From the NCBI RefSeq assembly GCF_008630935.1, contig NZ_CP043908.1, positions 992,001 through 1,056,000 of the forward strand: 64,000 nt of DNA, in the 5' to 3' direction. The stretch's first letter is position 1; each line of letters starts with the position of its first letter. The translations under genes and the position numbers were made by a program. The notes beneath the pieces were generated by a model. That model was not told the DNA's origin, searched no databases, and saw only the letters and a list, made by a program, of their open reading frames with translations. Below, piece by piece: positions 1 to 64,000 of this stretch. The DNA comes from Thermodesulfobacterium sp. TA1 (GTDB taxonomy: Bacteria > Desulfobacterota > Thermodesulfobacteria > Thermodesulfobacteriales > Thermodesulfobacteriaceae).

Positions 1-715
1 CCTGATTTTCTAAAACCGCTTTTTGAATGTTTTCGGGATAAAGGGCGCCGCTTTTTTCGTTGATGTTGATTCCGTTTGGGTTGCAGCCTATGGCTATTAC
101 TTCAGCCCCAAGTTCTTCTAAAACCCTTGGTCCTACTTGATAACAAGCTCCGTTGGCACAATCTATCACCACCTTTAAACCTTCAAAATCAACGTTTGAA
201 GGAACGACAGACTTTAGATGCACCACATATCTTCCTATAGCATCCTTTATCCTAAAGGCCCTTCCTAAAGCATCTTTGTGTACCCTTAAGTCTTTAAACC
301 CTTCATCAAAAATCAACTCCTCTATCTTGGCTTCTGTCTCATCAGAAAGTTTAAACCCATCTTTACCAAAGATTTTAATTCCATTATCGTAATAAGGATT
401 ATGGGAAGCAGAAATCATGATACCTGCATCTGCCCGCATATCTTTGGTTAAAAAAGCAATTCCAGGAGTAGGAATAGGTCCTACTAATAAACTATATCCT
501 CCCATAGAACATATCCCTGCAACCAAGGCAGACTCAAACACATATCCAGATAACCTGGTATCTTTGCCTATAACCACCTTGGTGGTATGGTGATTTTGAT
601 TTTTAAACAAAAATCCTATAGCCCTACCTACTTGCAAAGCAATTTCAGGTAGCATAGGAAAAAAGTTAGCCTCACCTCTTATTCCGTCTGTGCCAAAAAG
701 CTTTCTTTCTACCAT
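1..715 (-). CDS. glmM: Phosphoglucosamine mutase (N-terminal part)
   Basis: GlmM converts glucosamine-6-phosphate to glucosamine-1-phosphate on the way to UDP-GlcNAc for peptidoglycan and LPS. About 238 N-terminal residues are visible; the gene runs off the left edge, so roughly half of the usual 450 is missing. The start [14 protein letters not shown] is typical of the family. The phosphoserine loop [11 protein letters not shown] lies near residues 102-112, with the catalytic serine at about 104. The ATG is six bases after the stop of the ybbR-like gene. The cdaA-ybbR-glmM order is a known conserved cluster linking c-di-AMP to wall precursor synthesis. Identification is firm; only the C-terminus is unseen. 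Confidence 0.95.
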
Positions 716-721
716 ACCCCC

Positions 722-1354
722 CTACCTCTTCCTTTCTTCATAGACGACTTTTACTTTTTCTACGTCCACACTAATAATTCCTAACGGTGGCATTAAGTCA
801 ACCTCTAAAGCCTTGTTTAATTTTAGTTTTAATATGTCTATAGGTTCTGTTTGTACCTCCTGAATGTTTGGAAGAACCTCTACAGGGGCCTTGATTAAAA
901 CATACTTGGGAATTACTTTTATTCTTCCTTGGGTAAAATAAAACTTTTCTTCTTCTTTAAACACAGGTTTTACAGGAACCTTTTTAGTCCCTATTTTTTT
1001 CACAACCAAGGTAAGAAAATTAGGGTTTACCTCTTTTACCTTTATCCCTGCAGGAAGACTTATCTTTTCTATAGGCACCCTTATCTGATGAACCCCTGGA
1101 GGGAAGTTTTTGGTATCTATTTCTAAAGTAATTTGTTTTTCGTTAAGGTTTCTTAAAAGATTTCTTATAGCCTGTATCCTTAAAACCACCGTAGAAGGAG
1201 TTATTTCCACCATATAGTTAGGATTAGGTAATTTATAATTCACAGGAATTTCTATAGTCTTTTCTATAGAACGTCCCCATACTACAAAATACCATAAGGT
1301 AAGAGCCATCAAAAAAGAAAGAACTTTTAGTTTATGTTCCCTTTTGAATCTCAT
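722..1354 (-). CDS. YbbR-domain membrane protein (CdaR-like)
   Basis: A membrane-anchored protein of about 210 residues. It has a short basic start (MRFKREHK), one transmembrane segment (about residues 10-26, ending LWYFVVWGR) and an extracytoplasmic region with the beta-rich, I/V/P-rich look of YbbR repeats. In Firmicutes the YbbR protein CdaR binds and modulates the diadenylate cyclase CdaA; the same partnership is inferred here because the gene overlaps cdaA by 23 bases and precedes glmM. I placed the start at the ATG with AAGGATT upstream at 1354; an in-frame alternative at 1390 would add 12 residues unlike the family N-terminus. The number of YbbR repeats (one or two) is uncertain. Confidence 0.85.
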   Translation of the reverse strand: MRFKREHKLKVLSFLMALTLWYFVVWGRSIEKTIEIPVNYKLPNPNYMVEITPSTVVLRIQAIRNLLRNLNEKQITLEIDTKNFPPGVHQIRVPIEKISLPAGIKVKEVNPNFLTLVVKKIGTKKVPVKPVFKEEEKFYFTQGRIKVIPKYVLIKAPVEVLPNIQEVQTEPIDILKLKLNKALEVDLMPPLGIISVDVEKVKVVYEERKR

Positions 1355-2153
1355 AAGTAATCCTTGTCCACCATGGTGCCTTAGACTCAAAACCTAAAAG
1401 CTGAGAAAGCATTTTTCTTAAAGTAGCAGGGGTTACGTCTCTGGTGATTTTTCCGCTTACTGCTATAGAAATATAACCTTTTTCCTCAGATACTACTATA
1501 GCTACCGAATCGGTAATCTCTGTAATACCTATGGCTGCCCTATGTCTGGTCCCCAAATCTTTGGCTATGTCTGGGTTGGTAGAAAGGGGCAATACTACAC
1601 CTGCGGCTACGATTTTACCTTTGCTGATAACTACTGCTCCATCATGAAGAGGGCTTTTAGGATTAAAGATACTTATCAACAACTCTTCGCTTATCTTTGA
1701 GTCTAACACTATAGACCCTTCTAAAAAATCCTTCAAACTAATCTCTCTTTCAAAAACTATCAAAGCTCCTATTTTTTTCTCTGCAAGTTTGGTAACTGCC
1801 TTAACCACCTCTTCTATACCATAAGAATATTCTGTCTGAAATTTGGTAAAAGGATGCTTTCCTATCTGGGCTAAGGCTTTTCTTATGTCGTCTTGAAAAA
1901 CTATAATGATTAAAATCAAGATAGAAGACATAAAGGTGTTTAAAATCCAGTTTAAGGTTAACAACTGCAAAGCATCAGAGACGAAATATAAAAGGACCAC
2001 TACAGACAAACCTGCTACCATCTGTAAAGCTCTACTCCCTTGAATAAGCAAAAGTATCCTATAGATAAAAAAACTGACTACAAAGATGTCTACGATATCT
2101 TTCCAAGTGATAGAATTAAACATTTCAGAAATTTTGAAAAACTCAAAATTCAA
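1332..2153 (-). CDS. cdaA: Diadenylate cyclase CdaA
   Basis: CdaA makes cyclic di-AMP from two ATP. The 273-residue protein has three N-terminal transmembrane segments (about 21-38, 43-60, 70-86), then a linker and the DAC domain. Both catalytic motifs are intact: DGA at 171-173 and RHR at 203-205 (in GTRHRAAIG). The start is TTG, eight bases after a clear AGGAGG, which overrides later ATG codons. It lies four bases after folP and overlaps the ybbR-like gene. The organism therefore should make c-di-AMP at the membrane, as in Firmicutes and some delta-proteobacteria-like lineages. No phosphodiesterase for c-di-AMP is visible in this window. Confidence 0.95.
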   Translation of the reverse strand: MNFEFFKISEMFNSITWKDIVDIFVVSFFIYRILLLIQGSRALQMVAGLSVVVLLYFVSDALQLLTLNWILNTFMSSILILIIIVFQDDIRKALAQIGKHPFTKFQTEYSYGIEEVVKAVTKLAEKKIGALIVFEREISLKDFLEGSIVLDSKISEELLISIFNPKSPLHDGAVVISKGKIVAAGVVLPLSTNPDIAKDLGTRHRAAIGITEITDSVAIVVSEEKGYISIAVSGKITRDVTPATLRKMLSQLLGFESKAPWWTRITYEIQKGT

Positions 2154-2157
2154 AATC

Positions 2158-3012
2158 TTAACCTCCTAAATGTTCCCGAAGAAACTTAAACATTATAACT
2201 GCATCTTTGTTAAGGTCAACGCGATGAACCCTTAAAAAATGTACTCTCTTAAGATAAGCCCAAACAGAAAAACCTACCGTTCCTCCCTCTCTGGCTAAAG
2301 GGTTTTCTCGGTTTACGATTTTACCTACAAAACTTTTTCTTGAATGCCCTAAAAGAAGAGGTCTTTCTAAGGTATAAAATTCTTCTAAATTTTTTAAAAT
2401 TTCTAAATTGTGCTCAAAGGTTTTCCCAAACCCTAAACCAGGGTCTATGATTATCTTTTCCACAGAGACCCCTTTATCTACTAAAAATTCTATCCGTCTT
2501 ACCAAAAACTCTCTTACTTCCTTTACTACGTCTTGATAAATAGGGTTTTCTTGCATGTTCTTTGGGGTTCCTTTGATATGCATAATCACATAGGGGCAGC
2601 CAAAATCTTTCACCACATCAACCATATTTGGGTCAAAAGTCCCTGCGCTTATGTCGTTTATCATAGAGGCTCCAGCTTTTAAAGCCTCTTCTGCTACTTT
2701 GCTTTTATATGTATCTACCGAAACTATCGCTCCAGGAAATTCTTCACAAACCACTTTCACCACAGGAATAACCCTTTTTAGCTCTTCTTCTTCGGTTATA
2801 GGGTCAGAAAAAGGTCTGGTAGATTCTCCTCCTATATCTATGATATCCGCACCTTCTTCTATCAATTCTTTAGCCCTTAAAACCGCATCTTTTAAGTTAA
2901 AAAATCTTCCTCCGTCAGAAAAAGAATCCGGAGTTATGTTTAAAACCCCAAAAAAGTAAGGACAATCTTTCCAATCAAAAATTTTAGACCCTATCCTTAA
3001 AGGAGAAAGCAT
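2158..3012 (-). CDS. folP: Dihydropteroate synthase
   Basis: FolP condenses para-aminobenzoate with dihydropterin pyrophosphate in folate synthesis. The 284-residue protein has both family signatures: NITPDSFSDGG near residues 25-35 and DIGGESTRP near 60-68. A TIM-barrel pattern follows, with the DPGLGFGK loop, and LLLGHSRKSF carries the conserved KxxF/GxSRK-type binding loop. It begins two bases after the ftsH stop and is followed four bases later by cdaA, so it is translationally linked to both. The ftsH-folP-cdaA-ybbR-glmM order is recurrent in several Gram-negative lineages (established knowledge). Nothing unusual is seen. Confidence 0.96.
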   Translation of the reverse strand: MLSPLRIGSKIFDWKDCPYFFGVLNITPDSFSDGGRFFNLKDAVLRAKELIEEGADIIDIGGESTRPFSDPITEEEELKRVIPVVKVVCEEFPGAIVSVDTYKSKVAEEALKAGASMINDISAGTFDPNMVDVVKDFGCPYVIMHIKGTPKNMQENPIYQDVVKEVREFLVRRIEFLVDKGVSVEKIIIDPGLGFGKTFEHNLEILKNLEEFYTLERPLLLGHSRKSFVGKIVNRENPLAREGGTVGFSVWAYLKRVHFLRVHRVDLNKDAVIMFKFLREHLGG

Positions 3013-3014
3013 GA

Positions 3015-4805
3015 TTAATGGCTTTCGTTCTCTAAAATCAATTTAAACCTTTCTGCATCGATCGTCTCTTCTTCCAACAAAACAGAGGCGACTTTGTGGA
3101 GTTTGTCTATATAAGTATCTATTATCTTTTTAGCCCTTTCATAACAATTTTGTATGATTTCTTTTATTTCTTCATCGATAAGTCTTGCGGTATCTTCGGA
3201 ATAATCTCTTATCTGCAAAAGTTCTTTGCCAAGAAAGATATGGTCTTCCCCCTTACCTAAAGCTAAAGGACCTAACCTTTTACTCATGCCCCATTCACAG
3301 ACCATCTTTTTAGCAATATAGGTAGCCTTTTTGATGTCGTCTTGAGCCCCTGTACTTATAGATTTAAACACCGTTGCCTCACTAACCCTACCACCTAAAA
3401 GCACCGTTATCTTTTTAAGTAAATAATCTTCAGGATAAATATGTCTGTCGTCCAAAGGTAACTGCTGGGTTACTCCTAAGGCCTGTCCCCTGGGGATAAT
3501 ACTTATTTTATGAACCGGGTCAGGGTCAGGTAAATAATAAGCCACCAAGGCATGTCCTGCCTCATGATAGGCTATAACCTTTTTTTCCTCTTCACTTAAC
3601 ATAAACCCTTTTCTTTCTTTACCCATGATTATTTTATCTTTCGCCTCTTCTAAATCTTCCTGCTCGATCATTTCCTTTCCTTTTTTGGCAGCAATAAGTG
3701 CAGCTTCGTTAAACATATTTTCTAAGTTAGCACCAGTAAAACCTGGAGTGGCTTTAGCTATAGACCTCAGGTCTAAATTAGGATCTACTTTAAACTTGTT
3801 AGCATAAAGTTTTAGGATAGCCTCTCTTCCGTTTACATCTGGTGGAGGAACAAAAACCTGTCTATCAAACCTTCCTGGACGTAAAAGAGCTGGGTCTAAA
3901 ATATCAGGTCTGTTAGTGGCAGCAAGCACCACTATACCTTCTGCAGTGTCAAATCCATCCATTTCAACCAACAACTGGTTTAAAGTCTGTTCTCTTTCGT
4001 CATGACCTCCACCTAAACCTGCACCTCTCTGTCTACCAACGGCATCTATTTCGTCAATAAAAACGATACAAGGTGCATGGGCTTTAGCCTGAGCAAATAG
4101 GTCTCTAACCCTAGCAGCTCCTACCCCAACAAACATTTCTACAAAATCTGAACCGCTTATGCTAAAAAAAGGCACCCCTGCTTCTCCAGCTATAGCTTTA
4201 GCAAGAAGGGTTTTTCCTGTTCCTGGAGGTCCTACCAGCAAGATACCTTTAGGAATCCGGGCACCTAACTTAGTAAATTTTTGAGGATTTTTTAAAAATT
4301 CTACCACTTCTTGTAGTTCTTCTTTAGCCTCTTCTACCCCAGCCACATCCTTAAAGGTTACCTTAGTTTCTCCTTCTTTTATTAACCTTGCTCTACTCTT
4401 TACAAAACTAAATGGTTTATTTCCAGGTTGCATCTGTTTGATAAAAAAAATCCAAAGCAAAATAAGCACGATAAAAGGAAGCCAAGAAATCAAAAAGGTA
4501 GTAACCCAACTATGCTGCGAATCTGGCTTAACCACAATCTTTATCCCTTTCTGTTTTAAAAAGGGAATCAAATCCTTATCATCTGGAATATAAGTAATCA
4601 ATTCCTTGGAAGAAACCTTCGTAATAACCTTTTGTCCTTCTATCGTTACCTCTTTAATATCACCATTTTCTACCTTTTCCAAAAATTCAGTATAACTGAC
4701 GGTATTTGAGGTATATAATGTCTGATTATAGAAAAAATTATAAGCAACCAAAACAAACAAACCAATAAAGATCCAAATCAGTAAAGTTTTACTTTTCTGC
4801 CACAT
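3015..4805 (-). CDS. ftsH: ATP-dependent zinc metalloprotease FtsH
   Basis: FtsH is the hexameric membrane AAA+ protease that degrades unassembled membrane proteins and regulators. The 596-residue protein shows two N-terminal transmembrane segments (about 7-25 and 103-122) around a periplasmic loop, then the AAA domain with Walker A GPPGTGKT (192-199), Walker B IVFIDEID (247-254) and an arginine-finger region. The zinc site HEAGH is at 414-418. Length is usual for the shorter FtsH forms. It is the first gene of the minus-strand operon leading to glmM, and its ATG follows GGGGGAAAAGTAG, a usable ribosome site. The upstream 150 bases are shared with the divergent lptA promoter. Confidence 0.97.
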
Positions 4806-4917
4806 CTACTTTTCCCCCTTTTCTCTATCATTTTTAAATTTATTACAACTTTCTTGAAATTCAATCTCGAATCTCTTAATAAAATCCTTTAAGGAGATTG
4901 AGGGTTAATTTTTCGCC

Positions 4918-4946
4918 TTGCCTAGAATCTAATTTTAGATTATAAT
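4918..4946 (+). promoter_or_regulatory. Sigma-70-type promoter of lptA, near-leaderless
   Basis: A -35 box TTGCCT (4918-4923), 17-base spacer and consensus -10 TATAAT (4941-4946). The lptA ATG lies only 10 bases after the -10 box and no Shine-Dalgarno sequence precedes it, so the expected transcript begins about four bases before the start codon. Confidence 0.7.
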
Positions 4947-4956
4947 TTTTAAATAT

Positions 4957-5439
4957 ATGAAAAAAACGAACTTAATAGGCATACTTTTAAAGGGTTTATT
5001 AATTTTCTTCTTTTTTGGAATAGAATTCCAGTCCTTAGGATTGGCTTCTGAAATTAACATAGTAGCCAACAAGATGGAGGTTATGGAAAGTGAAGGAATA
5101 GCGGTTTTTACCGGTAAAGTCCAGGCTACCCGAGGAGATATGCAGGTTTTTTGCGATAAACTTTATGTGTACTATACTACCCAAGAAGAGAAAAAGAACA
5201 TAACCAAAGTGGTGGCTTTAGGAAAAGTGGTGATTTATAAAGGGAAATGGAAAGCCTATGCAGAGAAAGCGGTTTATTATAAAGACCAAGAAAAATTAGT
5301 TTTAGAAGATAACCCTAAGGTCTGGAATGAAAAAAATTTGGTTGAGGGAGATATCGTAGTTCTTTACTTTAACGAAGACAGAAGTGAGGTTCTATCCAAA
5401 AACGAAGGCAGGGTAAGGGCTCGTTTTTATCTTAAATAA
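4957..5439 (+). CDS. lptA: LPS transport periplasmic protein LptA (OstA-like)
   Basis: LptA forms the periplasmic bridge carrying lipopolysaccharide to the outer membrane. The 160-residue protein has a lysine start and a hydrophobic signal segment (about 9-30), then the OstA/beta-jellyroll pattern: IVANKMEVMESEGIAVFTGKV, TRGDMQVFCDKLYVYY and a repeating strand rhythm to the C-terminus. Length is close to the family (about 170-190). It is followed 24 bases later by lptB, its export ATPase partner, and rpoN, the classical lptA-lptB-rpoN order. It supports a Gram-negative envelope with LPS. The start is the ATG behind the promoter at 4918-4946; no ribosome site is visible, consistent with leaderless translation. 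Confidence 0.9.
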   Translation: MKKTNLIGILLKGLLIFFFFGIEFQSLGLASEINIVANKMEVMESEGIAVFTGKVQATRGDMQVFCDKLYVYYTTQEEKKNITKVVALGKVVIYKGKWKAYAEKAVYYKDQEKLVLEDNPKVWNEKNLVEGDIVVLYFNEDRSEVLSKNEGRVRARFYLK

Positions 5440-5463
5440 AACTTTTTACTTATCAATTTTATT

Positions 5464-6180
5464 ATGCTAAAAACTAAGGATTTAAAAAAATTCTTTAAGA
5501 AAAAAGAGGTAGTACGTGGAGTTACTGTGGAGGTAAAAAGAGGAGAGGTAGTAGGTTTACTTGGCCCAAACGGAGCAGGAAAAACTACCTCTTTTTACAT
5601 GATAGCAGGTTTTCTTAAACCTGATTCAGGTGCGATTTTCCTTTTTGATAAGGATATAACCGATTATGATGTTTCTGAAAGGGCCAAACATGGAATTATT
5701 TATCTTCCTCAAGAAAGTTCTGTTTTTAGAAAACTTACGGTATACGAAAATTTTAAAGTGGTGGTAGAGCGTTTAGAAGTTAAACAAAAGGAGCTGTTAG
5801 AGAAGCTTGATTTTTATGTAGACCTTTTTAGCTTAAGAGAGGTACTTAATCAAAAAGCTTATACCCTTTCTGGTGGACAAAAGAGAAAAGTAGAGATAGT
5901 AAGGGCACTTTTAGTAGAACCTTCTTTTATCTTACTTGATGAGCCCTTTGCAGGAATTGACCCTATCGGTATTGACCAGTTAAAAACCATTTTTAAAACC
6001 TTAAAAGAAAGAAACATCGGCCTTTTAATATCAGACCACAACGTAAGAGATACCTTAAAAATCTGTGATAGAGCCTATGTTATAGCTGATGGTCAAATCA
6101 TAGGCGCAGGTACTCCTCAGCAAATATTAGAAAGCGAAATCGTTAAGGAAAAATATTTAGGAGAAAGGTTTAACATTTAA
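5464..6180 (+). CDS. lptB: LPS export ABC transporter ATPase LptB
   Basis: LptB is the cytoplasmic ATPase of the LptB2FGC complex that extracts LPS from the inner membrane. The 238-residue single ABC domain has Walker A GPNGAGKT (34-41), the Q-loop LPQESSVFRKL typical of LptB, signature LSGGQKRK, Walker B FILLDEPFAGIDP and the H-loop ISDHNVRDTL, which also matches LptB rather than general ABC ATPases. It sits between lptA and rpoN with a two-base gap to the latter, so the three are one transcription unit. The membrane partners LptF, LptG and LptC are not in this window. Confidence 0.95.
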   Translation: MLKTKDLKKFFKKKEVVRGVTVEVKRGEVVGLLGPNGAGKTTSFYMIAGFLKPDSGAIFLFDKDITDYDVSERAKHGIIYLPQESSVFRKLTVYENFKVVVERLEVKQKELLEKLDFYVDLFSLREVLNQKAYTLSGGQKRKVEIVRALLVEPSFILLDEPFAGIDPIGIDQLKTIFKTLKERNIGLLISDHNVRDTLKICDRAYVIADGQIIGAGTPQQILESEIVKEKYLGERFNI

Positions 6181-6182
6181 AA

Positions 6183-7595
6183 ATGATAGAGCTAAAAAAT
6201 CAATTAAAACTTACTCAACAACTAATTTTAACCCCTCAACTAAAACTTTTGCTAAAGGTTCTTCAGTTAAACAGTTTGGAGTTAGAAGAATATTTACTGC
6301 AAGAAGTCCAAATAAATCCTTTTTTAGAAATAGAGTATAAAGATTTAGCTCCAAAGGTTAATCAAGAAAAAGATTATTCAGCAAAAGAGGTTAAACTTAC
6401 AGACGAAATAGACTTAGGTACCGAAGAATTTTTAGAAAAAAGTCTATATCTAATAGAAACCCAAGAAGAGCCAGAGGAACCTATCTGGGAAAAAACCCTT
6501 AAAGCCGAAGAAAAGCTTAGTGATTATCTTCTTTGGCAGTTTAGGATGAAAGAGGTTACCCCTATAGAATATGAAATAGCCCAATATATTGTAGGAAACC
6601 TTGATGAAAAAGGTTATCTTACTCTTTCTTCTGCAGACATCGCTAAGGAATTACACCTTACTGAAGATAAGGTAGAAAAAGTAAGGTCGATCATCAAATT
6701 TTTAGACCCGGTAGGGGTTGCTTCCTATGATTTTAAAAAATGTCTTCTTACTCAGCTTTTGTTTTTGGGTTATGACAAGAAAAGCCTACCTTATGTGTTG
6801 GTAGAAAAATATTTTGAGCAAATTCCTGAAGGAATAGAAGTCCTTTCCCAACACTTAGGAATAGAACCCTCAAAAATTGAAGAGGCTTTAGAAGTCATTA
6901 AACATTTAGAGCCTTATCCTGCCAGAAATTTTTATGTAGAAACCTCAACTTACATAGAACCAGACCTTAGATTTTATAAAGAAGATGGTGAATGGAAGGT
7001 TGAAGTTCTTAAAGAAAAAACATTTACAGTAAGATTAAACAATTTTTACAGAGAATACCTAAGACTAAAGAAGAAAAATTCTCAATTTTTAAAATCAAAA
7101 CAGTTTTTAAAGGAAAAACTTAAAGAGGCTGAAAATCTATTAAAAGCTTTAGATAGCAGATACACCAGTCTTTATAAAGTTGGTACGGTTATCTTGAAGC
7201 ATCAAAAAGATTTTTTAGAAAAGGGAATTAAGTATTTAAAACCTCTTACCTTAAAAATGGTAGCAGAAGAGACAGAACTTCACGAGTCTACCATTAGCAG
7301 GATCATTAATCATAAATATGTACAAACCCCTACAGGGGTTTATTCTCTTAAGTTTTTCTTTTCTTCAGGTTATAAAGCCTCCGACGGTTCAACTTTTTCT
7401 TCTAAAGCGATAAAAGACTTTCTCAAGAAAATCATCGCTCAAGAAAATCCTACTAAACCTCTAAGTGATAACGAAATAGCTAAGGTTTTAAAATCTAAAT
7501 ATGGAATCAACATCGCAAGAAGAACGGTTACCAAATATAGGGAGGAACTACAAATTCCTTCGGTTCGTGAGAGAAAAAAGCAAAAGAAGGGGTAA
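6183..7595 (+). CDS. rpoN: RNA polymerase sigma-54 factor RpoN
   Basis: Sigma-54 directs transcription from -24/-12 promoters with NtrC-type activators. The 470-residue protein starts with the glutamine/leucine-rich region I (LKLTQQLILTPQLKLLLKVL), has an acidic region II (about 50-110), the core-binding domain (about 115-290) and the DNA-binding region with the HTH (ESTISRIINHKYVQTP). The RpoN box ARRTVTKYRE is intact at about 445-454. It follows lptB by two bases. The usual downstream partners hpf and ptsN are absent; a HAD-like gene follows instead. An NtrC-type activator with an intact GAFTGA loop is encoded at 58.9-60.3 kb. Confidence 0.96.
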   Translation: MIELKNQLKLTQQLILTPQLKLLLKVLQLNSLELEEYLLQEVQINPFLEIEYKDLAPKVNQEKDYSAKEVKLTDEIDLGTEEFLEKSLYLIETQEEPEEPIWEKTLKAEEKLSDYLLWQFRMKEVTPIEYEIAQYIVGNLDEKGYLTLSSADIAKELHLTEDKVEKVRSIIKFLDPVGVASYDFKKCLLTQLLFLGYDKKSLPYVLVEKYFEQIPEGIEVLSQHLGIEPSKIEEALEVIKHLEPYPARNFYVETSTYIEPDLRFYKEDGEWKVEVLKEKTFTVRLNNFYREYLRLKKKNSQFLKSKQFLKEKLKEAENLLKALDSRYTSLYKVGTVILKHQKDFLEKGIKYLKPLTLKMVAEETELHESTISRIINHKYVQTPTGVYSLKFFFSSGYKASDGSTFSSKAIKDFLKKIIAQENPTKPLSDNEIAKVLKSKYGINIARRTVTKYREELQIPSVRERKKQKKG

Positions 7596-7600
7596 TTGAT

Positions 7601-8611
7601 ATGCCTTTTATAGCTTTTGATTGTGAAGGTCCTTTGACTTTAAACGACAACGCCTTTGAATACTGCAAGTTTCTTGTTCCTGAGGGGCATAAATTTTTTA
7701 AACAAGTTTCTCGTTTTGACGATTATTTAGCAGACATCCAAAAACGTCCGGGATATAAACCAGGAGATACCCTTAAACTAATACTTCCTTTTTTAAAACT
7801 CTTTGGAGCAACTAATCAAAGCCTTAGAGAGTTTTCTAAAAAAACCCTAATTTTTTTACCTAAAACACCTGAGGTTTTAAGGGATTTAAAAAAGATACTT
7901 CCTACTTTTATCATCAGTACTAGTTATAAGCCTTATTTAGAGGCTTTGGCTGAAACTATAGATTTTCCGATGGAACAAATTTTTTGTACAGAGGTAGACC
8001 TTGATAAGGTAAAACTTTCTAAAGAAGAGGCTAAGGTTTTAGAAAAATTATATCAAGAAATTCTTTCTTTTCCTCCTATAGAGTTTCCGTTAAAAGCCTC
8101 TTCTCCTTCTGACCTTCCGACAGAGCTTTTAGAGGTGCTTGAACGAATGGAAGAAATCTTTTTTGAGATAATATGGAACCTTGAGATCGGAGTATTTTTA
8201 AGGGAGGTTAACCCTATCGGAGGAGAAGAAAAAGCAAGGGCTTGTAAACTAATAGCTGAAAAATTAAACCTTCCTCTTTCTGAAGGGTTTTATACAGGAG
8301 ATAGTATTACCGACATGCAAGCCCTAAGTCTAATAAAAGAAAATCAAGGAATATCGTTAGCCTTTAATCCCAACAGATATGCCTTAAAAACAGGGGAATT
8401 TTATGGTTTAAGCAAAAACGGTTTGATTTTTAAAGACTTGGTTAAACTTTTTATTGAAGGAGGAAAAGAGGAGCTTGAAAGATTTGTTTCTTTTGGAGAT
8501 TATGAGTTCCAAAAAATTCCTAATGAACCTGAAGTATTTGAAAACTTATTAAAAAAATGCGAAGAGTTTAGAAAAATCGTAAGAGGGGCTTTGATAGGAG
8601 ACTTAGGATGA
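7601..8611 (+). CDS. HAD-superfamily protein resembling archaeal EhaR
   Basis: A predicted HAD phosphohydrolase of 336 residues. Motif I is FDCEGPLT (Asp7, Glu9), motif II is near IISTSYK (105-110) and motif IV is GDSITDMQAL (233-242). A large helical cap lies between motifs II and IV. The unusual DCEGP form of motif I and the overall layout remind me of the archaeal family annotated as energy-converting hydrogenase A subunit R (EhaR); this is recall, not a search. It begins five bases after rpoN and its TGA overlaps the ATG of the rhomboid gene, so it belongs to the lptA-rpoN operon. Substrate is unknown, and no hydrogenase genes are nearby. Confidence 0.7.
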   Translation: MPFIAFDCEGPLTLNDNAFEYCKFLVPEGHKFFKQVSRFDDYLADIQKRPGYKPGDTLKLILPFLKLFGATNQSLREFSKKTLIFLPKTPEVLRDLKKILPTFIISTSYKPYLEALAETIDFPMEQIFCTEVDLDKVKLSKEEAKVLEKLYQEILSFPPIEFPLKASSPSDLPTELLEVLERMEEIFFEIIWNLEIGVFLREVNPIGGEEKARACKLIAEKLNLPLSEGFYTGDSITDMQALSLIKENQGISLAFNPNRYALKTGEFYGLSKNGLIFKDLVKLFIEGGKEELERFVSFGDYEFQKIPNEPEVFENLLKKCEEFRKIVRGALIGDLG

Positions 8612-9349
8612 TCCCCTTACAAGACATCTTACCAAGACGTAATCCCCCGATAATCACTTGGTTTATCATTATTTTGAACTCTATAGTTTTTTTTTTATGA
8701 ACTTTCTCTGTCGCCTTCTGAAAGAGAAATCTTTTTTAAAACCTGGGGGTTTATTCCTGCCACTTTTTTTGACCCCTATTTTGCCTTTCTTGTAGGATTC
8801 CCTTGGTATCATAAGTTTTTAACCCTTTTTACTCATCTTTTTATCCACGGAGGCTGGCTTCATTTTATAGGCAACATGTGGACTTTATGGATTTTTGGAG
8901 ATAACGTAGAGGACAGATTAGGTCCCTTTAGGTTTTTACTTTTTTATTTGGTATGTGGAATTTTGGCTACGATGCTTCACTCTTTTATCTATACCAACTC
9001 GGTTATCCCTTTGGTAGGTGCTTCTGGGGCTATTTCTGGAGTTATGGGAGCATACTTCTTGTTGTATCCTTTAGCTCGAATTTTAGTAGTCTTTCCTGTT
9101 TTTTTTATTCCCCTCTTTTTTGAGGTCCCTGCCTTTTTGTTTTTAGGTTTATGGTTTTTGATGCAGTTTTATAACGGCCTTTTTTCGTTGGTTCTCCCAG
9201 ATAGTTTTGGTGGGGTTGCTTGGTTTGCCCACATAGGTGGTTTTTTAGCAGGGGCGATTTTATACAGAGTTTTTTGCAATAAAAAATGCAGGTTTTATCG
9301 TGATGAATATACCTATTTTGGTTCTTTATTTGATATAGATAAGTCTTGA
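8608..9349 (+). pseudogene. Rhomboid-family membrane protease with a frameshift at a 10-T run
   Basis: Rhomboids are intramembrane serine proteases. The natural ATG at 8608 overlaps the upstream stop (ATGA). Frame 1 reads MIPLQDILPRRNPP and a membrane segment, then hits TGA at 8698 just after ten T residues (8687-8696). Frame 2 continues with YELSLSPSERE, the family motif HGGWLHFIGNMW, GDNVED, the serine motif GASG (serine near residue 139) and the histidine motif AHIGG (near 208). With nine T residues the protein would be 246 residues and complete. It may be a sequencing error, a true phase-variable or decayed gene, or a gene rescued by RNA polymerase slippage. Apart from the T run, the family motifs are undamaged. 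Confidence 0.85.
8687..8696 (+). other. Homopolymer of ten T at the rhomboid frame break
   Basis: The run is preceded by G and followed by ATGA. Removing one T joins the two open halves of the rhomboid gene exactly. Runs of nine or more A/T are known sites of transcriptional slippage, and also of sequencing error. Confidence 0.9.
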
Positions 9350-9364
9350 TAAAGGGGGGAATTT

Positions 9365-10186
9365 ATGGCTGGTATAGGAGACCTTTTTTGGATCATTCTT
9401 TTGGCGATAGCTATGCAACCTTTTTTAAGACAAAAGTTTTTAGAAATAGCCAGACAAAAAGCTATAGAACAGATTGAAAAAAAGAGAGGGTCCAGGGTTA
9501 TCCTCTTAGTTCATCGCCAGGAAAAGATGTCTTTTTTTGGTTTTCCGTTGATGAGGTATATAGATATAAACGATTCTGAAGAAGTAATAAGGGCTATCCA
9601 TCTTACCGATAAAGATGTACCTATAGACATAATACTACATACCCCTGGAGGTTTGGTTTTAGCCTCCCTTCAAATCGCCCTTGCGATTAAAAAACATCCT
9701 GCCAAGGTTACCGCTTTTATTCCACATTATGCCATGAGTGGAGGAACCCTTATTGCCCTTGCCTGTGATGAAATAGTTATGGATGAACATGCAGTCCTTG
9801 GACCGGTAGACCCTCAGTTAGGTGAATATCCAGCTGCTTCTATTTTAAGAGCGGTTAAAAGAAAACCTTTAGAACACATCGATGATAAAACCCTGATTTT
9901 AGCAGATGTTGCGGAAATGGCCTTAAAACAGATGAAAGAAAACTTAAAACTAATCCTAAACAACCGGTATTCAGAAGAAAAAATAAATACCTTAGCAGAG
10001 GTATTGTCTCAAGGCTATTTTACCCATGATTATCCTATTACCTATGAGAAAGCCTTAGAATTAGGGCTTCCGGTAAGTAAAGACATGCCTGTAGAAATAT
10101 ATCAGCTTATGAAACTCTTTCCTCAACCGATGCAAACCACCTCTTCGGTAGAATATATACCGTTACCAAAAAAAGGAAAATCTTAA
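9365..10186 (+). CDS. Clp-fold membrane serine protease, SDH family
   Basis: A 273-residue protein of the SDH_protease group (ClpP/crotonase fold, related to SppA). One N-terminal membrane segment (about 5-21) is followed by a charged helix and the Clp-like domain. HTPGGLVLAS (92-101) is the oxyanion turn, YAMSGGTLIALACDEI (122-137) carries the likely nucleophile Ser125, and GPVDPQLG follows. The ATG is 15 bases after the rhomboid stop, behind AAAGGGGGG, so the two membrane proteases are cotranscribed. The family name comes from a serine-dehydratase annotation; the real substrate is unknown. The C-terminus overlaps the convergent macro-domain gene by four bases. Confidence 0.85.
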   Translation: MAGIGDLFWIILLAIAMQPFLRQKFLEIARQKAIEQIEKKRGSRVILLVHRQEKMSFFGFPLMRYIDINDSEEVIRAIHLTDKDVPIDIILHTPGGLVLASLQIALAIKKHPAKVTAFIPHYAMSGGTLIALACDEIVMDEHAVLGPVDPQLGEYPAASILRAVKRKPLEHIDDKTLILADVAEMALKQMKENLKLILNNRYSEEKINTLAEVLSQGYFTHDYPITYEKALELGLPVSKDMPVEIYQLMKLFPQPMQTTSSVEYIPLPKKGKS

Positions 10187-10728
10187 TCTTTTGAAGAAAG
10201 AAGTTCTTTTAAGGTTTCTGTAAAAACTTGATAATGTTCGTCGCTCCACAAAACAAAAACTACTTTTTTGGGGGCTTTGTGCTCTTTTAAAAATGCAAGT
10301 GTTGTTTGAAGAGATATTTGGGCAGCCTCTTTTAAAGGATAACCATAAGCCCCTGTGCTGATGGCAGGGAAAGAAAGCGAATTAAGGTTATACTCTAAAG
10401 CTAACCTTAAAGCATTTTGATAAGCACTTCTTAAAAGCTCAGGTTCTCCACTTTTTCCGTCTTTATAGATTGGACCTACCGCATGGATTACATACCTTGC
10501 CTTGAGGTTTCCACCTCTTGTTATCACCGCCTGACCGGTTGGGCATCTTTTATATTTGGCTCTCAATTCCTCAAGAATCGCAGGTCCTCCCTTTCTATGA
10601 ATAGCTCCGTCAACCCCTCCTCCTGGAATAAGGGCTTCGTTGGCTGCATTGACGATGGCTTCGGTATCTTGTTCGGTAATATCTCCTTTGACCAGACTAA
10701 CTTCACACCCTTCAACCAAAACTTTCAT
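10183..10728 (-). CDS. Macro-domain protein, probable ADP-ribose or O-acetyl-ADP-ribose hydrolase
   Basis: A single macro domain of 181 residues. It has GDIT...AIVNAANE near 15-30, the glycine loop PGGGVDGAIHRKGG, HAVGPIYK and the second substrate loop PAISTGAYGYP, all characteristic of the MacroD/YmdB group that removes or hydrolyses ADP-ribose derivatives. Its ATG follows AGAGGA by about eight bases. It converges on the SDH-type protease gene with a four-base overlap, and tRNA-Arg lies 30 bases upstream on the same strand. No ADP-ribosyltransferase or toxin partner is encoded next to it. Confidence 0.9.
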   Translation of the reverse strand: MKVLVEGCEVSLVKGDITEQDTEAIVNAANEALIPGGGVDGAIHRKGGPAILEELRAKYKRCPTGQAVITRGGNLKARYVIHAVGPIYKDGKSGEPELLRSAYQNALRLALEYNLNSLSFPAISTGAYGYPLKEAAQISLQTTLAFLKEHKAPKKVVFVLWSDEHYQVFTETLKELLSSKD

Positions 10729-10758
10729 GAGATTTCCTCTATAATTTTACAAAAATTA

Positions 10759-10832
10759 CGGGTCTGGGGGGATTCGAACCCCCGACCCCTGGCTCCGGAG
10801 GCCAGTGCTCTTTCCAGCTGAGCTACAGACCC
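10759..10832 (-). tRNA. tRNA-Arg (anticodon CCG)
   Basis: A 74-base cloverleaf: acceptor GGGTCTG/CAGACCC with discriminator G, D stem GCTC/GAGC, anticodon stem CTGGC/GCCAG around loop CTCCGGA (anticodon CCG, codon CGG), short variable loop and T arm GGGGG-TTCGAAT-CCCCC. The 3' CCA is not encoded (GTA follows), so a CCA-adding enzyme is needed. A -10 TATAAT (10848-10853, minus strand) sits 15 bases before the 5' end. Confidence 0.97.
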
Positions 10833-10875
10833 TTTATCTTTTTAAATATTATATCAGATTTTAAGCCACAAGACA

Positions 10876-12807
10876 CTATATCTTTACTCCCTCAACCGCT
10901 TTGTTAAGCTCTGCAATCACGTTCTTTAAAATTTCTATTTCTTCTGTTACTCTTTCGTTTAACTCTTTTACCTCCATCGCAAGCTGACTTGATTGTATGG
11001 CAGCTTGAGCTACCTCATTGCTTGCTACACTTTGCTCTTCAGTAGCCGCCGCTATCTGATTAATAGCATCTCTTACCTGCATGCTTGATTGAGCAATCTT
11101 ATCAAGCACCTCCCTAATCTGCGTCAAGGCACTTAAAGCCTCTCCTACCTTTGCAACGGTTATTTCCATGTTTTGGACAGAATTTTCAGACTCTTGCTGA
11201 ACCGCTGTTATTCTTTTAGCTATATCTTCGGTTGCTTTAATGGTTTTTTCTGCAAGTTTTCTTACCTCTCCTGCAACAACCGCAAAACCTTTTCCATGTT
11301 CTCCAGCTCTTGCTGCCTCAATCGTTGCGTTTAATGCAAGAAGGTTTGTCTGGTCTGCTATGTCCTTAATCAATCCTACGATATCTCCTATTTCACTTAC
11401 TCTTGAACTTAAAGCATCTAAAGTCTTCTTAAGCTCATCGGTTGCTGCGGTAGTTTCATTTATAATAACCATAGATTGTTCAGCAAGTTTAGCTCCATCT
11501 TCTGATATTTTCTGAGATTCGTTAGCAAGGTTCTGAGCATAATGAGCATTTTTTGCCACATCTGCAATGGTTGCACTCATCTCCTCAACGGCTGCTGCAA
11601 TCTGATTAGCCTGATTGGTCTGAAAGTCAATCTTTTTCTTAACAGTATTTACGTTTCCAATAAGATTACCGACTACCTCGTAAATCGTATTAGCTGAACT
11701 TTTAATCTGTTTTACCAAACCTTGTGTAAACTCTTCTACCTGTATAACCGCCTTAGCAATAAGGCCTATTTCGTCGTTTCTATTTCTATAACCTTTACCA
11801 AAACCAATCCTGCTAAAATCTCCTTTAGCAACCTCACCAAGCTTTGCCGCCATGTCAGGAATAGCAACCAAACTTCTTTGGGTAACTATATAAACCAGTA
11901 TTCCTATGAGAATAGCAGCTATAACGTTTAAAACAAACATTATGTTTCTAAAAGTGTAAACCGTTTTATAAAGCTGAGAATTAGGAACGTTTAAACTAAT
12001 CAACCATTTAAAACCAGGATATACCTCAAAGATTGAAGTTGTCTTTTCACCGTTTACTTTAATTTCTAAAACCTTATCAGACTTAGCCTTTAAAAATTTT
12101 TCTAAGCTTTCTTTACCTAAATCTTTTCCTGCAATAAGCTTAGGCTCTCCTTTAGAAACATCATAAACAGAAACAAATCCTTTTTCTCCTATTTTTAGAT
12201 TTCCCAGATAGTTTTTAAAATTATTTATTACTTGAGTAATATCAAAACCAATAAAAAGCACCCCTACCACGTTTCCACTTCCATCTTTAACAGGCACGTA
12301 TTTAGTCATGTATTCTTTCCCAAAAAGGGTTGCTTTACCTACATAGGTTTCTCCTCTTAAAAGACCCTGATAAGCAGGATGGTTTCTATCTAAGGTGGTG
12401 CCAACAGCACGGGTTCCGTCTTCTTTTTTAAGAGAAGTGGCTATTCTTAAAAAATCATCCCCTTCCCTTTTAAAAATAGTAGCTACACTTCCTCCAGTAA
12501 TTGCCGTAAATCTATCGCAGACCTCATTATCAGGTCTAATGGCTGAAGCATCTCTCGGGTTCATAGATAAAAAAATATTCATAAACCTATCTGCTGAATA
12601 TTTAGCAAATTCATCAAAAGTCTGCAACTCATGCATTATGGTCTTTACTTCAATCTTAAGGGTAGCAAATTCAGTTTTTTTAATAGAAGAACTTGTTTGA
12701 AAATAAACCAACGCCGCAACCACTGAATAAACCAGCATAATCGCAACAAAAACTAAAATAAAGATTTTTTTACTTAATGAGGCCTCTCCTAACATTTTTT
12801 TAACCAC
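10876..12807 (-). CDS. Methyl-accepting chemotaxis protein with Cache sensor
   Basis: A 643-residue chemoreceptor. There are two membrane segments (about 13-33 and 283-306). Between them is a periplasmic Cache-type sensor (about 40-280) with the sCache-like stretch [17 protein letters not shown] and [20 protein letters not shown] domain follows (about 308-365), then the coiled-coil signalling domain. The kinase-contact tip carries [18 protein letters not shown] and EVRKLAEKT, the conserved CheA/CheW site. The start is GTG behind AAGGAGG; an ATG four codons later is possible. It is a lone gene with no che genes nearby. Its ligand is unknown; the Cache type suggests small organic acids. Confidence 0.93.
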
Positions 12808-12863
12808 TCCATATCAACCTCCTTCGAAAAATTAAATTATAAAAATTTTTTAAACCTATTATA

Positions 12864-12887
12864 GAATATTATAAAGAATATTATAAA
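12864..12887. repeat. Perfect 12-base tandem repeat upstream of the chemoreceptor gene
   Basis: GAATATTATAAA occurs twice head to tail. Read on the minus strand, each copy holds TATAAT, giving stacked -10-like boxes in front of the chemoreceptor gene. A third TATAAT-like site overlaps the edge. Confidence 0.8.
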
Positions 12888-12978
12888 TCAAAATTTTAAA
12901 AATCAACCCTTGGTCCTATATCAACTAAAGGTAGAAATTTAGAATGTCCTTTGGATAATCTTTTCTTTACCTTGGGGT

Positions 12979-12988
12979 TACCGCGGTA
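12979..12988. promoter_or_regulatory. 10-base palindrome between divergent genes
   Basis: TACCGCGGTA is a perfect, GC-rich palindrome in an otherwise AT-rich 225-base divergent region, eight bases before the -35 box of the FAD oxidoreductase gene. It may be an operator; no known regulator motif was recognised. Confidence 0.35.
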
Positions 12989-12996
12989 TTTTAAGT

Positions 12997-13025
12997 TTGC
13001 TTTATCTTTTAGGCTGTGGTATAGT
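12997..13025 (+). promoter_or_regulatory. Leaderless promoter of the FAD oxidoreductase gene
   Basis: A -35 TTGCTT (12997-13002), 17-base spacer, and -10 TATAGT (13020-13025). The ATG at 13033 is seven bases after the -10 box and there is no ribosome site, so transcription should start at the start codon. Confidence 0.65.
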
Positions 13026-13032
13026 TTAAAAT

Positions 13033-14415
13033 ATGAGGTCATTAAAATATGATGTAGTTATAGTTGGTGCTGGACCAGCGGGGATTTTTACAGCCTTAGA
13101 ACTTTTAAAAAATAAAAATCTTAAAGTTCTTATCATAGAAAAAGGGAAAGATATCAGAAAAAGGGAGTGTCCTAATCTTAAAATAAGCAAATGTGCAAAA
13201 TGTATCCCTTGTAACATCATAAGCGGATGGGGAGGGGCTGGAGCTTTTAGTGACGGAAAGCTTAATCTTTCTAAAGAAATAGGAGGTTTTTTAAGCGAAT
13301 ATATAGACCCTAAAACACTTTCTGATTTTATAGAATATGTAGACCAAATTTACCTAAGCTTTGGTGCCCCTGAGGTTCTTTATGCCCCTGATGAAGCAAC
13401 TTTAAAAAAAATTACTGCTGAAGCTGCTAAAAACGGTCTTCTTTTTATTCCTTCTAAAATCAGACATATAGGCACCGAGAAATGTAAAGAAGTATTAACC
13501 AACCTTCAAAATTATTTAGAAAAGAAAGTTGACCTTCTTTTTGAAACAGAGGTTGAAGAAATCTTGGTTAGTAAAAACAAGGTAAAAGGGGTTAAGTTAA
13601 AAGACGGAAGACAAATTTTAGCCTCTTTTGTGGTAATAGCACCTGGTAGGTCTGGCAATGAATGGGTTCAGAAAGAATGTAAAAGGCTTAAACTTTCTAC
13701 AAGCATCAACCCTGTGGATATAGGAGTTAGGGTTGAGGTCCCAGCTGCGGTGATGGAAGATCTTACCTCCAAGATATATGAACCTAAATTTATCTATTTT
13801 TCCCAAACCTTTGACGATAAAGTTAGGACTTTTTGTGTTAATCCTTATGGTGAGGTAGTTACGGAAAACATAGACGGTATATGGACGGTAAACGGACATA
13901 GTTATGCTACTCAAAAAACTGAAAACACCAACTTTGCCATCCTTTGTAGCACCTATTTTACCGAACCCTTTAAAGAACCGGTTTTATATGGAAAAAACAT
14001 TGCTAAATTAGCCAATTTCTTGGGAAACGGAGTTTTAGTACAACGGTTAGGAGATATTAAAAGAGGTAGAAGGTCAAACGAAAAAAGAATCGCTAGGAAC
14101 TTAGTCCAACCAACCTTAAAAACTGCCACCCCAGGGGACCTAAGTTTTGTCCTTCCTTATAGGTATTTAGTAAATATTTTAGAGATGTTAGATGCCCTTG
14201 ACAGGGTAATTCCAGGGGTAGGATCTCCTTATACTTTACTTTATGGGGTAGAAGTGAAATTTTACAGTCTAAGGATAAAACTAACCTCTAACTTAGAAAC
14301 AGAGGTTAAAAATCTTTTTGCTGCCGGCGACGGCGCAGGTATTACCAGAGGGTTAATCCAGGCTTCAGTTTCAGGGGTAATTGTAGCCCGGGAAATCTTA
14401 AGACGTTTTTCTTAA
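13033..14415 (+). CDS. FAD-dependent dehydrogenase (COG2509-like)
   Basis: A 460-residue flavoprotein. The N-terminus has the Rossmann motif VVIVGAGPAGIFTALEL (about 8-24) and an acidic end of strand 2 (IIEKG). A cysteine-containing stretch CPNLKISKCAKCIPCN (about 46-61) may bind a metal or cluster, or be redox active. The C-terminus has the second FAD motif LFAAGDGAGITRGLIQA. This pattern matches the group annotated as uncharacterised FAD or NAD-utilising dehydrogenases; the substrate is unknown. The gene stands alone between the divergent chemoreceptor and dnaN, with its own leaderless-type promoter. The four closely spaced cysteines are worth noting. Confidence 0.8.
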   Translation: MRSLKYDVVIVGAGPAGIFTALELLKNKNLKVLIIEKGKDIRKRECPNLKISKCAKCIPCNIISGWGGAGAFSDGKLNLSKEIGGFLSEYIDPKTLSDFIEYVDQIYLSFGAPEVLYAPDEATLKKITAEAAKNGLLFIPSKIRHIGTEKCKEVLTNLQNYLEKKVDLLFETEVEEILVSKNKVKGVKLKDGRQILASFVVIAPGRSGNEWVQKECKRLKLSTSINPVDIGVRVEVPAAVMEDLTSKIYEPKFIYFSQTFDDKVRTFCVNPYGEVVTENIDGIWTVNGHSYATQKTENTNFAILCSTYFTEPFKEPVLYGKNIAKLANFLGNGVLVQRLGDIKRGRRSNEKRIARNLVQPTLKTATPGDLSFVLPYRYLVNILEMLDALDRVIPGVGSPYTLLYGVEVKFYSLRIKLTSNLETEVKNLFAAGDGAGITRGLIQASVSGVIVAREILRRFS

Positions 14416-14442
14416 AAAAACTGCAAACAATTAAAATTATGT

Positions 14443-14465
14443 TATAATAAAACCAAATCTGGTTT
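14443..14465 (+). promoter_or_regulatory. dnaN -10 box and small leader hairpin
   Basis: TATAAT at 14443-14448 has only a weak -35 (CTGCAA). It is followed by a five-base-pair hairpin AAACC-AAATCT-GGTTT (14450-14465) directly against the ribosome site AGGAGG. The hairpin could affect access to that site, but is weak. Confidence 0.45.
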
Positions 14466-14477
14466 AGGAGGCAGTTT

Positions 14478-15596
14478 ATGCAGATTAAAGCTGAAACCTC
14501 TAAGTTAGAAAAGATGCTTAAAAACATAGAAAAAGTTTCAGACAAAAAGGCTTCTATGGCTGTGCTTTCTATGGTCTTAGTTGAACCTATACCAGAAGAA
14601 AATACCCTTTATCTTACGGCTACTGACCTTGAAATAGGATATAAAGGTAAAACTTTTGCTGAAATAGAAGGATTCTCCTCTCCTTTTTGTGTTTCTGCAA
14701 AAAAATTTTACGAAATCGTCAAAAACTTTCCCGAAGATACTATTTATCTTATCAAAGAAGAAAATAAACTAATTCTAAAAGACGAAGAAGAAAAAATTGT
14801 ATATAACCTTAGCATAATGGATGGAGAAGATTTTCCGAGCTTACCTGAGTTTGTCGAAGAAAATACCTTAGAGATCCCTGGAAAAACCTTAGTAGAGCTT
14901 ATAGCTACCACTGCTTTTTGCGCCTCTAAGGAAGATACTCGTTTTGTTTTAGGGGGAATTTATTTAGAGCCATTAAAAGAGGAAGGTAAACTAAGAGCCG
15001 TAGCTTCAGACGGTCATAGGTTAGCCCTTTTAGACAGAGAAGTTACAGGGATTGAAAACTTTCCTGCCGAAGGTTTTATCATTGCAAGAAAGGCAGCCAA
15101 ACAAATAGAGGAGATAGCAGAAGATGAGCTGGTAGTAAGGATTGGTTTTACTAACAACTACGTAGTTGTCTGGACCTCTAACGCTCTATTTTTCACCAGA
15201 ACGATAGAAGGTCCCTATCCAGACTATCGTATGGTCATACCTTCTGAATATAACAATTTCTTAAAAATAGACAGAAAGCTCTTTATAGATGCTTTAAAAA
15301 GGGTTTCTTTGGTGGCAAACGAGCGGTTTAAACCTATAATCTTAGAATTACTAAACAAGGAAGTTATCCTTACCTCTCAAGAAACAGAATTGGGTAAAGC
15401 TCAGGTGAGGATTAGTGCAGAATATGAAGGAGAGCCTATGGTAGTAAGTTACAATGCTGACTATCTACTTGATGCTTTGCAAATCATGAATTCCGAAGAA
15501 ATAGAGATGAAAATAGGTGCAGGTAAAACCCCTGCCATCCTCACAGGATACAGAGATGAAGGGTTTCTTTACTTATTAATGCCTATGGTTTTATAA
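14478..15596 (+). CDS. dnaN: DNA polymerase III beta subunit (sliding clamp)
   Basis: DnaN is the ring-shaped clamp that tethers polymerase III. The 372-residue protein has three similar clamp domains of about 120 residues: MQIKAETSKLEKML starts domain I, CASKEDTRFVLGGIYLE and VASDGHRLALLDRE mark domain II, and RFKPIILELLNKEVIL with the C-terminal YLLMPMVL mark domain III. The last residues correspond to the clamp-loader contact (M-P-M/V-R/L). A good AGGAGG lies nine bases before the ATG. gyrB follows 40 bases later. dnaA is not adjacent: its 3' part is at the far right edge of the window, so the usual dnaA-dnaN pair is split. Confidence 0.97.
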   Translation: MQIKAETSKLEKMLKNIEKVSDKKASMAVLSMVLVEPIPEENTLYLTATDLEIGYKGKTFAEIEGFSSPFCVSAKKFYEIVKNFPEDTIYLIKEENKLILKDEEEKIVYNLSIMDGEDFPSLPEFVEENTLEIPGKTLVELIATTAFCASKEDTRFVLGGIYLEPLKEEGKLRAVASDGHRLALLDREVTGIENFPAEGFIIARKAAKQIEEIAEDELVVRIGFTNNYVVVWTSNALFFTRTIEGPYPDYRMVIPSEYNNFLKIDRKLFIDALKRVSLVANERFKPIILELLNKEVILTSQETELGKAQVRISAEYEGEPMVVSYNADYLLDALQIMNSEEIEMKIGAGKTPAILTGYRDEGFLYLLMPMVL

Positions 15597-15636
15597 TTTC
15601 AAAACCTAAAATCTATCTAAAGGTGTTGTGTAGGCT

Positions 15637-18048
15637 ATGAATACAGAAAAAAAAGAACAGTATGCAGCAGAAAGTATTAAGGTTTTATCTGGTTTAGAAG
15701 GGGTTAGGACTAGACCAGCTATGTATATAGGGTCTACTGATGTTTCAGGTTTTCATCATCTACTCTGGGAAGTTTTAGACAACGCTATAGATGAGGCTTT
15801 AGCTGGATATGCTACCGAAATCTGGATTAGGCTTCACCAAGATGGTTCTGCCAGCGTAGAGGATAACGGAAGAGGTATTCCAGTAGATATTCATCCAGAA
15901 GAAAAGGTGCCTGCTTTAGAGTTAGTCATGACCAGACTACACGCAGGAGCAAAATTTGACCACGGGGTTTATAAGGTATCAGGTGGTCTTCACGGCGTGG
16001 GAGTTTCAGTGGTAAACGCCCTTTCAGAATGGTTGATAGCTGAAGTTTATAGAGAAGGGAAAATTTACAAACAAACTTATAAAAGAGGGGTTCCAGACGG
16101 ACCTGTAAAAGTAGTAGGAGAGACTAAAAAAAGAGGAACTTTAGTTAGGTTTAAACCTGATAGGGAAATTTTTGGAGACTTAGATTTTGATTTAGACATC
16201 ATAAAAAAACGGGTAAAAGAGTTAGCCTACTTAAACCCAGACATAAAACTTTATCTTATAGACGAAAGGATAGGTTATAACGAAAAATTTCATTATAAAG
16301 GAGGTATAGTTGAGTTAGTTAAAACCTTAAACGCCAAAAAAAACCCGGTCCATTCTAAAGTAATCTACCTTTCCGGAGAAAGAGAAAATATCAAAGTAGA
16401 AATAGCTTTACAATATAATTCAGGATATACAGAAACCATTTACAGTTATGTTAATAATATCTTTACCAAGGAAGGTGGCACCCATGTAATAGGGTTTAGA
16501 TCTGCCCTTACTAAAGCCATAAATCGTTACATCTCAGACGACAAAGTACCTAAGCAGTTTAAGGTAAAAATCGAAGGAGAAGATGTAAAAGAAGGACTTT
16601 GTGCAGTAATTTCTCTTAAAGTGCCTGAACCGCAGTTTGAGGGTCAGACCAAAATGAAGCTTGGAAACAGCGAAGTAAAACCTATCGTAGAATCTATCGT
16701 TTATGAAGGACTTTTAAAGTTTTTTGAAGAAAATCCAGGAGAAGCCAAAAAAATCATCCAAAAATTAGTTATTGCTGCTAAAGCAAGAGAGGCTTCAAGG
16801 AAAGCCAAAGAACTGGTAAGAAAAAAAAGTGAAATAGAAGAATTTATAGTGGCAGGAAAATTAGCTGATTGTTCCGAAAAGGACCCAGAAAAAAGAGAAC
16901 TTTTTATCGTAGAGGGCGACTCTGCAGGAGGTTCTGCCAAACAAGCCAGAGACAGAAAATTTCAAGCTATCCTTCCTCTAAAGGGAAAAATACTTAACGT
17001 AGAAAAGGCTAATATAGAAAAAATGCTTTCTTCGGAAGAAATAAAAAGTTTAATAGCTGCATTAGGGACAGGGATAGGCTCTGATAATTTTAATCCTGAG
17101 AAGTGTAAATACCATAGAATAATCATCATGACCGACGCAGATGTAGACGGAGCCCACATAAGAACCCTCTTGCTAACCTTCTTTTACAGACAGATGTACG
17201 ATTTGATAGAAAAAGGTTGGATATTTATCGCCCAACCCCCTCTTTATAGAGTAGTTGACAATAAAAAAGAAGTTTATCTTAAAAACGATGAAGAATTAGA
17301 CAAATACATCATAAATAGATTGGCAGAAAACATAAAAATTTCTTTTACCAAAGACCAACAAATTCTTTCCCTTAAGGACTTTAAAAACTTTTTCCTAAAC
17401 TGCGCCAAACTTGATAGACTACTTCTTAACCTACTCAAAAAAAATTATCCTCCTAAGGTCGTACTTATTGTGCTTCAAGCAGGTTTTGATAATCTCTCTT
17501 ATTTTGAAGACCTAAATAAAATCGAAAAAATAGCTTCTGAATGTCAAAAGGCAGGTTTTAAAGTTTCTAAGGTAAAATCAAGTGAGCACAACCCTAAGTA
17601 TTACGAATTTTTTGTGTTCTCTGAAAAAGAAGCCACCATTTCCTGTCAAGTAGGACCAGAGCTTATCTTAGAAAAAGACTACCGAGAGGCCTTAAAGGTG
17701 TTTTCCCATCTCAAACCTTACTTAGGTTATACGATTAACATAGAATACAAAGGAGAAAAAAAATCTTGGGATGATTGGTTTTTCTATATCTCTGAAATAC
17801 TTACCTATCTTAGAGAAGAAGGAAGAAAAGGGCTCTTTATTCAAAGATATAAAGGATTAGGAGAGATGAACTCAAAACAGCTGTGGGAAACTACGATGAA
17901 CCCAGAAAAAAGAGTTTTAAAACAGGTAACCATAAAAGATGCCGAACAAGCAGATGAACTATTTTCTATCCTTATGGGAGAAAACGTCGAACCAAGAAGA
18001 GAATTTATCTATAAACATGCGTTAGAATATAGAGAATTAGACATTTAA
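15637..18048 (+). CDS. gyrB: DNA gyrase subunit B
   Basis: GyrB is the ATPase subunit of gyrase. The 803-residue protein has the GHKL ATPase (GLEGVRTRPAMYIGST, DNAIDEA, GRGIPVD, GGLHGVG), the transducer, the TOPRIM metal motifs VEGDSAGGSA and MTDADVDGAHI, and the C-terminal QRYKGLGEMN. Between TOPRIM and the tail is a long insert (about 550-710), as in the proteobacterial 800-residue form rather than the 640-residue form. It follows dnaN closely and precedes hpt by 14 bases. Gyrase rather than topoisomerase IV is supported by the QRYKGLGEMN motif and genomic position. Confidence 0.96.
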   Translation: MNTEKKEQYAAESIKVLSGLEGVRTRPAMYIGSTDVSGFHHLLWEVLDNAIDEALAGYATEIWIRLHQDGSASVEDNGRGIPVDIHPEEKVPALELVMTRLHAGAKFDHGVYKVSGGLHGVGVSVVNALSEWLIAEVYREGKIYKQTYKRGVPDGPVKVVGETKKRGTLVRFKPDREIFGDLDFDLDIIKKRVKELAYLNPDIKLYLIDERIGYNEKFHYKGGIVELVKTLNAKKNPVHSKVIYLSGERENIKVEIALQYNSGYTETIYSYVNNIFTKEGGTHVIGFRSALTKAINRYISDDKVPKQFKVKIEGEDVKEGLCAVISLKVPEPQFEGQTKMKLGNSEVKPIVESIVYEGLLKFFEENPGEAKKIIQKLVIAAKAREASRKAKELVRKKSEIEEFIVAGKLADCSEKDPEKRELFIVEGDSAGGSAKQARDRKFQAILPLKGKILNVEKANIEKMLSSEEIKSLIAALGTGIGSDNFNPEKCKYHRIIIMTDADVDGAHIRTLLLTFFYRQMYDLIEKGWIFIAQPPLYRVVDNKKEVYLKNDEELDKYIINRLAENIKISFTKDQQILSLKDFKNFFLNCAKLDRLLLNLLKKNYPPKVVLIVLQAGFDNLSYFEDLNKIEKIASECQKAGFKVSKVKSSEHNPKYYEFFVFSEKEATISCQVGPELILEKDYREALKVFSHLKPYLGYTINIEYKGEKKSWDDWFFYISEILTYLREEGRKGLFIQRYKGLGEMNSKQLWETTMNPEKRVLKQVTIKDAEQADELFSILMGENVEPRREFIYKHALEYRELDI

Positions 18049-18062
18049 TAAGGGGATTTAAT

Positions 18063-18596
18063 ATGGAAAAACCTAAACTAAGGTTGGTCATACCTAAGGA
18101 TGAAATATCCCTTAAAATTAAAGAATTATCCGAAAAAATTGATAAAGATTTTGATGAAGAACCTATTGTTTTTATAGCTACGTTAAAAGGGGCTTTTATG
18201 TTTGCTTCAGACCTTTTAAAACATATTAAAAATCCTAACGTAGAAGTAGATTTTGTAAGGGTAAAAAGTTATGGCCTTTCAGATAAATCCTCTGGGAAGG
18301 TAGAGTTAATAAAAGACATAGAAATACCGGTAGAAGGAAAAAATGTAATCATTGTAGAAGACATCGTAGATACAGGACTTACCTTAAAATTTTTGTATGA
18401 AAGACTTAAAGCCTTAAAGCCTAAAACCCTTAAAGTTTGTGCTTTAATAGATAAAAAAGAAAGAAGAGAAGTAGATATCCCAGTAGATTATATAGGGTTT
18501 GAGGTGGAAAAGGGGTTTTTAGTAGGGTATGGGTTGGACTTTGCTGAGAAATATAGACATCTTTCTGAAGTTTACGAGATGGTAAAAGATGAGTAA
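18063..18596 (+). CDS. hpt: Hypoxanthine(-guanine) phosphoribosyltransferase
   Basis: This salvage enzyme joins hypoxanthine or guanine to PRPP. The 177-residue protein has the family length, the loop FIATLKGAFMFASDL, the flexible loop around VKSYGLSDKSSGKVELIKD, and the PRPP-binding motif VIIVEDIVDTGLTL (about 95-108). The C-terminal DYIGFEVEKGFLVGYGLDFAEKYR is the purine-contact region. It is 14 bases after gyrB. Its TAA overlaps the reading frame of a 40-residue membrane peptide. Confidence 0.95.
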   Translation: MEKPKLRLVIPKDEISLKIKELSEKIDKDFDEEPIVFIATLKGAFMFASDLLKHIKNPNVEVDFVRVKSYGLSDKSSGKVELIKDIEIPVEGKNVIIVEDIVDTGLTLKFLYERLKALKPKTLKVCALIDKKERREVDIPVDYIGFEVEKGFLVGYGLDFAEKYRHLSEVYEMVKDE

Positions 18597-18711
18597 AAGA
18601 AAGTTTATCTTGAATTATCTTAAAAACAGCCCCTGGTATTTATGGGTTATAAGAATTTCAGGAGCTATTTTTATTGCTTATACGTTGATAAAATTGTTAA
18701 GGCTTAAGTAA
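18589..18711 (+). CDS. Small membrane peptide, 40 residues
   Basis: A short open frame starting at ATG eight bases before the end of hpt (overlap ATGAGTAA). It reads MSKRKFILNYLKNSPWYL, a hydrophobic stretch (about 18-36: LWVIRISGAIFIAYTLIKLL) and a basic end RLK. The positive start, single membrane segment and coupling to hpt argue that it is real. Function is unknown. It ends five bases before the convergent YeeE/YedE gene. Confidence 0.55.
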   Translation: MSKRKFILNYLKNSPWYLWVIRISGAIFIAYTLIKLLRLK

Positions 18712-18716
18712 GCAAC

Positions 18717-19715
18717 CTAAAAATAATAACGCTTAATCAACTTTTTGGTTTTGCTATTCCACCATACAAAGATAATCCATCCTCCTAACACTAAAAGTGG
18801 GATTAATAAAGCCCCTGAATAACAAATATAAGTTGGTAGATAGACCGTTTTACCATTAAAAATTCCCTCTAAAGTAGCAAAAGACAAAAAGGAAGTTAAA
18901 AACTTATAGGACCCTATCAAAACTCCTAAAGCAACCAAAGACTTCAGGTCTCCTTCTCCTGACTTAGCAAAAAGGCTTGCTCCACAAGAACCTGCTAAAA
19001 TAATTCCAACCCCAAAAAGAATACCTCCTAAAAGGCCTAATAGCCCAAAATTAGGTAAAACATAGGTATAAGGGTTTAATACCTGATAAGATTTAAGGCC
19101 CCATATACCCAAAGTAGCTAACCCTAAGGTTAAGATAACAGCCTGGTTGTTTATGGTTTTTTCAGAGAAAAAGGGTTCTTTTAAAGTATTCCCCATACAC
19201 CAGTGGCTTTTTTGTAAAACCATCCCAATGGCTGCCCAAAGGATAAGCACCCAAGATTTAAAAGCGACCCAAACTAAAGCCCCAAGACTTAACAAAGCCA
19301 AAATAGGATTTAACTTGGGAAACCTTATCTGTACAGCCTTACTCTGTCTTTGTCTTTCTAACTCCCACAACTGATATTTTACCCCGATCAATCCTCCTAT
19401 CCATAAACCAACCAGCACAACCAAAGCCCCGCCTGAAAGGTTAACAAAAGGCATCACAAAAGAAGTAACGTTGTCCCCTAAAGATAAAAAAGCCCCTATT
19501 CCCATCAAAAGCCCAGCGATAATGCTTTTTATCCATTCCTGACTATCAGGTATTCTTATCCCACACTCTCTAAAAAGATTAGCTGAAAAAAAAGCCCCTA
19601 ACCAAAGGACAAAGAGATTAAGAAAAGGTTGGTTGGTAATCCCCCAAGGCTCTCCCAAATATTCTCCTAAAACCAATAAAATCGCCAACAACAACCCTCC
19701 TAACCTTACATCCAT
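18717..19715 (-). CDS. YeeE/YedE-family transporter (sulfur or selenium compound)
   Basis: A 332-residue membrane protein with about nine hydrophobic segments. Members of the YeeE/YedE family, such as TsuA, pass thiosulfate by way of conserved cysteines. Here SHWCMGNTL (about 174-182) and LAGSCGASLFAKSGEGDLKS (near 240-260) hold the two characteristic cysteine loops of the duplicated fold. A selenium-linked YedE subgroup also exists, so the substrate cannot be fixed. SD GAGGAGG precedes the ATG, and the gene follows the UvrA-like gene by 15 bases. No selD, yedF or other selenium gene is in view. Confidence 0.8.
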   Translation of the reverse strand: MDVRLGGLLLAILLVLGEYLGEPWGITNQPFLNLFVLWLGAFFSANLFRECGIRIPDSQEWIKSIIAGLLMGIGAFLSLGDNVTSFVMPFVNLSGGALVVLVGLWIGGLIGVKYQLWELERQRQSKAVQIRFPKLNPILALLSLGALVWVAFKSWVLILWAAIGMVLQKSHWCMGNTLKEPFFSEKTINNQAVILTLGLATLGIWGLKSYQVLNPYTYVLPNFGLLGLLGGILFGVGIILAGSCGASLFAKSGEGDLKSLVALGVLIGSYKFLTSFLSFATLEGIFNGKTVYLPTYICYSGALLIPLLVLGGWIIFVWWNSKTKKLIKRYYF

Positions 19716-19730
19716 AAAAAGCCTCCTCTC

Positions 19731-22052
19731 TTAAAGTCTGGAAATAAAGCTTTGGTAAAAATTAAATATTTTTTTAAATTCATTAGGTTGGGTCTCCAAC
19801 CATTCTTCAGGAAAACCATAAAAAGCTATCTGATGTTTTCTAACCTCTATCAAAAAATCAGACAAAAACACCGCTAAAGGATTAGTCTCTAAAATAATAA
19901 AAGTTGTTGATTTTGCAACCATCTTTTCTATCCACCGATAAAGCTTTTTTATGTCCTCTAAGTGAAGTCCTTCAAAAGGAAATTCTAAAAACACATACTC
20001 TGCGTTTCTTTTTTCAGCCAGCTTTTTTACCAAAGAAAGTCTGGTTTTTTCTCCTCCAGAAAGGGTTTGTATCTCTTGAGAAAGTTTTAGATATCCAAGC
20101 CCTATTTCTGTTGCTTGGATCAACCTTTCCTTTACCTTAGGAAGGTTTGAAAATACCTGAAGTGCCTCATCTATGGTAAAATCTAAGATTTCAAAAACCT
20201 TAAAACCTTTATAATCTAAGTTTAATACCTCTAAGTTTAACCTTTTTCCTAAACATTCTTCGCATAAAACCTCGATCAGAGTTTCCTCCTCTTTATAAAC
20301 CCTTTTACCTTTACCTTGACAACCTGCACAAACTCCTTCTCTGGTGGTAAAACTAAAGTGTTTTTTAGTAAGACCTTTTACCTTAGAATAGGGAAGTTGC
20401 ACCCAAACCTCTCTTAAATGGTCCCAAAGGTCTAAATAATGAATAACCCAATCGTGTTTTCTTTTAAACAAAGATAAATCGCTAAAAACTACTTGTTTGT
20501 TCTGCTTTAATAAAACTTCAAAGAGTTCTTTAAAAACTTCGGTTTTTCCGCTTCCAGGTTTTCCATAAATCAAGTTTAATCGATTAAGAAGCACCTTAAC
20601 CTTTCCTAAACTTAAAGGAAAATCAACCGTTTTTACCTCTTTAGATTTTTCGTTTTTAACAAGTTTTTTCACTCCAGAAAAATAGGCTGAGGTTAAACCC
20701 TGTTTGTTTTCAAAATACTGGGCATGATAATCTGCAGCTAATAAATATCCTCCTTTATCCCCTCCTCCAAACCCTAATTCCACGATAAAATCAGCTTCGG
20801 CAATAAATAAAGGGTCATGTTCTACCACTAACAAAGAGTTTCCTTGTTTAACCAATCTTTTTAAAAACTCTAATACTTTGATCCTCTGTTCTAACTCAAG
20901 CCCTAAGGTTGGTTCATCAAGAATAAAAAGACAATGTCTAAGGTCTGCGGTTAAGACCTGTAAAACTTCTATCAATTTCTTTTCTCCTACCGAAAGTTTA
21001 AAAACAGGGTCAGAAAGCCTAAGATAACCTATGCCTAAAAATTCGGCCTGGTCTAACTTATAGGCTACAGAGTTTATTAGGTTTTTTAACCCTTTGGTAT
21101 CAGAGAACTCTGAGATAAAATTTTTAAACCCTTTAAGGTCTAACTTTAATATTTCCTCTATCCTAAAATGCCTTAGTTTGCTTTTTAAAATCTCCTCTTT
21201 TAGCTTTAACCCTCCACAAGTTTCACAAAAAGTTTTTTCTTTATAACCCCTTCCCTTACAAATCTTGCAGTAAGACCAACCTATAGCCAAAAAACCACCG
21301 CAATTAAAACATACCGGTCTTAAACTAAACTGAGCCTCAACTCCATCTATAGTTCTTAAAAGAAACCTTCCGTTGCTAAGAAAAAAACCGGTTCTTATGT
21401 TTTCTACCAGTCTTTCCCTCCCCTTTCCTTCCTTAACCATCCTGTCTGAGATTAAAAATATTTCTTGAAAACTTCTGGGAAAGGTTTCTTCGGAAAGGTC
21501 TTTCTCTTCTCCGTCTATAAGATACTTTACAAAACCTTGAGAAACAAGATATTCTATGGCTTTAGGAGTAGGCTCTAAAATAGGGATTAAAAAATAAAAC
21601 TTGGTTCCTTCCTTCAAATTTTCATACCAAGAAAGCACCTGTGAAACAGAATGAACCCGATTAAGAAACCCACAAGAGGGACAAAAAACCTCCCCTTCAT
21701 GCAAAAACAAAATTTCTAAAAGTTTAAGCAAACCTAAAAATTCTCCGACGGTTTTGTAAGGGAACCAGTTTTTTATACCCTGAGCTAAAGCAAAAACTGG
21801 AGGAAGAGAAGAAGAAAAAGTAGCTTGATAAGAAGTGGTTACATAAAATTCTTTATCATAATTCAAAACTTTTAAAAGCCTGTTTTTACCTTCCTCGGCT
21901 ATCGTATCTATAGCCAAGGAGCTTTTTCCAGAACCAGAAGGCCCGGTAATAACTACCAAGGAGTTTAACGGTATCTTAAGGTCAAACCCCTTTAAGTTAT
22001 GGGTTGAAACTTGTTGTATTTCTAAATATTCCTGTATTTTACCCCTTTGCAC
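19731..22052 (-). CDS. Divergent UvrA paralogue with a degenerate second ATPase site
   Basis: A 773-residue protein with UvrA architecture but shorter than UvrA (about 940). The first nucleotide-binding half has Walker A GPSGSGKS (37-44), a modified signature LSVGEKK and normal Walker B FILDEPTLGLE and H-loop VVEHDP. CxxC zinc modules appear near CPSCG, CFNCGG, CKICKGRG and CETCGG, and at CAGCQGKG/CEECLGK. The second half has Walker A GKPGSGKT (497-504) and LSGGEK (664-669), but Walker B is LEFPFEGLH (689-697) instead of LDEPTTGLH, and the H-loop region is ILETNP. So only one composite site looks catalytic. It starts at GTG and overlaps polX by 14 bases. Role is probably DNA-lesion related, but unproven. 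Confidence 0.85.
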   Translation of the reverse strand: MQRGKIQEYLEIQQVSTHNLKGFDLKIPLNSLVVITGPSGSGKSSLAIDTIAEEGKNRLLKVLNYDKEFYVTTSYQATFSSSLPPVFALAQGIKNWFPYKTVGEFLGLLKLLEILFLHEGEVFCPSCGFLNRVHSVSQVLSWYENLKEGTKFYFLIPILEPTPKAIEYLVSQGFVKYLIDGEEKDLSEETFPRSFQEIFLISDRMVKEGKGRERLVENIRTGFFLSNGRFLLRTIDGVEAQFSLRPVCFNCGGFLAIGWSYCKICKGRGYKEKTFCETCGGLKLKEEILKSKLRHFRIEEILKLDLKGFKNFISEFSDTKGLKNLINSVAYKLDQAEFLGIGYLRLSDPVFKLSVGEKKLIEVLQVLTADLRHCLFILDEPTLGLELEQRIKVLEFLKRLVKQGNSLLVVEHDPLFIAEADFIVELGFGGGDKGGYLLAADYHAQYFENKQGLTSAYFSGVKKLVKNEKSKEVKTVDFPLSLGKVKVLLNRLNLIYGKPGSGKTEVFKELFEVLLKQNKQVVFSDLSLFKRKHDWVIHYLDLWDHLREVWVQLPYSKVKGLTKKHFSFTTREGVCAGCQGKGKRVYKEEETLIEVLCEECLGKRLNLEVLNLDYKGFKVFEILDFTIDEALQVFSNLPKVKERLIQATEIGLGYLKLSQEIQTLSGGEKTRLSLVKKLAEKRNAEYVFLEFPFEGLHLEDIKKLYRWIEKMVAKSTTFIILETNPLAVFLSDFLIEVRKHQIAFYGFPEEWLETQPNEFKKIFNFYQSFISRL

Positions 22053-23772
22053 TTATGCTCTTAACCTCTTTTAACCAAGATATAAACTCTGAATAAGAAA
22101 AAGTGTTTAAAACGTGATGTTTTTCGCACCAACCTCTTCTTGCTGTAGCTATTCCTAAAAAAAGGTAGTCCATCTGGTCTATAAAATGGGCATCTGTGCC
22201 TATGATAACAGGAACACCTTTTTCTATCGCTGCCCTTATGTTTAAGTCATTAAGGTCTAATCTTTTATAGTAGGCATTTATTTCCAGAGCTTTTTTATAT
22301 TGGGCAGCCACCTCTATAACCTTAGGAAGGTTTATGGCATAAGATTCTCTTTCTCCTATTATCCTTCCTGTGGGATGGGCGATAGCATGAACTAAAGGAT
22401 GTTTAAGGGCAGAGATAACCCTGTTGGTAATCTGTTCTTCAGGTTGTTGAAATCCTGTATGTATAGCAGCGATTACAAAGTCTATTTCTTTTAAAACCTC
22501 ATCAGGGTAATCAAGAGACCCGTCTGAAAGAATATCTACCTCTGCCCCAAAAATAAGCTTAACCTTTTTAGACCTTTTGTTTAATTCTTCTATTAACTTT
22601 TTTTTCTTAAAAAGGTCTTCTATCGGCACACCTCCTGCTACTTTTAAGCCTTGAGAATGGTCACAAACCGCTACCCATTCAAGCCCCATACTTTCTGCTT
22701 TTTTAAGGATTTCTTCTAAACTTGCTGTTCCATCGCTGTATTTAGAATGGACATGTCCGTCTCCTTTAATTTCATGATATTCTACCAATTTAGGTAACCT
22801 TCTTTCAAGAGCAGCTTCTATTTCACCACGGTCTTCTCTAATTTCAGGAGGTATAAAAGGTAAACCCAAAACCTGATAAATTTCTTCCTCGGTCTTTCCG
22901 GCAATTTTTTCTTCTCCTTTGTAAACCCCGTATTCATTTATCTTTAACCCTTTTTCTAAGGCCAGTTCTCTTATTCTTATGTTATGAGCCTTTGAACCGG
23001 TAAAATAAGCCAAAGCTGCCCCCCAAGAATCAGAGGCCACAACCCTTATATCCATCTGGATGCCTGTTTTTAAACGAACGCTGGTTTTTGTCTCACCAAA
23101 GGCTATCACCTCTTCTACCCAAGGAAGTTCAACAACCTTTTTCATTACCTGGTCAGGTTTTTGGGAAGTAATAAGAATGTCTATATCTTTAACCGTTTCT
23201 CTTCTTCTTCTAATGCTTCCTGCTATAGCGATTTCTTCTACAGGGCTTATAGCTTGCAAGGTTTTTACTATTTCTTCTGCTAAAGGTAAAACCTCTCCCA
23301 AAGGACGTCTCCCTACCTTTTCTTTAAATAGTTTTATACCCTTTAAGATGTTTTCTTCGGTTTTTATTCCAAAACCAGGAAGTTTGGCTAAACGATGTTC
23401 CTTACAAGCCTTTTCTAACTCATCTAAGGTTAAAATGTTTAATTTTTCATAAAGGACTTTTACTTTTTTAGGCCCAAGTCCAGGTATTTCTAAAAAAGTA
23501 AGGAGCGCCGGCGGTATTTCTGCTTTCAGCTCTTCATAAAGCTTTAAAGTTCCTGTTTGTAAAATCTCTTTGATCTTGCTGGCTAAATCTGCTCCTATTC
23601 CAGGAAGTTTTTCTAACTTATTTTCTTTAGCTAATACCTCTAAATCTTGAGAGAGAGCCTCTATCACTTGCGCTGCCCTTTGATAAGCCCTAACCCTATA
23701 TGGATTATCCCCTTTGATTTCTAAAAGGGCTGCAACTTTATAAAAAATGTCCGCTACTTCTTTGTTTTTCAT
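22039..23772 (-). CDS. polX: Family X DNA polymerase/PHP exonuclease PolX
   Basis: Bacterial PolX fills short gaps in repair and has a 3'-5' exonuclease/AP-endonuclease PHP domain. The 577-residue protein has an N-terminal 8-kDa-like helix-hairpin-helix region (LPGIGADLASKI, IPGLGPKKV, LPGFGIKTEENI), the polymerase active site GSIRRRRETVKDIDIL (about 190-205) with aspartates, the thumb TGSKAHNIRIRELA, and the PHP domain starting GDGHVHSKYSDG (about 340) through VIIGTDAH. The ATG at 23772 is preferred over an in-frame TTG five codons earlier. It is followed by the UvrA-like gene with overlap, suggesting a shared repair role. Confidence 0.95.
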   Translation of the reverse strand: MKNKEVADIFYKVAALLEIKGDNPYRVRAYQRAAQVIEALSQDLEVLAKENKLEKLPGIGADLASKIKEILQTGTLKLYEELKAEIPPALLTFLEIPGLGPKKVKVLYEKLNILTLDELEKACKEHRLAKLPGFGIKTEENILKGIKLFKEKVGRRPLGEVLPLAEEIVKTLQAISPVEEIAIAGSIRRRRETVKDIDILITSQKPDQVMKKVVELPWVEEVIAFGETKTSVRLKTGIQMDIRVVASDSWGAALAYFTGSKAHNIRIRELALEKGLKINEYGVYKGEEKIAGKTEEEIYQVLGLPFIPPEIREDRGEIEAALERRLPKLVEYHEIKGDGHVHSKYSDGTASLEEILKKAESMGLEWVAVCDHSQGLKVAGGVPIEDLFKKKKLIEELNKRSKKVKLIFGAEVDILSDGSLDYPDEVLKEIDFVIAAIHTGFQQPEEQITNRVISALKHPLVHAIAHPTGRIIGERESYAINLPKVIEVAAQYKKALEINAYYKRLDLNDLNIRAAIEKGVPVIIGTDAHFIDQMDYLFLGIATARRGWCEKHHVLNTFSYSEFISWLKEVKSISAKG

Positions 23773-23787
23773 CGTTAAAAACCCCAA

Positions 23788-24005
23788 ATATTTATAATAA
23801 TTCAGTAAATTATTTCAATAAGCCTTTTTTCTTTTTAAATTTTAACCATTCTTTGTTTTTTTTAAAGTTTTGGTCTTTTTTTGATATTTGACTTTTTCAG
23901 GTTTTTATGGTAATTTTTTAAAAACTGTTTAACTTTTACCTTGTCTTTTTAAAACTTTTTGTTTTTTTTTAAATTTTAACTTTAAATTTCTAAAAAAGGA
24001 GGAAA
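23788..24005. other. T-rich intergenic stretch
   Basis: A 218-base divergent spacer between polX and dacA, made largely of T runs interrupted by AAA. It holds a possible plus-strand promoter TTGACT-17-TAATTT, and dacA has a good AGGAGG. No gene, stable hairpin or repeat array was recognised. Confidence 0.6.
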
Positions 24006-25124
24006 ATGATGAAACAAACCATAAAAAAATTTTTAGGACTGCTCTTTTTCTTTTGTATTATCCTCTGGGGACAAAGAGGAATAGCTGAAGATTTAAACAA
24101 TTTAACTGAAATAAGTGCGGTAACTGCTGTTACTTTAGACGCTACTACAGGTAAAGTTCTTTTTGCTAAAAATCCTAATCTAAAAATTCCTCCAGCTAGC
24201 ACGGTAAAATTAATAACAGCAATGGTGGTTTTAGACAAACTTCCTTTAAACAAGAAGGTAGTTATTTCTAAAACGGCAGCTGAAACCCCAAGCGTAGCTC
24301 CCCTTTTAAAAGAAGGGGAAGTTTATACTGTAAACAACCTTTTATATCTACTTTTAATGAAATCTTCTAACCAAGCTGCGGTAGCATTGGCAGAAGAGGT
24401 AGCTGGTTCTGAAGAAAAATTTGCGTTATACATGAACCAAAAGGCTAAAGAATTGGGGTTAAACAATTCTTATTTTATTTCTGCTTCTGGTTTACCTTCC
24501 CCTGGTCAATACACCACTGCCTATGACTTAGCCTTAATCCTTTATCAAGCCCTTAAATATCCTTTGATAAAAGAGATTATCGGTACTCATACAAAAATCA
24601 TCTCTTCTGAAGGTGGAAGGGTGCTTGTGGTTAAAAATACTAATCATCTTTTAGAGGACCCTGAACTAAAAGATTATATCTTAGGTGGAAAAACTGGTTT
24701 TACCAGGGCTTCTAAACACTGTTTAGTAACCGCCTCTAAGGTTCATAATCGTTTAATCATTACCTCAGTCCTTGGAGCCCCTTCCAGAGAAAGCTTGTGG
24801 CGCGATTCTAAAGAACTTATCAAGTTCAGTCAGCTTGTTTTAGAAAATAAGGCAGAACCTTTATATCTTAATACGGTAGTCACTTCTCAAGTCCCTATTA
24901 GCCATGTTTCTAAAACCAAACTGTTTAAAGCTAACTCTGTGGTTAAAGCTTCCTCTAAAAAATCTAAAACTTTAGTCCAAAAATCTTCTAAAAAAAGCAA
25001 GGCTATAGCTTCAACTTCTAAAACTTCTAAAAAAGCTAAAACTTTGACTGCAAACAAAACAAAAAACAATAAAAACAAAGCTTTAGCGACAAAAACCTCT
25101 AAAAACCACAAAAAACGTTCATAA
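24006..25124 (+). CDS. dacA: D-alanyl-D-alanine carboxypeptidase with lysine-rich tail
   Basis: A penicillin-binding S11-family carboxypeptidase that trims the terminal D-Ala of peptidoglycan stems. The 372-residue protein has a signal peptide (about 1-27), the catalytic motif STVK (65-68), SSN (120-122) and GGKTGFT near residue 230. Instead of the usual C-terminal domain with an amphipathic membrane helix, residues 302-372 form a low-complexity tail with about 23 lysines in 71 residues, built from SSKKSK/TSKKAK units and ending NHKKRS. It may bind anionic wall polymers or LPS (inference). The ATG follows AGGAGG. ugd starts 25 bases later. Confidence 0.93.
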   Translation: MMKQTIKKFLGLLFFFCIILWGQRGIAEDLNNLTEISAVTAVTLDATTGKVLFAKNPNLKIPPASTVKLITAMVVLDKLPLNKKVVISKTAAETPSVAPLLKEGEVYTVNNLLYLLLMKSSNQAAVALAEEVAGSEEKFALYMNQKAKELGLNNSYFISASGLPSPGQYTTAYDLALILYQALKYPLIKEIIGTHTKIISSEGGRVLVVKNTNHLLEDPELKDYILGGKTGFTRASKHCLVTASKVHNRLIITSVLGAPSRESLWRDSKELIKFSQLVLENKAEPLYLNTVVTSQVPISHVSKTKLFKANSVVKASSKKSKTLVQKSSKKSKAIASTSKTSKKAKTLTANKTKNNKNKALATKTSKNHKKRS

Positions 25125-25149
25125 ATCTACCTTTTTAAAGGATAAAAAG

Positions 25150-26457
25150 ATGCATATTACCATCATAGGGACAGGATATGTAGGTTTAGTTTCTGGGGCA
25201 TGTTTAGCAGATTTTGGAATGAAAGTTTTTTGTGTAGATAAAGACCGAGAAAAAATAGATAAACTCTTAAACGGGATCATACCTTTTTATGAACCAGGTT
25301 TAGAAGAATTAGTAAAGAAGAATGTAAAAGCAAACAGGCTATTCTTTACTACCGATTTAGAAGAAGCTGTCAAAAATTCCTTGGTGGTGTTTATTTGTGT
25401 AGGAACTCCTCCTAATCCTGATGGTTCTTCAGACTTGTCTCAGATAAAAGAGGTAGCTTTGTCATTAGCAGAGATAATAGATGAATACAAGGTTATCGTT
25501 ACTAAAAGCACGGTTCCTGTAGGAACTAATCGTTGGATTAAAAACTTGATAGATGCGAACAAAAAAACCTCAGTAGCTGTAGACATCATCTCTAATCCCG
25601 AATTTTTAAGAGAAGGCTCAGCGGTAGAAGATTTTATTCATCCAGATAGGGTAATTATCGGAGGAGAAAGTGCTTACGCCATTGCCATCATTAAAGACAT
25701 TTATAGACCTTTATACTTAGCAGAAACTCCCTTTATAATTACCAACCTTGAAACCGCTGAACTTATCAAATATGCAACCAATGCTTTTTTAGCTACTAAG
25801 ATCTCTTTTATCAATGAAATCGCTAATTTCTGCGAAAAAGTAGGGGCTGATGTTACCATCGTAGCTAAAGGAATAGGAATAGACCCAAGGATAGGTTCAA
25901 AGTTTTTAAACCCTGGGCCTGGATTTGGAGGGTCTTGTTTACCTAAGGATGTAAAATCTCTTATCCATCAAGGAAAAAAGGTGAGCTCACCGTTCAAAAT
26001 TCTTGAAGCGGTAATCGAGGTAAACGAAAAACAAAAGTTAAAGGTAATAGAAAAATTAGAAAAATTTTTAGGTGACCTGAAAGATAAAACCATCGGGGTG
26101 TTAGGTCTTTCCTTTAAACCTAACACGAGTGATGTAAGGGAAAGTCCTTCTTTATCTATTATCCCCATTCTTTTAGAAAAAGGGGCAAAAGTAAAGGCTT
26201 ACGACCCTGTGGCCATGGAAGAGTTTAAAAAATTATCCCAAGGATTAAACATAGAGTATGCCTCAAATCCTATCAGTTGTGCTGCCGAAACCGATGGATT
26301 AATCATCCTTACTGAATGGAACGAATTTAGATTTTTGGACCTATCTCAGATCAAAAAGGTAATGAAAAATCCAGTGCTTATAGACATGAGAAACATCTAC
26401 GAACCTTCGGTAGTAAAAGCCTTAGGGTTTAGCTACGAAGGAATAGGTAGATTATAA
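25150..26457 (+). CDS. ugd: UDP-glucose 6-dehydrogenase
   Basis: Ugd oxidises UDP-glucose to UDP-glucuronate for capsule or LPS sugars. The 435-residue protein has the NAD motif GTGYVGLVSG (7-16), GTPPNPDGSSDLS, the substrate loop NPEFLREGSAVEDF, the catalytic motif GPGFGGSCLPKD with Cys263, and the C-terminal Rossmann-like domain GLSFKPNTSDVRESPS. All key residues appear intact. SD AAAGGAT precedes the ATG. Its substrate can be supplied by galU at 36.7-37.5 kb. The stop overlaps the convergent metallo-hydrolase gene by six bases. Confidence 0.96.
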   Translation: MHITIIGTGYVGLVSGACLADFGMKVFCVDKDREKIDKLLNGIIPFYEPGLEELVKKNVKANRLFFTTDLEEAVKNSLVVFICVGTPPNPDGSSDLSQIKEVALSLAEIIDEYKVIVTKSTVPVGTNRWIKNLIDANKKTSVAVDIISNPEFLREGSAVEDFIHPDRVIIGGESAYAIAIIKDIYRPLYLAETPFIITNLETAELIKYATNAFLATKISFINEIANFCEKVGADVTIVAKGIGIDPRIGSKFLNPGPGFGGSCLPKDVKSLIHQGKKVSSPFKILEAVIEVNEKQKLKVIEKLEKFLGDLKDKTIGVLGLSFKPNTSDVRESPSLSIIPILLEKGAKVKAYDPVAMEEFKKLSQGLNIEYASNPISCAAETDGLIILTEWNEFRFLDLSQIKKVMKNPVLIDMRNIYEPSVVKALGFSYEGIGRL

Positions 26458-27099
26458 AATTTCCTCTAAAAAAGGATTGTTTACCTTTTCTTCTCCTATG
26501 GTTGAAACAGGTTTAGACCCATAATCATGTCCTGGGAAAATTACCGTTTCCTCAGGTAAAGTTAAAATTTTTTCTTTGATAGAGTTCATCATCTGAAAAA
26601 AGTTTCCTCCTGGTAAGTCTGCCCTTCCAACCCCCTCTACAAATAAAGTATCTCCTGTGAATAAAACGTGGTTTTCTGGATGATATAAACACACCGACCC
26701 AGGAGAATGCCCAGGGGTATGGATTACCTTAAGCCTCTCCTTACCAAAAAGAACCTCATCTCCTTCTTTTAAGGTTGTGTCTGCCTTTGGGTTTTCTGGA
26801 AAGCCCCAAGACTTAAAAAAGGAAAAATTGGTCTTATCTTGAAAAAACCGGTCATCCTCTTCATGTAATACAAAAGGAACGTTTAAGGCCTCTTTTAAAA
26901 AATAAACACCTACCACATGGTCAGGATGTCCATGGGTACCTAAAAGGGCCTTTACCTTAATTCCTAAATTTTCTACCAAGTTTAAAATCTTTGGGTCTTC
27001 TGCTCCAGGATCTATGATAATACCTTCTTTAGTTTGCTCACAATAAACGATATAACAACAAACTTCAAAACCACCTACGATCAATCTTTCTACCTTCAT
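26452..27099 (-). CDS. Metallo-beta-lactamase-fold hydrolase, glyoxalase II-like
   Basis: A 215-residue single-domain MBL-fold enzyme. The metal motif THGHPDHV (55-62) is followed by HTPGHSPGS, GDTLFVEGVGRADLPGG and FPGHDYGSKP, the pattern of small glyoxalase II-like hydrolases and persulfide-dioxygenase relatives. Without the C-terminal glyoxalase II helices it is more likely a general thioester hydrolase; the substrate is not fixed. It is the last gene of the long minus-strand run, 10 bases after aroK. Confidence 0.85.
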   Translation of the reverse strand: MKVERLIVGGFEVCCYIVYCEQTKEGIIIDPGAEDPKILNLVENLGIKVKALLGTHGHPDHVVGVYFLKEALNVPFVLHEEDDRFFQDKTNFSFFKSWGFPENPKADTTLKEGDEVLFGKERLKVIHTPGHSPGSVCLYHPENHVLFTGDTLFVEGVGRADLPGGNFFQMMNSIKEKILTLPEETVIFPGHDYGSKPVSTIGEEKVNNPFLEEIL

Positions 27100-27109
27100 C
27101 TCCTTTCTC

Positions 27110-27637
27110 CTAATTTTTAAATCTACTAAAACGGTCTAAAATAAAACTTTTTATCTCTTCCAAAGAAAGCCTTTCTGTATCTACGGTCAGGTCGGCAAAC
27201 TCCTGATAAAGTGGCTCTCTAAGGGTTAACACCTGAACTACCTCAGTAGTCAAATCCTCTGAAGTAAGTTTTGGTCTTTCTTCTAAGGTTTTTTCATCTT
27301 TTAACATTCTTTCTATAATGATTTTAGGAGAAGCTCTCAGCCATACTACAAAAGACTTTTGTTTTAAAGCTTTAATTTCTTGTTGATGTAATATCCCTCC
27401 TCCACCTAAAGAAATAACCACTTTGCTCTTCTCAACCAAGGACTTTATAACCTCTTTTTCAATCTCCCTAAAATGTTGCCAACCCTTCTCTTCTACCAGT
27501 TTTCTTATCGTTTTTCCAGAACGTTTTTGTATCTCCTGGTCTGTATCGATAAAGTCCCAGTTTAGAACCTCACTGAGAAGTTTACCTACCGTGGTCTTTC
27601 CTGTAGCCCTAAAACCTATAAGTAAAATTTTATCCAT
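27110..27637 (-). CDS. aroK: Shikimate kinase
   Basis: Phosphorylates shikimate in aromatic amino acid synthesis. The protein of about 175 residues begins MDKILLIGFRATGKTT, so the P-loop is at 8-15. It also shows the shikimate-contact motifs FIDTDQEIQKRSG and SLGGGGI, and RPKL in the lid. I use the ATG at 27637; a TTG four codons earlier is possible but lies inside aroA. It overlaps the end of aroA by eight bases, in the gene block aroD-aroE-aroA-aroK, which covers shikimate steps 3 to 6. Confidence 0.94.
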   Translation of the reverse strand: MDKILLIGFRATGKTTVGKLLSEVLNWDFIDTDQEIQKRSGKTIRKLVEEKGWQHFREIEKEVIKSLVEKSKVVISLGGGGILHQQEIKALKQKSFVVWLRASPKIIIERMLKDEKTLEERPKLTSEDLTTEVVQVLTLREPLYQEFADLTVDTERLSLEEIKSFILDRFSRFKN

Positions 27638-28913
27638 AAAGCTTTTCAAAATATTCCCAAAAACTCGGGAAGGATTTGCTTACACAACCAGGCTTTAATA
27701 TCCTAATTCCTCCTGTCTTTAAACCTAAAACCGCAAATGACATCGCTATTCGATGGTCATCATAAGTTTCTATTTCTGCAGGTAAAAATTTTTCTTTACC
27801 TTCTATTATTGCTCCATCAGGAAGCTCTTGAGCATTAACCCCTAATTTTTGCAATTCGGTAACCATCGCCTTTATACGGTCTGTTTCTTTAAACCTTAAA
27901 TGAGGAGCTCCCTTAAGCACTGTCTTTCCTTCTGCTACCGCCCCCAAAACACACATCGTAGGAAAAAGGTCAGGTGTATCTCTTAAATCTATCTCTACTG
28001 CCTTAGGCCTTCCTTTAAAACTTACCTTTACCCCTTTAGGATTAACAGGTTCTACTTGAGCCCCCATTTTTTTGATAAATTCTAAAAACTTGGTATCCCC
28101 TTGTTTAGAATAAAAGTTGTAATTTTTAACCCAAACCTCACCTTCACCTAAAATTAAAGGAAGGGCTAAAAAATATGAAGCACTTGAGGTATCAGCTTCG
28201 ATTTCATAAACCTTAGGGGTATATCTACCATGCCCTACCTTAAAATAACGGTCTTCAGCATAAACCTCAACCCCAAACTCTTTCATCACCTCTAAGGTTA
28301 TCTCTACATAAGACCTTGATAAAAAAGGACCTTCTATTAGGATTTCAATCCCATTGGGTAAATAAGGTCCTATCAGCAGCAAAGAAGACACAAACTGACT
28401 GCTTACATCTCCTGGTAAACTAATAACCTCAGACCTTAAGGCACTTGCGTTTACCTGCACAGGAAAGTACCCTTCTTTTTCTAAACACTTAACCTCAGCG
28501 TTTAGCCTTTTTAAAGACTCGATTAAGTGTTTAACTGGCCTTTCATGAAGTCTTGGTTTTCCATAAATTTCTATAAAACTCCCTTTTCCCAAACAGGCAT
28601 AACTTAGAAAAAATCTCGAACCAGTACCGTTGTTTCCTAAATAAACCTTAGCCCCTGAAAGCAAAGGAGGAAAACCCCCTCTAACCTTCCAAACTTTATC
28701 TTTCTCAATCTCATCAAACCCTACGTTAGTGGCTGCTAAAGCTCCTTTTAAAAGTAAAGTGTCTTCACTAATCAAAGGGTTTATCAAATGAGAAGTGCCC
28801 TCTGCCAAAGAGGCACAAATTAAAGCCCTTTGGGTCAAACTTTTAGAAGAAGGAAGTTCTAACTCTATTTTCTTAAAATCTTTTAATGGGTAAATCTCTT
28901 TAATCTTTGTCAT
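27630..28913 (-). CDS. aroA: 3-phosphoshikimate 1-carboxyvinyltransferase (EPSP synthase)
   Basis: Joins phosphoenolpyruvate to shikimate-3-phosphate. The 427-residue protein has the two-domain inside-out barrel pattern with PSSKSLTQRALICASLA (about 20-36), the family motif LGNNGTGSRFFLS, DVSSQFVSSLLL, RDTPDLFPTMCVLGAVA and the C-terminal RFKETDRI and DDHRIAMSFAVLG. The NGTGSR loop departs slightly from the common NAGTAMR motif, as in class II-like enzymes (inference). It overlaps the end of aroE by 14 bases and the start of aroK by eight. Confidence 0.95.
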   Translation of the reverse strand: MTKIKEIYPLKDFKKIELELPSSKSLTQRALICASLAEGTSHLINPLISEDTLLLKGALAATNVGFDEIEKDKVWKVRGGFPPLLSGAKVYLGNNGTGSRFFLSYACLGKGSFIEIYGKPRLHERPVKHLIESLKRLNAEVKCLEKEGYFPVQVNASALRSEVISLPGDVSSQFVSSLLLIGPYLPNGIEILIEGPFLSRSYVEITLEVMKEFGVEVYAEDRYFKVGHGRYTPKVYEIEADTSSASYFLALPLILGEGEVWVKNYNFYSKQGDTKFLEFIKKMGAQVEPVNPKGVKVSFKGRPKAVEIDLRDTPDLFPTMCVLGAVAEGKTVLKGAPHLRFKETDRIKAMVTELQKLGVNAQELPDGAIIEGKEKFLPAEIETYDDHRIAMSFAVLGLKTGGIRILKPGCVSKSFPSFWEYFEKLYG

Positions 28914-29739
28914 CTAAACCTTGTCTCCTTTTTATCTCTGCATAGAGTTCTTTTTTAATAAGGTCTAAACTTTCTGAAGGTAAAGTCTTTTGAGACCAAA
29001 TTTTAAGCTGTTCAATACCCTGATAAAACAACATCAGCAGTCCATCTATAGTCTGACAACCCACTTCCTCAGCATAAGACAAAAAAGTAGTTTTTAAAGG
29101 AGAATAAACCAAATCCATCGCTACCTTAAATCTTGCCAACACCTCTGGTCCAACCACACTTACTTTAGAGTTTAACCCTACGCTGGTAGTCTGGATTATA
29201 ACCTCTCCTTCTGCCTTCTCTAATTCTTCCCAAGGTTTAGCTATTACAGAAAACCTCTCGGCTAATTCTATAGCCTTCTGATAGGTTCGATTATAAACTA
29301 TCACTTCTTTTGTTTCAGCCTTTTTCATGGCATAAATAACTGATTTTGCCGCTCCTCCTGCACCAACCACCACTACCCTTTTATTTTTCAAACTCACACC
29401 GTTAGTTTCAAAAGCCTTTAATACCCCTATCCAATCGGTATTAAACCCTAAAAGCTTTCTGTTTTCCATTACCACCGTATTGACCGCCCCTATTTCAGAA
29501 GAAATATCATCTATAACATCCAAGTAATTGATAATACGTTCTTTATGAGGAACAGTTACAGAAAGCCCTTTAATCCCTAAAGCCTTTACTCCCATAACCG
29601 CCTTTTCTAAATCTTCAGGTAAAACTTCAAAGGTTCCATAGACAGCTTTAAGGCCTAAAAGTTTAAACCCCAGGTTATGGATAATCGGAGAGAGGGAATG
29701 TTTTACAGGATAACCTATCACTCCATAAACATTATACAT
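28900..29739 (-). CDS. aroE: Shikimate dehydrogenase
   Basis: Reduces 3-dehydroshikimate with NADPH. The 279-residue protein has the substrate domain YPVKHSLSPIIHN and SVTVPHKE with the catalytic lysine, the NTDWIGV motif, then the Rossmann motif VVGAGGAAKSVIYAM followed by NRT, which suits NADP. The C-terminal IDGLLMLFYQGIEQLKIW contains the conserved glutamine. It is one base after aroD and overlaps aroA. Confidence 0.96.
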   Translation of the reverse strand: MYNVYGVIGYPVKHSLSPIIHNLGFKLLGLKAVYGTFEVLPEDLEKAVMGVKALGIKGLSVTVPHKERIINYLDVIDDISSEIGAVNTVVMENRKLLGFNTDWIGVLKAFETNGVSLKNKRVVVVGAGGAAKSVIYAMKKAETKEVIVYNRTYQKAIELAERFSVIAKPWEELEKAEGEVIIQTTSVGLNSKVSVVGPEVLARFKVAMDLVYSPLKTTFLSYAEEVGCQTIDGLLMLFYQGIEQLKIWSQKTLPSESLDLIKKELYAEIKRRQGLDDKD

Positions 29740-29740
29740 T

Positions 29741-30448
29741 TTATACCTTATCCTCGTCAGGTTTAGGTAGATATTTTATAAGGTTAGAGTAAATGGTTTT
29801 TGCAGTTAAAAGGTCAAGTTGTCCTGGAGCTACTATCTCCTCTTCTGAAGGAGCAACATAGGTAAAAGGTGAGCCTGCTAACAAACATAAAACCCTACTT
29901 AACCTGCCTTCCTCTCCCATAGCAAAGGTTACAAGGTCTATCCCTATCTCCTTAGCAAAAAGTATCAAATCTAAAAGCCTTAACCCATCGTCAAAAACCT
30001 TACCCATCGTTACGATTTTAGCCTTTTTAATACCTCTTTCTTTCATCTGGAATAACATCTTTTTTAAATATCCTTTCTCAGGGGTTCGGTTAAAATTATG
30101 ATACGATACTAAAATTTTCTCGTATTTAGAATTAGTTAAATTAAAGTCTTTATAATTTTTCTTCAAAAATCTCCATTCTATGTCTACCAGATAGAAAGGC
30201 TGTTGTAAGGCCCATAAAATCCAGTCTAAATAGGCCTGGGTAGATATTTTTTTTCTTCCACCTTCTTTGTGGCTCCTAAAAGTGAAAATAAACTTAAAAG
30301 GATAGGTTAAAACCTTTTGTAAAGCCTCTTTTGAAGGGTTTTCTAAGGCATCTACTCTTAATTCGAAAAGTTCGGTTAACTCTGATAAACTTTCTATCCT
30401 TTTAAAAATTTCATCTACGTTCTTTTCTGCTAAGGTAACGCAGAACAT
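29741..30448 (-). CDS. aroD: 3-dehydroquinate dehydratase, type I
   Basis: Dehydrates 3-dehydroquinate by a Schiff-base mechanism. The 235-residue TIM-barrel protein has FELRVDALENPS near 28-39, TFRSHKEGG near 56-64, the general-base histidine in SYHNFNRTP (His117) and the Schiff-base lysine in KAKIVTMGK (Lys144). These mark type I, not the small type II enzyme. It is four bases downstream of the truncated purH-like gene and one base before aroE. Confidence 0.93.
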   Translation of the reverse strand: MFCVTLAEKNVDEIFKRIESLSELTELFELRVDALENPSKEALQKVLTYPFKFIFTFRSHKEGGRKKISTQAYLDWILWALQQPFYLVDIEWRFLKKNYKDFNLTNSKYEKILVSYHNFNRTPEKGYLKKMLFQMKERGIKKAKIVTMGKVFDDGLRLLDLILFAKEIGIDLVTFAMGEEGRLSRVLCLLAGSPFTYVAPSEEEIVAPGQLDLLTAKTIYSNLIKYLPKPDEDKV

Positions 30449-30451
30449 CTC

Positions 30452-31042
30452 TTATACATGAAACTTAGAAAGGTATTCAAAGATGGTTTGATCATACCTA
30501 CTGGTTAAAGCAAAAACTTTTTTGGCAAGCTCAAACCTGGTTTCAAGGGTTGTATTGCCATAGGTTTTTATCTCTTGAAGAACCTTTTCATAGTCTTGAG
30601 GGTCTACCACCACCGTAACATAATGAAAGTTTTTAGCAGAAGCCCTAAGTAAAGTAGGTCCTCCTATATCGATGTTTTCTATAGCCTCCTTTAGGTCTCC
30701 TCCCTTCTCTACCACCTTTTCAAAGGCATAAAGGTTTACTATCACTAAGTCTATAGGTTTTATTTTAAGTTCTTCTATCGTTTTTATGTGTTCTGGGTCG
30801 TCTCTTTTAAAAAGGATGGCTCCATGTATATGGGGATGTAAGGTTTTTACCCTTCCTTCTAAAATCTCAGGAAAACCGGTTATTTCGCTAATCTCTACCA
30901 CCTTTACTCCGCCTTCTCTTAAAACCTTAGCCGTGCCACCGGTAGAGACGATTTCTATACCTAAACCTTCAAGCTCTTTGGCTAATTCTACTATTCCCCT
31001 TTTATCGGTTACACTGATTAAAGCCCGTTCTATTTTATTCAT
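30452..31042 (-). CDS. purH: IMP cyclohydrolase, stand-alone N-terminal PurH domain
   Basis: Normal PurH is about 520 residues with an IMP cyclohydrolase domain and an AICAR transformylase domain. This protein has only the first: 196 residues starting [21 protein letters not shown], through [30 protein letters not shown] and [16 protein letters not shown], and ending [12 protein letters not shown]. The stop is clean and aroD follows after three bases, with no trace of the transformylase. So the last purine step is encoded alone and formylation must come from another gene. The ATG lies 29 bases after ahbC. Confidence 0.92.
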
Positions 31043-31071
31043 AATCAGAATCTCCTTTTTAAGGCAGTTTT

Positions 31072-32256
31072 TTAGGCTATACCTATTTCTTCATCGGTTA
31101 GATAGCAGGCTGGGTCAGGAGCCCACACATCTCCTGTAACCGCCTCTGCCCTTACTCTAAAATTTCCTCCGCACACCTCTAAAAACTTACAGACGGCACA
31201 TCTACCTTTAACATGCTTTTTCTTTTCTTTTAATTTAGCCATCAGAGGGTCTGAAAGATCTGTCCAAATCGTGCTAAACGGTCTTTTTCTCACATTTCCA
31301 AAGGAATAGTGTCTCCAAAACTGGTCTGCATGCACCTCTCCATCCCAAGAAATACAGCCTATACCTACCCCACTATTGTTACCTCCGTTCATCTTAAGAA
31401 GTTCATAAACTTCTTCTGCCCTTGGATTGCCCTCTCTTTTCATTCTAAGATAAAGATATGGACCATCTGCGTGGTTGTCTACCGTCAAAACCTCTACTTT
31501 ATGTCCTTTATCGTGTAATTCTTTGGTTCTGTCTATGATATAATCAACCCAATACCTGGTTTCTTTATGGTCCAAATCCATTTCTATTAAATTGCTACCT
31601 CTTCCTGCATAGACTAAATGATAAAAACATATCCTTGGAATAGCCAGTTCTTCAACCAAGTCAAACACCTTAGGGATTTCTTGGGCGTTAAGTTTGTTGA
31701 TGGTAAACCTTAGCCCTACTTTTATTCCTTCTTTTTTACATGTCTCTATAGCAGAGATCACTTTATCAAAACACCCCTTTACCCCTCTAAACTTATCATG
31801 CACTTCCCTCCAACCGTCAAGACTAATCCCTACATAGGAAAGTCCAATTGTTTTTAGTTCTTTAGCTAAAGCTTCATCTATCAAAACCCCGTTGGTAGAA
31901 AGCACTGCCCTCATCCCTAAATCTACGGCTTTTTTTATTAAGTCTAAAATATCTGGTCTTACCAAAGGTTCTCCTCCAGAAAACAAAACTACCGGTACCC
32001 CAAAATGAGCTAAATCTTCAAGTAATGCCATACCTTCGGTTGTAGTAAGTTCGTCAGGATGGGGGTTGTTGTCTGCTTTGGCATAACAATGTATACACCT
32101 TAGATTACAAGCCTTGGTGACATTCCATACCACTACTGGTTTTTTGTCTTCAGAAAACTGCAGAAGATGGGAGGGAAGTTTTTTTGAATGTCTACCATAC
32201 CTTAAAGGGTCGGACGCTTCTATGGTCCCACAATAAAGCTTGGAAATACCTATCAT
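31072..32256 (-). CDS. ahbC: Radical SAM/SPASM enzyme AhbC (12,18-didecarboxysiroheme deacetylase)
   Basis: AhbC removes two acetate side chains in the siroheme-dependent heme pathway of sulfate reducers and methanogens. The 394-residue protein begins [21 protein letters not shown], closely like AhbC as I recall it. It has the radical SAM cluster motif C50-x3-C54-x2-C57 (in CNLRCIHC), the GGEPLVR motif, and a SPASM-type C-terminal region with GIGCISWDG and [15 protein letters not shown]. NirJ and AhbD are close relatives; the N-terminus favours AhbC. No other ahb gene is in the window. It sits between the degenerate receiver and purH in the long minus run. Confidence 0.85.
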
Positions 32257-32267
32257 TTCTTAAACCT

Positions 32268-32624
32268 CTATTTTTTTATATACTTTAAAACTTTATTTAA
32301 AAATTCCTCTTCTTTAAAAGGATAAACTAAAATGTCATCACAACCACAATCTTTAGCTTTAGTCTCTTCTTCCTTTAACGGCACTTTACAAACCCCTAAT
32401 ATAGGGATGTCTTGAGTTTCTGGAGAGGATTTTAAAAGTAAGGTAGTAGCAAATCCGTCTAACAACGGGATGTCCTTTTCTAAAACTATCAACTTTGGTT
32501 TTTCTTTTTTAGACAACTTAAGAAGAGTTTCTCCGTCTTCTATCAGTTTGTATTTTAGTTTAAGCTTCTCTAAAACCTCTTTTAATCTATTAAATAAATC
32601 CTCAGAAAGGGCTAAGTATATCAT
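32268..32624 (-). CDS. Stand-alone degenerate receiver-like protein
   Basis: A 118-residue protein with the beta-alpha fold rhythm of a response-regulator receiver. The phosphoacceptor position holds Glu49 (LIVLEKDIPLLDG, where receivers have LLDxxMPxxDG), the conserved Lys before Pro is Tyr101 (VYPFKEEEF), and the Thr/Ser strand reads ILGVCK. It is therefore unlikely to be phosphorylated, and may act as a constitutive docking module. It is four bases after the ClpX-like ATPase gene and 11 bases before ahbC. No DNA-binding domain is present. Confidence 0.7.
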   Translation of the reverse strand: MIYLALSEDLFNRLKEVLEKLKLKYKLIEDGETLLKLSKKEKPKLIVLEKDIPLLDGFATTLLLKSSPETQDIPILGVCKVPLKEEETKAKDCGCDDILVYPFKEEEFLNKVLKYIKK

Positions 32625-32628
32625 ATTC

Positions 32629-34251
32629 CTAAATCATCTTATTTTTTAAGATTTCTTCGCAAAATTTTTCTGGATTTTTAAAAGCTTCTGGAGTTATAAC
32701 TACGTGGTTTATACCTAAAACATCTCTTAAATAAACGAGTTCATCTTTTAAACGAGACATTATCTTGTCACAAAGGCTAAAAACTCCAACCTCTTTTTTT
32801 ATAACTCTTTCGATAATAAGGTCTATAGCTTCTTCAGAAAATAAAATCCTTAATTTATACCTATTTTCAAAAAACTTTTCATAGTTCTTAATTTGCTGCC
32901 AAACATAAAAAAGCCTTTCCCAAACCTTTATAGGCTCTATAGCCCAACTTAAGTAAAAACTAAAAAGTAAATTTACCCTTTTTGGGGTTAAATCAAAAGA
33001 TTTATCAACCCAAAAATCATTCTTTGAATTTAAATAATCTTTAAACCGCCCTTCTTCTTCCAAAAGGGCAGTCTTAAAGTTAACCATCCAACGTTCGTTT
33101 TTAGGAGAGGATAACATAGCTTGAAGGATTCCCTCAGGGTCTTTTACCAACTCTTCGGTTACCCCTAAATATTTTAAACCTTTAGAGGATAACACCCTTT
33201 CATAAGGGATTAAAACCCTTTCTAAAACCATAGCCAGGGCCCTTGCTCCGGTGTTTTCTTGAGAGGCAAGCCGTGCAATTTCTTTCAGAGCTCCGTTAGT
33301 AAAAGCTAAGGTTATTCCATAGACATTAAAATCCTTTTTTTTATTTAAAACTATAGGGTTATTAGGATTAGCCAAGATTTCAAAAAGGTCTTCTTCAGAA
33401 AGAGGATCAAAAACCACGATTACCGGAAACCTTCCTACAAACTCTCTTTCAAAACCATAGTTTACTAAGTCTTCAGGCGAAACAAACTTTAGGTAATTAA
33501 TCTTTTGGTCTATTTTTTCCTCTAAGTCAGAAAGAAAACCCATTTTCTGTTTTCTTAATCTCTTTTTGATAATTTCCTCTAAACCTTGAAAAGCCCCGCT
33601 TGCTACAAAAAGCACATGCTTAGTGTTTAAAACTAACTTTTTTTTACGGTTTTTTTCAAAAAAATCTTTATGGTTAAAACTTTGCCCTACCTCTGGGGGC
33701 AATTTTATTTCTACGGTAGTTTCTTCTAAAGGTTTTAACAAGGCCCTTTGTACCCCTGTCCGAGAAACATCAGGTCCTATGTTTTCTCCGGTTGAGGCAA
33801 TTTTGTCTATCTCGTCTAAAAATATCATTCCATAATGAGCTTTCTCTAAGTCTCCTTCAGCCTCCCAATAAAGTTCTCTTATCAAGTCTTCGATATCTCC
33901 TCCTACATAACCAGTCTCACTAAACTTTGTAGCGTCTCCTTTTACAAAAGGCACCCCTATTTTTTTAGCTATCAGTTTCATCACATAGGTCTTACCAACT
34001 CCTGTAGGACCTATGATAAGAAGGTTGTTTTTGACAAAATCAAACTCCTCGTTTCTTTTTAAAACATAATGTTTAATCTTTTGAAAATGGGTGCAAATTT
34101 TGGTAGAAATAACAGCCTTAGCCTCTTTTTGTCCTACTACATAGTCATTTAAAAAACTTTCAAGTTCAAGGGGTTTAAGGTCAAACTCATAGATGGAAGA
34201 GAATCTCTCAGAAGATAATTTTTCCAATTTCAATTTAGAACTTTTAATCAT
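32629..34251 (-). CDS. ClpX-like AAA+ unfoldase with C-terminal extension
   Basis: A 540-residue AAA+ protein closest to ClpX/HslU. It lacks the ClpX N-terminal zinc domain. It has Walker A GPTGVGKT (81-88), pore loop GYVG (114-117), Walker B FLDEID (144-149), box VII EFVGRFPVIV (270-279) and sensor 2 NTGARALAMVLERVL. At the place of the ClpP-docking IGF loop is MGF (237-239), so partnership with ClpP is plausible. Residues from about 375 onward form an extra helical region of some 165 residues with no motif I recognise. It has a leaderless-type promoter (TATAGT seven bases before ATG) and is followed four bases later by a degenerate receiver. Confidence 0.8.
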   Translation of the reverse strand: MIKSSKLKLEKLSSERFSSIYEFDLKPLELESFLNDYVVGQKEAKAVISTKICTHFQKIKHYVLKRNEEFDFVKNNLLIIGPTGVGKTYVMKLIAKKIGVPFVKGDATKFSETGYVGGDIEDLIRELYWEAEGDLEKAHYGMIFLDEIDKIASTGENIGPDVSRTGVQRALLKPLEETTVEIKLPPEVGQSFNHKDFFEKNRKKKLVLNTKHVLFVASGAFQGLEEIIKKRLRKQKMGFLSDLEEKIDQKINYLKFVSPEDLVNYGFEREFVGRFPVIVVFDPLSEEDLFEILANPNNPIVLNKKKDFNVYGITLAFTNGALKEIARLASQENTGARALAMVLERVLIPYERVLSSKGLKYLGVTEELVKDPEGILQAMLSSPKNERWMVNFKTALLEEEGRFKDYLNSKNDFWVDKSFDLTPKRVNLLFSFYLSWAIEPIKVWERLFYVWQQIKNYEKFFENRYKLRILFSEEAIDLIIERVIKKEVGVFSLCDKIMSRLKDELVYLRDVLGINHVVITPEAFKNPEKFCEEILKNKMI

Positions 34252-34258
34252 ACTTAAA

Positions 34259-34264
34259 ACTATA
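34259..34264 (-). promoter_or_regulatory. -10 box of the ClpX-like gene, leaderless layout
   Basis: TATAGT on the minus strand, seven bases before the ATG at 34251, with no ribosome site and no clear -35. The same hexamer and spacing are found before the gene at 13033. Confidence 0.5.
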
Positions 34265-34293
34265 ATATATGCCTTTTTTTTAAAATGTAAACC

Positions 34294-36654
34294 TTATAAA
34301 AGGTCTTCAGGGTCGATATCATAGGTTAATTTTATCCCTTTTAAACCAAAACGAACCAAAAAAACCTTTAAAAGTTGATTAATCTTTTTATAACTTTCCG
34401 CTTTTAATATAAGATGCCAACGATAAAAACCCTTTAATTTTCTAAGAGGACAGGGAGAAGGTCCTATTATCTTTATACCTTCCAAACCCTCTTCTTCTAC
34501 GATAGCCTCTAAAATTTCCTTAGCCTTAATACCTCCTAATTTTACCAATTCTTCTTTAATACCTTCTATTTTGATAACCGCCATCCTCACAAAAGGTGGG
34601 AAGCCAAAAGCCCTCCTTAACTCTATTTCTTGGTGATAAAAACCTTCATAGTTCTGGGTTAGGGCATAATTTATCACATAATGTTCCTCTAAAGTAGTCT
34701 GAAAAAACACCTTACCTCTTTCAGCCTTTCTTCCTGCTCTCCCTGCCGCCTGAGTAAGCAACTGAAAAGTCCTTTCATTAGACCTATAAGAAGGTATAAA
34801 CAAACCCTCTTCAGCCCTTAAAACCCCAACCAAACTTACTTCTGGAAAGTTATGTCCATGTACCCCCATTTGAGTGCCTACGATGATTTTAGGTATGGGC
34901 TGGTAAATTTTTTCCATCACTTTTAAAAATTTTTTCTCAGTATTTATACTATCTCGGTCTAACCTTACCACCTCTACCTCTGGAAAAAATTTTTTCAACT
35001 CTTCTTCAACCCTTTCGGTTCCTGCTCGATAAAACTTTAGATTAGTTCCTTTACAGTTAGGACAGACAAGAGTTTTGGTTATTTCAAAACCACAATAATG
35101 ACATAAAAGGCTTTCCTCTTCTTTATGATAGGTAAGAGGAATACCACAATTAGGGCATTGCCATAAATGAAAGCAATCTTCACACCTTACCAAAGGGGCA
35201 TATCCTCTTCGGTTAAGGTATAAAAAAACCGACTTTCCCCTTGCAAGTTCTTCTTCTATGGCTTGCTTCAGCGTAGCAGTCACTAATTTAAAGCCAGGAT
35301 TTTTTATAAGTTTTATCTTAGGAAGTTGAGTATAAGGACGGTCTTTTAAAACCAAAAGGTCATATTTCCCTTCTAAAGCCCAATAAAAGCTTTTTACACT
35401 TGGGGTAGCTGAACCCAAAATTACCGGTATGTTCTCCATTTGCCCCCGTATCAAAGCAAGGTCTCTGGCATTATATTTACAAGTAAGGTTTTCTTCTTTA
35501 TAGGAATGGTCGTGCTCTTCATCCACTACTATCAAACCCAAGCCTTCTATAGGAGCAAAAATAGCAGACCTTGCACCTACCACAATTTTTACCTCTCCTT
35601 TAACTATCCTTTGCCACTCCTTAAACCTTTCACCATTAGAAAGACCACTATGAAGAACAGCTATGTCAGTTGTAAAATGCTTAAGCAATAACATTTCCAT
35701 GTAAGTGGTCAGAACAATCTCTGGTACTAAAACCAAAACCCTTTTCCCTTTAGCTAAAACCTCTTTTATCGCCTCTAAATATATTAAGGACTTTCCGCTT
35801 CCTGTAACACCAAAAAGTAAAATGGGCCTAAAACCTCCTGTATCAATTCTTTCTTTAATTTTCAAAAAAACACTTCTTTGTAATGGGGTCAAACGATAAA
35901 CTTCAGGCACAGACATAAAAATCGAAACCTTCCTCATTTTTGGATATTCAACCCGTTCTAAAATCCCTTTTTTTATTAAAGTATTCACCTCCTTAGCCGG
36001 AAAGAGATTCTTTAAAACTTTCTCAGGAACTTCTTTTAAACTGCTTATATAATGTAAAATTTTATTATTTTCTATATCTTTTTCTTCTAAAGCTGGGTTT
36101 AATCTAATAAAAACTTCTTTAGGTAGTTTTACTTCAGGAAAATAATATTGAATTTCTAAAAATCCCTGTTTTTTCCATTTTAGTAATTCTTTTGAAGAAA
36201 CTTTGGCTTTTCTTAAAAAAGTTTTAAACTCATACCCCTTAGTTTTTATCAAAGAACAAACCTCAGGAAGTTCTCCTTTTTTTAAAGCTTCTTTACCGAG
36301 AGGTGTTAGAAAGATTCTTTTTTTAGGAAGAATAAATGTTCCAGAAGGTAGAGCTGTTTTATATACCAAACCTAAAGGACATAAATAATAATTGGCTATC
36401 CATTCAAAAAAGGGGAAAATCTTAGGTGGAACTATAGGTTCTTTGTCTATAATCTCTTCTATTTCTTTATAGGTAAACTTTGAATTTTTGAGGTTCTCTT
36501 CTTCTACTGGTTCACAACTAAGAACGATCCCTATTAATTTAAAGTTTTTAAAAGGAACGATGCACCTTATTCCAGGAATGATAAAACTATGACTTAAATA
36601 AAAAAAAGTTTGATTTAAAGGTAAAGGAAGGACTACCTCAACAAGGTACATCAA
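34294..36654 (-). CDS. priA: Primosomal replication helicase PriA
   Basis: PriA restarts stalled replication forks. The 786-residue protein has the N-terminal DNA-binding domain (YLVEVVLPLPLNQTFFYL), a winged-helix region, helicase Walker A GVTGSGKS (about 275-282), Walker B VVDEEHDHSYK, and helicase motifs GSATPSVKS and RAGRKAERG. A zinc-binding insert holds CEDC, CPNCG, CHYCG and CPNC, the PriA hallmark. It is three bases after galU in the minus-strand run. Confidence 0.97.
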   Translation of the reverse strand: MMYLVEVVLPLPLNQTFFYLSHSFIIPGIRCIVPFKNFKLIGIVLSCEPVEEENLKNSKFTYKEIEEIIDKEPIVPPKIFPFFEWIANYYLCPLGLVYKTALPSGTFILPKKRIFLTPLGKEALKKGELPEVCSLIKTKGYEFKTFLRKAKVSSKELLKWKKQGFLEIQYYFPEVKLPKEVFIRLNPALEEKDIENNKILHYISSLKEVPEKVLKNLFPAKEVNTLIKKGILERVEYPKMRKVSIFMSVPEVYRLTPLQRSVFLKIKERIDTGGFRPILLFGVTGSGKSLIYLEAIKEVLAKGKRVLVLVPEIVLTTYMEMLLLKHFTTDIAVLHSGLSNGERFKEWQRIVKGEVKIVVGARSAIFAPIEGLGLIVVDEEHDHSYKEENLTCKYNARDLALIRGQMENIPVILGSATPSVKSFYWALEGKYDLLVLKDRPYTQLPKIKLIKNPGFKLVTATLKQAIEEELARGKSVFLYLNRRGYAPLVRCEDCFHLWQCPNCGIPLTYHKEEESLLCHYCGFEITKTLVCPNCKGTNLKFYRAGTERVEEELKKFFPEVEVVRLDRDSINTEKKFLKVMEKIYQPIPKIIVGTQMGVHGHNFPEVSLVGVLRAEEGLFIPSYRSNERTFQLLTQAAGRAGRKAERGKVFFQTTLEEHYVINYALTQNYEGFYHQEIELRRAFGFPPFVRMAVIKIEGIKEELVKLGGIKAKEILEAIVEEEGLEGIKIIGPSPCPLRKLKGFYRWHLILKAESYKKINQLLKVFLVRFGLKGIKLTYDIDPEDLL

Positions 36655-36657
36655 AAG

Positions 36658-37542
36658 TTAAATTTGGAAACGTTTTTGGCAAAAACTCTTTAAAACATCC
36701 TCAAGTTTTGGGTCTTTACAGGCGTAATGAAGGATAGTTTTAAAAAATCCCTCTCTATTTCCTGTATCAAATCTTATCCCTTTAGACAAATAAGCATAAA
36801 CCTCATGTCCCTCATCTACCATAAGTTGTATAGCGTCAGTCAGCTGGTACTCTCCGTTAACCTTAGGTATTCTCTTTAAATAATCAAAAATCACCGGGTC
36901 AAAAATATAGCGCCCTATGATAGCAAGGTTAGAAGGTGCCTCTTCAGGGGCAGGTTTTTCTACTACGTTTTTTATTCTTATAAGGTTTTCTTCTACTTTT
37001 TCCCCATCGATAATCCCATATCTTGAAATATGTTCCCAACTTACCTCTTCTACCGCTATAAGACTTACTCTTGAAACTTTAAGAGATAAACTTTGATAAA
37101 CCTCTAACATCTGCTTAAGACAAGGTGGGTCTGCGTCCACCAGGTCGTCTCCTAATAAAACAGCAAAAGGCTCTTTTCCTACAGCTTCCTCTGCCATCAA
37201 AATGGCATGTCCTAAACCCTCAGGGACTTTTTGTCTAACTTCTATAAGATATTTTATCTTTTCTTCTACCTCTTTTACCTTTTCTAAGAGGTCTGTTTTT
37301 CCTCTTTCTTTAAGAAAACTTCTTAAGTTTAGATCAATATCAAAATAATCTATGATTTTTCCCTTTCCTTGAGAAATGATAAAAATCAACGTATTAACCC
37401 CAGATTGAATGGCTTCATCTATTACGTATTCTACGGTGGGTCTTTCTATAACCGGTAAAAGCTCCTTAGGCACTACTTTAGTAATCGGAAGCATTCTTGT
37501 TCCAAGTCCTGCCACAGGAAGAACAGCTTTTCTTACCTTCAT
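36658..37542 (-). CDS. galU: UTP-glucose-1-phosphate uridylyltransferase
   Basis: Makes UDP-glucose, the substrate of Ugd. The 294-residue protein begins MKVRKAVLPVAGLGTRMLP, with the nucleotide loop GLGTRMLPITKVVPKELLP, then LLGDDLVD, VEKP and the C-terminal KGIRFDTGN that closes the active site. The ATG at 37542 overlaps the stop of the preceding gene (ATGA) and follows GGAGAGGTGG, so it is preferred to a GTG two codons earlier. It lies between an unknown gene and priA. Confidence 0.96.
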   Translation of the reverse strand: MKVRKAVLPVAGLGTRMLPITKVVPKELLPVIERPTVEYVIDEAIQSGVNTLIFIISQGKGKIIDYFDIDLNLRSFLKERGKTDLLEKVKEVEEKIKYLIEVRQKVPEGLGHAILMAEEAVGKEPFAVLLGDDLVDADPPCLKQMLEVYQSLSLKVSRVSLIAVEEVSWEHISRYGIIDGEKVEENLIRIKNVVEKPAPEEAPSNLAIIGRYIFDPVIFDYLKRIPKVNGEYQLTDAIQLMVDEGHEVYAYLSKGIRFDTGNREGFFKTILHYACKDPKLEDVLKSFCQKRFQI

Positions 37543-38015
37543 AACCACCTCTCCAAATTTTTTTCAAAAAGATAATTCTGAATTCTCTTGAAATAATTAT
37601 AAACCTCTTCCCAATAAGATAAGCTTTTATTATAGACTGTCTCAAATTCCTTTAAATGTTGGGGATTTAAAATTAAGTTAGCACTCCATAGGAAGGTTTT
37701 TTTAGGGTCTAAGGTCTCTGCCTCAGGACAAACATAAATCAGTTCAAGTTCTCTTCTTAATTCTATTGAGATTTTAAAATCCAAAAATTGCTTTAATTCT
37801 TTAGCCTCTTCTAACGAATTAACCCCTATCACCACGACTTTTAAAAGTTTGTTTTTTATCCAAAACACCAAATCTTCTTGATTTTTAGTCTCTCTTATTG
37901 TATAACCTTTATGTTTTTCAAACCATTCTGCTATAGGCTGAAAAGAAATTGGAAGTTTCCAAAAGAAAGCTACTATCGGCTTTTGTAAAAACAGATCTGA
38001 AGTCTCAACTACCAT
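37539..38015 (-). CDS. Unknown protein of 158 residues in the pilT-galU cluster
   Basis: I do not recognise it. It starts MVVETSDLFLQKPIVAFFWK and has alternating hydrophobic strands and helices (VVVIGVNSLEEAKELKQFL, LELIYVCPEAE) reminiscent of a receiver or Rossmann-like fold without the usual acidic residues. The C-terminal third is rich in aromatic and charged residues (YWEEVYNYFKRIQNYLFEKN). No signal peptide or membrane segment. It is nine bases after the second pilT-like gene and overlaps galU, so it is probably made with the twitching ATPases. Confidence 0.75.
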   Translation of the reverse strand: MVVETSDLFLQKPIVAFFWKLPISFQPIAEWFEKHKGYTIRETKNQEDLVFWIKNKLLKVVVIGVNSLEEAKELKQFLDFKISIELRRELELIYVCPEAETLDPKKTFLWSANLILNPQHLKEFETVYNKSLSYWEEVYNYFKRIQNYLFEKNLERWL

Positions 38016-38024
38016 ACCAACCTC

Positions 38025-39188
38025 TTATTTTACCCCTTTGCCTCCAAGCTCTAAATAAGTAGGCTCTTCTTTCACCTCTCTTCTCTTTTTAATAAGGTCT
38101 ATTTGTCTTCCTACTATATCCTTTCTTAAGGCATGATATACCGCTAACTCTTCCTCAATAAGATTTTTTTCATAAAGCTCAATAAGATGTTGATCAAAGG
38201 TTTGCATCCCAAAAGGTTTTCCCTGGGTCATGGCATCATAAAAAGTTTTACCCTCTGACTCGCCTGTAAGTATGATTTCTTTTACCCTTAGGTTGTTATA
38301 AAGGATATCAAAAACAGGAATCCGTCCTCCTCCTATTTTAGGTAAAAGTTTTTGGCCTATCACCCATCTAAGCGAAGAGGCAAGCCTTTGTCTTATAAAA
38401 TTTTCTTCATCAGGAGGATAAAACCCTATAACCCTGTTAATGGTTTGCGAAGCTCCTATGGTATGTAGGGTTGAAAACACTAAATGTCCGGTTTCAGCCG
38501 CCATAAGGGCTATATCCATGGTTTCTCTATCTCTTATCTCACCTACCAAAATAACATGAGGGGCTTCTCTTAAAGCTGCCCTAAGTCCCTCAGCATAAGA
38601 GCTAAAATCAGTCCCCAATTCCCTTTGGTTAATGGTCGCTTTTATAGGTTGATGGAGGTATTCTATAGGGTCTTCTAAGGTTAAAATATGCACAGGCTGG
38701 GTCTTGTTGATTTCGTGAAGAATGGCTGCTAAGGTAGTGGTTTTACCTTGTCCGGTAGCTCCAGTAACCAACACAATCCCAAATTTTTCTTTGGCAATCT
38801 TATAAAATACCTCAGGAAGGCCCCATTCATCTATACCCTTAACCCTACTGTCAAGCTTTCTCATGATGATGTTATAAGTCTTTTGACGAGAAAAAACGTT
38901 TACCCTAAACCTTGTATTATCATCTAAAAAATAAGAAAAATCTGCATATCCATCCTTAAAAAGTTTTAAAAAAAGCTGAGGATTGTCTTTTAAAAGATTA
39001 AAAGCTATAGCTTCAGTTTGAAAGGGAGTTAATCTGTCTACATAAAAATCTTCTAAAAAAACGTTTTTCATCGTTCCATAGACCATTACCTGAAAAGGAT
39101 AACCTGAAAGGATAAAAACATCAGACACTCCTGGCTCTACATTAACCAATCTAAAAAACAAGTCTTTTATATCAAAATCTGTCAACAT
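38025..39188 (-). CDS. Second PilT/PilU-like retraction ATPase
   Basis: A 387-residue GSPII-type ATPase, paralogue of the upstream PilT. It has Walker A GATGQGKTTT (about 145-154), the Asp box TLEDPIEYLH, the Walker B-like region VILVGEIRDRETMDIAL with the conserved Glu, and the His box LVFSTLHT. The extended C-terminal tail and the presence of a second copy suggest a PilU-like accessory retraction motor, but its N-terminus (MLTDFDIKDLFFRL) is divergent. It lies seven bases after pilT. No pilin or pilus assembly gene is in the window. Confidence 0.88.
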   Translation of the reverse strand: MLTDFDIKDLFFRLVNVEPGVSDVFILSGYPFQVMVYGTMKNVFLEDFYVDRLTPFQTEAIAFNLLKDNPQLFLKLFKDGYADFSYFLDDNTRFRVNVFSRQKTYNIIMRKLDSRVKGIDEWGLPEVFYKIAKEKFGIVLVTGATGQGKTTTLAAILHEINKTQPVHILTLEDPIEYLHQPIKATINQRELGTDFSSYAEGLRAALREAPHVILVGEIRDRETMDIALMAAETGHLVFSTLHTIGASQTINRVIGFYPPDEENFIRQRLASSLRWVIGQKLLPKIGGGRIPVFDILYNNLRVKEIILTGESEGKTFYDAMTQGKPFGMQTFDQHLIELYEKNLIEEELAVYHALRKDIVGRQIDLIKKRREVKEEPTYLELGGKGVK

Positions 39189-39195
39189 GCCGTTA

Positions 39196-40287
39196 TTAAC
39201 CAGGCATTTCGGTAAAGTCTAAAATCTCTTTATTTTGCACATAAGGAATAAACCTGCTCTTATCTACCGCCTTGATAAAGGCCTCCTCAGGGCTTATCCA
39301 TTTGTTATTAAGATACTCCATGATGCAGTCGTCAAGAGACATCATACCATATTTCTTACCCATCTGTATCATCGAAGGTATTTGATGTATCTTGTTTTCT
39401 CTTATCAAATTTCTGATAGCAGGGGTAGCTATCATGATTTCCATAGCAACTATCCTACCAGGTCTGTCTATTCTTTTAAACATAGTTTGAGAAACAACCG
39501 CTCTTAATGCTTCTGATAAAGAAACCCTTATTTGGTCCCTTTCTTCTGGTGGAAAGGCATCTACAATTCTGCTTACCGTTTGGGCTGCACTGATGGTATG
39601 AAGGGTGGCAAACACTAAATGTCCGGTTAAAGCCGCCTCAAGGGCTAAAGAAATAGTCTCTAAATCTCTCATTTCTCCTATCATGATGATGTCAGGGTCT
39701 TCTCTCAAAGCAGCCCTAAGAGCATTGGCAAAGCTCTTAGTGTGGGTACCAAGTTCTCTTTGGTTTATCAAACAATTTTTCGGCTCGTGCACAAACTCAA
39801 TAGGGTCTTCTATGGTAAGAATATAGTCATAACGCATCCTGTTGGCATAATCTATGATAGCTGCAAGGGTGGTAGATTTACCTGAACCTGTAGGACCGGT
39901 AACTAAAATCAACCCTCTAGGTAAAAGAGCTAAACGATTAAGGATTGAAGGAAGACCTAATTCTTCTACCGTCTTAATCTTATTAGGGATAAGCCTAAAG
40001 GCTGCAGCTACACCTCTTCTTTGACGATAATAGTTAACCCTAAACCTTGCTAAGCCAGGAAATTCATATCCCCAGTCTACCTCTCCTTCTTCTTCAAATT
40101 TTTTGATGACCTCTTCCGGAGCAATTTCATAAAGCATTTCTCTAAGTTCTTCATCTTCTAAGACCTTATACTTTACCCTCTGAAGGTCCCCATGAACCCT
40201 TAGAAGAGGGGGATTTCCTGCAGAAAGATGCAGGTCTGAGGCTTGAGTATCTACCATCAATTTGAAAAAGGCGTCTAACTTAGCCAT
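39196..40287 (-). CDS. pilT: Twitching motility ATPase PilT
   Basis: PilT depolymerises type IV pili. The 363-residue hexameric ATPase has the N-terminal motif ASDLHLSAGNPP, Walker A GPTGSGKST (about 130-138), the Asp box TIEDPIEFVH, the IMIGEMRDLETISLAL segment and His box LVFATLHT. The C-terminal AIRNLIRENK and KYGMMSLDDCI are typical of PilT retraction ATPases. It is the first gene of the run pilT-pilT2-unknown-galU-priA and has a leaderless-type promoter just upstream. Confidence 0.95.
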   Translation of the reverse strand: MAKLDAFFKLMVDTQASDLHLSAGNPPLLRVHGDLQRVKYKVLEDEELREMLYEIAPEEVIKKFEEEGEVDWGYEFPGLARFRVNYYRQRRGVAAAFRLIPNKIKTVEELGLPSILNRLALLPRGLILVTGPTGSGKSTTLAAIIDYANRMRYDYILTIEDPIEFVHEPKNCLINQRELGTHTKSFANALRAALREDPDIIMIGEMRDLETISLALEAALTGHLVFATLHTISAAQTVSRIVDAFPPEERDQIRVSLSEALRAVVSQTMFKRIDRPGRIVAMEIMIATPAIRNLIRENKIHQIPSMIQMGKKYGMMSLDDCIMEYLNNKWISPEEAFIKAVDKSRFIPYVQNKEILDFTEMPG

Positions 40288-40295
40288 TGTGTATA

Positions 40296-40324
40296 ATTAT
40301 TATAAAAATTTTCTAAAAAGTCAA
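40296..40324 (-). promoter_or_regulatory. Leaderless promoter of pilT
   Basis: On the minus strand: -35 TTGACT (40319-40324), 17-base spacer, -10 AATAAT (40296-40301), then eight bases to the ATG at 40287. No ribosome site. Confidence 0.6.
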
Positions 40325-40334
40325 TGGTTTTTTC

Positions 40335-40775
40335 CTATGTGAAGCTCTCAACCTCTCTTTCTACGTGAACTTCCATCGCTTTAGTAATACAAACCGCTAC
40401 GCAAAATTCACAAGCTGTACACTTTTCAGGATTAAATCTTACGTAAAAACTATCCCTTTCTATATAAAGAGCTCCTGTAGGGCAAGCGGCTGTACAATTT
40501 CCACAATGAATACATTTTTCTTCATTTTTGATAATCTGTTGTTCCAAAGACTTAACTTCTATTCCTACCTCTTTAAGGTAATTTAAGCCTTCTTTTAGTT
40601 TTTCAGGCGTCCCTTCAAGTTCAAGGATCATAATACCTTCTTTACCAGGAGTAATAACCGCTCTAAGGATATTAAAAACCAGGTCATAATCCTTTACCAG
40701 TCTATACACTATAGGTTTATCTACTATCTCTGGATTAAACTTAAGATAAAAACCCTTTTTGTAGACCACACTCAA
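40335..40775 (-). CDS. NIL-domain ferredoxin
   Basis: A 146-residue protein with an N-terminal NIL domain (about 1-75: YLKFNPEIVDKPIVYRL, IMILELEGT) and a C-terminal 2x[4Fe-4S] ferredoxin with CIHCGNCTAACPTGAL and CTACEFCVAVCITKA. NIL-ferredoxins of this kind act with the COG1900 (DUF39) protein in sulfide-dependent homocysteine formation in anaerobes (established for Methanosarcina and sulfate reducers). No COG1900 gene is here; the neighbour is YcaO-TPR, 10 bases upstream, so the role could instead be electron transfer to that enzyme (inference). Confidence 0.88.
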   Translation of the reverse strand: MSVVYKKGFYLKFNPEIVDKPIVYRLVKDYDLVFNILRAVITPGKEGIMILELEGTPEKLKEGLNYLKEVGIEVKSLEQQIIKNEEKCIHCGNCTAACPTGALYIERDSFYVRFNPEKCTACEFCVAVCITKAMEVHVEREVESFT

Positions 40776-40785
40776 CCTCCAAGGT

Positions 40786-42528
40786 TTAATTTTGTGTGTT
40801 TAAAACCTTCCCACAATATTCTAATCCCATTTTAGCAACCGTCAAATCAGGATTAATTTCTAAGGCTTTTAAAAAGAAAACCTCTGCAGTGGGTAGCTGG
40901 TCTAAGGCTTTAAAACAATAACCTATGTTTGCATAATCTATAGCAGAAGCAGGGTTTAATTCGATCGCCTTAAAAAAGGCATCCATAGCTAAAAAATATT
41001 CTCCTAACTTATAATAAGCCCTTCCTAAAATATTGTAAAGTTCAGGAACCTCTTCTAAAGAGAGCCCTTGCGAGGCAACTTCTACCGCCTTTTTGTACTG
41101 TTCATCTTTTAGATAGGCATCAGCTAAATGGGTATAAAGGGCTATATTGTCATCTTCAAAGTCTATTAATTCAAGTGCCCTTTGATAGGCTTTAATCGCT
41201 CTTTCCAATTCTTGCAGTTCTTTATAGGTATTACCCAAAAAAGCCCAAAGATAATACTTTTCAGGTGCTTCTTTTATTAAATCTTCTAAAATCGATTTCT
41301 GAACCTCAAAAGGAAGATAAAGGCTTAGGGTCCTTACCAGTTGATAAAGGTAAGAAATTTTAGTTCTCTCCCTAAAAAGAAATCCTGGGATAACCGCATA
41401 AATCGCAGGAATTGATAAGTCTGGATGGGTTATATCAACCAAATAAGTTTGGTATCCTATGTCTTTTAAACGTTGGGTTAAAGTCTCAAGTTCCTCTGTA
41501 TGGTTTTCAGCATAAAGATTTGGAAGATCCTGCAAGTTCACTTCCCCACTAATAGTGATAACTTGAGAGGCTTCTTCTAAGGTCCGAAACTTAGGAAGTC
41601 CGCTTTCTAAATATTTTCCTTCGGTATCAAAATCTCCTGCCAGTTGAGCTACCTCAGTCAAAGCCCTTATCAAAGCCCTTTCAGGAGAAGTACCTGTTCC
41701 TGCGGCATAAACGATTTCACTTCTTTTAGGATAAGTAGAAGGATCCATCGCCATTACCGCTATAGTAGGAACCGGCATACCTAAGGTCATGTCTCTTATC
41801 CATACCTTTATACCTAAACGTTCATAACAAGAGAGAAGGCTTTCTCCTTCTCCTGAAATAGACCCCCTTTTGATCTCAGCCATAGGCATACCTGTCCTTA
41901 TTGAAAGGGCGTTTACATGTCTTTCTACCAACTCACAGATGGCTTGAACAGCAGCCTCTGGATAAGTATTCCCTCCAGCAGACCCGTTATACTCATAAAG
42001 TATCCAAAACCAATGAAAAGGTAAATATTTGACCTTTTTAGTAGTAACCTCTAACCCTGGAACAAACCACATAGGAGTCTTTTTTATATACCGATAGGCT
42101 ATTTCTTTGACTTTATTTGTCTCTTCATCCTCTACAGACCTCAAAAAAACCTCCCAAGAAAGGGCTTCATCTCCTATTTCTTCAAAAGTAGTAAGCTTTC
42201 CTACATTTTCTACCGTTTGATAAAAAGAAAAAAGGGAAAATCTTTCTACCAGTTCCATAAGGGCACTTGCTTTGGCTAAAACCTCGGTAGAACCTTTCCC
42301 CATTTGTTTAAAATTTCCAGTAACCTTTTGTCCATCTATATCATAAAGACTTATATATACCGGAATCCCAAGCCTACCTTTATCTATCCTTTGAACCCCT
42401 TTATAAACCTTAAGCCCTAAACTTTTAAGCCTGTTTTCTACCCTGGATACCGTCTCTTCTGGAAGAGCTGCCTTATCAGCTATCACCTTTTTAGAAGGCT
42501 GAAAAAATTTTTTTAAAAGGTCTTCCAT
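40786..42528 (-). CDS. YcaO-domain protein fused to TPR repeats
   Basis: YcaO enzymes use ATP to activate backbone amides, making azolines, thioamides or amidines; other members act in ribosome thiolation or unknown tasks. The 580-residue protein has a YcaO domain (about 50-395) with the nucleotide-contact motifs SALMELVERF and AICELVERHVN and ALTEVAQLAGDF. Then come about five TPR motifs to the end (for example YLWAFLGNTYKELQELERAI, IDYANIGYCFKALDQ). The proline-rich C-terminus of azoline synthetases is absent, as in E. coli YcaO. It pairs with the NIL-ferredoxin gene. No precursor peptide or TfuA is seen. Confidence 0.88.
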   Translation of the reverse strand: MEDLLKKFFQPSKKVIADKAALPEETVSRVENRLKSLGLKVYKGVQRIDKGRLGIPVYISLYDIDGQKVTGNFKQMGKGSTEVLAKASALMELVERFSLFSFYQTVENVGKLTTFEEIGDEALSWEVFLRSVEDEETNKVKEIAYRYIKKTPMWFVPGLEVTTKKVKYLPFHWFWILYEYNGSAGGNTYPEAAVQAICELVERHVNALSIRTGMPMAEIKRGSISGEGESLLSCYERLGIKVWIRDMTLGMPVPTIAVMAMDPSTYPKRSEIVYAAGTGTSPERALIRALTEVAQLAGDFDTEGKYLESGLPKFRTLEEASQVITISGEVNLQDLPNLYAENHTEELETLTQRLKDIGYQTYLVDITHPDLSIPAIYAVIPGFLFRERTKISYLYQLVRTLSLYLPFEVQKSILEDLIKEAPEKYYLWAFLGNTYKELQELERAIKAYQRALELIDFEDDNIALYTHLADAYLKDEQYKKAVEVASQGLSLEEVPELYNILGRAYYKLGEYFLAMDAFFKAIELNPASAIDYANIGYCFKALDQLPTAEVFFLKALEINPDLTVAKMGLEYCGKVLNTQN

Positions 42529-42595
42529 ATCTAACTCCTTTGTTTATAATTTAAAAAATTAAATCGTTTTAGTAAACTTTATTTTACCATAAAAC

Positions 42596-43612
42596 ATGAA
42601 AATAGCTATTTGTCTTAGTGGTGGTGTAGACAGTTCTTTTGCAGCCTATCTTTTAAAAGAACAAGGTTTCTCTTTAGTAGGGCTTACGTTTAAACTTTTT
42701 GAGAACCAAGAAGAGATAGAAAAAGCGAAGATGATCGCTGAAAAACTTGAGATACCTCACCATATTATAGACCTTTCTCACGAATTTCAAGCTCAAATCA
42801 TCTCCTATTTTGTAAAAACCTATCAAGAAGGGAAAACCCCAAACCCTTGTGCTTTATGTAACCGAAAAATAAAGTTTGGTAAGGTGCTTGAATGGGCCTT
42901 AAAAACTTTAAAGGTAGAAAAGTTAGCCACCGGACATTACGTAGGCTTAGAAGCATACCAAGGAGAAGTCCTGTTAAAAAAAGCAAAAGACCACAAAAAA
43001 GACCAATCTTACTTTTTGTCCTTGATAACTAAAGAGGCTTTGCCTTTTTTAACCTTTCCTTTAAATGGCTATCTAAAAGAAGATATCAAAAACCTGGCTA
43101 AAAAAATCTTTAACCTTGAAACTTCTAAAGAATCCCAAGATGTATGTTTTTTAAAAGGTAAATCTATAAAGGAATTTTTATCACTTTTTTTAAACCCTCA
43201 AAAAGGTCCGATAGTTTATAAAGACAGGGTAGTAGGTCAACATGAAGGGATATTTTTCTATACCATAGGCCAAAGAAAAGGGCTTAGAATTCCTTTAGGG
43301 AAACCTCTTTACATCATCCGTTTAGAGGCCAAGACCAACACCGTTTTTCTTGGAGAAAAAGAGGACCTTGCAGCCAAAGGGGTAGTATTAGAAAACCTAA
43401 ACCTCCACCTTCCTATAAACCGATGGACTTCTCCTGAAGCTCAGATAAGATACCGTGCCCCTTTGGTAAAGGTTAAAGATGTGGTGCAAAAAGAAGAAAA
43501 AACCGAGGTTTATTTTAAAGAACCTGTGTTTGGGGTCACCCCAGGACAGGTTTGCGCCTTTTATGAGAAAGATTTTTTGTTAGGGGGTGGGATCATCGTA
43601 GACAAACTTTAA
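42596..43612 (+). CDS. mnmA: tRNA-specific 2-thiouridylase MnmA
   Basis: MnmA puts sulfur on U34 of tRNA-Lys, Glu and Gln. The 338-residue protein has the PP-loop motif LSGGVDSSFAA (7-17), the catalytic Cys88 in PNPCALCNRKIKFG, the second catalytic Cys184 in QDVCFLKGK, and GQRKGLRIPLGKPLYI. Length is slightly short of the usual 360. It works with MnmE/MnmG on the same base; mnmG is encoded at 48.4-50.3 kb. It lies divergent from ycaO with a 67-base AT-rich spacer. Confidence 0.95.
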   Translation: MKIAICLSGGVDSSFAAYLLKEQGFSLVGLTFKLFENQEEIEKAKMIAEKLEIPHHIIDLSHEFQAQIISYFVKTYQEGKTPNPCALCNRKIKFGKVLEWALKTLKVEKLATGHYVGLEAYQGEVLLKKAKDHKKDQSYFLSLITKEALPFLTFPLNGYLKEDIKNLAKKIFNLETSKESQDVCFLKGKSIKEFLSLFLNPQKGPIVYKDRVVGQHEGIFFYTIGQRKGLRIPLGKPLYIIRLEAKTNTVFLGEKEDLAAKGVVLENLNLHLPINRWTSPEAQIRYRAPLVKVKDVVQKEEKTEVYFKEPVFGVTPGQVCAFYEKDFLLGGGIIVDKL

Positions 43613-43626
43613 GTTTAAGCTATAAT
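43599..43626 (+). promoter_or_regulatory. Leaderless promoter of the UvrD-like gene inside mnmA
   Basis: -35 TAGACA (43599-43604), 16-base spacer, -10 TATAAT (43621-43626), then eight bases to the ATG at 43635. No ribosome site. The -35 box overlaps the mnmA 3' end. Confidence 0.6.
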
Positions 43627-43634
43627 CAGAGCCT

Positions 43635-45137
43635 ATGGAGCTCAGCCTAACCCAGGAACAACAAGAGGTCTTAAATACCTTTCAAGATACTCTTGTAATA
43701 GCCGGCCCCGGAACTGGTAAAACCTACACCTTGGTAGCTAAAGTTAAGCACCTTATAGAAAAGGATTACGTTTCTCCGGAAAAAATCTTAGTTTTAACCT
43801 ATTCCCTTAAAACCTCAAAGGAGCTTAAACAAAGATTGATTAAGCATGGCTTAAAACATGTAAAAGTAGATACCTTTCACGGCTATGCCTATGATTTGTG
43901 GTGCCAACACCATCAAAAACCTCCTAAGCTGATTACCGAACAAGAAAAAAAAGAAATCTTAAAAAAACTTTTTGGAAAAACTAAAAACCCTCTAAAGCTA
44001 CCTAACCATAAACTTAGTTTTTTTGAATACCTAAAAAAGAACCAGCTTTTAGACTTTGAGCTTTTACTTTATGAAGCTTTATCCCTCTCTAATATAAACT
44101 TCGCAGGTTATCATGTCATAATCGATGAGTTTCAAGACCTCTCAGAAGACATCCTAAAATTTTTGACCCTCTTTAACGATGCAACCTTTACGTTGTTTGG
44201 AGACCCCAACCAATCTATCTATGGATTTAGAGGGGCTAATCTTAAAAATCTGAAAGCTTTTTGGGAAAACTTTAGACCTAACCTTAAAATCCTTGCTCTT
44301 TCCCAAAGCTTTAGATGTCCTGAAGAAATCCTCAAACATGCTGAAAACTTTAAAAGCTCTCCGTGGGCAAAAATAACCTATACCAGTGTTAAAAAAGGTG
44401 GTAAGGTAGAAGGGATGTTTTTTGAAAAGACCTTTCAAGAAAAAGAGGTTTTAACCGATTTAGTAAAAAAACTTTTAGGAGGACTCCAATTAGAACAACA
44501 AACCCAAGAAGGACTTCCTCCCAAGGAAATCTTCGTGCTTGCCAGACTAAAAGAGGTCTTTCAACCTTTAAAAGAGACGTTTATTAAAGCCGGTATCCCG
44601 GTTAACTTAGTAGAAGAAGAAGCAAAAACCGCTTACGAAACCTTACAAGAATTTATCTCTGAGGTTCAAACCTCGGCTTTTTCTGTAGAAGACTTGATAA
44701 AAAAAGCCCATCCTAAGATTAAAACTTACTCAGAAAACCTTTGGGAGCTTTCAGACCAAAATAAAGAAAGATTTTTAGGCTATCTTCTTAGCACTCACTA
44801 CTCAGACCTTATAGAGATAGACCAAGAAGGGGTTAATTTTCTTTCTATCCATGCCTCAAAAGGACTTGAGGCTGAAGTAGTCATTTTAGTAGGAGTAGAA
44901 CAAGGACTTATTCCCCTTACCCTTTTTCAAGATACAGACGAGGAAGAAGAAAAAAGACTAATCTATGTCGCTATAACCCGAACTAAAAGAGAATTTTACT
45001 TTTCTGCGGTAAAAGAAAGAAAGGTTTATCAATTTTGTTTAAACTCTGGATTATCTCCTTTATTTAAAGGTATGCCCTTAAAAACCTTTAAACCTAAACC
45101 TCCTAAACCGAAGCAATCAAGCCTTTTTAGTCTCTAA
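43635..45137 (+). CDS. UvrD/Rep-family DNA helicase, compact
   Basis: A superfamily 1 helicase of 500 residues, shorter than UvrD/Rep (about 670-720). Motifs in order: Q motif LTQEQQEVLN, Walker A GPGTGKT (24-30), motif Ia VLTYSLKTSKELKQRL, motif II VIIDEFQDLS, motif III FGDPNQSIYGFRGAN, motif IV near LALSQSFRCPEEILKHAENF, motif V FLSIHASKGLEAEVVIL and motif VI RLIYVAITRTKREFYF. The insert domains 1B and 2B are reduced. It could act in repair or restart. It converges on rpoD with an 11-base overlap. Confidence 0.9.
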   Translation: MELSLTQEQQEVLNTFQDTLVIAGPGTGKTYTLVAKVKHLIEKDYVSPEKILVLTYSLKTSKELKQRLIKHGLKHVKVDTFHGYAYDLWCQHHQKPPKLITEQEKKEILKKLFGKTKNPLKLPNHKLSFFEYLKKNQLLDFELLLYEALSLSNINFAGYHVIIDEFQDLSEDILKFLTLFNDATFTLFGDPNQSIYGFRGANLKNLKAFWENFRPNLKILALSQSFRCPEEILKHAENFKSSPWAKITYTSVKKGGKVEGMFFEKTFQEKEVLTDLVKKLLGGLQLEQQTQEGLPPKEIFVLARLKEVFQPLKETFIKAGIPVNLVEEEAKTAYETLQEFISEVQTSAFSVEDLIKKAHPKIKTYSENLWELSDQNKERFLGYLLSTHYSDLIEIDQEGVNFLSIHASKGLEAEVVILVGVEQGLIPLTLFQDTDEEEEKRLIYVAITRTKREFYFSAVKERKVYQFCLNSGLSPLFKGMPLKTFKPKPPKPKQSSLFSL

Positions 45138-46470
45138 TATCAAATTTTTCCTTTTGAGCAAGTTGTCTCATCTTATAAAGGGCTTTTTTCTCTATCTGTC
45201 TTATTCTTTCTCTTGAGACCTTAAACATATAACCTATCTCTTCTAAGGTATAACCTTCGTATTCTCCAAGTCCAAACCTCATACGGATGATTTTTTCTTC
45301 CCTAGGAGAAAGGGTAGCCAGAAATCTCTTTATCTTGTCTGAAATATCTCTTTTTCTTGCTGTATCATAAGGGGAAGGGCTTTTTTTATTCTCTATAAAA
45401 TTCCCAAGAGTGCTATCTTCATCCCCTATAGGGGTCTCCAAAGATACAGGCTCTTTTGAGGTTTCAAAGATAACCAAGATTTTTTCATAAGGAACGCCGG
45501 TTCTTTGGGACAGCTCTTCTGGGGTAGGCTCTCTTCCCAATTCTTTAGAAAGTTCGTAAAAAACCTTAAATACATAGTTTCTTAGTTCTAAAAAGTGCAC
45601 CGGAAGTCTTATGGTTCTTGTTTTATCAAGAATCGCTCTGGTAATCGACTGCCTTATCCACCAAGAAGCATAGGTGCTAAACTTATTACCTTTTCTATAA
45701 TCAAACCGGTATACAGCCCTCATCAAACCAAGGTTTCCCTCTTGGATAAGGTCTGCTAAAGATAATCCCTGCCTTACATATTTTTTAGCGATAGAAACTA
45801 CCAACCTAAGATTAGCCTTTACCATTTCATCTTTGGCTTTTTCTATCCGGTTGATGTTCTTTTTTATATCAGCACAAAATTCTTTTATTCCTTGAATGCT
45901 TACCTTGTTTTTTTGACCTTTAACGTATTTTTCTTCTAACTCTTTAACCAATTTTTCCAGATAGTTAACATAAGTCTTTTTAGGTTTAAGATTAGGGTCT
46001 CTTCTTTGCCATTCTTGAACTACTGCTTTTAAGTCTATAATTTCCTTACAATCGATCCATGTTTCTTTTATCAATTTTAAAATATTATCAAATCCTTCTC
46101 TTATCTCTCTTGACAGTTCTTCTTCTCTTTCAGGGGTTAAAAGCTCATACTTACCCATTTCTTTGAGATACAGAGACAAAAGCTCCTCTGACCCAGGCTC
46201 TGAAATAGTCTCTTCTTCGGTTAATTCTCCTTCAACAAACGTTGAAAGTTCTTTGATCTTATCATGAACCTTTTTTTCTATATACTCTTCTCGTTCATAA
46301 GGATCTAATTCCTTTAGTTCTATCCCATAGCTCTCAAGAAGGTCAAAAATTTCCTCCATCTTGTCAGGGTCGTTATACTCTTCAGGTAAAATTTTGTTTA
46401 AAATCTCATAAGTAAGCTGACCTGTTTTTCCTAACTCTAAAATCTTTTCGTTAAGATCCTTTTGAGCCAT
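45127..46470 (-). CDS. rpoD: Housekeeping sigma factor RpoD
   Basis: The main sigma-70-type factor. The 447-residue protein has a region 1.1-like start, region 1.2 ELLSLYLKEMGKYELLTPERE, a shortened non-conserved region, region 2.1-2.4 with LRLVVSIAKKY, DLIQEGNLGLMRAVYRFDYRKG and KFSTYASWWIRQSITRAI, region 3 (GREPTPEELSQRTG) and region 4.2 TLEEIGYMFKVSRERIRQIE. Regions 2.4 and 4.2 look standard, in keeping with TTGACA/TATAAT-like promoters seen nearby. The upstream spacer holds a TATAAT and the ribosome site GGGGTGG. Confidence 0.96.
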   Translation of the reverse strand: MAQKDLNEKILELGKTGQLTYEILNKILPEEYNDPDKMEEIFDLLESYGIELKELDPYEREEYIEKKVHDKIKELSTFVEGELTEEETISEPGSEELLSLYLKEMGKYELLTPEREEELSREIREGFDNILKLIKETWIDCKEIIDLKAVVQEWQRRDPNLKPKKTYVNYLEKLVKELEEKYVKGQKNKVSIQGIKEFCADIKKNINRIEKAKDEMVKANLRLVVSIAKKYVRQGLSLADLIQEGNLGLMRAVYRFDYRKGNKFSTYASWWIRQSITRAILDKTRTIRLPVHFLELRNYVFKVFYELSKELGREPTPEELSQRTGVPYEKILVIFETSKEPVSLETPIGDEDSTLGNFIENKKSPSPYDTARKRDISDKIKRFLATLSPREEKIIRMRFGLGEYEGYTLEEIGYMFKVSRERIRQIEKKALYKMRQLAQKEKFDIRD

Positions 46471-46564
46471 TTACTTCAACCACCCCTTTTATTTTTAATT
46501 TGTTTTGTTAGATTATAAAATAAAATTTTTTAAAAAATAAGCATTAAACATTTAACCTTCAACC

Positions 46565-47323
46565 ATGCTCGACCCACTTTTATTAAAAACTTTAAAATAC
46601 ATATTAAGCTATCACCCCGACGAGTTCGGTCTTATTCCTGATAATAATGAATTTTTCAAAATAAAAGAAATTTTTCAAGTTCTAAATTTTACTAAAAAAT
46701 TTAAAAAACTAAACTTAAACATATTAAACCAAGCTTTTTCTTATTATTATAGAGATTTTTTTGAATTTTTAGACAATCTCAACTTAGTCAAACCTAAAGA
46801 GAAAAAATACTTACCTCCTTTACCGGTAGATTTATCACAACTTTATAATTTTAGAAAACTTTGGACGTTTGTCAAGCCCAAGGTCTGGTATCAGTTATCT
46901 TTAGGCGAAAAACGGGTGCCTAAAGATAGGAAAATACCTGTGTTTACTGAAAAAGAACTGGCAGAAAATTGGGCTAAAGCCAAAGGTAGTCTTGTGATAG
47001 AGGTTTTACCTTATAAATTCCCTGAAAACCTCGAAGTCTTTAAATTTGGCGAAAAAGTATTTTTACTCAGCTATCTTAGTTATGACTTTTTAAAGGGACC
47101 AGCTATAGACCAAAAATTTATCCGCAAATATTTACCTCCAGAAAAGCCTGCAGAAAAACCATCTCTTATCATACCTTTTAATCAGCCTATAATATCAACC
47201 CAAGATAACAATCAACCAGACCAAGACCTCCCTTTTAGAAAAATTACCCACGGTAAAAAGAAGGAAAAACCCTGGAAAAAATACCAAAAAAAGAAAGCCA
47301 AACTAAAAACAGACACCGATTAA
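46565..47323 (+). CDS. Tpt1/KptA-like protein lacking the catalytic histidine
   Basis: A 252-residue protein. Residues 6-45 (LLKTLKYILSYHPDEFGLIPD) resemble the N-terminal helix-wing of KptA/Tpt1 RNA 2'-phosphotransferases (LSRFLSYVLRHxPExxGL). Residues 100-180 resemble the ADP-ribosyltransferase half, with VWYQLSLGEK where the family has LYHGT, and SLVIEVLPYKF...VFLLSY where it has VVLxxD...GVWLT. If this alignment is right, the catalytic His is Gln110 and the arginines are not preserved, so it may bind RNA or NAD without catalysis. Residues from about 185 form a proline/lysine-rich tail. Recognition is tentative. Confidence 0.55.
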   Translation: MLDPLLLKTLKYILSYHPDEFGLIPDNNEFFKIKEIFQVLNFTKKFKKLNLNILNQAFSYYYRDFFEFLDNLNLVKPKEKKYLPPLPVDLSQLYNFRKLWTFVKPKVWYQLSLGEKRVPKDRKIPVFTEKELAENWAKAKGSLVIEVLPYKFPENLEVFKFGEKVFLLSYLSYDFLKGPAIDQKFIRKYLPPEKPAEKPSLIIPFNQPIISTQDNNQPDQDLPFRKITHGKKKEKPWKKYQKKKAKLKTDTD

Positions 47324-47330
47324 GTTTAAT

Positions 47331-48410
47331 TCAACCTAAAAGTTGTTTTAAAACCTCGATTAACCTAACCATTTGATAAAAATAAGGCTTTTTTTGTAGT
47401 TTTTTAGGAAAAGGTTGTTTTTTTTGAGAAAAATAAAAACCTTTGTAAACGTCTCTTAATAAATCCATAGACCTTTCAAACAATCTTCGGTTAAACCTAA
47501 AGGTAAAAAACAACGCAAAAAACAGACATAACAACTCCTTTCTCTCAAACACAGGAACAGGTTGAAAAGACAAAGGACGATATGGTTTGTTTATTAAAGG
47601 TAGAAAAATATAAGCAAAAAGACAAATTCGCTCTTCAAGACTTAAGCTTTGGTCTTGAGAAAGTCTGTTTAAAAAACTCCAAACGATCCTTTCATCTACC
47701 GACTTCTCTTTCTCCATCTTAAGATAAAAAGGATATATCTGATAAAGAATCCCAGATTTTTTAAAAAGCCCAAACCAATCTGCCACCCAAAACCCACTCA
47801 AATCTTTTAAAATCTCATCTCTTAACCTTTCCCAAGCTACCTTTCTAATTAAATGAGAATTTCTTAGAATTGCTTCCCAAGTTGTTGTTTCGATGTTAAA
47901 TTTTAATCTTGATGCATGTCTTATAGCCCTTAACATACGAACAGGGTCGTATAAAAACCTTTGGTCTGGGTCTCCTATAACCCTTATAATACCTGCTTTT
48001 AGGTCTTCTAAACCTCCTACATAATCTATGATTTCCTTCGAAAAAACATCATAAAAAAGGGCGTTTATCGTTAAGTCTCTTCTTAGGGCATCTTCTTCTG
48101 GGGTGCCATAGTTTTCTTTTATTTTTCCGTCGTATTCCTCTTTTCCTCTAAAGGTGCTTACTTCTACATATCGGTTCTTGTCTAAGTATACGTGAACTAT
48201 AGGAAACCTTCTTCCTATGATAAAGGCCCTCCTTGGGAAAAGGGCTAATACTTCTTTAGGGGTAGCTGTAGTTCCGATATCATAGTCCTTAGGCGCTAAC
48301 CCTAAAAGAAGGTCTCTTACACACCCCCCTACCAAATAGGTAGTATATCCTTGTTGTTTTAAACGTTTTATGATTTTTAATTCTGGCTTAGGGACAGGAA
48401 GGATTAACAC
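47331..48410 (-). CDS. pcnB: Class II poly(A) polymerase / tRNA nucleotidyltransferase
   Basis: A 359-residue nucleotidyltransferase. It has GGCVRDLLLG (28-37), the metal motif KDYDIGTTA with Asp42 and Asp44, FIIGRRFPIVHVYL, RRDLTINALFYD (about 110-121) and the neck motif RMLRAIRHASRL. The motif IIGRRFxIVHV is reported as a marker of bacterial poly(A) polymerases rather than CCA enzymes, so poly(A) polymerase is favoured, but some lineages split CCA functions among such paralogues. This matters because tRNA-Arg here lacks encoded CCA. It overlaps the mnmG end by seven bases. Confidence 0.85.
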   Translation of the reverse strand: MLILPVPKPELKIIKRLKQQGYTTYLVGGCVRDLLLGLAPKDYDIGTTATPKEVLALFPRRAFIIGRRFPIVHVYLDKNRYVEVSTFRGKEEYDGKIKENYGTPEEDALRRDLTINALFYDVFSKEIIDYVGGLEDLKAGIIRVIGDPDQRFLYDPVRMLRAIRHASRLKFNIETTTWEAILRNSHLIRKVAWERLRDEILKDLSGFWVADWFGLFKKSGILYQIYPFYLKMEKEKSVDERIVWSFLNRLSQDQSLSLEERICLFAYIFLPLINKPYRPLSFQPVPVFERKELLCLFFALFFTFRFNRRLFERSMDLLRDVYKGFYFSQKKQPFPKKLQKKPYFYQMVRLIEVLKQLLG

Positions 48411-50275
48411 TTTTTCTTCTTTAAATAAACCTGAATAGCTGAGATAGCTGCAGGAGTAGTTCCTGGGATCCTTAGTGCCTGGCCTAAGGAAGTAGGCCTT
48501 ATCTTGGTAAGTTTTTCACGCACCTCGTTAGTAAGTCCTGGTATTTCATAGTAATTAAGGTCTTCTGGTAACTTTATATTTTCCAAACGTTTAAACTTTT
48601 CCACTTCTTTAAGCTGTCTCTCTATGTATCCACTATATTTTATCTCGGTTTCTACCTCTGAAAGTACCTCTTGGTCAAACTTTTTTAATTCAGGGATAAA
48701 CTCTGCTAAATCCTCTATGTCTATTTCTGGCCTTCTTAACAGATCATAGGCTTTGGTGGTTTGTTTTAGTGGAGCTAAACCTTTGCTCTGAAGATATCCG
48801 TTTATCAAGTCAGGAGAAACTCTAATTTCCTGAAGAAGTTGCCGTAATTTTTCTATGTTTTGTTTTTTATCCACAAACCTTGCCCATCTTTCTTCATCGA
48901 TAAGCCCTAACTTTTTTGCCTTTTCGGTAAGCCTTAAGTCTGCGTTGTCTTCTCTTAACAATAATCTATATTCTGCTCTTGAAGTAAAAATCCTATATGG
49001 CTCATCTACCCCTTTGGTTACTAAATCATCTATCAAAACCCCTATATAAGCTTCAGAACGGTCAAGAATAAAAGGCTCCTCTTCCTTTACATAAAGGGCT
49101 GCATTGATACCTGCAATAAGCCCTTGGGCTGCAGCCTCTTCATACCCTGTAGTACCGTTTATCTGACCTGCTAAAAATAAACCTCCTATCAGTTTAGTTT
49201 CTAAGGAAGGTTTAAGTTGGGTAGGAAAAACAAAATCATGTTCTATACCATACCCTGGCCTTAAAATTTCTGCCTTTTCCAGCCCAGGTATACTTCTTAC
49301 CATTTTCCATTGAACGTCTATCGGAAGGCTGGTGCTTATTCCGTTGGGATAGACTTCTATAGTATCAAGGCCTTCAGGTTCTATAAAAACTTGATGTCTC
49401 TCTTTGTCTGGAAAACGAAAAACCTTATCTTCTATAGAAGGACAATATCTTACCCCTCTTCCTTTAATCTTTCCGGTAAAAAGAGGGGACCGGTCTAAGG
49501 CATTTTGGATTATTTTGTGGGTCTCTTCGGTCGTATAGGCAATAAAACAAGGTACTTGAGGAAGTGGTGGGCGCTTACCTATGTTTTTAAAGGAAAAAAG
49601 AGGTGGAGGAAAATCTCCCCATTGAATTTCTAACTTAGTATAATCTATGGTACGAGCATCAAGCCTTGGACAAGTCCCTGTCTTAAACCTTCCAAGTTCA
49701 AACCCCAATTCTTTTAGATTATCTGCCAGCCTATTAGAAGGAGGGTCTCCAAGTCTTCCTGCTGGAAAGCTTTCAAGCCCTATATGAATAAGGCCATGAA
49801 AGAAAGTTCCTGGTGCTATTACCAACGCTTTAGCCCCAAACTCTTCTCCAGCCTTGGTCTTAACCCCTATTATTCTTTTATCTTTTACTAAAATTTGAGT
49901 AACCAATCCTTGTTTAATAAAAAGATTAGGGACTCTTTCTAACCTTTTTTTCATCCTAACTTGATATCTAAATCTATCTGCTTGGGCTCTGGTAGCCCTT
50001 ACCGCAGGACCTTTTTTGGTGTTAAGTTTTCTAAATTGAATCCCTGTTTCGTCTATGGCTAAGGCCATCTCACCGCCAAGAGCGTCTATTTCCTTTACTA
50101 AATGGCCTTTACCAATCCCTCCTATAGAAGGATTACAACTCATCGCCCCTATTCTTTCAAGGTTTATGGTAATAAGAAGGGTCTTACATCCCATCCTGGC
50201 AGACGCTAAGCAAGCCTCAATCCCAGCATGACCTGCTCCTATAACTATAACGTCAAAATGGTCAAGAAAAACCAT
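48404..50275 (-). CDS. mnmG: tRNA uridine 5-carboxymethylaminomethyl modification enzyme MnmG
   Basis: MnmG (GidA) with MnmE modifies C5 of wobble uridines. The 623-residue FAD protein has DVIVIGAGHAGIEACLASARMG (8-29), CNPSIGGIGKGHLVKEIDALGG, GTFFHGLIHIG, LDARTIDYTK, GYEEAAAQGLIAGINAA, and the C-terminal helical domain with EIPGLTNEVREKLTKIRP. Length is typical. The ATG follows GAGGTAGG. It sits next to the poly(A)-polymerase-type gene, forming a two-gene RNA unit. Together with MnmA it covers wobble uridine thiolation and side-chain addition. Confidence 0.97.
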   Translation of the reverse strand: MVFLDHFDVIVIGAGHAGIEACLASARMGCKTLLITINLERIGAMSCNPSIGGIGKGHLVKEIDALGGEMALAIDETGIQFRKLNTKKGPAVRATRAQADRFRYQVRMKKRLERVPNLFIKQGLVTQILVKDKRIIGVKTKAGEEFGAKALVIAPGTFFHGLIHIGLESFPAGRLGDPPSNRLADNLKELGFELGRFKTGTCPRLDARTIDYTKLEIQWGDFPPPLFSFKNIGKRPPLPQVPCFIAYTTEETHKIIQNALDRSPLFTGKIKGRGVRYCPSIEDKVFRFPDKERHQVFIEPEGLDTIEVYPNGISTSLPIDVQWKMVRSIPGLEKAEILRPGYGIEHDFVFPTQLKPSLETKLIGGLFLAGQINGTTGYEEAAAQGLIAGINAALYVKEEEPFILDRSEAYIGVLIDDLVTKGVDEPYRIFTSRAEYRLLLREDNADLRLTEKAKKLGLIDEERWARFVDKKQNIEKLRQLLQEIRVSPDLINGYLQSKGLAPLKQTTKAYDLLRRPEIDIEDLAEFIPELKKFDQEVLSEVETEIKYSGYIERQLKEVEKFKRLENIKLPEDLNYYEIPGLTNEVREKLTKIRPTSLGQALRIPGTTPAAISAIQVYLKKKKC

Positions 50276-50434
50276 AACAACCTACCTCAGCTTGATATAT
50301 CCTTTTTTATTTATCCCAAACTTTTAATTATTATACCACATCAAACTTTCTCTCAAATCCCTGACCTCTTAACAATTTCTTGTATAATCCCGGTAGTGTC
50401 TAATTAATTGTGTAAAGACTTGAAGGAAAGGGAT

Positions 50435-50489
50435 GGTAGCTTCCCCTCCTTTCTGATAGGTTTGGGTATTAAGCATTGGGAAAGCTACC
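50435..50489 (+). repeat. Inverted repeat in front of the transposase start
   Basis: GGTAGCTTCCC (50435-50445) pairs with GGGAAAGCTACC (50478-50489), just before the GTG start at 50490. It may form a leader hairpin limiting transposase expression from external transcripts. Confidence 0.5.
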
Positions 50490-51227
50490 GTGAAAAAAAA
50501 AACTAAAACTTTAACAAAACAACCTATAGAAGGGATTCTAAACTTTTTTCAGCAAGAAGTCAACAATCTTATTAAAAACCTTTTATAAAAGCTTATGCTT
50601 GAAGAAAGAAGGATTTATTTAGAAGAGCAAGAAGACTATGCAAACGGTTTTTATACCAGAGATTTACTTACAAAGTATGGGAAGGTCCAAGATTTAAAAG
50701 TACCCCGGGTCAGGAATGGTGGTTTTCGTGTCTTCCTACTTCCTGAAAGAAGGAGGGCTGAAAAGCATTTCCCGGTTAATAAAGGTGACTGAAGATGAAG
50801 TAAAGAGTTGGAGGGAAAGAGCTCTTTCAGAGGAGTATTTGGCAATATTTTTAGATGGAACTTATTTGTCTATTCGGCGAAATGAGGTAGCAAAGGAGCC
50901 AGTATATTTAGTTTTAGGGATAAAGCCTGATGGGAGAAGAGAGATACTTGGATTTTGGATATTTGGGTATGCCAGGGAAAGTGCTAAGAATTGGGAAGAA
51001 ATTTTAAAAAGGATTTAAAAAGGATATATAGAGCAGAAACAGAAGAAAGAGCTAAGGAGGGGATATTAAGATTAAGGGAAAGATGGGGTAAGGTATATCC
51101 TAAGGTAGTGAAGAAATGGGAGGATAAAGCGTATGCATTATTGAGATTTTTGAGATATCCGAAGTTATACTTGATCGTGAAGGAGATGGATGAGAGGTTA
51201 AACTTAAGCAAGCTTAGGAGGATTTGA
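50490..51227 (+). pseudogene. IS256-family (mutator-type) transposase pseudogene
   Basis: Fragments of one transposase in order: frame 3 from GTG at 50490 (IEGILNFFQQEVNNLIKNLL) stops at TAA 50586-50588, resumes in the same frame (EERRIYLEEQEDYANGFYTRDLL, DLKVPRVRNGGFR, FLLPERRR), then moves to frame 1 (SISRLIKVTEDEV, LAIFLDGTYLSIRRNEVAKE, GIKPDGRREILGFWIFG, SAKNWEEILK) and back to frame 3 (DLKRIYRAETEE, RWGKVYPKVVK, FLRYPK, VKEMDERLN). Three segments are missing: after RRR, after EEILK (which includes the second catalytic Asp) and after RYPK (the Glu region). The first catalytic Asp (FLDGTYL) survives. It cannot make active transposase. Confidence 0.9.
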
Positions 51228-51353
51228 TAAGATTAAATTTGGGAACTACCATACCCTTTCTAATAAAATTTTTACACAATAAAAGAAACACCATGCTTGC
51301 TGTCCCGGGTTATCTCTTTCTATTTTTTAACAAAATGGTAAAATAAAAAAACT

Positions 51354-52268
51354 GTGAATAAAGCTTTTTTTTATCTTGGAATAACCATTCTTTTTTTTAG
51401 CTCCTACGAAGTAGTAGGAAGAACCCTTACAGGTATCGTAAACCCCTTTCAGGTTATTTTCTTAAGGTTTCTAATTGGGGGAATTTTTCTTCTTCCCTTT
51501 GCCCTAATAACCCTTAGAAAAAGAGCCTTAAACCTTAGCCTTAACGACCTATTCTCACTTTTTCTTTTAAGTTTGATTAATGTGGTTATTAGCATGTGTC
51601 TTTTACAGATAGGCATCAATCAGACCAAAGCCAGTTTGGCAGCTGTAGTCTTTAGTTCAAACCCTCTTTTTGTAGTTCTTTCTGCTTACTTCTTTTTAAA
51701 AGAACCCTTAACTTTCCACAAAGTTTTAGGATTAGCCATCGGTCTTATAGGGCTCTTTCTTACGTTTTATAAAGATTTAAACATAGACCCTTCTTACACC
51801 TATGGGATAATAGCCTTGATTTTTTCAGCCCTAACCTATGGCATTTACACCGCCTTTGCACAAAAGGTTACTCAAAAGATAGATAACTTAGTGATGAATT
51901 CCCTTTCTTTTCTCATAGGAAGTCTACTTTTGCTACCGATTCTTTTAATCAACCAACAACCTATTTTTTCCCTTCCTGAAAAAGCCTGGATACCTATCCT
52001 TTATCTTGGAGTTTTTGTAACCGGGGTAGCCTATTATACCTATTTTAAAGGACTTAGTCTAACTAATGCAGGTAGTGGTTCTATGATTTTTTTTGTCAAA
52101 CCGGTTTTAGCAAGCTTTTTAGCCTGGGTTTTTCTTTCTGAAAAAATAACTTCCCATTTAATTTTGGGAGGAATTACCATACTTATAGGTATATTCTTGG
52201 CTCAAAAGGAAAATCAAAAAAGCTTGAGTCTCGACCCCAAAAAGCTAAAATACTTTTTTAGGGGATAA
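51354..52268 (+). CDS. EamA/DMT-family transporter
   Basis: A 304-residue inner-membrane protein with ten predicted membrane segments in two EamA repeats (ITILFFSSYEVVGRTLTGI..., and ALIFSALTYGIYTAFAQKV...). The family moves metabolites such as amino acids; substrate unknown. It starts at GTG, with TAAAAT (51339-51344) nine bases before it and no ribosome site, again a near-leaderless layout. It ends three bases before the rluB-like gene. It begins 62 bases after the IS remnant. Confidence 0.88.
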   Translation: MNKAFFYLGITILFFSSYEVVGRTLTGIVNPFQVIFLRFLIGGIFLLPFALITLRKRALNLSLNDLFSLFLLSLINVVISMCLLQIGINQTKASLAAVVFSSNPLFVVLSAYFFLKEPLTFHKVLGLAIGLIGLFLTFYKDLNIDPSYTYGIIALIFSALTYGIYTAFAQKVTQKIDNLVMNSLSFLIGSLLLLPILLINQQPIFSLPEKAWIPILYLGVFVTGVAYYTYFKGLSLTNAGSGSMIFFVKPVLASFLAWVFLSEKITSHLILGGITILIGIFLAQKENQKSLSLDPKKLKYFFRG

Positions 52269-52271
52269 ACG

Positions 52272-53045
52272 TTGAACAAAATGAGACTAAACAAGTTTTT
52301 AGCAGCCTGTGGGGTAGCCTCAAGAAGAAAAGCAGAAGAACTTATAAAACAAGGAAAGGTTTTTATAAACGGAAACATGGTCACCGACCTTTCCTATACG
52401 GTTGATCCTAAAAAAGATGAGGTAGTGGTAGAAGGGAAAAAAGTTTCTTTACCAGAAAAGGTTTACTACTTATTTTATAAACCTAAAGGTTTTTTAACCT
52501 CACTCTATGACCCACACCATCGTGAAACCATAAAGGTGTTTTTAGAAAAACTGCCTCAAAGGGTCTTCCCTGTAGGTCGCCTTGATAAACACAGCGAGGG
52601 GTTACTTTTACTCACCAACGACGGAGATTTAGCCAATCTTCTTCTTCACCCTAAGTATGCGGTAGAAAGACGTTATTTAGTATGGGTAACTCCTAAATTA
52701 AACGAAAAAAAAATAAACCAAATGTTAAAAGAAGGGGTAAACATAGAGGGTAAAGTAGTTAAACCTGTTGTCTTTAGGTTGATTAAAACCGAGGGTAAAA
52801 ACTATGTTTACGAGGTATGTGTAAAAGAAGGTATTAAAAGAGAGGTTAGAAAGATGGTAGCCTATTTGGAAGGGAAGGTTCACAGACTATTACGGGTCCA
52901 GTTTGGTCCGTTAGTTCTGGAAAATCTTAAACCAGGAGAAATAAGACCTCTTTCTAAAGCAGAACTACAAAAACTTTTTAGGTTTGTATCTCAGCTAAAA
53001 ACCTCTAAAACCTTAGCCAAAGCCTCCTCAGGGGAAGACACATAA
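52272..53045 (+). CDS. rluB: Pseudouridine synthase, RsuA/RluB family
   Basis: Makes pseudouridine in rRNA. The 257-residue protein has an N-terminal S4 domain (RLNKFLAACGVASRRKAEELI), then the catalytic core with VGRLDKHSEGLLLLTNDGDLAN, in which the aspartate of GRLDxxxEGL is catalytic, and the C-terminal EGIKREVRKM. RluB (23S) is favoured over RsuA by the S4 form; target position not certain. The start is TTG behind AGGGGAT; an ATG three codons on is possible. Its last 55 bases overlap the convergent LOG-like gene. Confidence 0.9.
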   Translation: MNKMRLNKFLAACGVASRRKAEELIKQGKVFINGNMVTDLSYTVDPKKDEVVVEGKKVSLPEKVYYLFYKPKGFLTSLYDPHHRETIKVFLEKLPQRVFPVGRLDKHSEGLLLLTNDGDLANLLLHPKYAVERRYLVWVTPKLNEKKINQMLKEGVNIEGKVVKPVVFRLIKTEGKNYVYEVCVKEGIKREVRKMVAYLEGKVHRLLRVQFGPLVLENLKPGEIRPLSKAELQKLFRFVSQLKTSKTLAKASSGEDT

Positions 53046-53452
53046 TAAACACCTGATAGGTTTTCCCAGGTGTGAAGACCTATCACCGGTTTCCACATCT
53101 TTAATGCCAAAGCTATTTCAGAAAGGGTTCCATATCCCCCTGAAACCGCTATTACCGCCTCAACCGACCTTATTAAAACTACGTTGCGTGCATGTCCCAT
53201 GTCAGTAAGGATTAACACTTTAACATAAGGGTTAGCCTCTTCAGGCTTATGACCAGGTAGGATACCTACGGTAATAGCCCCTGACTCAACAGCGCCTTTA
53301 CAAGCTGCTTCCATTACCCCACCTAACCCTCCGGTATAAACTATAGCCCCTTTTTCACCTAAAAGTTTACCTACCTTATAGGCTATCTGGTAGGTCTTTT
53401 CATCGGTAATCCCTGCCCCTATCACCGCTATCCTTTTATTCTTTAAATCCAT
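52991..53452 (-). CDS. LOG/TIGR00725-type nucleotide-binding protein
   Basis: A protein of about 153 residues with a Rossmann-like fold. It begins [20 protein letters not shown] and has [32 protein letters not shown] and [15 protein letters not shown], the PGGxGTxxE-type motif of LOG phosphoribohydrolases in the shorter TIGR00725 form. LOG relatives split cytokinin riboside monophosphates or AMP-like nucleotides; activity here is not proved. The ATG at 53452 is preferred; an upstream start would extend it by seven residues. It overlaps pcm by 17 bases and rluB by 55. Confidence 0.85.
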
Positions 53453-54098
53453 AAGCCCCCACCAATTTAACAAACCTTACCGGTTCTAAAGTCTGGGTTA
53501 TAAGTTTCCCGTTTTTTTTAATCCCTTTTATCAATATTTGAGAAAATTCATCTCCTACTGGAATAACCAATCTTCCGCCCTCAGCCAACTGGTCTATCAA
53601 AGGTTGTGGAATTTGAGGAGAAGCTGCGGTGACGATGATAGCATCAAAAGGTGCTACCTCAGGCCAACCTAAGCTTCCGTCTCCAACTTTAAAAGAAATG
53701 TTTTTATAACCTAAACTTAAAAGCACCTTTTTTGCTTTTTCAGAAAGCTCGTAATCCCTTTCTATAGTATAGACCCACAAGGCAATCTCCGCAAGGATGG
53801 CCGTTTGATATCCAGAACCTGTCCCTATTTCTAAAACCCTTTCTTTACCTTTTAATTCTAAAGCCTCGGTCATAAAAGCAACGATATAAGGCTGAGAAAT
53901 GGTTTGCCCCTTCCCTATAGGTAAAGGAAAATCTCCATACGCCTGGTCTCTTAAAGCCTCCTCTACAAAGAGATGTCTCGGAACCTTTAACATAGCCCGA
54001 AGTACCTTTTCATCTTTAATACCTCGGGCTATTATTTGAGACTTAACCATTTTTTCCCGAGAAATTCTATACAGGTCTTTGTCGTAAAAACTTTGCAT
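53436..54098 (-). CDS. pcm: Protein-L-isoaspartate O-methyltransferase
   Basis: Repairs isoaspartyl residues in aged proteins using S-adenosylmethionine. The 220-residue protein has [18 protein letters not shown] (about 41-58), [15 protein letters not shown], the SAM motif [31 protein letters not shown] and LIPVGDE-like [10 protein letters not shown]. Such repair suits a thermophile. It follows the lipoprotein gene by three bases. Confidence 0.96.
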
Positions 54099-54101
54099 AT
54101 G

Positions 54102-54449
54102 TTATCTTTTCTTAGGTTTTTCTACAGTATAGTAATAGCAATCAACCACTTGATCTTTATAAATAACTACCTTAAGTATTTCGGTATAATCTTCTCCTTT
54201 ATAACGGCTGGCTAAAGGTATACCCTCCCAAAAATTTTTAACCCTATAATAGTAATACCATTCTTCCTTTCCGTCTGGAAAGATAAAAACCTGAACAGGG
54301 GGGCCTAAAATTTGGGTGATTTCAAGCTTAGTGGTCTGATTAGGTTTGATAAGGCTGGCTTTAGAAGCTAAATTAGGGCCAGGCTTAGTGGCACAGCCAT
54401 AATAAAAAAAACTTAAAAGTAAAATTAACAACCAACTCTTTAACTTCAT
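54102..54449 (-). CDS. SmpA/OmlA (BamE)-like lipoprotein
   Basis: A 115-residue lipoprotein. Signal residues 1-18 (MKLKSWLLILLLSFFYYG) are followed by lipobox Cys19 in YYGCA. The mature part LIKPNQTTKLEITQILGPPVQVFIFPDGKEEWYYYY is the classic SmpA/OmlA motif, a short helix-helix-strand fold with LGxP and WYY. In BamE the fold helps outer-membrane protein assembly. Role here is inferred. It is the first gene of the pcm-LOG unit. Confidence 0.8.
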   Translation of the reverse strand: MKLKSWLLILLLSFFYYGCATKPGPNLASKASLIKPNQTTKLEITQILGPPVQVFIFPDGKEEWYYYYRVKNFWEGIPLASRYKGEDYTEILKVVIYKDQVVDCYYYTVEKPKKR

Positions 54450-54518
54450 TTTAGCACCTATCTTATCTTTAACAAAAATATTAACACAGATCCCTCTTTT
54501 AACAACAATCTTTTAGGT

Positions 54519-54524
54519 TAAAAT
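54519..54524 (+). promoter_or_regulatory. -10-like box of the ttuA gene, leaderless layout
   Basis: TAAAAT, seven bases before the ATG at 54532, with no ribosome site. No good -35 was found, so this is tentative and rests on the recurring spacing. Confidence 0.4.
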
Positions 54525-54531
54525 TAACAGC

Positions 54532-55842
54532 ATGGAGATAAAATATTATAAATGCGGCGGAGAAACCTTTGAATTAAACCTTAAACCCCTTCCGTTTAAA
54601 TGCAAAAGATGTAAAGAAAAAGAGGCTTTGGTAGAAATTCCTTCCCAGGGTATCAAGGTTTGTCCTGACTGCTTTAACCAGTTTTTTGAAAACCGCTTAA
54701 AAAACACTATAGAAAAATATAAAATGTTTCGTAAAGCTAAAAAAATAGGAGTTTTTGTTTCAGGAGGAAAAGACAGTGCTGCTCTTTTGTTTGGTTTAAA
54801 AAAAATCTTTCCTGACTTATCCCTTAAAGCTATCTATCTTAACTTAGGCATAAAATACTATTCAGAACTTGCAGAAGAAACGGTTAAAACCCTCTGCCAA
54901 GACATAGACGTTCCCCTTTATGTCTACAACTTACCCCAAGAAGAAGGATATTGTATAGATGAGTTTGTGCACACGATGTTTAAAAATAAAATATGCTCTG
55001 TATGTGGGGTTATAAAGCGTTATCTTTTTTCAAAAATTGCCAAAAAATTAGAAATAGATGTCATCGCCACAGGGCATCACCTTGACGATACCGTTTCTAC
55101 CATGTTAACCCTTTTTTTTCAAGGAGATTTTGAAGGAATAGTAAAGCTTGGTCCTGTGTTGCCTCCTATCTATCTTGGCCAAGCAACCAAGGTTAAACCC
55201 CTTTATCATACCCCTGAAAAAGAAATTTTTTACTACGTAGCACTAAACAAAATACCTATAGAAAGGTGCGGTTGTCCTCATGGAGAAATTACCCCAAGTA
55301 AAAAGAATAAAAAAATCTTAGAAATCTTTGAGCAAGAAAATAGACAGTTTAAGTATCAACTCCTTTCTGTGTTTGTGAAAAAACTCATCCCCCTTTTAAA
55401 AACCCATCCAGATTACCGATTTTCTCTTCCTGAGGTTAAAAATTGTATTAAATGTGGGGAGATCACCACTTCAGCAGATGAAGTATGTAGCCGCTGTAAA
55501 AGGGTTTCTCTGTTAGAAAAAATACCAGACAAAACCTTAGAAGTAACTCCAGAGGAGTTTAAAAAGTTTATACAAACCCAGCCGAGGGAAAGTTGGGTAG
55601 TCTTTGATCTTAGGGAAAAAGAAGATTTTGAAAAAGGGGCTTTTGAAGGGGCTTTATGGATTGACCCTAAGATAGTAGATAGCTCTTCTCGAAAACTTGC
55701 TAAACTTTTTAAGGCCTACAGAGATAAAACCCTGTTTTTCTATTGTTATACTGGCCGACTAAGTTATCTTTTAACCTTAAAACTTAGGAAAATAGGGATA
55801 AAAGCCTTTAACATAGGTTCTCCTGAAAAACTAATAAGTTAA
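54532..55842 (+). CDS. ttuA: TtuA-type tRNA 2-thiolation enzyme fused to rhodanese
   Basis: TtuA thiolates U54 of tRNA in thermophiles. The 436-residue protein has an N-terminal zinc ribbon (Cys24, Cys27, Cys44, Cys47), PP-loop SGGKDS (77-82), Fe-S ligand cysteines in KICSVCGV (154, 157) and RCGCPHG (246, 248), GHHLDDTVST, and a second zinc ribbon (Cys305, 308, 319, 322). Unlike ordinary TtuA of about 320 residues, it continues into a rhodanese domain (about 338-436) with VVFDLREKEDFEKGAFEGA and a catalytic-type Cys405 in YCYTGRLS. The fusion would bring a persulfide donor to the thiolase. It has a leaderless-type start and ends at a strong bidirectional terminator. Confidence 0.9.
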   Translation: MEIKYYKCGGETFELNLKPLPFKCKRCKEKEALVEIPSQGIKVCPDCFNQFFENRLKNTIEKYKMFRKAKKIGVFVSGGKDSAALLFGLKKIFPDLSLKAIYLNLGIKYYSELAEETVKTLCQDIDVPLYVYNLPQEEGYCIDEFVHTMFKNKICSVCGVIKRYLFSKIAKKLEIDVIATGHHLDDTVSTMLTLFFQGDFEGIVKLGPVLPPIYLGQATKVKPLYHTPEKEIFYYVALNKIPIERCGCPHGEITPSKKNKKILEIFEQENRQFKYQLLSVFVKKLIPLLKTHPDYRFSLPEVKNCIKCGEITTSADEVCSRCKRVSLLEKIPDKTLEVTPEEFKKFIQTQPRESWVVFDLREKEDFEKGAFEGALWIDPKIVDSSSRKLAKLFKAYRDKTLFFYCYTGRLSYLLTLKLRKIGIKAFNIGSPEKLIS

Positions 55843-55889
55843 AAAAGCCAAGGGTGAGGATTAAAGTTCCATCAAACCCTGGCTTTTTT
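55843..55889. terminator. Bidirectional hairpin terminator between ttuA and the rubredoxin gene
   Basis: AAAAAGCCAAGGG (with one bulged A) pairs with CCCTGGCTTTTTT across a short loop. The A run and T run flank the stem, so it can end both the plus-strand ttuA transcript and the minus-strand rubredoxin transcript. Confidence 0.85.
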
Positions 55890-55903
55890 AAAAATTTTAA
55901 CTA

Positions 55904-56107
55904 TTAAGAACTTTCCTTTCCTATTTCATCCATAGGCCTAAAAGCTTTTTTAGTTGCCCCACAAACCGGACATTTCCAATCATCAGGTAATTTCTCAAAA
56001 GGTGTACCTGGAGGTATTTTACCTTTTCTATCCCCTTTGCTTGGAACATAAATATAACCACAGTTTGTCGTTGAACAAATCCAAGCTCCTTCAAAATCTT
56101 TTGGCAT
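55904..56107 (-). CDS. Rubredoxin with a CX4C first cysteine pair
   Basis: A small one-iron electron carrier of 67 residues. The body [27 protein letters not shown] is textbook rubredoxin, with Cys46 and Cys49 as the second pair. The first pair is Cys11-STTN-Cys16, four residues between cysteines where most rubredoxins have two (CxxCG). I recall a CX4C rubredoxin from Desulfovibrio, so this is a rare but known variant. AGGAGG lies six bases before the ATG. It stands alone, with a hairpin in its leader region and an IS derivative further upstream. Confidence 0.93.
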
Positions 56108-56152
56108 CTTCTGCCTCCTAAAACATCTCTTATTTAGAAGAATAAATCAAAA

Positions 56153-56171
56153 AATAGTTTTTACAACTATT
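56153..56171. terminator. A/T-rich hairpin upstream of the rubredoxin gene
   Basis: AATAGTT-TTTAC-AACTATT, perfect seven-base-pair stem with A and T runs on both sides. On the minus strand it lies 46 bases before the rubredoxin ATG and could act as a weak terminator or attenuator. Few G-C pairs make it weak. Confidence 0.4.
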
Positions 56172-56206
56172 AAAAAATTTTTAAATTTAAATAAATTTTT
56201 GTCATA

Positions 56207-56425
56207 GTGCCTCTTTTATTGTATAAAGACTCTTTTGAGGAGGTATGGTAGTCCCCAGATTACACTTTATTAAATCCTCAAGTATAAATACATGCTAAAT
56301 TTCTTATGAAACAATTTTTAAAATCTCTTCTAAGGAATGAAAAAGTAATAATCTCTATTTGTTTTTCTTAAAGAAGCTACCATGCCTTTTATTATTCTTC
56401 AAGCTCTACGCAATTAATAAGGCAC
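56207..56425 (-). mobile_element. 219-base deletion derivative of the IS256-family element
   Basis: The right end, read inverted, begins GTGCCTTATTAATTGCGTAG, like the left end at 50396. The left end GTGCCTCTTTTATTGTATAA and GGTATGGTAGTCCCC match the inverted right end near 51291, so it is in minus orientation. Inside, fragments LEEILK and GAGGATTTAATAA match the middle and the 3' end of the transposase. It has both ends but no coding capacity, like a MITE. The flanks (TTGTCATA left, TACCGATT right) show no target duplication. Confidence 0.8.
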
Positions 56426-56537
56426 TACCGATTATTAGTCTTGATTTTTTAATCAAATCTGATATGCTAAACAGTTAAACATATTAAATTAAAAAGCGTA
56501 ATACAGAAGCTACTGATGGCACCTAAATAAGTTGGTC

Positions 56538-57317
56538 ATGTCTGATTTATTTTTTATAATTAAAAAGTTTTTTGTTTTCCTATTTCGTCCCTCAAGTTTA
56601 ATATTTCTCTTTCTTTTAACTGTAAGTATCTATGTGGTTCTTGGTAAAAGAAGGGGAAGACGGAGGTTTTTTCTTTTTGTAGCTGTGGCTCTTTACTATC
56701 TATCAACCACACCTTTTTTACCTTATTTTCTCTTAAAACAATTAGAAAAAAATTATCCTATTCCTCCTCAAGAAGAGATAGCAAAAGTTGAAAAGATTAT
56801 AGTTTTGACAGGTAGGGTGTATGGTCAAAAGGACCTTGGGTTAGAAGAGAGATTTAGTAAAGAAACGTTAGTAAGATTTTTTAAAGCTTTAGAATTAAAA
56901 AAGGTCTATCCTGAAAAAAAGGTCATCATCGTAGGGGGTTCATACGAAGACCTTAACTTCAAGGGTGCTTCTTATTTAAAGGAGTTTGCCGGTAAATTAG
57001 GTTATCAGGTTGAGGCTATAGATATCCCCTTAGATACAGAAACCAGCGTAAAAACCATTAAAAAATTACTTTCTTCTCCTGAAGAAAGATTTCTTCTGCT
57101 AACCTCAGCTTATCATCTTCCGAGGGCTATTATTCTTTTTAAAAAGGAAGGATTAAATCCTATTCCTTATCCTACTAACTACAACCACAAACTTTGTAAA
57201 CCAGACTTTTCGGTTAGCAACTTCTTTCCTAACGACCTTTACTTTAGTTTAACTAATTTGGCTTTTCATGAATACCTTGGTATACTATTTTATAAGATTA
57301 AATTTCTCTTGTTTTAA
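56538..57317 (+). CDS. YdcF/DUF218-family membrane protein (ElyC-like)
   Basis: A 259-residue protein with two N-terminal membrane segments (about 10-31 and 40-65) and a DUF218 domain. The domain has IIVLTGRVYGQKDLGLEERFSKETLVRFFKAL, KKVIIVGG, DIPLDTETSVKTIKKLL and LLLTSAYHLPRAIILFKKEGL, the family motifs. ElyC-type members affect peptidoglycan or lipid-carrier recycling; function here is inferred. I use ATG at 56538; a TTG two codons earlier is possible. It is followed 14 bases later by gmhA. Confidence 0.85.
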   Translation: MSDLFFIIKKFFVFLFRPSSLIFLFLLTVSIYVVLGKRRGRRRFFLFVAVALYYLSTTPFLPYFLLKQLEKNYPIPPQEEIAKVEKIIVLTGRVYGQKDLGLEERFSKETLVRFFKALELKKVYPEKKVIIVGGSYEDLNFKGASYLKEFAGKLGYQVEAIDIPLDTETSVKTIKKLLSSPEERFLLLTSAYHLPRAIILFKKEGLNPIPYPTNYNHKLCKPDFSVSNFFPNDLYFSLTNLAFHEYLGILFYKIKFLLF

Positions 57318-57331
57318 ACGAGGCCTTTGTT

Positions 57332-57910
57332 ATGGAAAAACTGATTGTTAAAGTATTAGCCATAGGAGAAAGTTCAAGAAAAATTCAGGAAGAGTTTTTA
57401 AAGACTGAAGGCCCAAAAATCGTTGAGGTTGCGGTTTTAGCTAAAGAGGTCATTCTAAAAGGTGGTAAAATCTTAATCTTTGGTAATGGAGGAAGTGCGG
57501 CTGATGCTCAACATCTCGCAGCAGAGTTGGTAAACAGATTTAAAAAAGAGAGAAAACCCCTTCCTGCCATCGCCCTCACTACCGATACCTCCATACTTAC
57601 GGCGGTTTCTAATGATTATGATTTTTCTCAGGTGTTTGTAAAACAGATTTTAGCCTTAGGAAAAAAGGGAGATTTAGCCTTAGGAATAAGCACCAGCGGA
57701 AATTCTCCAAACGTCATAGAAGGATTAAAAACCGCTAAGGAGCTTGGGCTTTATACCGTGGGGTTGACCGGTGGAACCGGTGGAAAAATGAAGCCTTGGT
57801 GTGACCATCTAATAGTCGTGCCAAGCCAAGACACCCCACGCATCCAAGAAGGACACCTACTTTTTCTTCATCTTTTTTCAGAGTTGCTTGAAGACCTTAT
57901 TTTTTCATAA
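57332..57910 (+). CDS. gmhA: Phosphoheptose isomerase
   Basis: Converts sedoheptulose-7-phosphate to heptose-7-phosphate for LPS core. The 192-residue SIS protein has GNGGSAADAQHLAAELVNRF (about 50-69), LTTDTSILTAVSNDYDF, GISTSGNSPNVIEGL and the C-terminal TPRIQEGHLLFLHLF with the metal/substrate residues. Length is as in the family. It is seven bases before tsaD and follows the ydcF-like gene. It agrees with LPS genes lptA and lptB in the window. Confidence 0.95.
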   Translation: MEKLIVKVLAIGESSRKIQEEFLKTEGPKIVEVAVLAKEVILKGGKILIFGNGGSAADAQHLAAELVNRFKKERKPLPAIALTTDTSILTAVSNDYDFSQVFVKQILALGKKGDLALGISTSGNSPNVIEGLKTAKELGLYTVGLTGGTGGKMKPWCDHLIVVPSQDTPRIQEGHLLFLHLFSELLEDLIFS

Positions 57911-57916
57911 ATAAAC

Positions 57917-58918
57917 ATGCTGTTAGCCATAGAAACTTCTTGCGACGAAACAGGGGTTGCTCTTTTTTCTGAAGAAGGAAAACTTATCTCTCATCTTCTT
58001 TACTCTCAGGTAGCCATTCATTCTCCCTTTGGGGGTATCGTACCAGAAATTGCCTCAAGAAAACAGCTTGAAGTGCTTTACCCGTTTATAAAAAACCTGT
58101 TAGCACAAACCCATACTGAGGTTTCTCAGATAAAAGCTGTAGCTGCTACCTTTGGACCTGGATTAATAGGGTCTCTTTTGGTAGGGGTCTCAATAGCTAA
58201 AGCCCTTAGCTTTGCACTTAAAATCCCTCTTATTGCAGTAGACCATCTACATGCCCATCTAACGGCTGTTTTTTTAGAAAAAGAGGTAGAATTTCCCTTC
58301 ATAGGGCTACTTGTCTCCGGTGGACACACAGCCCTTTTTTGGGTAAAATCTTTTTTTGAATACTATGTTATAGGTCATACTAAAGATGACGCAGCCGGGG
58401 AAGCCTTTGATAAAGTAGCTAAAATCTTAGGATTAGGTTATCCTGGTGGTCCGAAAATAAGTCAGCTTGCTGAAAAAGGAGACCCAGAGGCTATCTGTTT
58501 TCCCAGACCGCTTTTAGAATCTAAATCCTTAGACTTTAGTTTTTCTGGACTTAAGACCGCGGTGTTAAACTATGTTAAAAACCACCCTTCTTATAAAATA
58601 GAAGACCTTTGTGCTGGTTTTGAAGAGGCGGTGTGCGACGTATTAATAACTAAAACCTTTAAAGCGGTTGAAGCCTTAAACATAAAAAGAGTGGTGGTAG
58701 CAGGTGGGGTAGCAGCTAATAAAAGGCTGAGAAAAAGATTTTTAGAAAAGGCCTCTACTATTGACGCAGAAGTTTATTTTCCTTCTTTAGAATTTTGTAC
58801 CGATAACGCAGCCATGGTAGGATTAGTAGGATATAAAAGTTGGATAAACAAGAAGTATGCCGACCTAAGCACAGAACCTTATGCAAGGGCTGTTTTTCAA
58901 AAAATCAATATTATTTAA
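57917..58918 (+). CDS. tsaD: tRNA N6-threonylcarbamoyltransferase TsaD
   Basis: TsaD transfers threonylcarbamoyl to A37 of ANN-decoding tRNAs. The 333-residue protein has METSCDET-like AIETSCDETGVAL, GIVPEIASRKQLE, the metal-binding histidines His110 and His114 (DHLHAH), GLLVSGGHTALF, DDAAGEAFDKVAKILGLGYPGG, and DNAAMVGLVG with the last metal Asp. It overlaps the convergent NtrC-type gene by four bases. Partners TsaB, TsaC and TsaE are not here. Confidence 0.97.
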   Translation: MLLAIETSCDETGVALFSEEGKLISHLLYSQVAIHSPFGGIVPEIASRKQLEVLYPFIKNLLAQTHTEVSQIKAVAATFGPGLIGSLLVGVSIAKALSFALKIPLIAVDHLHAHLTAVFLEKEVEFPFIGLLVSGGHTALFWVKSFFEYYVIGHTKDDAAGEAFDKVAKILGLGYPGGPKISQLAEKGDPEAICFPRPLLESKSLDFSFSGLKTAVLNYVKNHPSYKIEDLCAGFEEAVCDVLITKTFKAVEALNIKRVVVAGGVAANKRLRKRFLEKASTIDAEVYFPSLEFCTDNAAMVGLVGYKSWINKKYADLSTEPYARAVFQKINII

Positions 58919-60297
58919 AATTCCTCTAATTCTTCTTTTATTCCTAATTCTTTGATTTTTTTCTGAAGATAAGCCCTTTCAATACCTATTTCTCTTGCAG
59001 TATGAGAAATGTTGCCCCCATGTTCTAAAAGTTTTCTCCTAATAAATTCCTTCTCAAAAAGTTGTTTGGCGGACCTAAGATCTTTTTCCTTAAACCAAGG
59101 CTGGTCTTGAGAGAAAACATAGGTCTTATCTTTTAAAAGATGCTTAAAATCCTCAGGTAGGTCCTCATATCCGATTTCTTTTTTGTTAGAAAGAATGACT
59201 AACCTTTCTATAAAATTTTTCAACTCTCTCACATTGCCAGGCCAGTGATATTCCATTAAAACTGAAAGGGCATCTGGTTTTAGATGTTTCCTACCAGAGG
59301 CTGTTTTATAACTCATCTCTTCTAAAAATTCTTCTACCAAAACCGGTATGTCCTCTTTTCTTTCTCTTAGAGGCGGGATATAGATAGGGAAAGCATTAAG
59401 CCTATAAAACAAGTCTTCTCTAAACGAGCCTTTTTTTATGGCATCTCTTAAGTCTTTATTGGTTGCTGCTATAATCCTTACGTCTACTTCTATAGATCGG
59501 GTTCCACCTAACCTTTCAAATTTTTTTTCTTGTAAAACCCTTAACATCTTAGCTTGAGAAGCAAGGCTCATATCTCCTACTTCATCAAGAAACAGAGTGC
59601 CACGATTAGCCAACTCTAACTTTCCTGCTTTTGAAGTAAAAGCCCCAGTAAAAGCCCCTTTTTCATACCCAAAAAGCTCAGCCTCTATCAAGGTATCAGG
59701 AATGGCTGCACAGTTTACCTCTACAAAAGCCTCCTTAGCCCTATGCGAATAAAGATGAATAAGCTTAGCTACTACTTCTTTTCCTACCCCTGATTCACCT
59801 AAAATGAGGACGGTAGTATCAGTAGGGGCTACTTTATGAATAATGTCTCGTAAATTTTTAATGGCAGATGAAACCCCGGTTAATTTGACCTCGCCAAGCA
59901 ATTTTTCTCTTAGCCTTTTGTTTTCTTCCTCTAAAGAACTTACCTTTAAGGCATTTTCTAAGGTAACTATTATCCTTTCATAAGAAAGAGGTTTTTCTAT
60001 AAAATCGAAGGCTCCCATTTTAATAGCCTTTACTGCGGTTTCTATGGTCCCATGCCCAGAAATAACGATTACCGGTAAAAAAGGATACATCTTCCTGATG
60101 GTATCTAAGACCTCAAGGCCGTCTGCGTCTTTGAGCCAAAGGTCTAAAAAAACCGCATCTGGAGGTCTAAAGTTTATCTCCTTTAAAAAATCTTTAGCAT
60201 AAAGAAAGGTTTTTACACGATAGTTTTCGTCTCTAAGAATGTCTTCTAAAACTTCTAAAATTCCGATTTCATCATCAAGAACCCAAACTTCTTTCAT
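58915..60297 (-). CDS. Sigma-54-dependent response regulator (NtrC/AtoC type)
   Basis: A 460-residue activator. The receiver has phosphoacceptor Asp52 (FLDLWLKDADG) and Lys102 in EKPLSYER. The AAA+ domain has Walker A GESGVGKE (167-174), the sigma-54 contact loop GAFTGA (214-219), Walker B LFLDEVGD, and FREDLFYRLN. A Fis-type HTH ends it (ARE IGIERAYLQKKIKEL). All motifs are intact. No histidine kinase is adjacent, so its signal is unknown. I prefer the second ATG (60297), which lies seven bases after the -10 box; the first ATG is at 60300. The window's rpoN supplies its sigma factor. Confidence 0.94.
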   Translation of the reverse strand: MKEVWVLDDEIGILEVLEDILRDENYRVKTFLYAKDFLKEINFRPPDAVFLDLWLKDADGLEVLDTIRKMYPFLPVIVISGHGTIETAVKAIKMGAFDFIEKPLSYERIIVTLENALKVSSLEEENKRLREKLLGEVKLTGVSSAIKNLRDIIHKVAPTDTTVLILGESGVGKEVVAKLIHLYSHRAKEAFVEVNCAAIPDTLIEAELFGYEKGAFTGAFTSKAGKLELANRGTLFLDEVGDMSLASQAKMLRVLQEKKFERLGGTRSIEVDVRIIAATNKDLRDAIKKGSFREDLFYRLNAFPIYIPPLRERKEDIPVLVEEFLEEMSYKTASGRKHLKPDALSVLMEYHWPGNVRELKNFIERLVILSNKKEIGYEDLPEDFKHLLKDKTYVFSQDQPWFKEKDLRSAKQLFEKEFIRRKLLEHGGNISHTAREIGIERAYLQKKIKELGIKEELEEF

Positions 60298-60304
60298 CAT
60301 GTTA

Positions 60305-60334
60305 AAAATATGACCTTCTCTTTTAAAATGTCAA
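60305..60334 (-). promoter_or_regulatory. Leaderless promoter of the NtrC-type gene
   Basis: On the minus strand: perfect -35 TTGACA (60329-60334), 18-base spacer, -10 TATTTT (60305-60310), seven bases to the second ATG at 60297. No ribosome site. Confidence 0.65.
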
Positions 60335-60355
60335 GGATTAATTCCGAGGATTATT

Positions 60356-61132
60356 CTATCCTAAATAAGTATCCAGAGACATCATGATAAGAAAACCTAA
60401 ACCAAAACCTAAGGAAGAATAATCGGTATTGGCAGCTTTTTGAGCCTCAGGAAGTAACTCTTCTATGGTTACGAAAATCATCGCACCTGCAGCAAAACTT
60501 AAAGCATAAGGTAAAAAATAAGAAGAATAAGAAACTATACCAAAACCTACTAACGCAAAGATTGGTTCCACTATAGCTGAGAAAAAGCTTAAATAAAACG
60601 CCTTAAATTTAGACATTCCACTAAATTTAAGGGTCAACCCTAAGGCTAAGCCTTCAGGGATGTTTTGAATTCCTATTCCTAAGGCTAAATTTATGGCCTC
60701 TTTAAGCAAATATGTATCTTCATTTACACTACCAAAGGCAACTCCTATCGCCAATCCTTCGGGTATATTATGAAGGGTAATGGCTAAAAAAACTAACACG
60801 CTAACATTTAAAGAAACCTTAAACCCCTCGGTCTCTTCCTTAGAAGCAAAAAGATGTAAATGAGGTACAACTAAATCCAAAAGTCTTAAAAACAAAACAC
60901 CTAAAATAAAACCTATGCTTACAGAAACAAAAGGTGGAAAAACTGAAGCCTTAGCTATCTCTAAAGCTGGAACCAACAAAGACCAAAAGCTTGCTGCAAT
61001 CATTACCCCAGCTGAAAACCCTAAAGAAATAGAAAAAAATTTAGGGTTCGGTCGGTTAAACAAGAAAACTCCTAAACCACCCAACCCAGTAGTTAACCAA
61101 GTAAAAATGCCTGCTAAAAGGACGTTTATCAT
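60356..61132 (-). CDS. ZIP-family metal transporter
   Basis: A 258-residue membrane protein with eight hydrophobic segments. Family metal motifs are present: HNIPEGLAIGVAFG (about 122-135) and GIQNIPEGLALGLTL (about 152-166), with HLHLF in the variable loop. It likely takes up zinc or other divalent metals, like ZupT. It is 11 bases after the TtcA-like gene and 55 bases before the NtrC-type gene, so it may be read with the TtcA-like gene. Confidence 0.9.
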   Translation of the reverse strand: MINVLLAGIFTWLTTGLGGLGVFLFNRPNPKFFSISLGFSAGVMIAASFWSLLVPALEIAKASVFPPFVSVSIGFILGVLFLRLLDLVVPHLHLFASKEETEGFKVSLNVSVLVFLAITLHNIPEGLAIGVAFGSVNEDTYLLKEAINLALGIGIQNIPEGLALGLTLKFSGMSKFKAFYLSFFSAIVEPIFALVGFGIVSYSSYFLPYALSFAAGAMIFVTIEELLPEAQKAANTDYSSLGFGLGFLIMMSLDTYLG

Positions 61133-61143
61133 TTACTCTACAC

Positions 61144-61944
61144 TTATTCCTCAGGGTTGTTTTTATTGAAAAGGTTATTTTTATAAGTTGAAGCAGGCTT
61201 TTTAGGTAAATACTCAAACTTTGGGTTAAACATTGCGTTAAAGATGCTTTTTTTAATCCTTGGGTCTAAGAGATATACATTTTCTTTAAGCCAATTCTCT
61301 ATAAACTTACGTTTGGTTTGTTCAGAAAAAGGACAAGGGTTTTTTAAAACCTCCCAACCTTGGGACTTTACAAAACGAGAAATCATGTCTTTTTCTACAA
61401 AAACAAGAGGTCTTATTAGATAGAGATTTCCTTTAAACATTTCTTGCACCGGTAGAATGGTAGAAAGTTCTCCATGGTAAAAAAGGTTGATAAAAAAAGT
61501 TACCAAAAGGTCGTCTTTATGATGTCCAAAGGCTATCTTGTTAGCCTGCCAAGCCTCAGCCAGTTTAAAAAGATGTTTTCTTCTATGCCAAGAACAAACA
61601 AAACAAGGGGCTGTGGTCTTTTTTTCTGCAACCTCTAAAGCCTGCTTTCCACAATCGGTTTTTTCTACATAAAATTCCATATTAAGACTTTGGCAAAAAT
61701 TTCTAAGCCTCTCAACCCCCTTCTCATAAACCTCTTGATCACAGGGAAATCCCATGTCTAAATGTACCCCGATCAACCGATAATTAACCCTTAATTTTTT
61801 TCTCCACTCACTTAAAAAATAAGCCAGAGCAAGGCTATCTTCTCCTCCAGACATGGCCACAATAATAAAATCCTCTGCAGATAGCATTTGATATCCGAAA
61901 ATTGCCTTACCTACCAAACGTTTTATCTTATTATAAAGGCTCAT
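61144..61944 (-). CDS. TtcA-like tRNA 2-thiocytidine/thiolation enzyme
   Basis: A 266-residue PP-loop ATPase of the TtcA/TtuA group. It has the PP-loop variant SGGEDSLALAYFLS (32-45; Glu replaces the usual Lys), the Fe-S type CxxC in PCFVCSWHRRKHLFKLA, GHHKDDLLVTFFINLFYHGEL and NPCPFSEQTKR with the third cysteine. TtcA of E. coli makes 2-thiocytidine-32. The Lys to Glu change in SGGKDS is also seen in some family members. Target base is inferred. TATAAA lies seven bases before the ATG. It is followed by the ZIP gene. Confidence 0.85.
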   Translation of the reverse strand: MSLYNKIKRLVGKAIFGYQMLSAEDFIIVAMSGGEDSLALAYFLSEWRKKLRVNYRLIGVHLDMGFPCDQEVYEKGVERLRNFCQSLNMEFYVEKTDCGKQALEVAEKKTTAPCFVCSWHRRKHLFKLAEAWQANKIAFGHHKDDLLVTFFINLFYHGELSTILPVQEMFKGNLYLIRPLVFVEKDMISRFVKSQGWEVLKNPCPFSEQTKRKFIENWLKENVYLLDPRIKKSIFNAMFNPKFEYLPKKPASTYKNNLFNKNNPEE

Positions 61945-61951
61945 CTTGATA

Positions 61952-61957
61952 TTTATA
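61952..61957 (-). promoter_or_regulatory. -10-like box of the TtcA-like gene, leaderless layout
   Basis: TATAAA on the minus strand, seven bases before the ATG at 61944; no ribosome site and only a weak -35. It lies in the 16-base gap after the GlcD-type gene, so the gene may have both an operon and its own leaderless transcript. Confidence 0.4.
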
Positions 61958-61960
61958 ACC

Positions 61961-63334
61961 TTAAAATGGAATTTTTACCCCTGGATTTAAAAGATTATCT
62001 GGGTCAAACATCTTTTTGAGGTTTTTCATAAGCTCTAATTGAAAAGAACTAAGCTCCCAAGCTACAAAAGACCTTTTTACATACCCTATTCCATGTTCCC
62101 CTGAAAGGGTACCCTTAAGATTTAAAACCTCTTTTAAAATAGTGTTCCTTAGGGCTTTAGCCTTTTCCTCTTTTTTTGGACCAAAAAGAAGATTAACATG
62201 AAAGTTTCCATCCCCAGCGTGTCCAAAACAACACACATAAACACCGGTTTTTTCTTCCAAATCCCTAATCCTTTTTAAAAACTCTTTCATATTTCTTCTT
62301 GGCAAAACTACATCATCAGAAATCTTTTTTTCTCCTAACATCCTTACTGAAGGAGAAACACCTCTTCTTACCTCCCAAAGGGTTTCAATTTTTTCTTCAG
62401 ATTCAGCTTTATGATAAAAAATACCTTTGGTTTGATATAGGTCTTCTACTTTTTTAAGCTCCTTCTGCACCATTCCTTCTTCTCCGTCTAATTCTAAAAA
62501 AAGAAGAGACTGAACTCCTTTGTCTGGCAGTTCTAACCGTTTATTCTTGAGTAAGGCTAAAAGGGTAGTTTTGTCTATAAATTCTGCAGAAGCCGGGGTA
62601 ATAAGACTTTTCAAAAGCTCTGAGATTATCTCTAAAGGTTCTTCTTCTTCTCTGTGATAAGAAACCAAAAGTACCCTTTTCTCTGGGAAAGGAATTACCT
62701 TTAAAACTATCTCGGTAAAAACCCCTAAGGTCCCTTCAGACCCAACAAAAAGTGGGGTTAGATTATAACCCACAACTCCTTTAAGGGTAAAAGGACCTGT
62801 CCAAAAAATTTTACCTCCCGGCAATCCTACTTCTAAGGCCAAAACATAATCCTTGGTTGTGCCATACTTAAGACCTCTTGGACCACCTGCACCTGTGGCA
62901 ACATTTCCTCCTATGGTAGAATAAGCATAACTTGCTGGGTCTGGAGGATAAAAAAGCCCAAATTTTTTCAAATACCTTTTCAGCTCTCCGTTTAACACCC
63001 CAGGTTCTACCACTACCAATCTTTCTTCCAGGTTTAGGTCTAAAATACGGTTCATCCGTTCAAAAGAAAGGACCAATCCATGATTATGAGAAACGGCACT
63101 ACCCGTGGTTGCTGTCCCAGCCCCTCTTGGCACCAGAGGAACTTTATACTCTGCTATAAGCCTTAAAACCTCAACTACCTCTTCTTTTCTTTCAGGAAAG
63201 GCTACAGCCAAAGGAACCCCTGTAGCAGATGAAGAGTCATAAGAATATACCAACAAATCCTTAGGTTCAGTAAAAACCTTTTCTTTTCCTAATATTTCCT
63301 CAAGCTTTGAAAGAAATTTAAAGGAGTATTTCAT
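61961..63334 (-). CDS. FAD-linked oxidase, GlcD type
   Basis: A protein of about 457 residues of the FAD-binding type-4 family (glycolate oxidase GlcD, D-lactate dehydrogenase). The FAD domain has PLVPRGAGTATTGSAVS and DPASYAYSTIGGNVATGAGGPRGLKYG; the C-terminal cap has CFGHAGDGNFHVNLLFG with metal/substrate histidines and GTLSGEHGIGYVKR. It is a lone subunit without glcE or glcF, so lactate or a 2-hydroxyacid is likely but unproved. The ATG at 63334 is preferred; a TTG four codons earlier is possible. It overlaps dnaA by 17 bases. Confidence 0.9.
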   Translation of the reverse strand: MKYSFKFLSKLEEILGKEKVFTEPKDLLVYSYDSSSATGVPLAVAFPERKEEVVEVLRLIAEYKVPLVPRGAGTATTGSAVSHNHGLVLSFERMNRILDLNLEERLVVVEPGVLNGELKRYLKKFGLFYPPDPASYAYSTIGGNVATGAGGPRGLKYGTTKDYVLALEVGLPGGKIFWTGPFTLKGVVGYNLTPLFVGSEGTLGVFTEIVLKVIPFPEKRVLLVSYHREEEEPLEIISELLKSLITPASAEFIDKTTLLALLKNKRLELPDKGVQSLLFLELDGEEGMVQKELKKVEDLYQTKGIFYHKAESEEKIETLWEVRRGVSPSVRMLGEKKISDDVVLPRRNMKEFLKRIRDLEEKTGVYVCCFGHAGDGNFHVNLLFGPKKEEKAKALRNTILKEVLNLKGTLSGEHGIGYVKRSFVAWELSSFQLELMKNLKKMFDPDNLLNPGVKIPF

Positions 63335-64000
63335 CAGAAGACCCAAGTTCTGGTTCCCATACCTTATCGTTTAGCTCTAAATTAATCTCTTTTATCAAGT
63401 AATCAAGCCTGGTCCTTAAAGATACATCTCTTTGAACCTTTTGTTCAAAGGTCTTAAGGTTGTAGATGATGGTAGAGTGTTGTTTTTTGAAGATCTTAGA
63501 AATATCCTTTAGAGACTTTTTAAGAACGTTCCTGAGAAGATAGATCACTACCTGACGCGAAAGGGAAAGGTCTTTTCTTCTAGAAGAAGAAAAAAAGTCT
63601 TCTCTACCTATCCCAAAAAACTTACAAGTAGTCTCTATAACAAAGTCTACCGAATCTGAGGTATCTTTTAATCCAATCTCTTCTATAAGTTCCTTAGCCA
63701 AGGTTAAAGAAATAGGCTCTTTTAAAAGCGAGGCCCTAGCAATAAGCCCTAACACTACACTTTCAATCTGTCTTACATCACCCCTTACTTTTCTTGCTAA
63801 ATATTCTACTACTTCATATCCTATGTTATACCCCAATTTTTTCGCTTTATGCCTGATAATCTTTTTACGGGTTTGAAAATCAGGGGCATTAAGTTTGATA
63901 ATCAAAGCTGAATTAAGCCTTGACCTAAGAGAACTATCTATGTTATTTAATTCTTGAGGCATCTTGTGTGAAGTAAAAATAACGGTTTTCCCTTGGTCTA
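63318..64000 (-). CDS. dnaA: Chromosomal replication initiator DnaA (C-terminal part)
   Basis: About 227 C-terminal residues are visible and the gene runs off the right edge. It continues upstream of the first internal Met as GKTVIFTSHKMPQELNNIDSSLRSRL, which is the DnaA AAA+ arginine-finger region. The lid is DVRQIESVVLGLIARA, and the DNA-binding domain IV has SSSRRKDLSLSRQVVIYLLRN and KKQHSTIIYNLKTFEQ, close to the family FGGRDHTTVxHA helix. DnaA initiates replication at oriC. The window shows no clustered DnaA boxes, and dnaN is about 49 kb away. Confidence 0.94.
   Translation of the reverse strand, partial: DQGKTVIFTSHKMPQELNNIDSSLRSRLNSALIIKLNAPDFQTRKKIIRHKAKKLGYNIGYEVVEYLARKVRGDVRQIESVVLGLIARASLLKEPISLTLAKELIEEIGLKDTSDSVDFVIETTCKFFGIGREDFFSSSRRKDLSLSRQVVIYLLRNVLKKSLKDISKIFKKQHSTIIYNLKTFEQKVQRDVSLRTRLDYLIKEINLELNDKVWEPELGSSDEILL

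Follow-up and report, generated by a model that had tools for sequence, protein, structure and literature searches.

In Thermodesulfobacterium sp. TA1, a minority of genes carry sigma-70-type promoter sequences placed directly before the start codon, an arrangement that very probably gives rise to leaderless or nearly leaderless mRNAs with direct initiation at the 5′ AUG. What the sequence shows is the anatomy and position of the promoters, the lack of a good Shine-Dalgarno site (SD), enrichment and conservation of the sites, and their presence alongside SD genes and an anti-SD tail of normal form. The sites would be ordinary sigma-70-type promoters whose −10 hexamer ends approximately 6–12 bases before the start codon; from this spacing, RNA polymerase would be expected to begin on the A of the start ATG or no more than a few bases upstream, leaving an mRNA too short at its 5′ end for an SD, and the 5′-terminal AUG may be recognized directly by ribosomes with initiator tRNA, as with leaderless mRNAs elsewhere. 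Such starts appear to be a real but minor mode in this genome, one known from other phyla.

The window analyzed is a stretch of 64,000 nt (NZ_CP043908.1, positions 992,001 to 1,056,000), to which all coordinates refer, and d denotes the number of bases separating the −10 hexamer from the start codon. Upon re-reading of the sequence, the eight −10-like hexamers and spacings described in the initial annotation were all found in place (Table 1, plus TATAGT at d 7 before 34251), as were the −35 boxes TTGACA and TTGACT (60297 and 40287) and strong AGGAGG sites at other genes (e.g., 14478 and 24006). By a crude SD measure, the accompanying statement that no ribosome site precedes these starts holds for five of the eight, the exceptions being 60297 (scored here from ATG 60300), 54532, and 61944, each with a 4-base partial SD match.

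Table 1. Start-adjacent promoter candidates in the window, including one weak extra candidate and one rejected start
Gene	Position	Strand	−35	Spacer	−10	d	Start	Remark
lptA-like	4918..4957	+	TTGCCT (4918–4923)	17	TATAAT (4941–4946)	10	ATG 4957	no SD
FAD-dependent oxidoreductase-like	12997..13033	+	TTGCTT	17	TATAGT (13020–13025)	7	ATG 13033	no SD
ClpX/HslU-like AAA+ ATPase	34251..34291	−	TTTACA (34286–34291)	16	TATATT (34264–34269)	12	ATG 34251	
pilT-family	40287..40324	−	TTGACT (40319–40324)	17	AATAAT (40296–40301)	8	ATG 40287	no SD
UvrD-like helicase	43599..43635	+	TAGACA (43599–43604)	16	TATAAT (43621–43626)	8	ATG 43635	
EamA-type transporter	51317..51354	+	TTTCTA	16	TAAAAT (51339–51344)	9	GTG 51354	weak extra candidate
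TtuA/NcsA-like (tRNA 2-thiolation-type)	54498..54532	+	TTTAAC (54498–54503), weak	15	TAAAAT (54519–54524)	7	ATG 54532	
NtrX/NtrC-type regulator	60297..60334	−	TTGACA (60329–60334)	18	TATTTT (60305–60310)	7	ATG 60297	
TtcA-like	61944..61957	−			TATAAA	7	ATG 61944	rejected

Hexamers before window starts exceed chance, the loose hexamer by itself modestly so. Among 59 window starts, 27 are SD-less, and 16 of these have a hexamer within two mismatches of TATAAT at d 7–10, as compared to 9.0 (sd 2.4, maximum 16 of 300) when the whole 60 bases were shuffled and 10.5 (sd 2.3, maximum 18) when the last 30 were. With at most one mismatch, six SD-less starts remain, versus 1.5 (maximum 5) or 1.9 (maximum 6), respectively. 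An earlier null (16 versus 17.2) was discarded, its shuffling having wiped out SD sites and so inflated the SD-less shuffled starts. Joint −35/−10 scoring retained 7/59 window starts versus 2.1 shuffled (sd 1.4, maximum 6 of 500), and over all sampled SD-less genes the loose hexamer occurred at 112/270 versus 92.4–105.

Enrichment was measured across 864 kb of the genome (the window plus 40 stretches; 797 genes), with gene starts from a simple purpose-made caller that reads sequence only and favors ATG, and with a crude SD measure; before the main count, 54 genes were set aside for lying at the edge of a stretch and 96 for an intermediate distance from the gene upstream. The sample holds 246 first-in-unit genes, 88 of them SD-less. 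A −10 (score ≥4) at d 4–10 precedes 34 of these 88, whereas shuffles gave 8.8 (sd 2.6, maximum 20 of 1000), control intervals farther upstream of the same genes gave 7, 8, 10, and 9 matches, and SD-less operon-internal genes gave 7/124. A full −35/−10 pair ending 4–10 bases before the start was found at 31/88 versus 4.5 (maximum 11 of 200) at cut-off 6, at 23/88 versus 0.7 at cut-off 8, and, with the window removed, at 28/79 versus 4.1. Since five of the eight listed genes are not first-in-unit and 54532, a sixth, matches an SD over 4 bases, this test rests on other genes. The division by SD was decided only after a weak unsplit result was known, namely 29 versus 19.3 (sd 4.2) when TATAAT was allowed one mismatch. 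The looser TANNNT showed no excess in the initial sample taken as a whole (140 first genes; 41 versus 38.2).

The −35/−10 pair preceded 11/482 internal Met codons versus 14.1, and E. coli K-12 under the same pipeline gave 1/39 versus 1.5; non-start ATGs just upstream passed in 2/27 cases, and a 5′-most start rule lowered the excess to 23/96 versus 4.7. SD genes had a start-adjacent −10 in 0/101 cases, a count partly forced because the SD occupies the same bases. Taking a −35 at 16–18 bases as a proxy for a working promoter, the mean −35 score fits this reading, peaking at spacers 16 and 17 (−0.09 and −0.21) as compared to approximately −2.8 at other spacers. Candidate d was 6–9 in 43/53 cases. 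Candidate starts were ATG in 49/53 and GTG in 4, and SD genes were also mostly ATG (310/340), the caller favoring ATG. Only small differences separated candidates from SD genes in codons 2–6 (G 0.162 versus 0.205; T 0.319 versus 0.274) and in 5′ folding energy (−3.31 versus −3.64).

The suggestion that leaderless translation is a second mode in this lineage is borne out at low frequency, the excess of ~26 among 88 SD-less first genes corresponding to an estimated ~11% of first genes (246) and ~3% of all genes (797). Loss of SD initiation is not supported: the normal anti-SD tail GGATCACCTCCTT was found once, in 16S, and SD matches of at least 5 bases occur at 340/797 genes. When 20 of the 34 first-gene candidates outside the window were run against Pfam, no functional theme emerged: 4 had no family, and the other 16 ranged across glycosyltransferases, radical SAM, transglycosylases, transporters, and others. 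Rfam at the gathering threshold returned tRNA alone in the window.

With one exception, 61944, the eight genes retain a start-adjacent promoter in part or most of their relatives. The ClpX/HslU-like gene has it at d 10–14 in 16/20 loci, in two genera, and what relatives keep there is TATATT rather than the annotated TATAGT (34259–34264), so that this gene's conserved −10 would leave a few-base leader rather than a strictly leaderless mRNA. For pilT it is kept at d 7–10 in all nine Thermodesulfobacterium-group sequences scored; a leader is present in L034, and the promoter was not seen in four remoter relatives (L035–L038). Promoters were found at d 7–11 in 15/19 scorable NtrX/NtrC-type orthologs (20 loci), at d 6–10 in 13/15 scorable TtuA/NcsA-like orthologs (16 loci; scores 5.6–9.7), at d 6–9 in 9/16 UvrD-like loci (scores 5.9–9.5), and at d 7–12 in 7/12 scorable lptA-like orthologs (20 loci, 7 with the N terminus unaligned and 1 without a start). 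The FAD-dependent oxidoreductase-like gene has d 7–8 in 5/10 loci and a 6-base SD match instead in 2/10, an eleventh locus that holds only the C terminus being left out. The NtrX/NtrC-type gene has a second ATG, at 60300, 4 bases from the −10 box, and the sole ATG in G028, G204, and G311 is the counterpart of 60297. The EamA-type transporter had no ortholog among the relatives' stretches examined. For this genome, TATAAA before 61944 was discarded as a leaderless promoter, having no −35, a best promoter score of 3.2, and little conservation: among 20 TtcA-like orthologs, the highest-scoring promoter lies at d ≤10 and reaches a score of ≥6 in only two, and a weaker box (scores 4.4–5.7) sits at d 7 in four remote ones. 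The gene lies 16 bases downstream of its predecessor. A start codon at or near the transcript start, as first proposed for all eight, is the best-supported reading for seven, with the box at 34251 reassigned and 61944 set aside.

In five relatives, a promoter scoring at least 7 at d 5–14 was present in 16/17 orthologs of five tested genes, which were picked after ortholog upstream regions had been inspected and, like all seven accepted genes, were hand-classed regardless of SD match. The corresponding counts were 0/43 for genes with an SD of at least 5 bases and 5/42 for other SD-less genes, and 11/12 tested orthologs remained when the nearest relative, G028, was dropped. Genes with 4-base SDs were excluded, as were orthologs below 45% identity, with unaligned N termini, or without a nearby ATG; 61944 was not included, and the stretches used contained no ortholog of lptA or of the TtuA-like gene. 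At dnaN, an SD gene, relatives keep the −10 at d 28–45. Relatives from three families, including its own, also show a start-adjacent excess (6/27 versus 1.5; 7/44 versus 2.0; 11/28 versus 1.2; 6/28 versus 0.5 in G289, at 59% GC; 7/29 versus 1.3; 7/30 versus 0.9); the G065 excess is weak (shuffles up to 7), and G100 also has 7/28 in the next interval, d 12–18. A pattern search (TTGACN, 15–17, TANNAT, 5–8, ATG) over 297 genomes of the phylum was left unused, many genomes scoring higher with often coding-like matches; it gave 10 matches versus 4 in the backward control in the TA1 genome, where a looser form (154 versus 80) was likewise unused.

These data also bear on three other readings. The boxes could be real but secondary promoters, with main transcripts arriving from upstream and SD-less translation proceeding via S1 on A/U-rich leaders. 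The genome encodes an S1-repeat protein (five of nine S1-domain matches fall within one 578-aa frame), 54/88 SD-less first genes have no nearby −10, and some candidates lie close enough behind another gene to be read from its promoter too, as with 43635, 22 bases downstream. We consider this account improbable, in that, at the tested genes, it is the promoter next to the start that is conserved in relatives. Where four relatives place a 31–39-base leader after the promoter, a good SD match (5–6 bases) accompanies it in two, L034 and L142, with a 4-base match in L139 and none in L148. Chance occurrence of −10-like hexamers in AT-rich DNA, the caution attached to the original observation, remains apt for the loose hexamer, with its modest excess in the window and over all SD-less genes, and for the chance-like 61944. 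It may account for single genes; as a general account, which we hold very unlikely, it is refuted by the −35 spacing peak and the conservation (16/17 against 0/43), and it is further at odds with the joint −35/−10 excess and the 6/28 against 0.5 in the 59% GC relative. Miscalled start codons, with true starts downstream and ordinary leaders, are scarcely credible: although starts were assigned by sequence alone and lptA N termini are poorly conserved (8/20 loci not scorable), most ortholog alignments of the ClpX-like, PilT, NtrX-like, UvrD-like, and TtuA-like proteins reach the first residues at ~50–97% identity.

Start-adjacent promoters yielding leaderless mRNAs would place this genome beside known systems. 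Zheng et al. 2011 (PMC3160421) describe leaderless genes with a TA-like signal in 207/953 bacterial genomes, delta-Proteobacteria and Aquificae included, with more TATAAT-like signal in low-GC genomes. The TA1 genes share with these a TATAAT-like box within the last 20 bases, no SD, and coexistence with SD genes; they differ in frequency (~3% of genes here, as against ~20% for Actinobacteria and ~40% for Deinococcus-Thermus) and in the prominence of a spaced −35. "Thermodesulf-" is not mentioned in the text of that paper as searched. In Deinococcus-Thermus, according to PMC12340547, a −10 a few bases before the ORF gives leaderless mRNA, and a suitably placed −35 strengthens it in reporter tests. 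The ORF-adjacent −10 with an appropriately positioned −35 is common to both, but there the motif is TANNNT, at ~30% of ORFs and established experimentally, whereas here it is a stricter TATAAT type in a small minority, read from sequence; with an excess of ~26/797 genes, no major mode of the ~30% type was found. A GC-rich Thermus plasmid intended as positive control gave 0/27 with the strict −10 matrix and, with TANNNT, 9 matches at d 4–10 versus 1 at 12–18 and 4 at 20–26. Genomes that combine leaderless with SD starts also form a GeneMarkS-2 class, to which 21.6% of bacterial species are predicted to belong according to PMC9581028.

No earlier description of leaderless starts in this thermophilic group was found in open-licence literature, and the present candidates would extend a known gene-start mode to the Thermodesulfobacterium group, with named genes at which promoter position can guide gene-start annotation. 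Leadered counterparts of leaderless relatives occur for the ClpX-like gene in G314/G316 and for pilT in L034, such that the gain or loss of a leader becomes testable in pairs of orthologs, one leadered and one not, that share a promoter. We tentatively propose, at somewhat under even confidence, that fusion of promoter and start is an old, gene-specific, switchable trait in Thermodesulfobacteria, with a start-adjacent promoter maintained at certain genes in more than one genus and single lineages inserting a 30–40 base leader downstream of the same promoter, which stays recognizable. If true, these pairs would provide natural before-and-after comparisons of a leaderless and a leadered gene under one promoter.

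The initial annotation had proposed a recurrent leaderless-mRNA layout, in which a −10-like hexamer lies 7–10 bases before a start codon that has no Shine-Dalgarno (SD) site. Upon rechecking in the window sequence, all eight hexamers and their spacings were correct, and a loose −10-like hexamer at a distance d (bases between hexamer and start codon) of 7–10 was found above chance, but modestly (16 of 27 SD-less window starts, versus 9.0, sd 2.4, or 10.5, sd 2.3, the two shuffle means reflecting two shuffled lengths). A strict hexamer with at most one mismatch occurred at 6 of these starts versus 1.5 or 1.9 in shuffles; across all 270 SD-less genes sampled, strict matches numbered 39 versus 15.7 or 20.2, and loose matches 112 versus 92.4 or 105. 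The joint −35/−10 score identified 7/59 window starts versus 2.1 in shuffles (sd 1.4, maximum 6 of 500), with counts of 4, 0, and 5 in three windows farther upstream.

The window (36% GC) belongs to a single-contig genome of 1.83 Mb; its PilT shares 97% identity with the Thermodesulfobacterium hveragerdense protein, the next five matches (83–87%) being labelled Thermodesulfobacterium (three), Thermodesulfobacteriota, and Caldimicrobium (one each), which places the lineage in Thermodesulfobacterium. The sample comprised the window and forty 20-kb stretches (864 kb in all), in which 797 genes were called with a simple coding-score caller. Genes with a divergent neighbour at least 30 bases off or a same-strand neighbour at least 80 bases off were counted as first-in-unit (n = 246, excluding 401 internal, 96 intermediate, and 54 edge genes), and 88 of these lacked an SD. 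The enrichment over shuffled sequence that the layout predicts was borne out genome-wide: 34 of the 88 carried a −10 box at d 4–10 versus 8.8 in dinucleotide shuffles (sd 2.6, maximum 20 of 1000), the SD split having been chosen after an earlier, weak test without it was known. Four windows farther upstream of the same genes gave 7, 8, 10, and 9, and SD-less operon-internal genes 7/124. Mean −35 scores upstream of the start-adjacent boxes, which were picked without regard to −35, peaked sharply at spacers of 16 and 17 bases. Joint −35/−10 matches reached 31/88 versus 4.5 in shuffles at cut-off 6, 23/88 versus 0.7 at cut-off 8, 28/79 versus 4.1 without the window, and 23/96 versus 4.7 under a 5′-most start rule, while internal methionine codons gave 11/482 versus 14.1. 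Upon permutation of the −10 matrix columns, the observed count was reached in 4 of 720 orders, identity order included. Elsewhere on contig 1, a pattern search located near-identical 39-base stretches starting TTGACTTCTTGCTGAAAAA at no fewer than six places (111730, 452418, 547205, 1424703, 1727032, and 1746627), a pattern pointing to a dispersed repeat or to the end of a mobile element.

The same pipeline detected no excess in 150 kb of Escherichia coli K-12 (joint promoter 1/39 versus 1.5; TANNNT matches of 4, 5, and 6 in successive windows). On pTT27, a plasmid of a Thermus species with reported leaderless genes (PMC12340547), the strict matrix gave 0/27, and TANNNT gave nine matches at d 4–10 versus one at d 12–18 and four at d 20–26. 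The pipeline therefore detects leaderless genes where the box suits its matrix. In each of six additional genomes from the order (200–300 kb sampled per genome), counts at the joint cut-off exceeded shuffle means: G028 (6/27 versus 1.5), G065 (7/44 versus 2.0, weak since 200 shuffles reached up to 7), G100 (11/28 versus 1.2, with 7/28 also at d 12–18), G289 (59% GC; 6/28 versus 0.5), G180 (7/29 versus 1.3), and G248 (7/30 versus 0.9). The −10 box alone did not clearly exceed shuffles in G028 (5 versus 2.7) or G065 (9 versus 5.1), and smaller samples from two further relatives (G155, 2/9 versus 0.5; G318, 1/6 versus 0.4) held too few genes to inform.

Gene-by-gene conservation is collected in the table. 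Syntenic stretches from five relatives were also tested uniformly, counting promoter scores of at least 7 at d 5–14. Among orthologs of the five genes tested, 16 of 17 had such a promoter (11/12 without the nearest relative, G028), compared with 0/43 orthologs of SD genes and 5/42 of other SD-less genes; the lptA and TtuA-like genes had no ortholog in these stretches, and 61944 was outside the tested set. The surroundings of pilT diverge between Thermodesulfobacterium-group sequences while its promoter layout stays; the start-adjacent layout is absent from four remoter relatives, and in a metagenome-assembled genome labelled Caldimicrobium (locus L034) the promoter is followed by a 31-base leader with an SD. 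The NtrX-like gene probably starts at the ATG at 60297, because the close relatives G028, G204, and G311 have no ATG matching 60300. Two proposals of the initial annotation did not hold: 61944 was rejected as a leaderless promoter in this genome, and TATAGT before 34251 is not the conserved box, relatives keeping TATATT instead, so that the ClpX-like mRNA is predicted to carry a leader of a few bases rather than none.

Window positions of the starts and regions considered, with promoter layout in orthologs
Position	Gene	Observation
4957	lptA-like	start-adjacent promoter in 7/12 scorable orthologs
13033	FAD-dependent oxidoreductase-like	start-adjacent promoter in 5/10 orthologs; SD matches in two of ten
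34251	ClpX-like	TTTAC, 16–17 bases, TATATT in 19/20 loci; d = 10–14 in 16, and 32, 34, 39 in three others
40287	pilT	TTGACT, 16–18 bases, −10, 7–10 bases to ATG in all 9 Thermodesulfobacterium-group sequences scored
43635	UvrD-like	start-adjacent promoter in 9/16 orthologs
54532	TtuA-like	start-adjacent promoter in 13/15 scorable orthologs
60297	NtrX-like	promoter at d 7–11 in 15/19 scorable orthologs
61944	TtcA-like	no −35 in this genome; start-adjacent promoter in 2/20 orthologs
22039–23787 (−)	SD-less gene	ortholog promoter scores 7.8–10 at d 9–13 in G065, G100, G318; scores of only 2.6 and 1.6 in G028, G155
50276–50715; 55843–56531		no gene, or just a short weak ORF, called; no Rfam match at gathering threshold

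In four remote loci (L338, L340, L341, and L343), the TtcA-like gene is preceded by a TTGT- or TTGC-type box, 16–17 bases, and a weaker box (TATACC or TATATT) at d = 7. In a tree of mostly short-form members, the ClpX-like genes of G314 and G316 group together with full support (100/100); both keep the promoter, but 34 and 39 bases ahead of the ATG, with SD matches of six and four bases, respectively. A single leader gain in their common ancestor would be the simplest reading of this tree, which is midpoint-rooted only and has several weakly supported deep forks. Upstream of the ClpX-like ORF at L148 (G269) lie a promoter, an ATG that meets a stop four codons on, a similar stretch, and then the real ATG; this leader and tiny upstream ORF look like the product of a local duplication. 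The gene at 22039–23787 is possibly another mode switcher.

Transcription is reported to start 8–14 bases from position 2 of the −10 box (PMC3160421), and for d of about 3–9 the transcription start would thus be the A of the ATG, leaving such mRNAs no room for an SD. Leaderless genes are already known from many bacteria, and leaderless mRNAs elsewhere are recognised directly through their 5′-terminal AUG (PMC10783764); in the available part of that source, Thermodesulfo- mentions relate to anti-SD classes. A search of open-licence papers turned up no description of leaderless genes for this group. The genome's one 16S tail carries a normal anti-SD, and SD matches of at least five bases occur at 340 of the 797 called genes; the predicted leaderless starts are therefore, as the initial annotation had suggested, a second mode in this lineage, but a minor one.

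Follow-up and report, generated by a model that had tools for sequence, protein, structure and literature searches.

A ClpX paralogue beside tetrapyrrole-synthesis genes in bacteria and a pseudo-receiver that accompanies it in some lineages

In canonical ClpX, substrate choice is aided by a zinc domain and an RKH loop, and RssB, one of the receiver proteins tied to ClpX-type unfoldases, is phosphorylatable. A single-domain protein of this kind is CpdR of Caulobacter, which primes ClpXP; its docking site is the N-terminal part of ClpX, and phosphorylation switches its activity (PMC8973945). In mitochondria, ClpX activates ALA synthase (ALAS) by partial unfolding, and it has been proven biochemically that the general ClpX itself acts on this enzyme (PMC7077987). 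Pseudo-receivers are estimated to make up about 6% of bacterial receivers in a 2025 review which, in the sections considered here, calls their mechanisms a mystery and names no AAA+ partner for them (PMC12632262). ClpX touches mitochondrial heme synthesis, and it is largely an open question whether bacteria have dedicated unfoldases for cofactor pathways.

We analyzed a locus within a 64,000-nucleotide stretch (the window) of the Thermodesulfobacterium sp. TA1 genome, in which an AAA+ ATPase, a receiver and ahbC follow one another. The original prediction, made from the sequence of the window, centered on the ATPase-receiver pair and was aware of no description of it; likewise, we found no description of the pair in the open-access literature, and nothing relevant on a link between ClpX and AhbC. 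Like mitochondrial ClpX, the ATPase is an unfoldase of the ClpX type with a link to an enzyme of heme synthesis; however, it is a separate paralogue, and its link to AhbC and HemB is by gene order only.

The ATPase and its locus

The three genes are on the minus strand (Table 1), with the receiver 4 bp downstream of the ATPase and ahbC, a gene of siroheme-dependent heme synthesis, starting 11 bp after the receiver. The genome is complete (1.83 Mb), and AhbD is encoded in it as well (554.9 bits). The ATPase is not the genome's own ClpX: the canonical clpX (658 bits) sits at a separate locus, where it adjoins clpP. HslU is also encoded, which, with the ATPase, brings this group to three members.

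Table 1. Features of the locus (coordinates are positions in the window)
Feature	Residues	Coordinates	Strand	Support or remark
ClpX-paralogue AAA+ unfoldase without zinc domain	540 aa	32629..34251	-	
Walker A, GPTGVGKT	81-88	33988..34011	-	Kept in 89/91 paralogues
Expanded loop replacing the ClpX RKH loop	~179-207	33631..33717	-	Alignment of 15 orthologues and ClpX
MGF at the ClpP-docking IGF position	237-239	33535..33543	-	
AAA+ small domain, first copy	~299-382	33106..33357	-	Pfam ClpB_D2-small, 3.9e-7
C-terminal extension, putative degenerate second small domain	~440-540	32632..32934	-	
Single-domain pseudo-receiver (Glu49, Cys79, Tyr101)	118 aa	32268..32624	-	Pfam, AF2, residue tally, adjacency
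ahbC, 12,18-didecarboxysiroheme deacetylase (radical SAM)		31072..32256	-	TIGR04546, 717.4 bits (cut-off 650)

On sequence grounds, the ATPase is a ClpX paralogue. Its core aligns to ClpX over residues 24-375 with 34-38% identity in the AAA+ core, and its scores with the two NCBIfam ClpX models, 323.7 and 300.3 bits, fall short of the respective cut-offs (359 and 370.75). In a fold search with the AF2 model (pLDDT 88.7), ClpX was the top match (Z 32.2). The statement of the original prediction that the Walker, pore and sensor motifs are kept proved accurate: besides Walker A, we located the pore loop GYVG (114-117), Walker B MIFLDE (142-147), GR (273-274) and TGAR (334-337), and GYVG and TGAR are invariant among the paralogues. 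All elements of the canonical ClpX core (Walker A and B, the GYVG pore loop and the GAR sensor 2) are thus present. The MGF tripeptide was also correctly placed at the position of the IGF loop, and this position reads [ILMV]GF in 91/91 paralogues; across 78 distinct sequences, the entropy at its Gly and Phe is zero, in contrast to the variable flanking positions. From this tripeptide, the ATPase is predicted to dock ClpP.

Along with these likenesses to ClpX, there are differences in the parts outside of the motor, in phylogenetic placement (an own clade) and in gene neighbors. The zinc domain is absent, as had been claimed: the match to the ClpX core begins only at residue ~24, and an N-terminal C4 zinc-binding motif was found in 0/91 paralogues versus 35/35 canonical ClpX sequences. 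The RKH string is present in 35/35 canonical ClpX sequences versus 4/91 paralogues (a string count, with those four taken as matched), an expanded loop standing in its place, and there is a second small domain, for which the evidence is as follows.

The C-terminal extension was noticed in the original prediction; it is real and conserved among orthologues, and is best read as a duplicated, degenerate copy of the AAA+ small domain. Residues ~440-540 match the small domain of the ATPase itself (hhalign 97.6%, E 1.4e-11) and, more weakly, that of canonical ClpX (E 4.3e-6, probability 72%). In the AF2 model, the first copy consists of helices at 299-309, 319-331, 337-357, 366-370 and 372-381 and strands at 314-317 and 361-364, helices within residues 386-436 join it to the second copy, and the order of elements in the extension is similar to that of the small domain. 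This order and the profile matches are the basis for the duplicate-small-domain reading, and on these grounds we rejected a foreign domain. It should be noted that the fold search with the whole model was dominated by matches to the ClpX/HslU core and hardly probed residues 391-540. According to the original prediction, assignment of this part to a known domain with another role would count against the proposal; it does match a known domain, but a duplication does not imply another role. Such a duplication is an unusual layout in a ClpX-like ring.

Full-length orthologues occur throughout the order to which the source organism belongs and in many other families, and, within the order, nearly every member sampled has the ATPase-receiver pair; the observation is therefore not due to chance. 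In a quick maximum-likelihood tree, the orthologues of the phylum are separated as a clade from all sampled canonical ClpX sequences (SH-aLRT 99). The sister group consists of zinc-less, C-terminally extended ATPases, mostly from Verrucomicrobia and Planctomycetes. These relatives came from a scan of genome contigs, which returned mostly canonical ClpX and also supplied our control set. The C-terminal extension is shared by the sister ATPases L061-L069 (Verrucomicrobia, Planctomycetes and related groups, one labelled Bacteroidetes), and no tetrapyrrole genes were seen as neighbors of the PVC relatives examined.

Heme-synthesis genes next to the ATPase

Using 198 genomes spread over the phylum, with AhbC called by a TIGR04546 match at E 1e-120, we found the ATPase in 97 genomes, AhbC in 112 and both in 69. 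There are 28 genomes with the ATPase and no match to TIGR04546 at this threshold, and 43 genomes with AhbC and no ATPase. In 47 of the 69 genomes with both, the ATPase is followed on the same strand by ahbC as the next gene (20 families, gaps of 12-833 bp), a count that tolerates a receiver or a small ORF between the two. Downstream hemB was found in 9/97 genomes, four of these with a receiver in between; overall, the ATPase adjoins ahbC or hemB in 56/97 genomes of many families, and several loci have the order ATPase-ahbC-hemB-ahbD. The upstream gene (priA) is conserved only within the source order. As for co-occurrence of the ATPase and AhbC, the Fisher test (odds ratio 3.3, P 6e-5) is only indicative because the genomes are related and not independent; it is the adjacency in 20 families that carries weight.

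In 24/97 genomes, judging by coordinates, a DnaJ-like gene directly follows the ATPase, and the remaining 17/97 have other neighbors or a contig edge. The genomes with a DnaJ-like neighbor, together with those that have the ATPase and no AhbC, mean that neither AhbC nor tetrapyrrole enzymes as a whole can be the sole clients everywhere. Examples of the DnaJ-type neighborhood are G050, G059, G060, G087 and G148, and in L050 (5833-8573) the ends overlap. With respect to the AhbC proteins, several orthologues in G003-G006 and G009-G012, which belong to the same genus, score 598-642 bits, below the cut-off of 650, and the AhbC of L059 has a shorter N-terminal part.

By gene neighborhood, the partner kept with the ATPase is a tetrapyrrole enzyme, AhbC or HemB, neither of which appeared in the original prediction, where the ATPase was paired with the receiver. 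With the paralogue placed beside ahbC or hemB in more than 20 bacterial families, the question of dedicated unfoldases becomes directly testable. The motor and docking parts are intact, the parts that choose substrates in ClpX are gone and heme genes are adjacent, so action on heme-pathway enzymes is the reading that we favor; from gene order, the most likely clients would be AhbC and, in some lineages, HemB, and in the ATPase these bacteria may have an unfoldase that is dedicated to heme synthesis.

The pseudo-receiver

The receiver matches Pfam Response_reg at E 8.9e-10, and AF2 gives it a (beta-alpha)5 fold, with a pLDDT of 84.7 in the best model only. Compared to CheY, it has Glu49 at D57, Tyr101 at K109, Cys79 at T87 and Ala5/Leu6 at D12/D13, so that the described module, four bases from the ATPase, with Glu49, Tyr101 and no Thr/Ser switch, is indeed there. 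That it is a fixed module is borne out by 39 homologues, which have Glu (34), Arg (3), Ser (1) or Tyr (1) at the D57 position: the phosphoacceptor Asp was found in 0/39 and Lys at K109 in 0/39, whereas Cys occupies the position of the Thr switch in 37/39. An acidic residue is present at D12 in 3/39 and at D13 in 1/39.

Homologues scoring at least 126 bits were found in 11/198 genomes, all beside the ATPase (the next best match has 98.5 bits), and no clear member of the family was found away from it in the 198 genomes. In this sample, such homologues occur in six families, only directly downstream of the ATPase, and a seventh receiver-bearing family came from a search of near relatives. The receiver adjoins the ATPase in all three families searched of the source order, where ahbC follows, and in families f50, f57, f63 and f67, where the next gene is hemB. 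The receiver-bearing lineages group in the tree with the receiver-less family f31 (support 91), which fits a single gain followed by one loss; the receiver was probably added to the ATPase locus once, in the source order and the four other families. Conservation of the pair, for which the original prediction had proposed a search, thus extends over nearly the whole of the order as sampled and four more families, but most orthologues have no receiver. The latter keep ahbC or hemB nonetheless, and we rejected the pair as the core unit.

A fixed, non-phosphorylatable receiver that occurs only beside the ATPase fits an accessory or adaptor role, and it is plausible that the protein binds the ATPase as a lineage-specific accessory subunit, an adaptor or a gate. 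The analogy with RssB, offered in the original prediction, holds insofar as a receiver is tied to a ClpX-type unfoldase; otherwise it is loose, because both RssB and the nearer analogue, CpdR, can be phosphorylated, and the part of ClpX to which CpdR binds, the N-terminal one, is missing from the ATPase. CpdR is also a single-domain receiver, and the pseudo-receiver may work like it, yet it does not belong to the CpdR type, since its family never has the Asp or the Lys of the phosphorylation switch, and the N-terminal docking part is absent from the partner. The protein resembles the pseudo-receivers covered in the sections of the review cited above in that it keeps the receiver fold but not the residues needed for Asp phosphotransfer (PMC12632262). 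What sets the family apart is its compactness, the Cys at the Thr position and its confinement to the neighborhood of a single AAA+ gene, which provides a defined partner for tests of mechanism.

Proposed function and alternatives

Our main reading, to which we assign a probability of about 0.48, is that the ATPase is a ClpP-competent unfoldase of the ClpX type whose main clients are tetrapyrrole enzymes and which, in some lineages, has the pseudo-receiver as an accessory. It would form a ClpX-type hexamer that no longer serves the general function of ClpX and that, powered by ATP, threads the client through its GYVG pore and so unfolds it wholly or in part. The retained [ILMV]GF loops would then dock ClpP, and damaged or surplus enzyme would be degraded, as it is by ClpXP; in the alternative outcome, the client would be remodelled, as ALA synthase is by mitochondrial ClpX. 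The expanded loop and the second small domain, which take the place of the RKH loop and the zinc domain, may form a surface for clients or an adaptor, and the phosphorylation-dead receiver would act as an adaptor or gate outside of Asp phosphotransfer. Between the two outcomes, we lean somewhat toward ClpP-coupled turnover, due to the invariance of the docking loop. Counting against the main reading are the DnaJ-like neighbors, the genomes that have only one of the ATPase and AhbC (28 and 43, respectively) and the lack of tetrapyrrole genes beside the PVC relatives examined.

The DnaJ-like neighbors in 24 genomes, the 28 genomes with the ATPase and no AhbC, the PPIase or SurA-like genes that adjoin it in a few genomes and the unrelated contexts of the PVC relatives could all be expected of a general quality-control unfoldase or disaggregase with many clients, for which adjacency to ahbC, hemB or dnaJ would reflect co-expression or inherited order. 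We regard this explanation as possible, though doubtful: ahbC or hemB follows on the same strand in 56/97 genomes while the upstream neighbors change, and ClpX-ClpP and HslU are already available in the genome. The linkage to tetrapyrrole enzymes itself is shared by another explanation, in which the ATPase activates AhbC or HemB independently of ClpP, by partial unfolding for the loading or repair of a cofactor (Fe-S cluster or metal), the docking loop being vestigial or used for occasional clearance. Mitochondrial ClpX and ALAS provide a precedent (PMC7077987); however, Gly and Phe of the loop are unvaried among variable flanks, a sign that docking to ClpP continues to be used, and we consider such an activator unlikely. 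The position of the receiver gene between those for the ATPase and the enzyme could also mean that the pseudo-receiver serves AhbC, HemB or a signalling protein and owes its place in the operon to expression only. This is more unlikely still, given that the ATPase is the constant neighbor, whereas the next gene is ahbC in some lineages and hemB in others, and that clear family members were confined to ATPase loci in the 198 genomes.

A bolder version of the tetrapyrrole-enzyme reading is that bacteria making heme from siroheme evolved a heme-dedicated ClpX paralogue independently of mitochondria, and that the receiver became a subunit of the ATPase that sets client choice in some lineages, perhaps by redox or thiol sensing through the Cys at the Thr switch; we offer this as a speculation that is rather improbable as a whole.

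Other genes of the window are recorded here as well. The 196-aa protein encoded at 30452-31042 (minus strand), which lies in the ahbC-aro gene run and is conserved in the source order, resembles, by eye, a standalone IMP-cyclohydrolase half of PurH. A 158-aa protein without a Pfam match (37539-38015, minus strand) is flanked by pilT-like and UTP-glucose uridylyltransferase-like genes; it diverges fast (22-71% identity), its neighborhood is conserved in the source order, and its sequence suggests an alternating alpha/beta domain.
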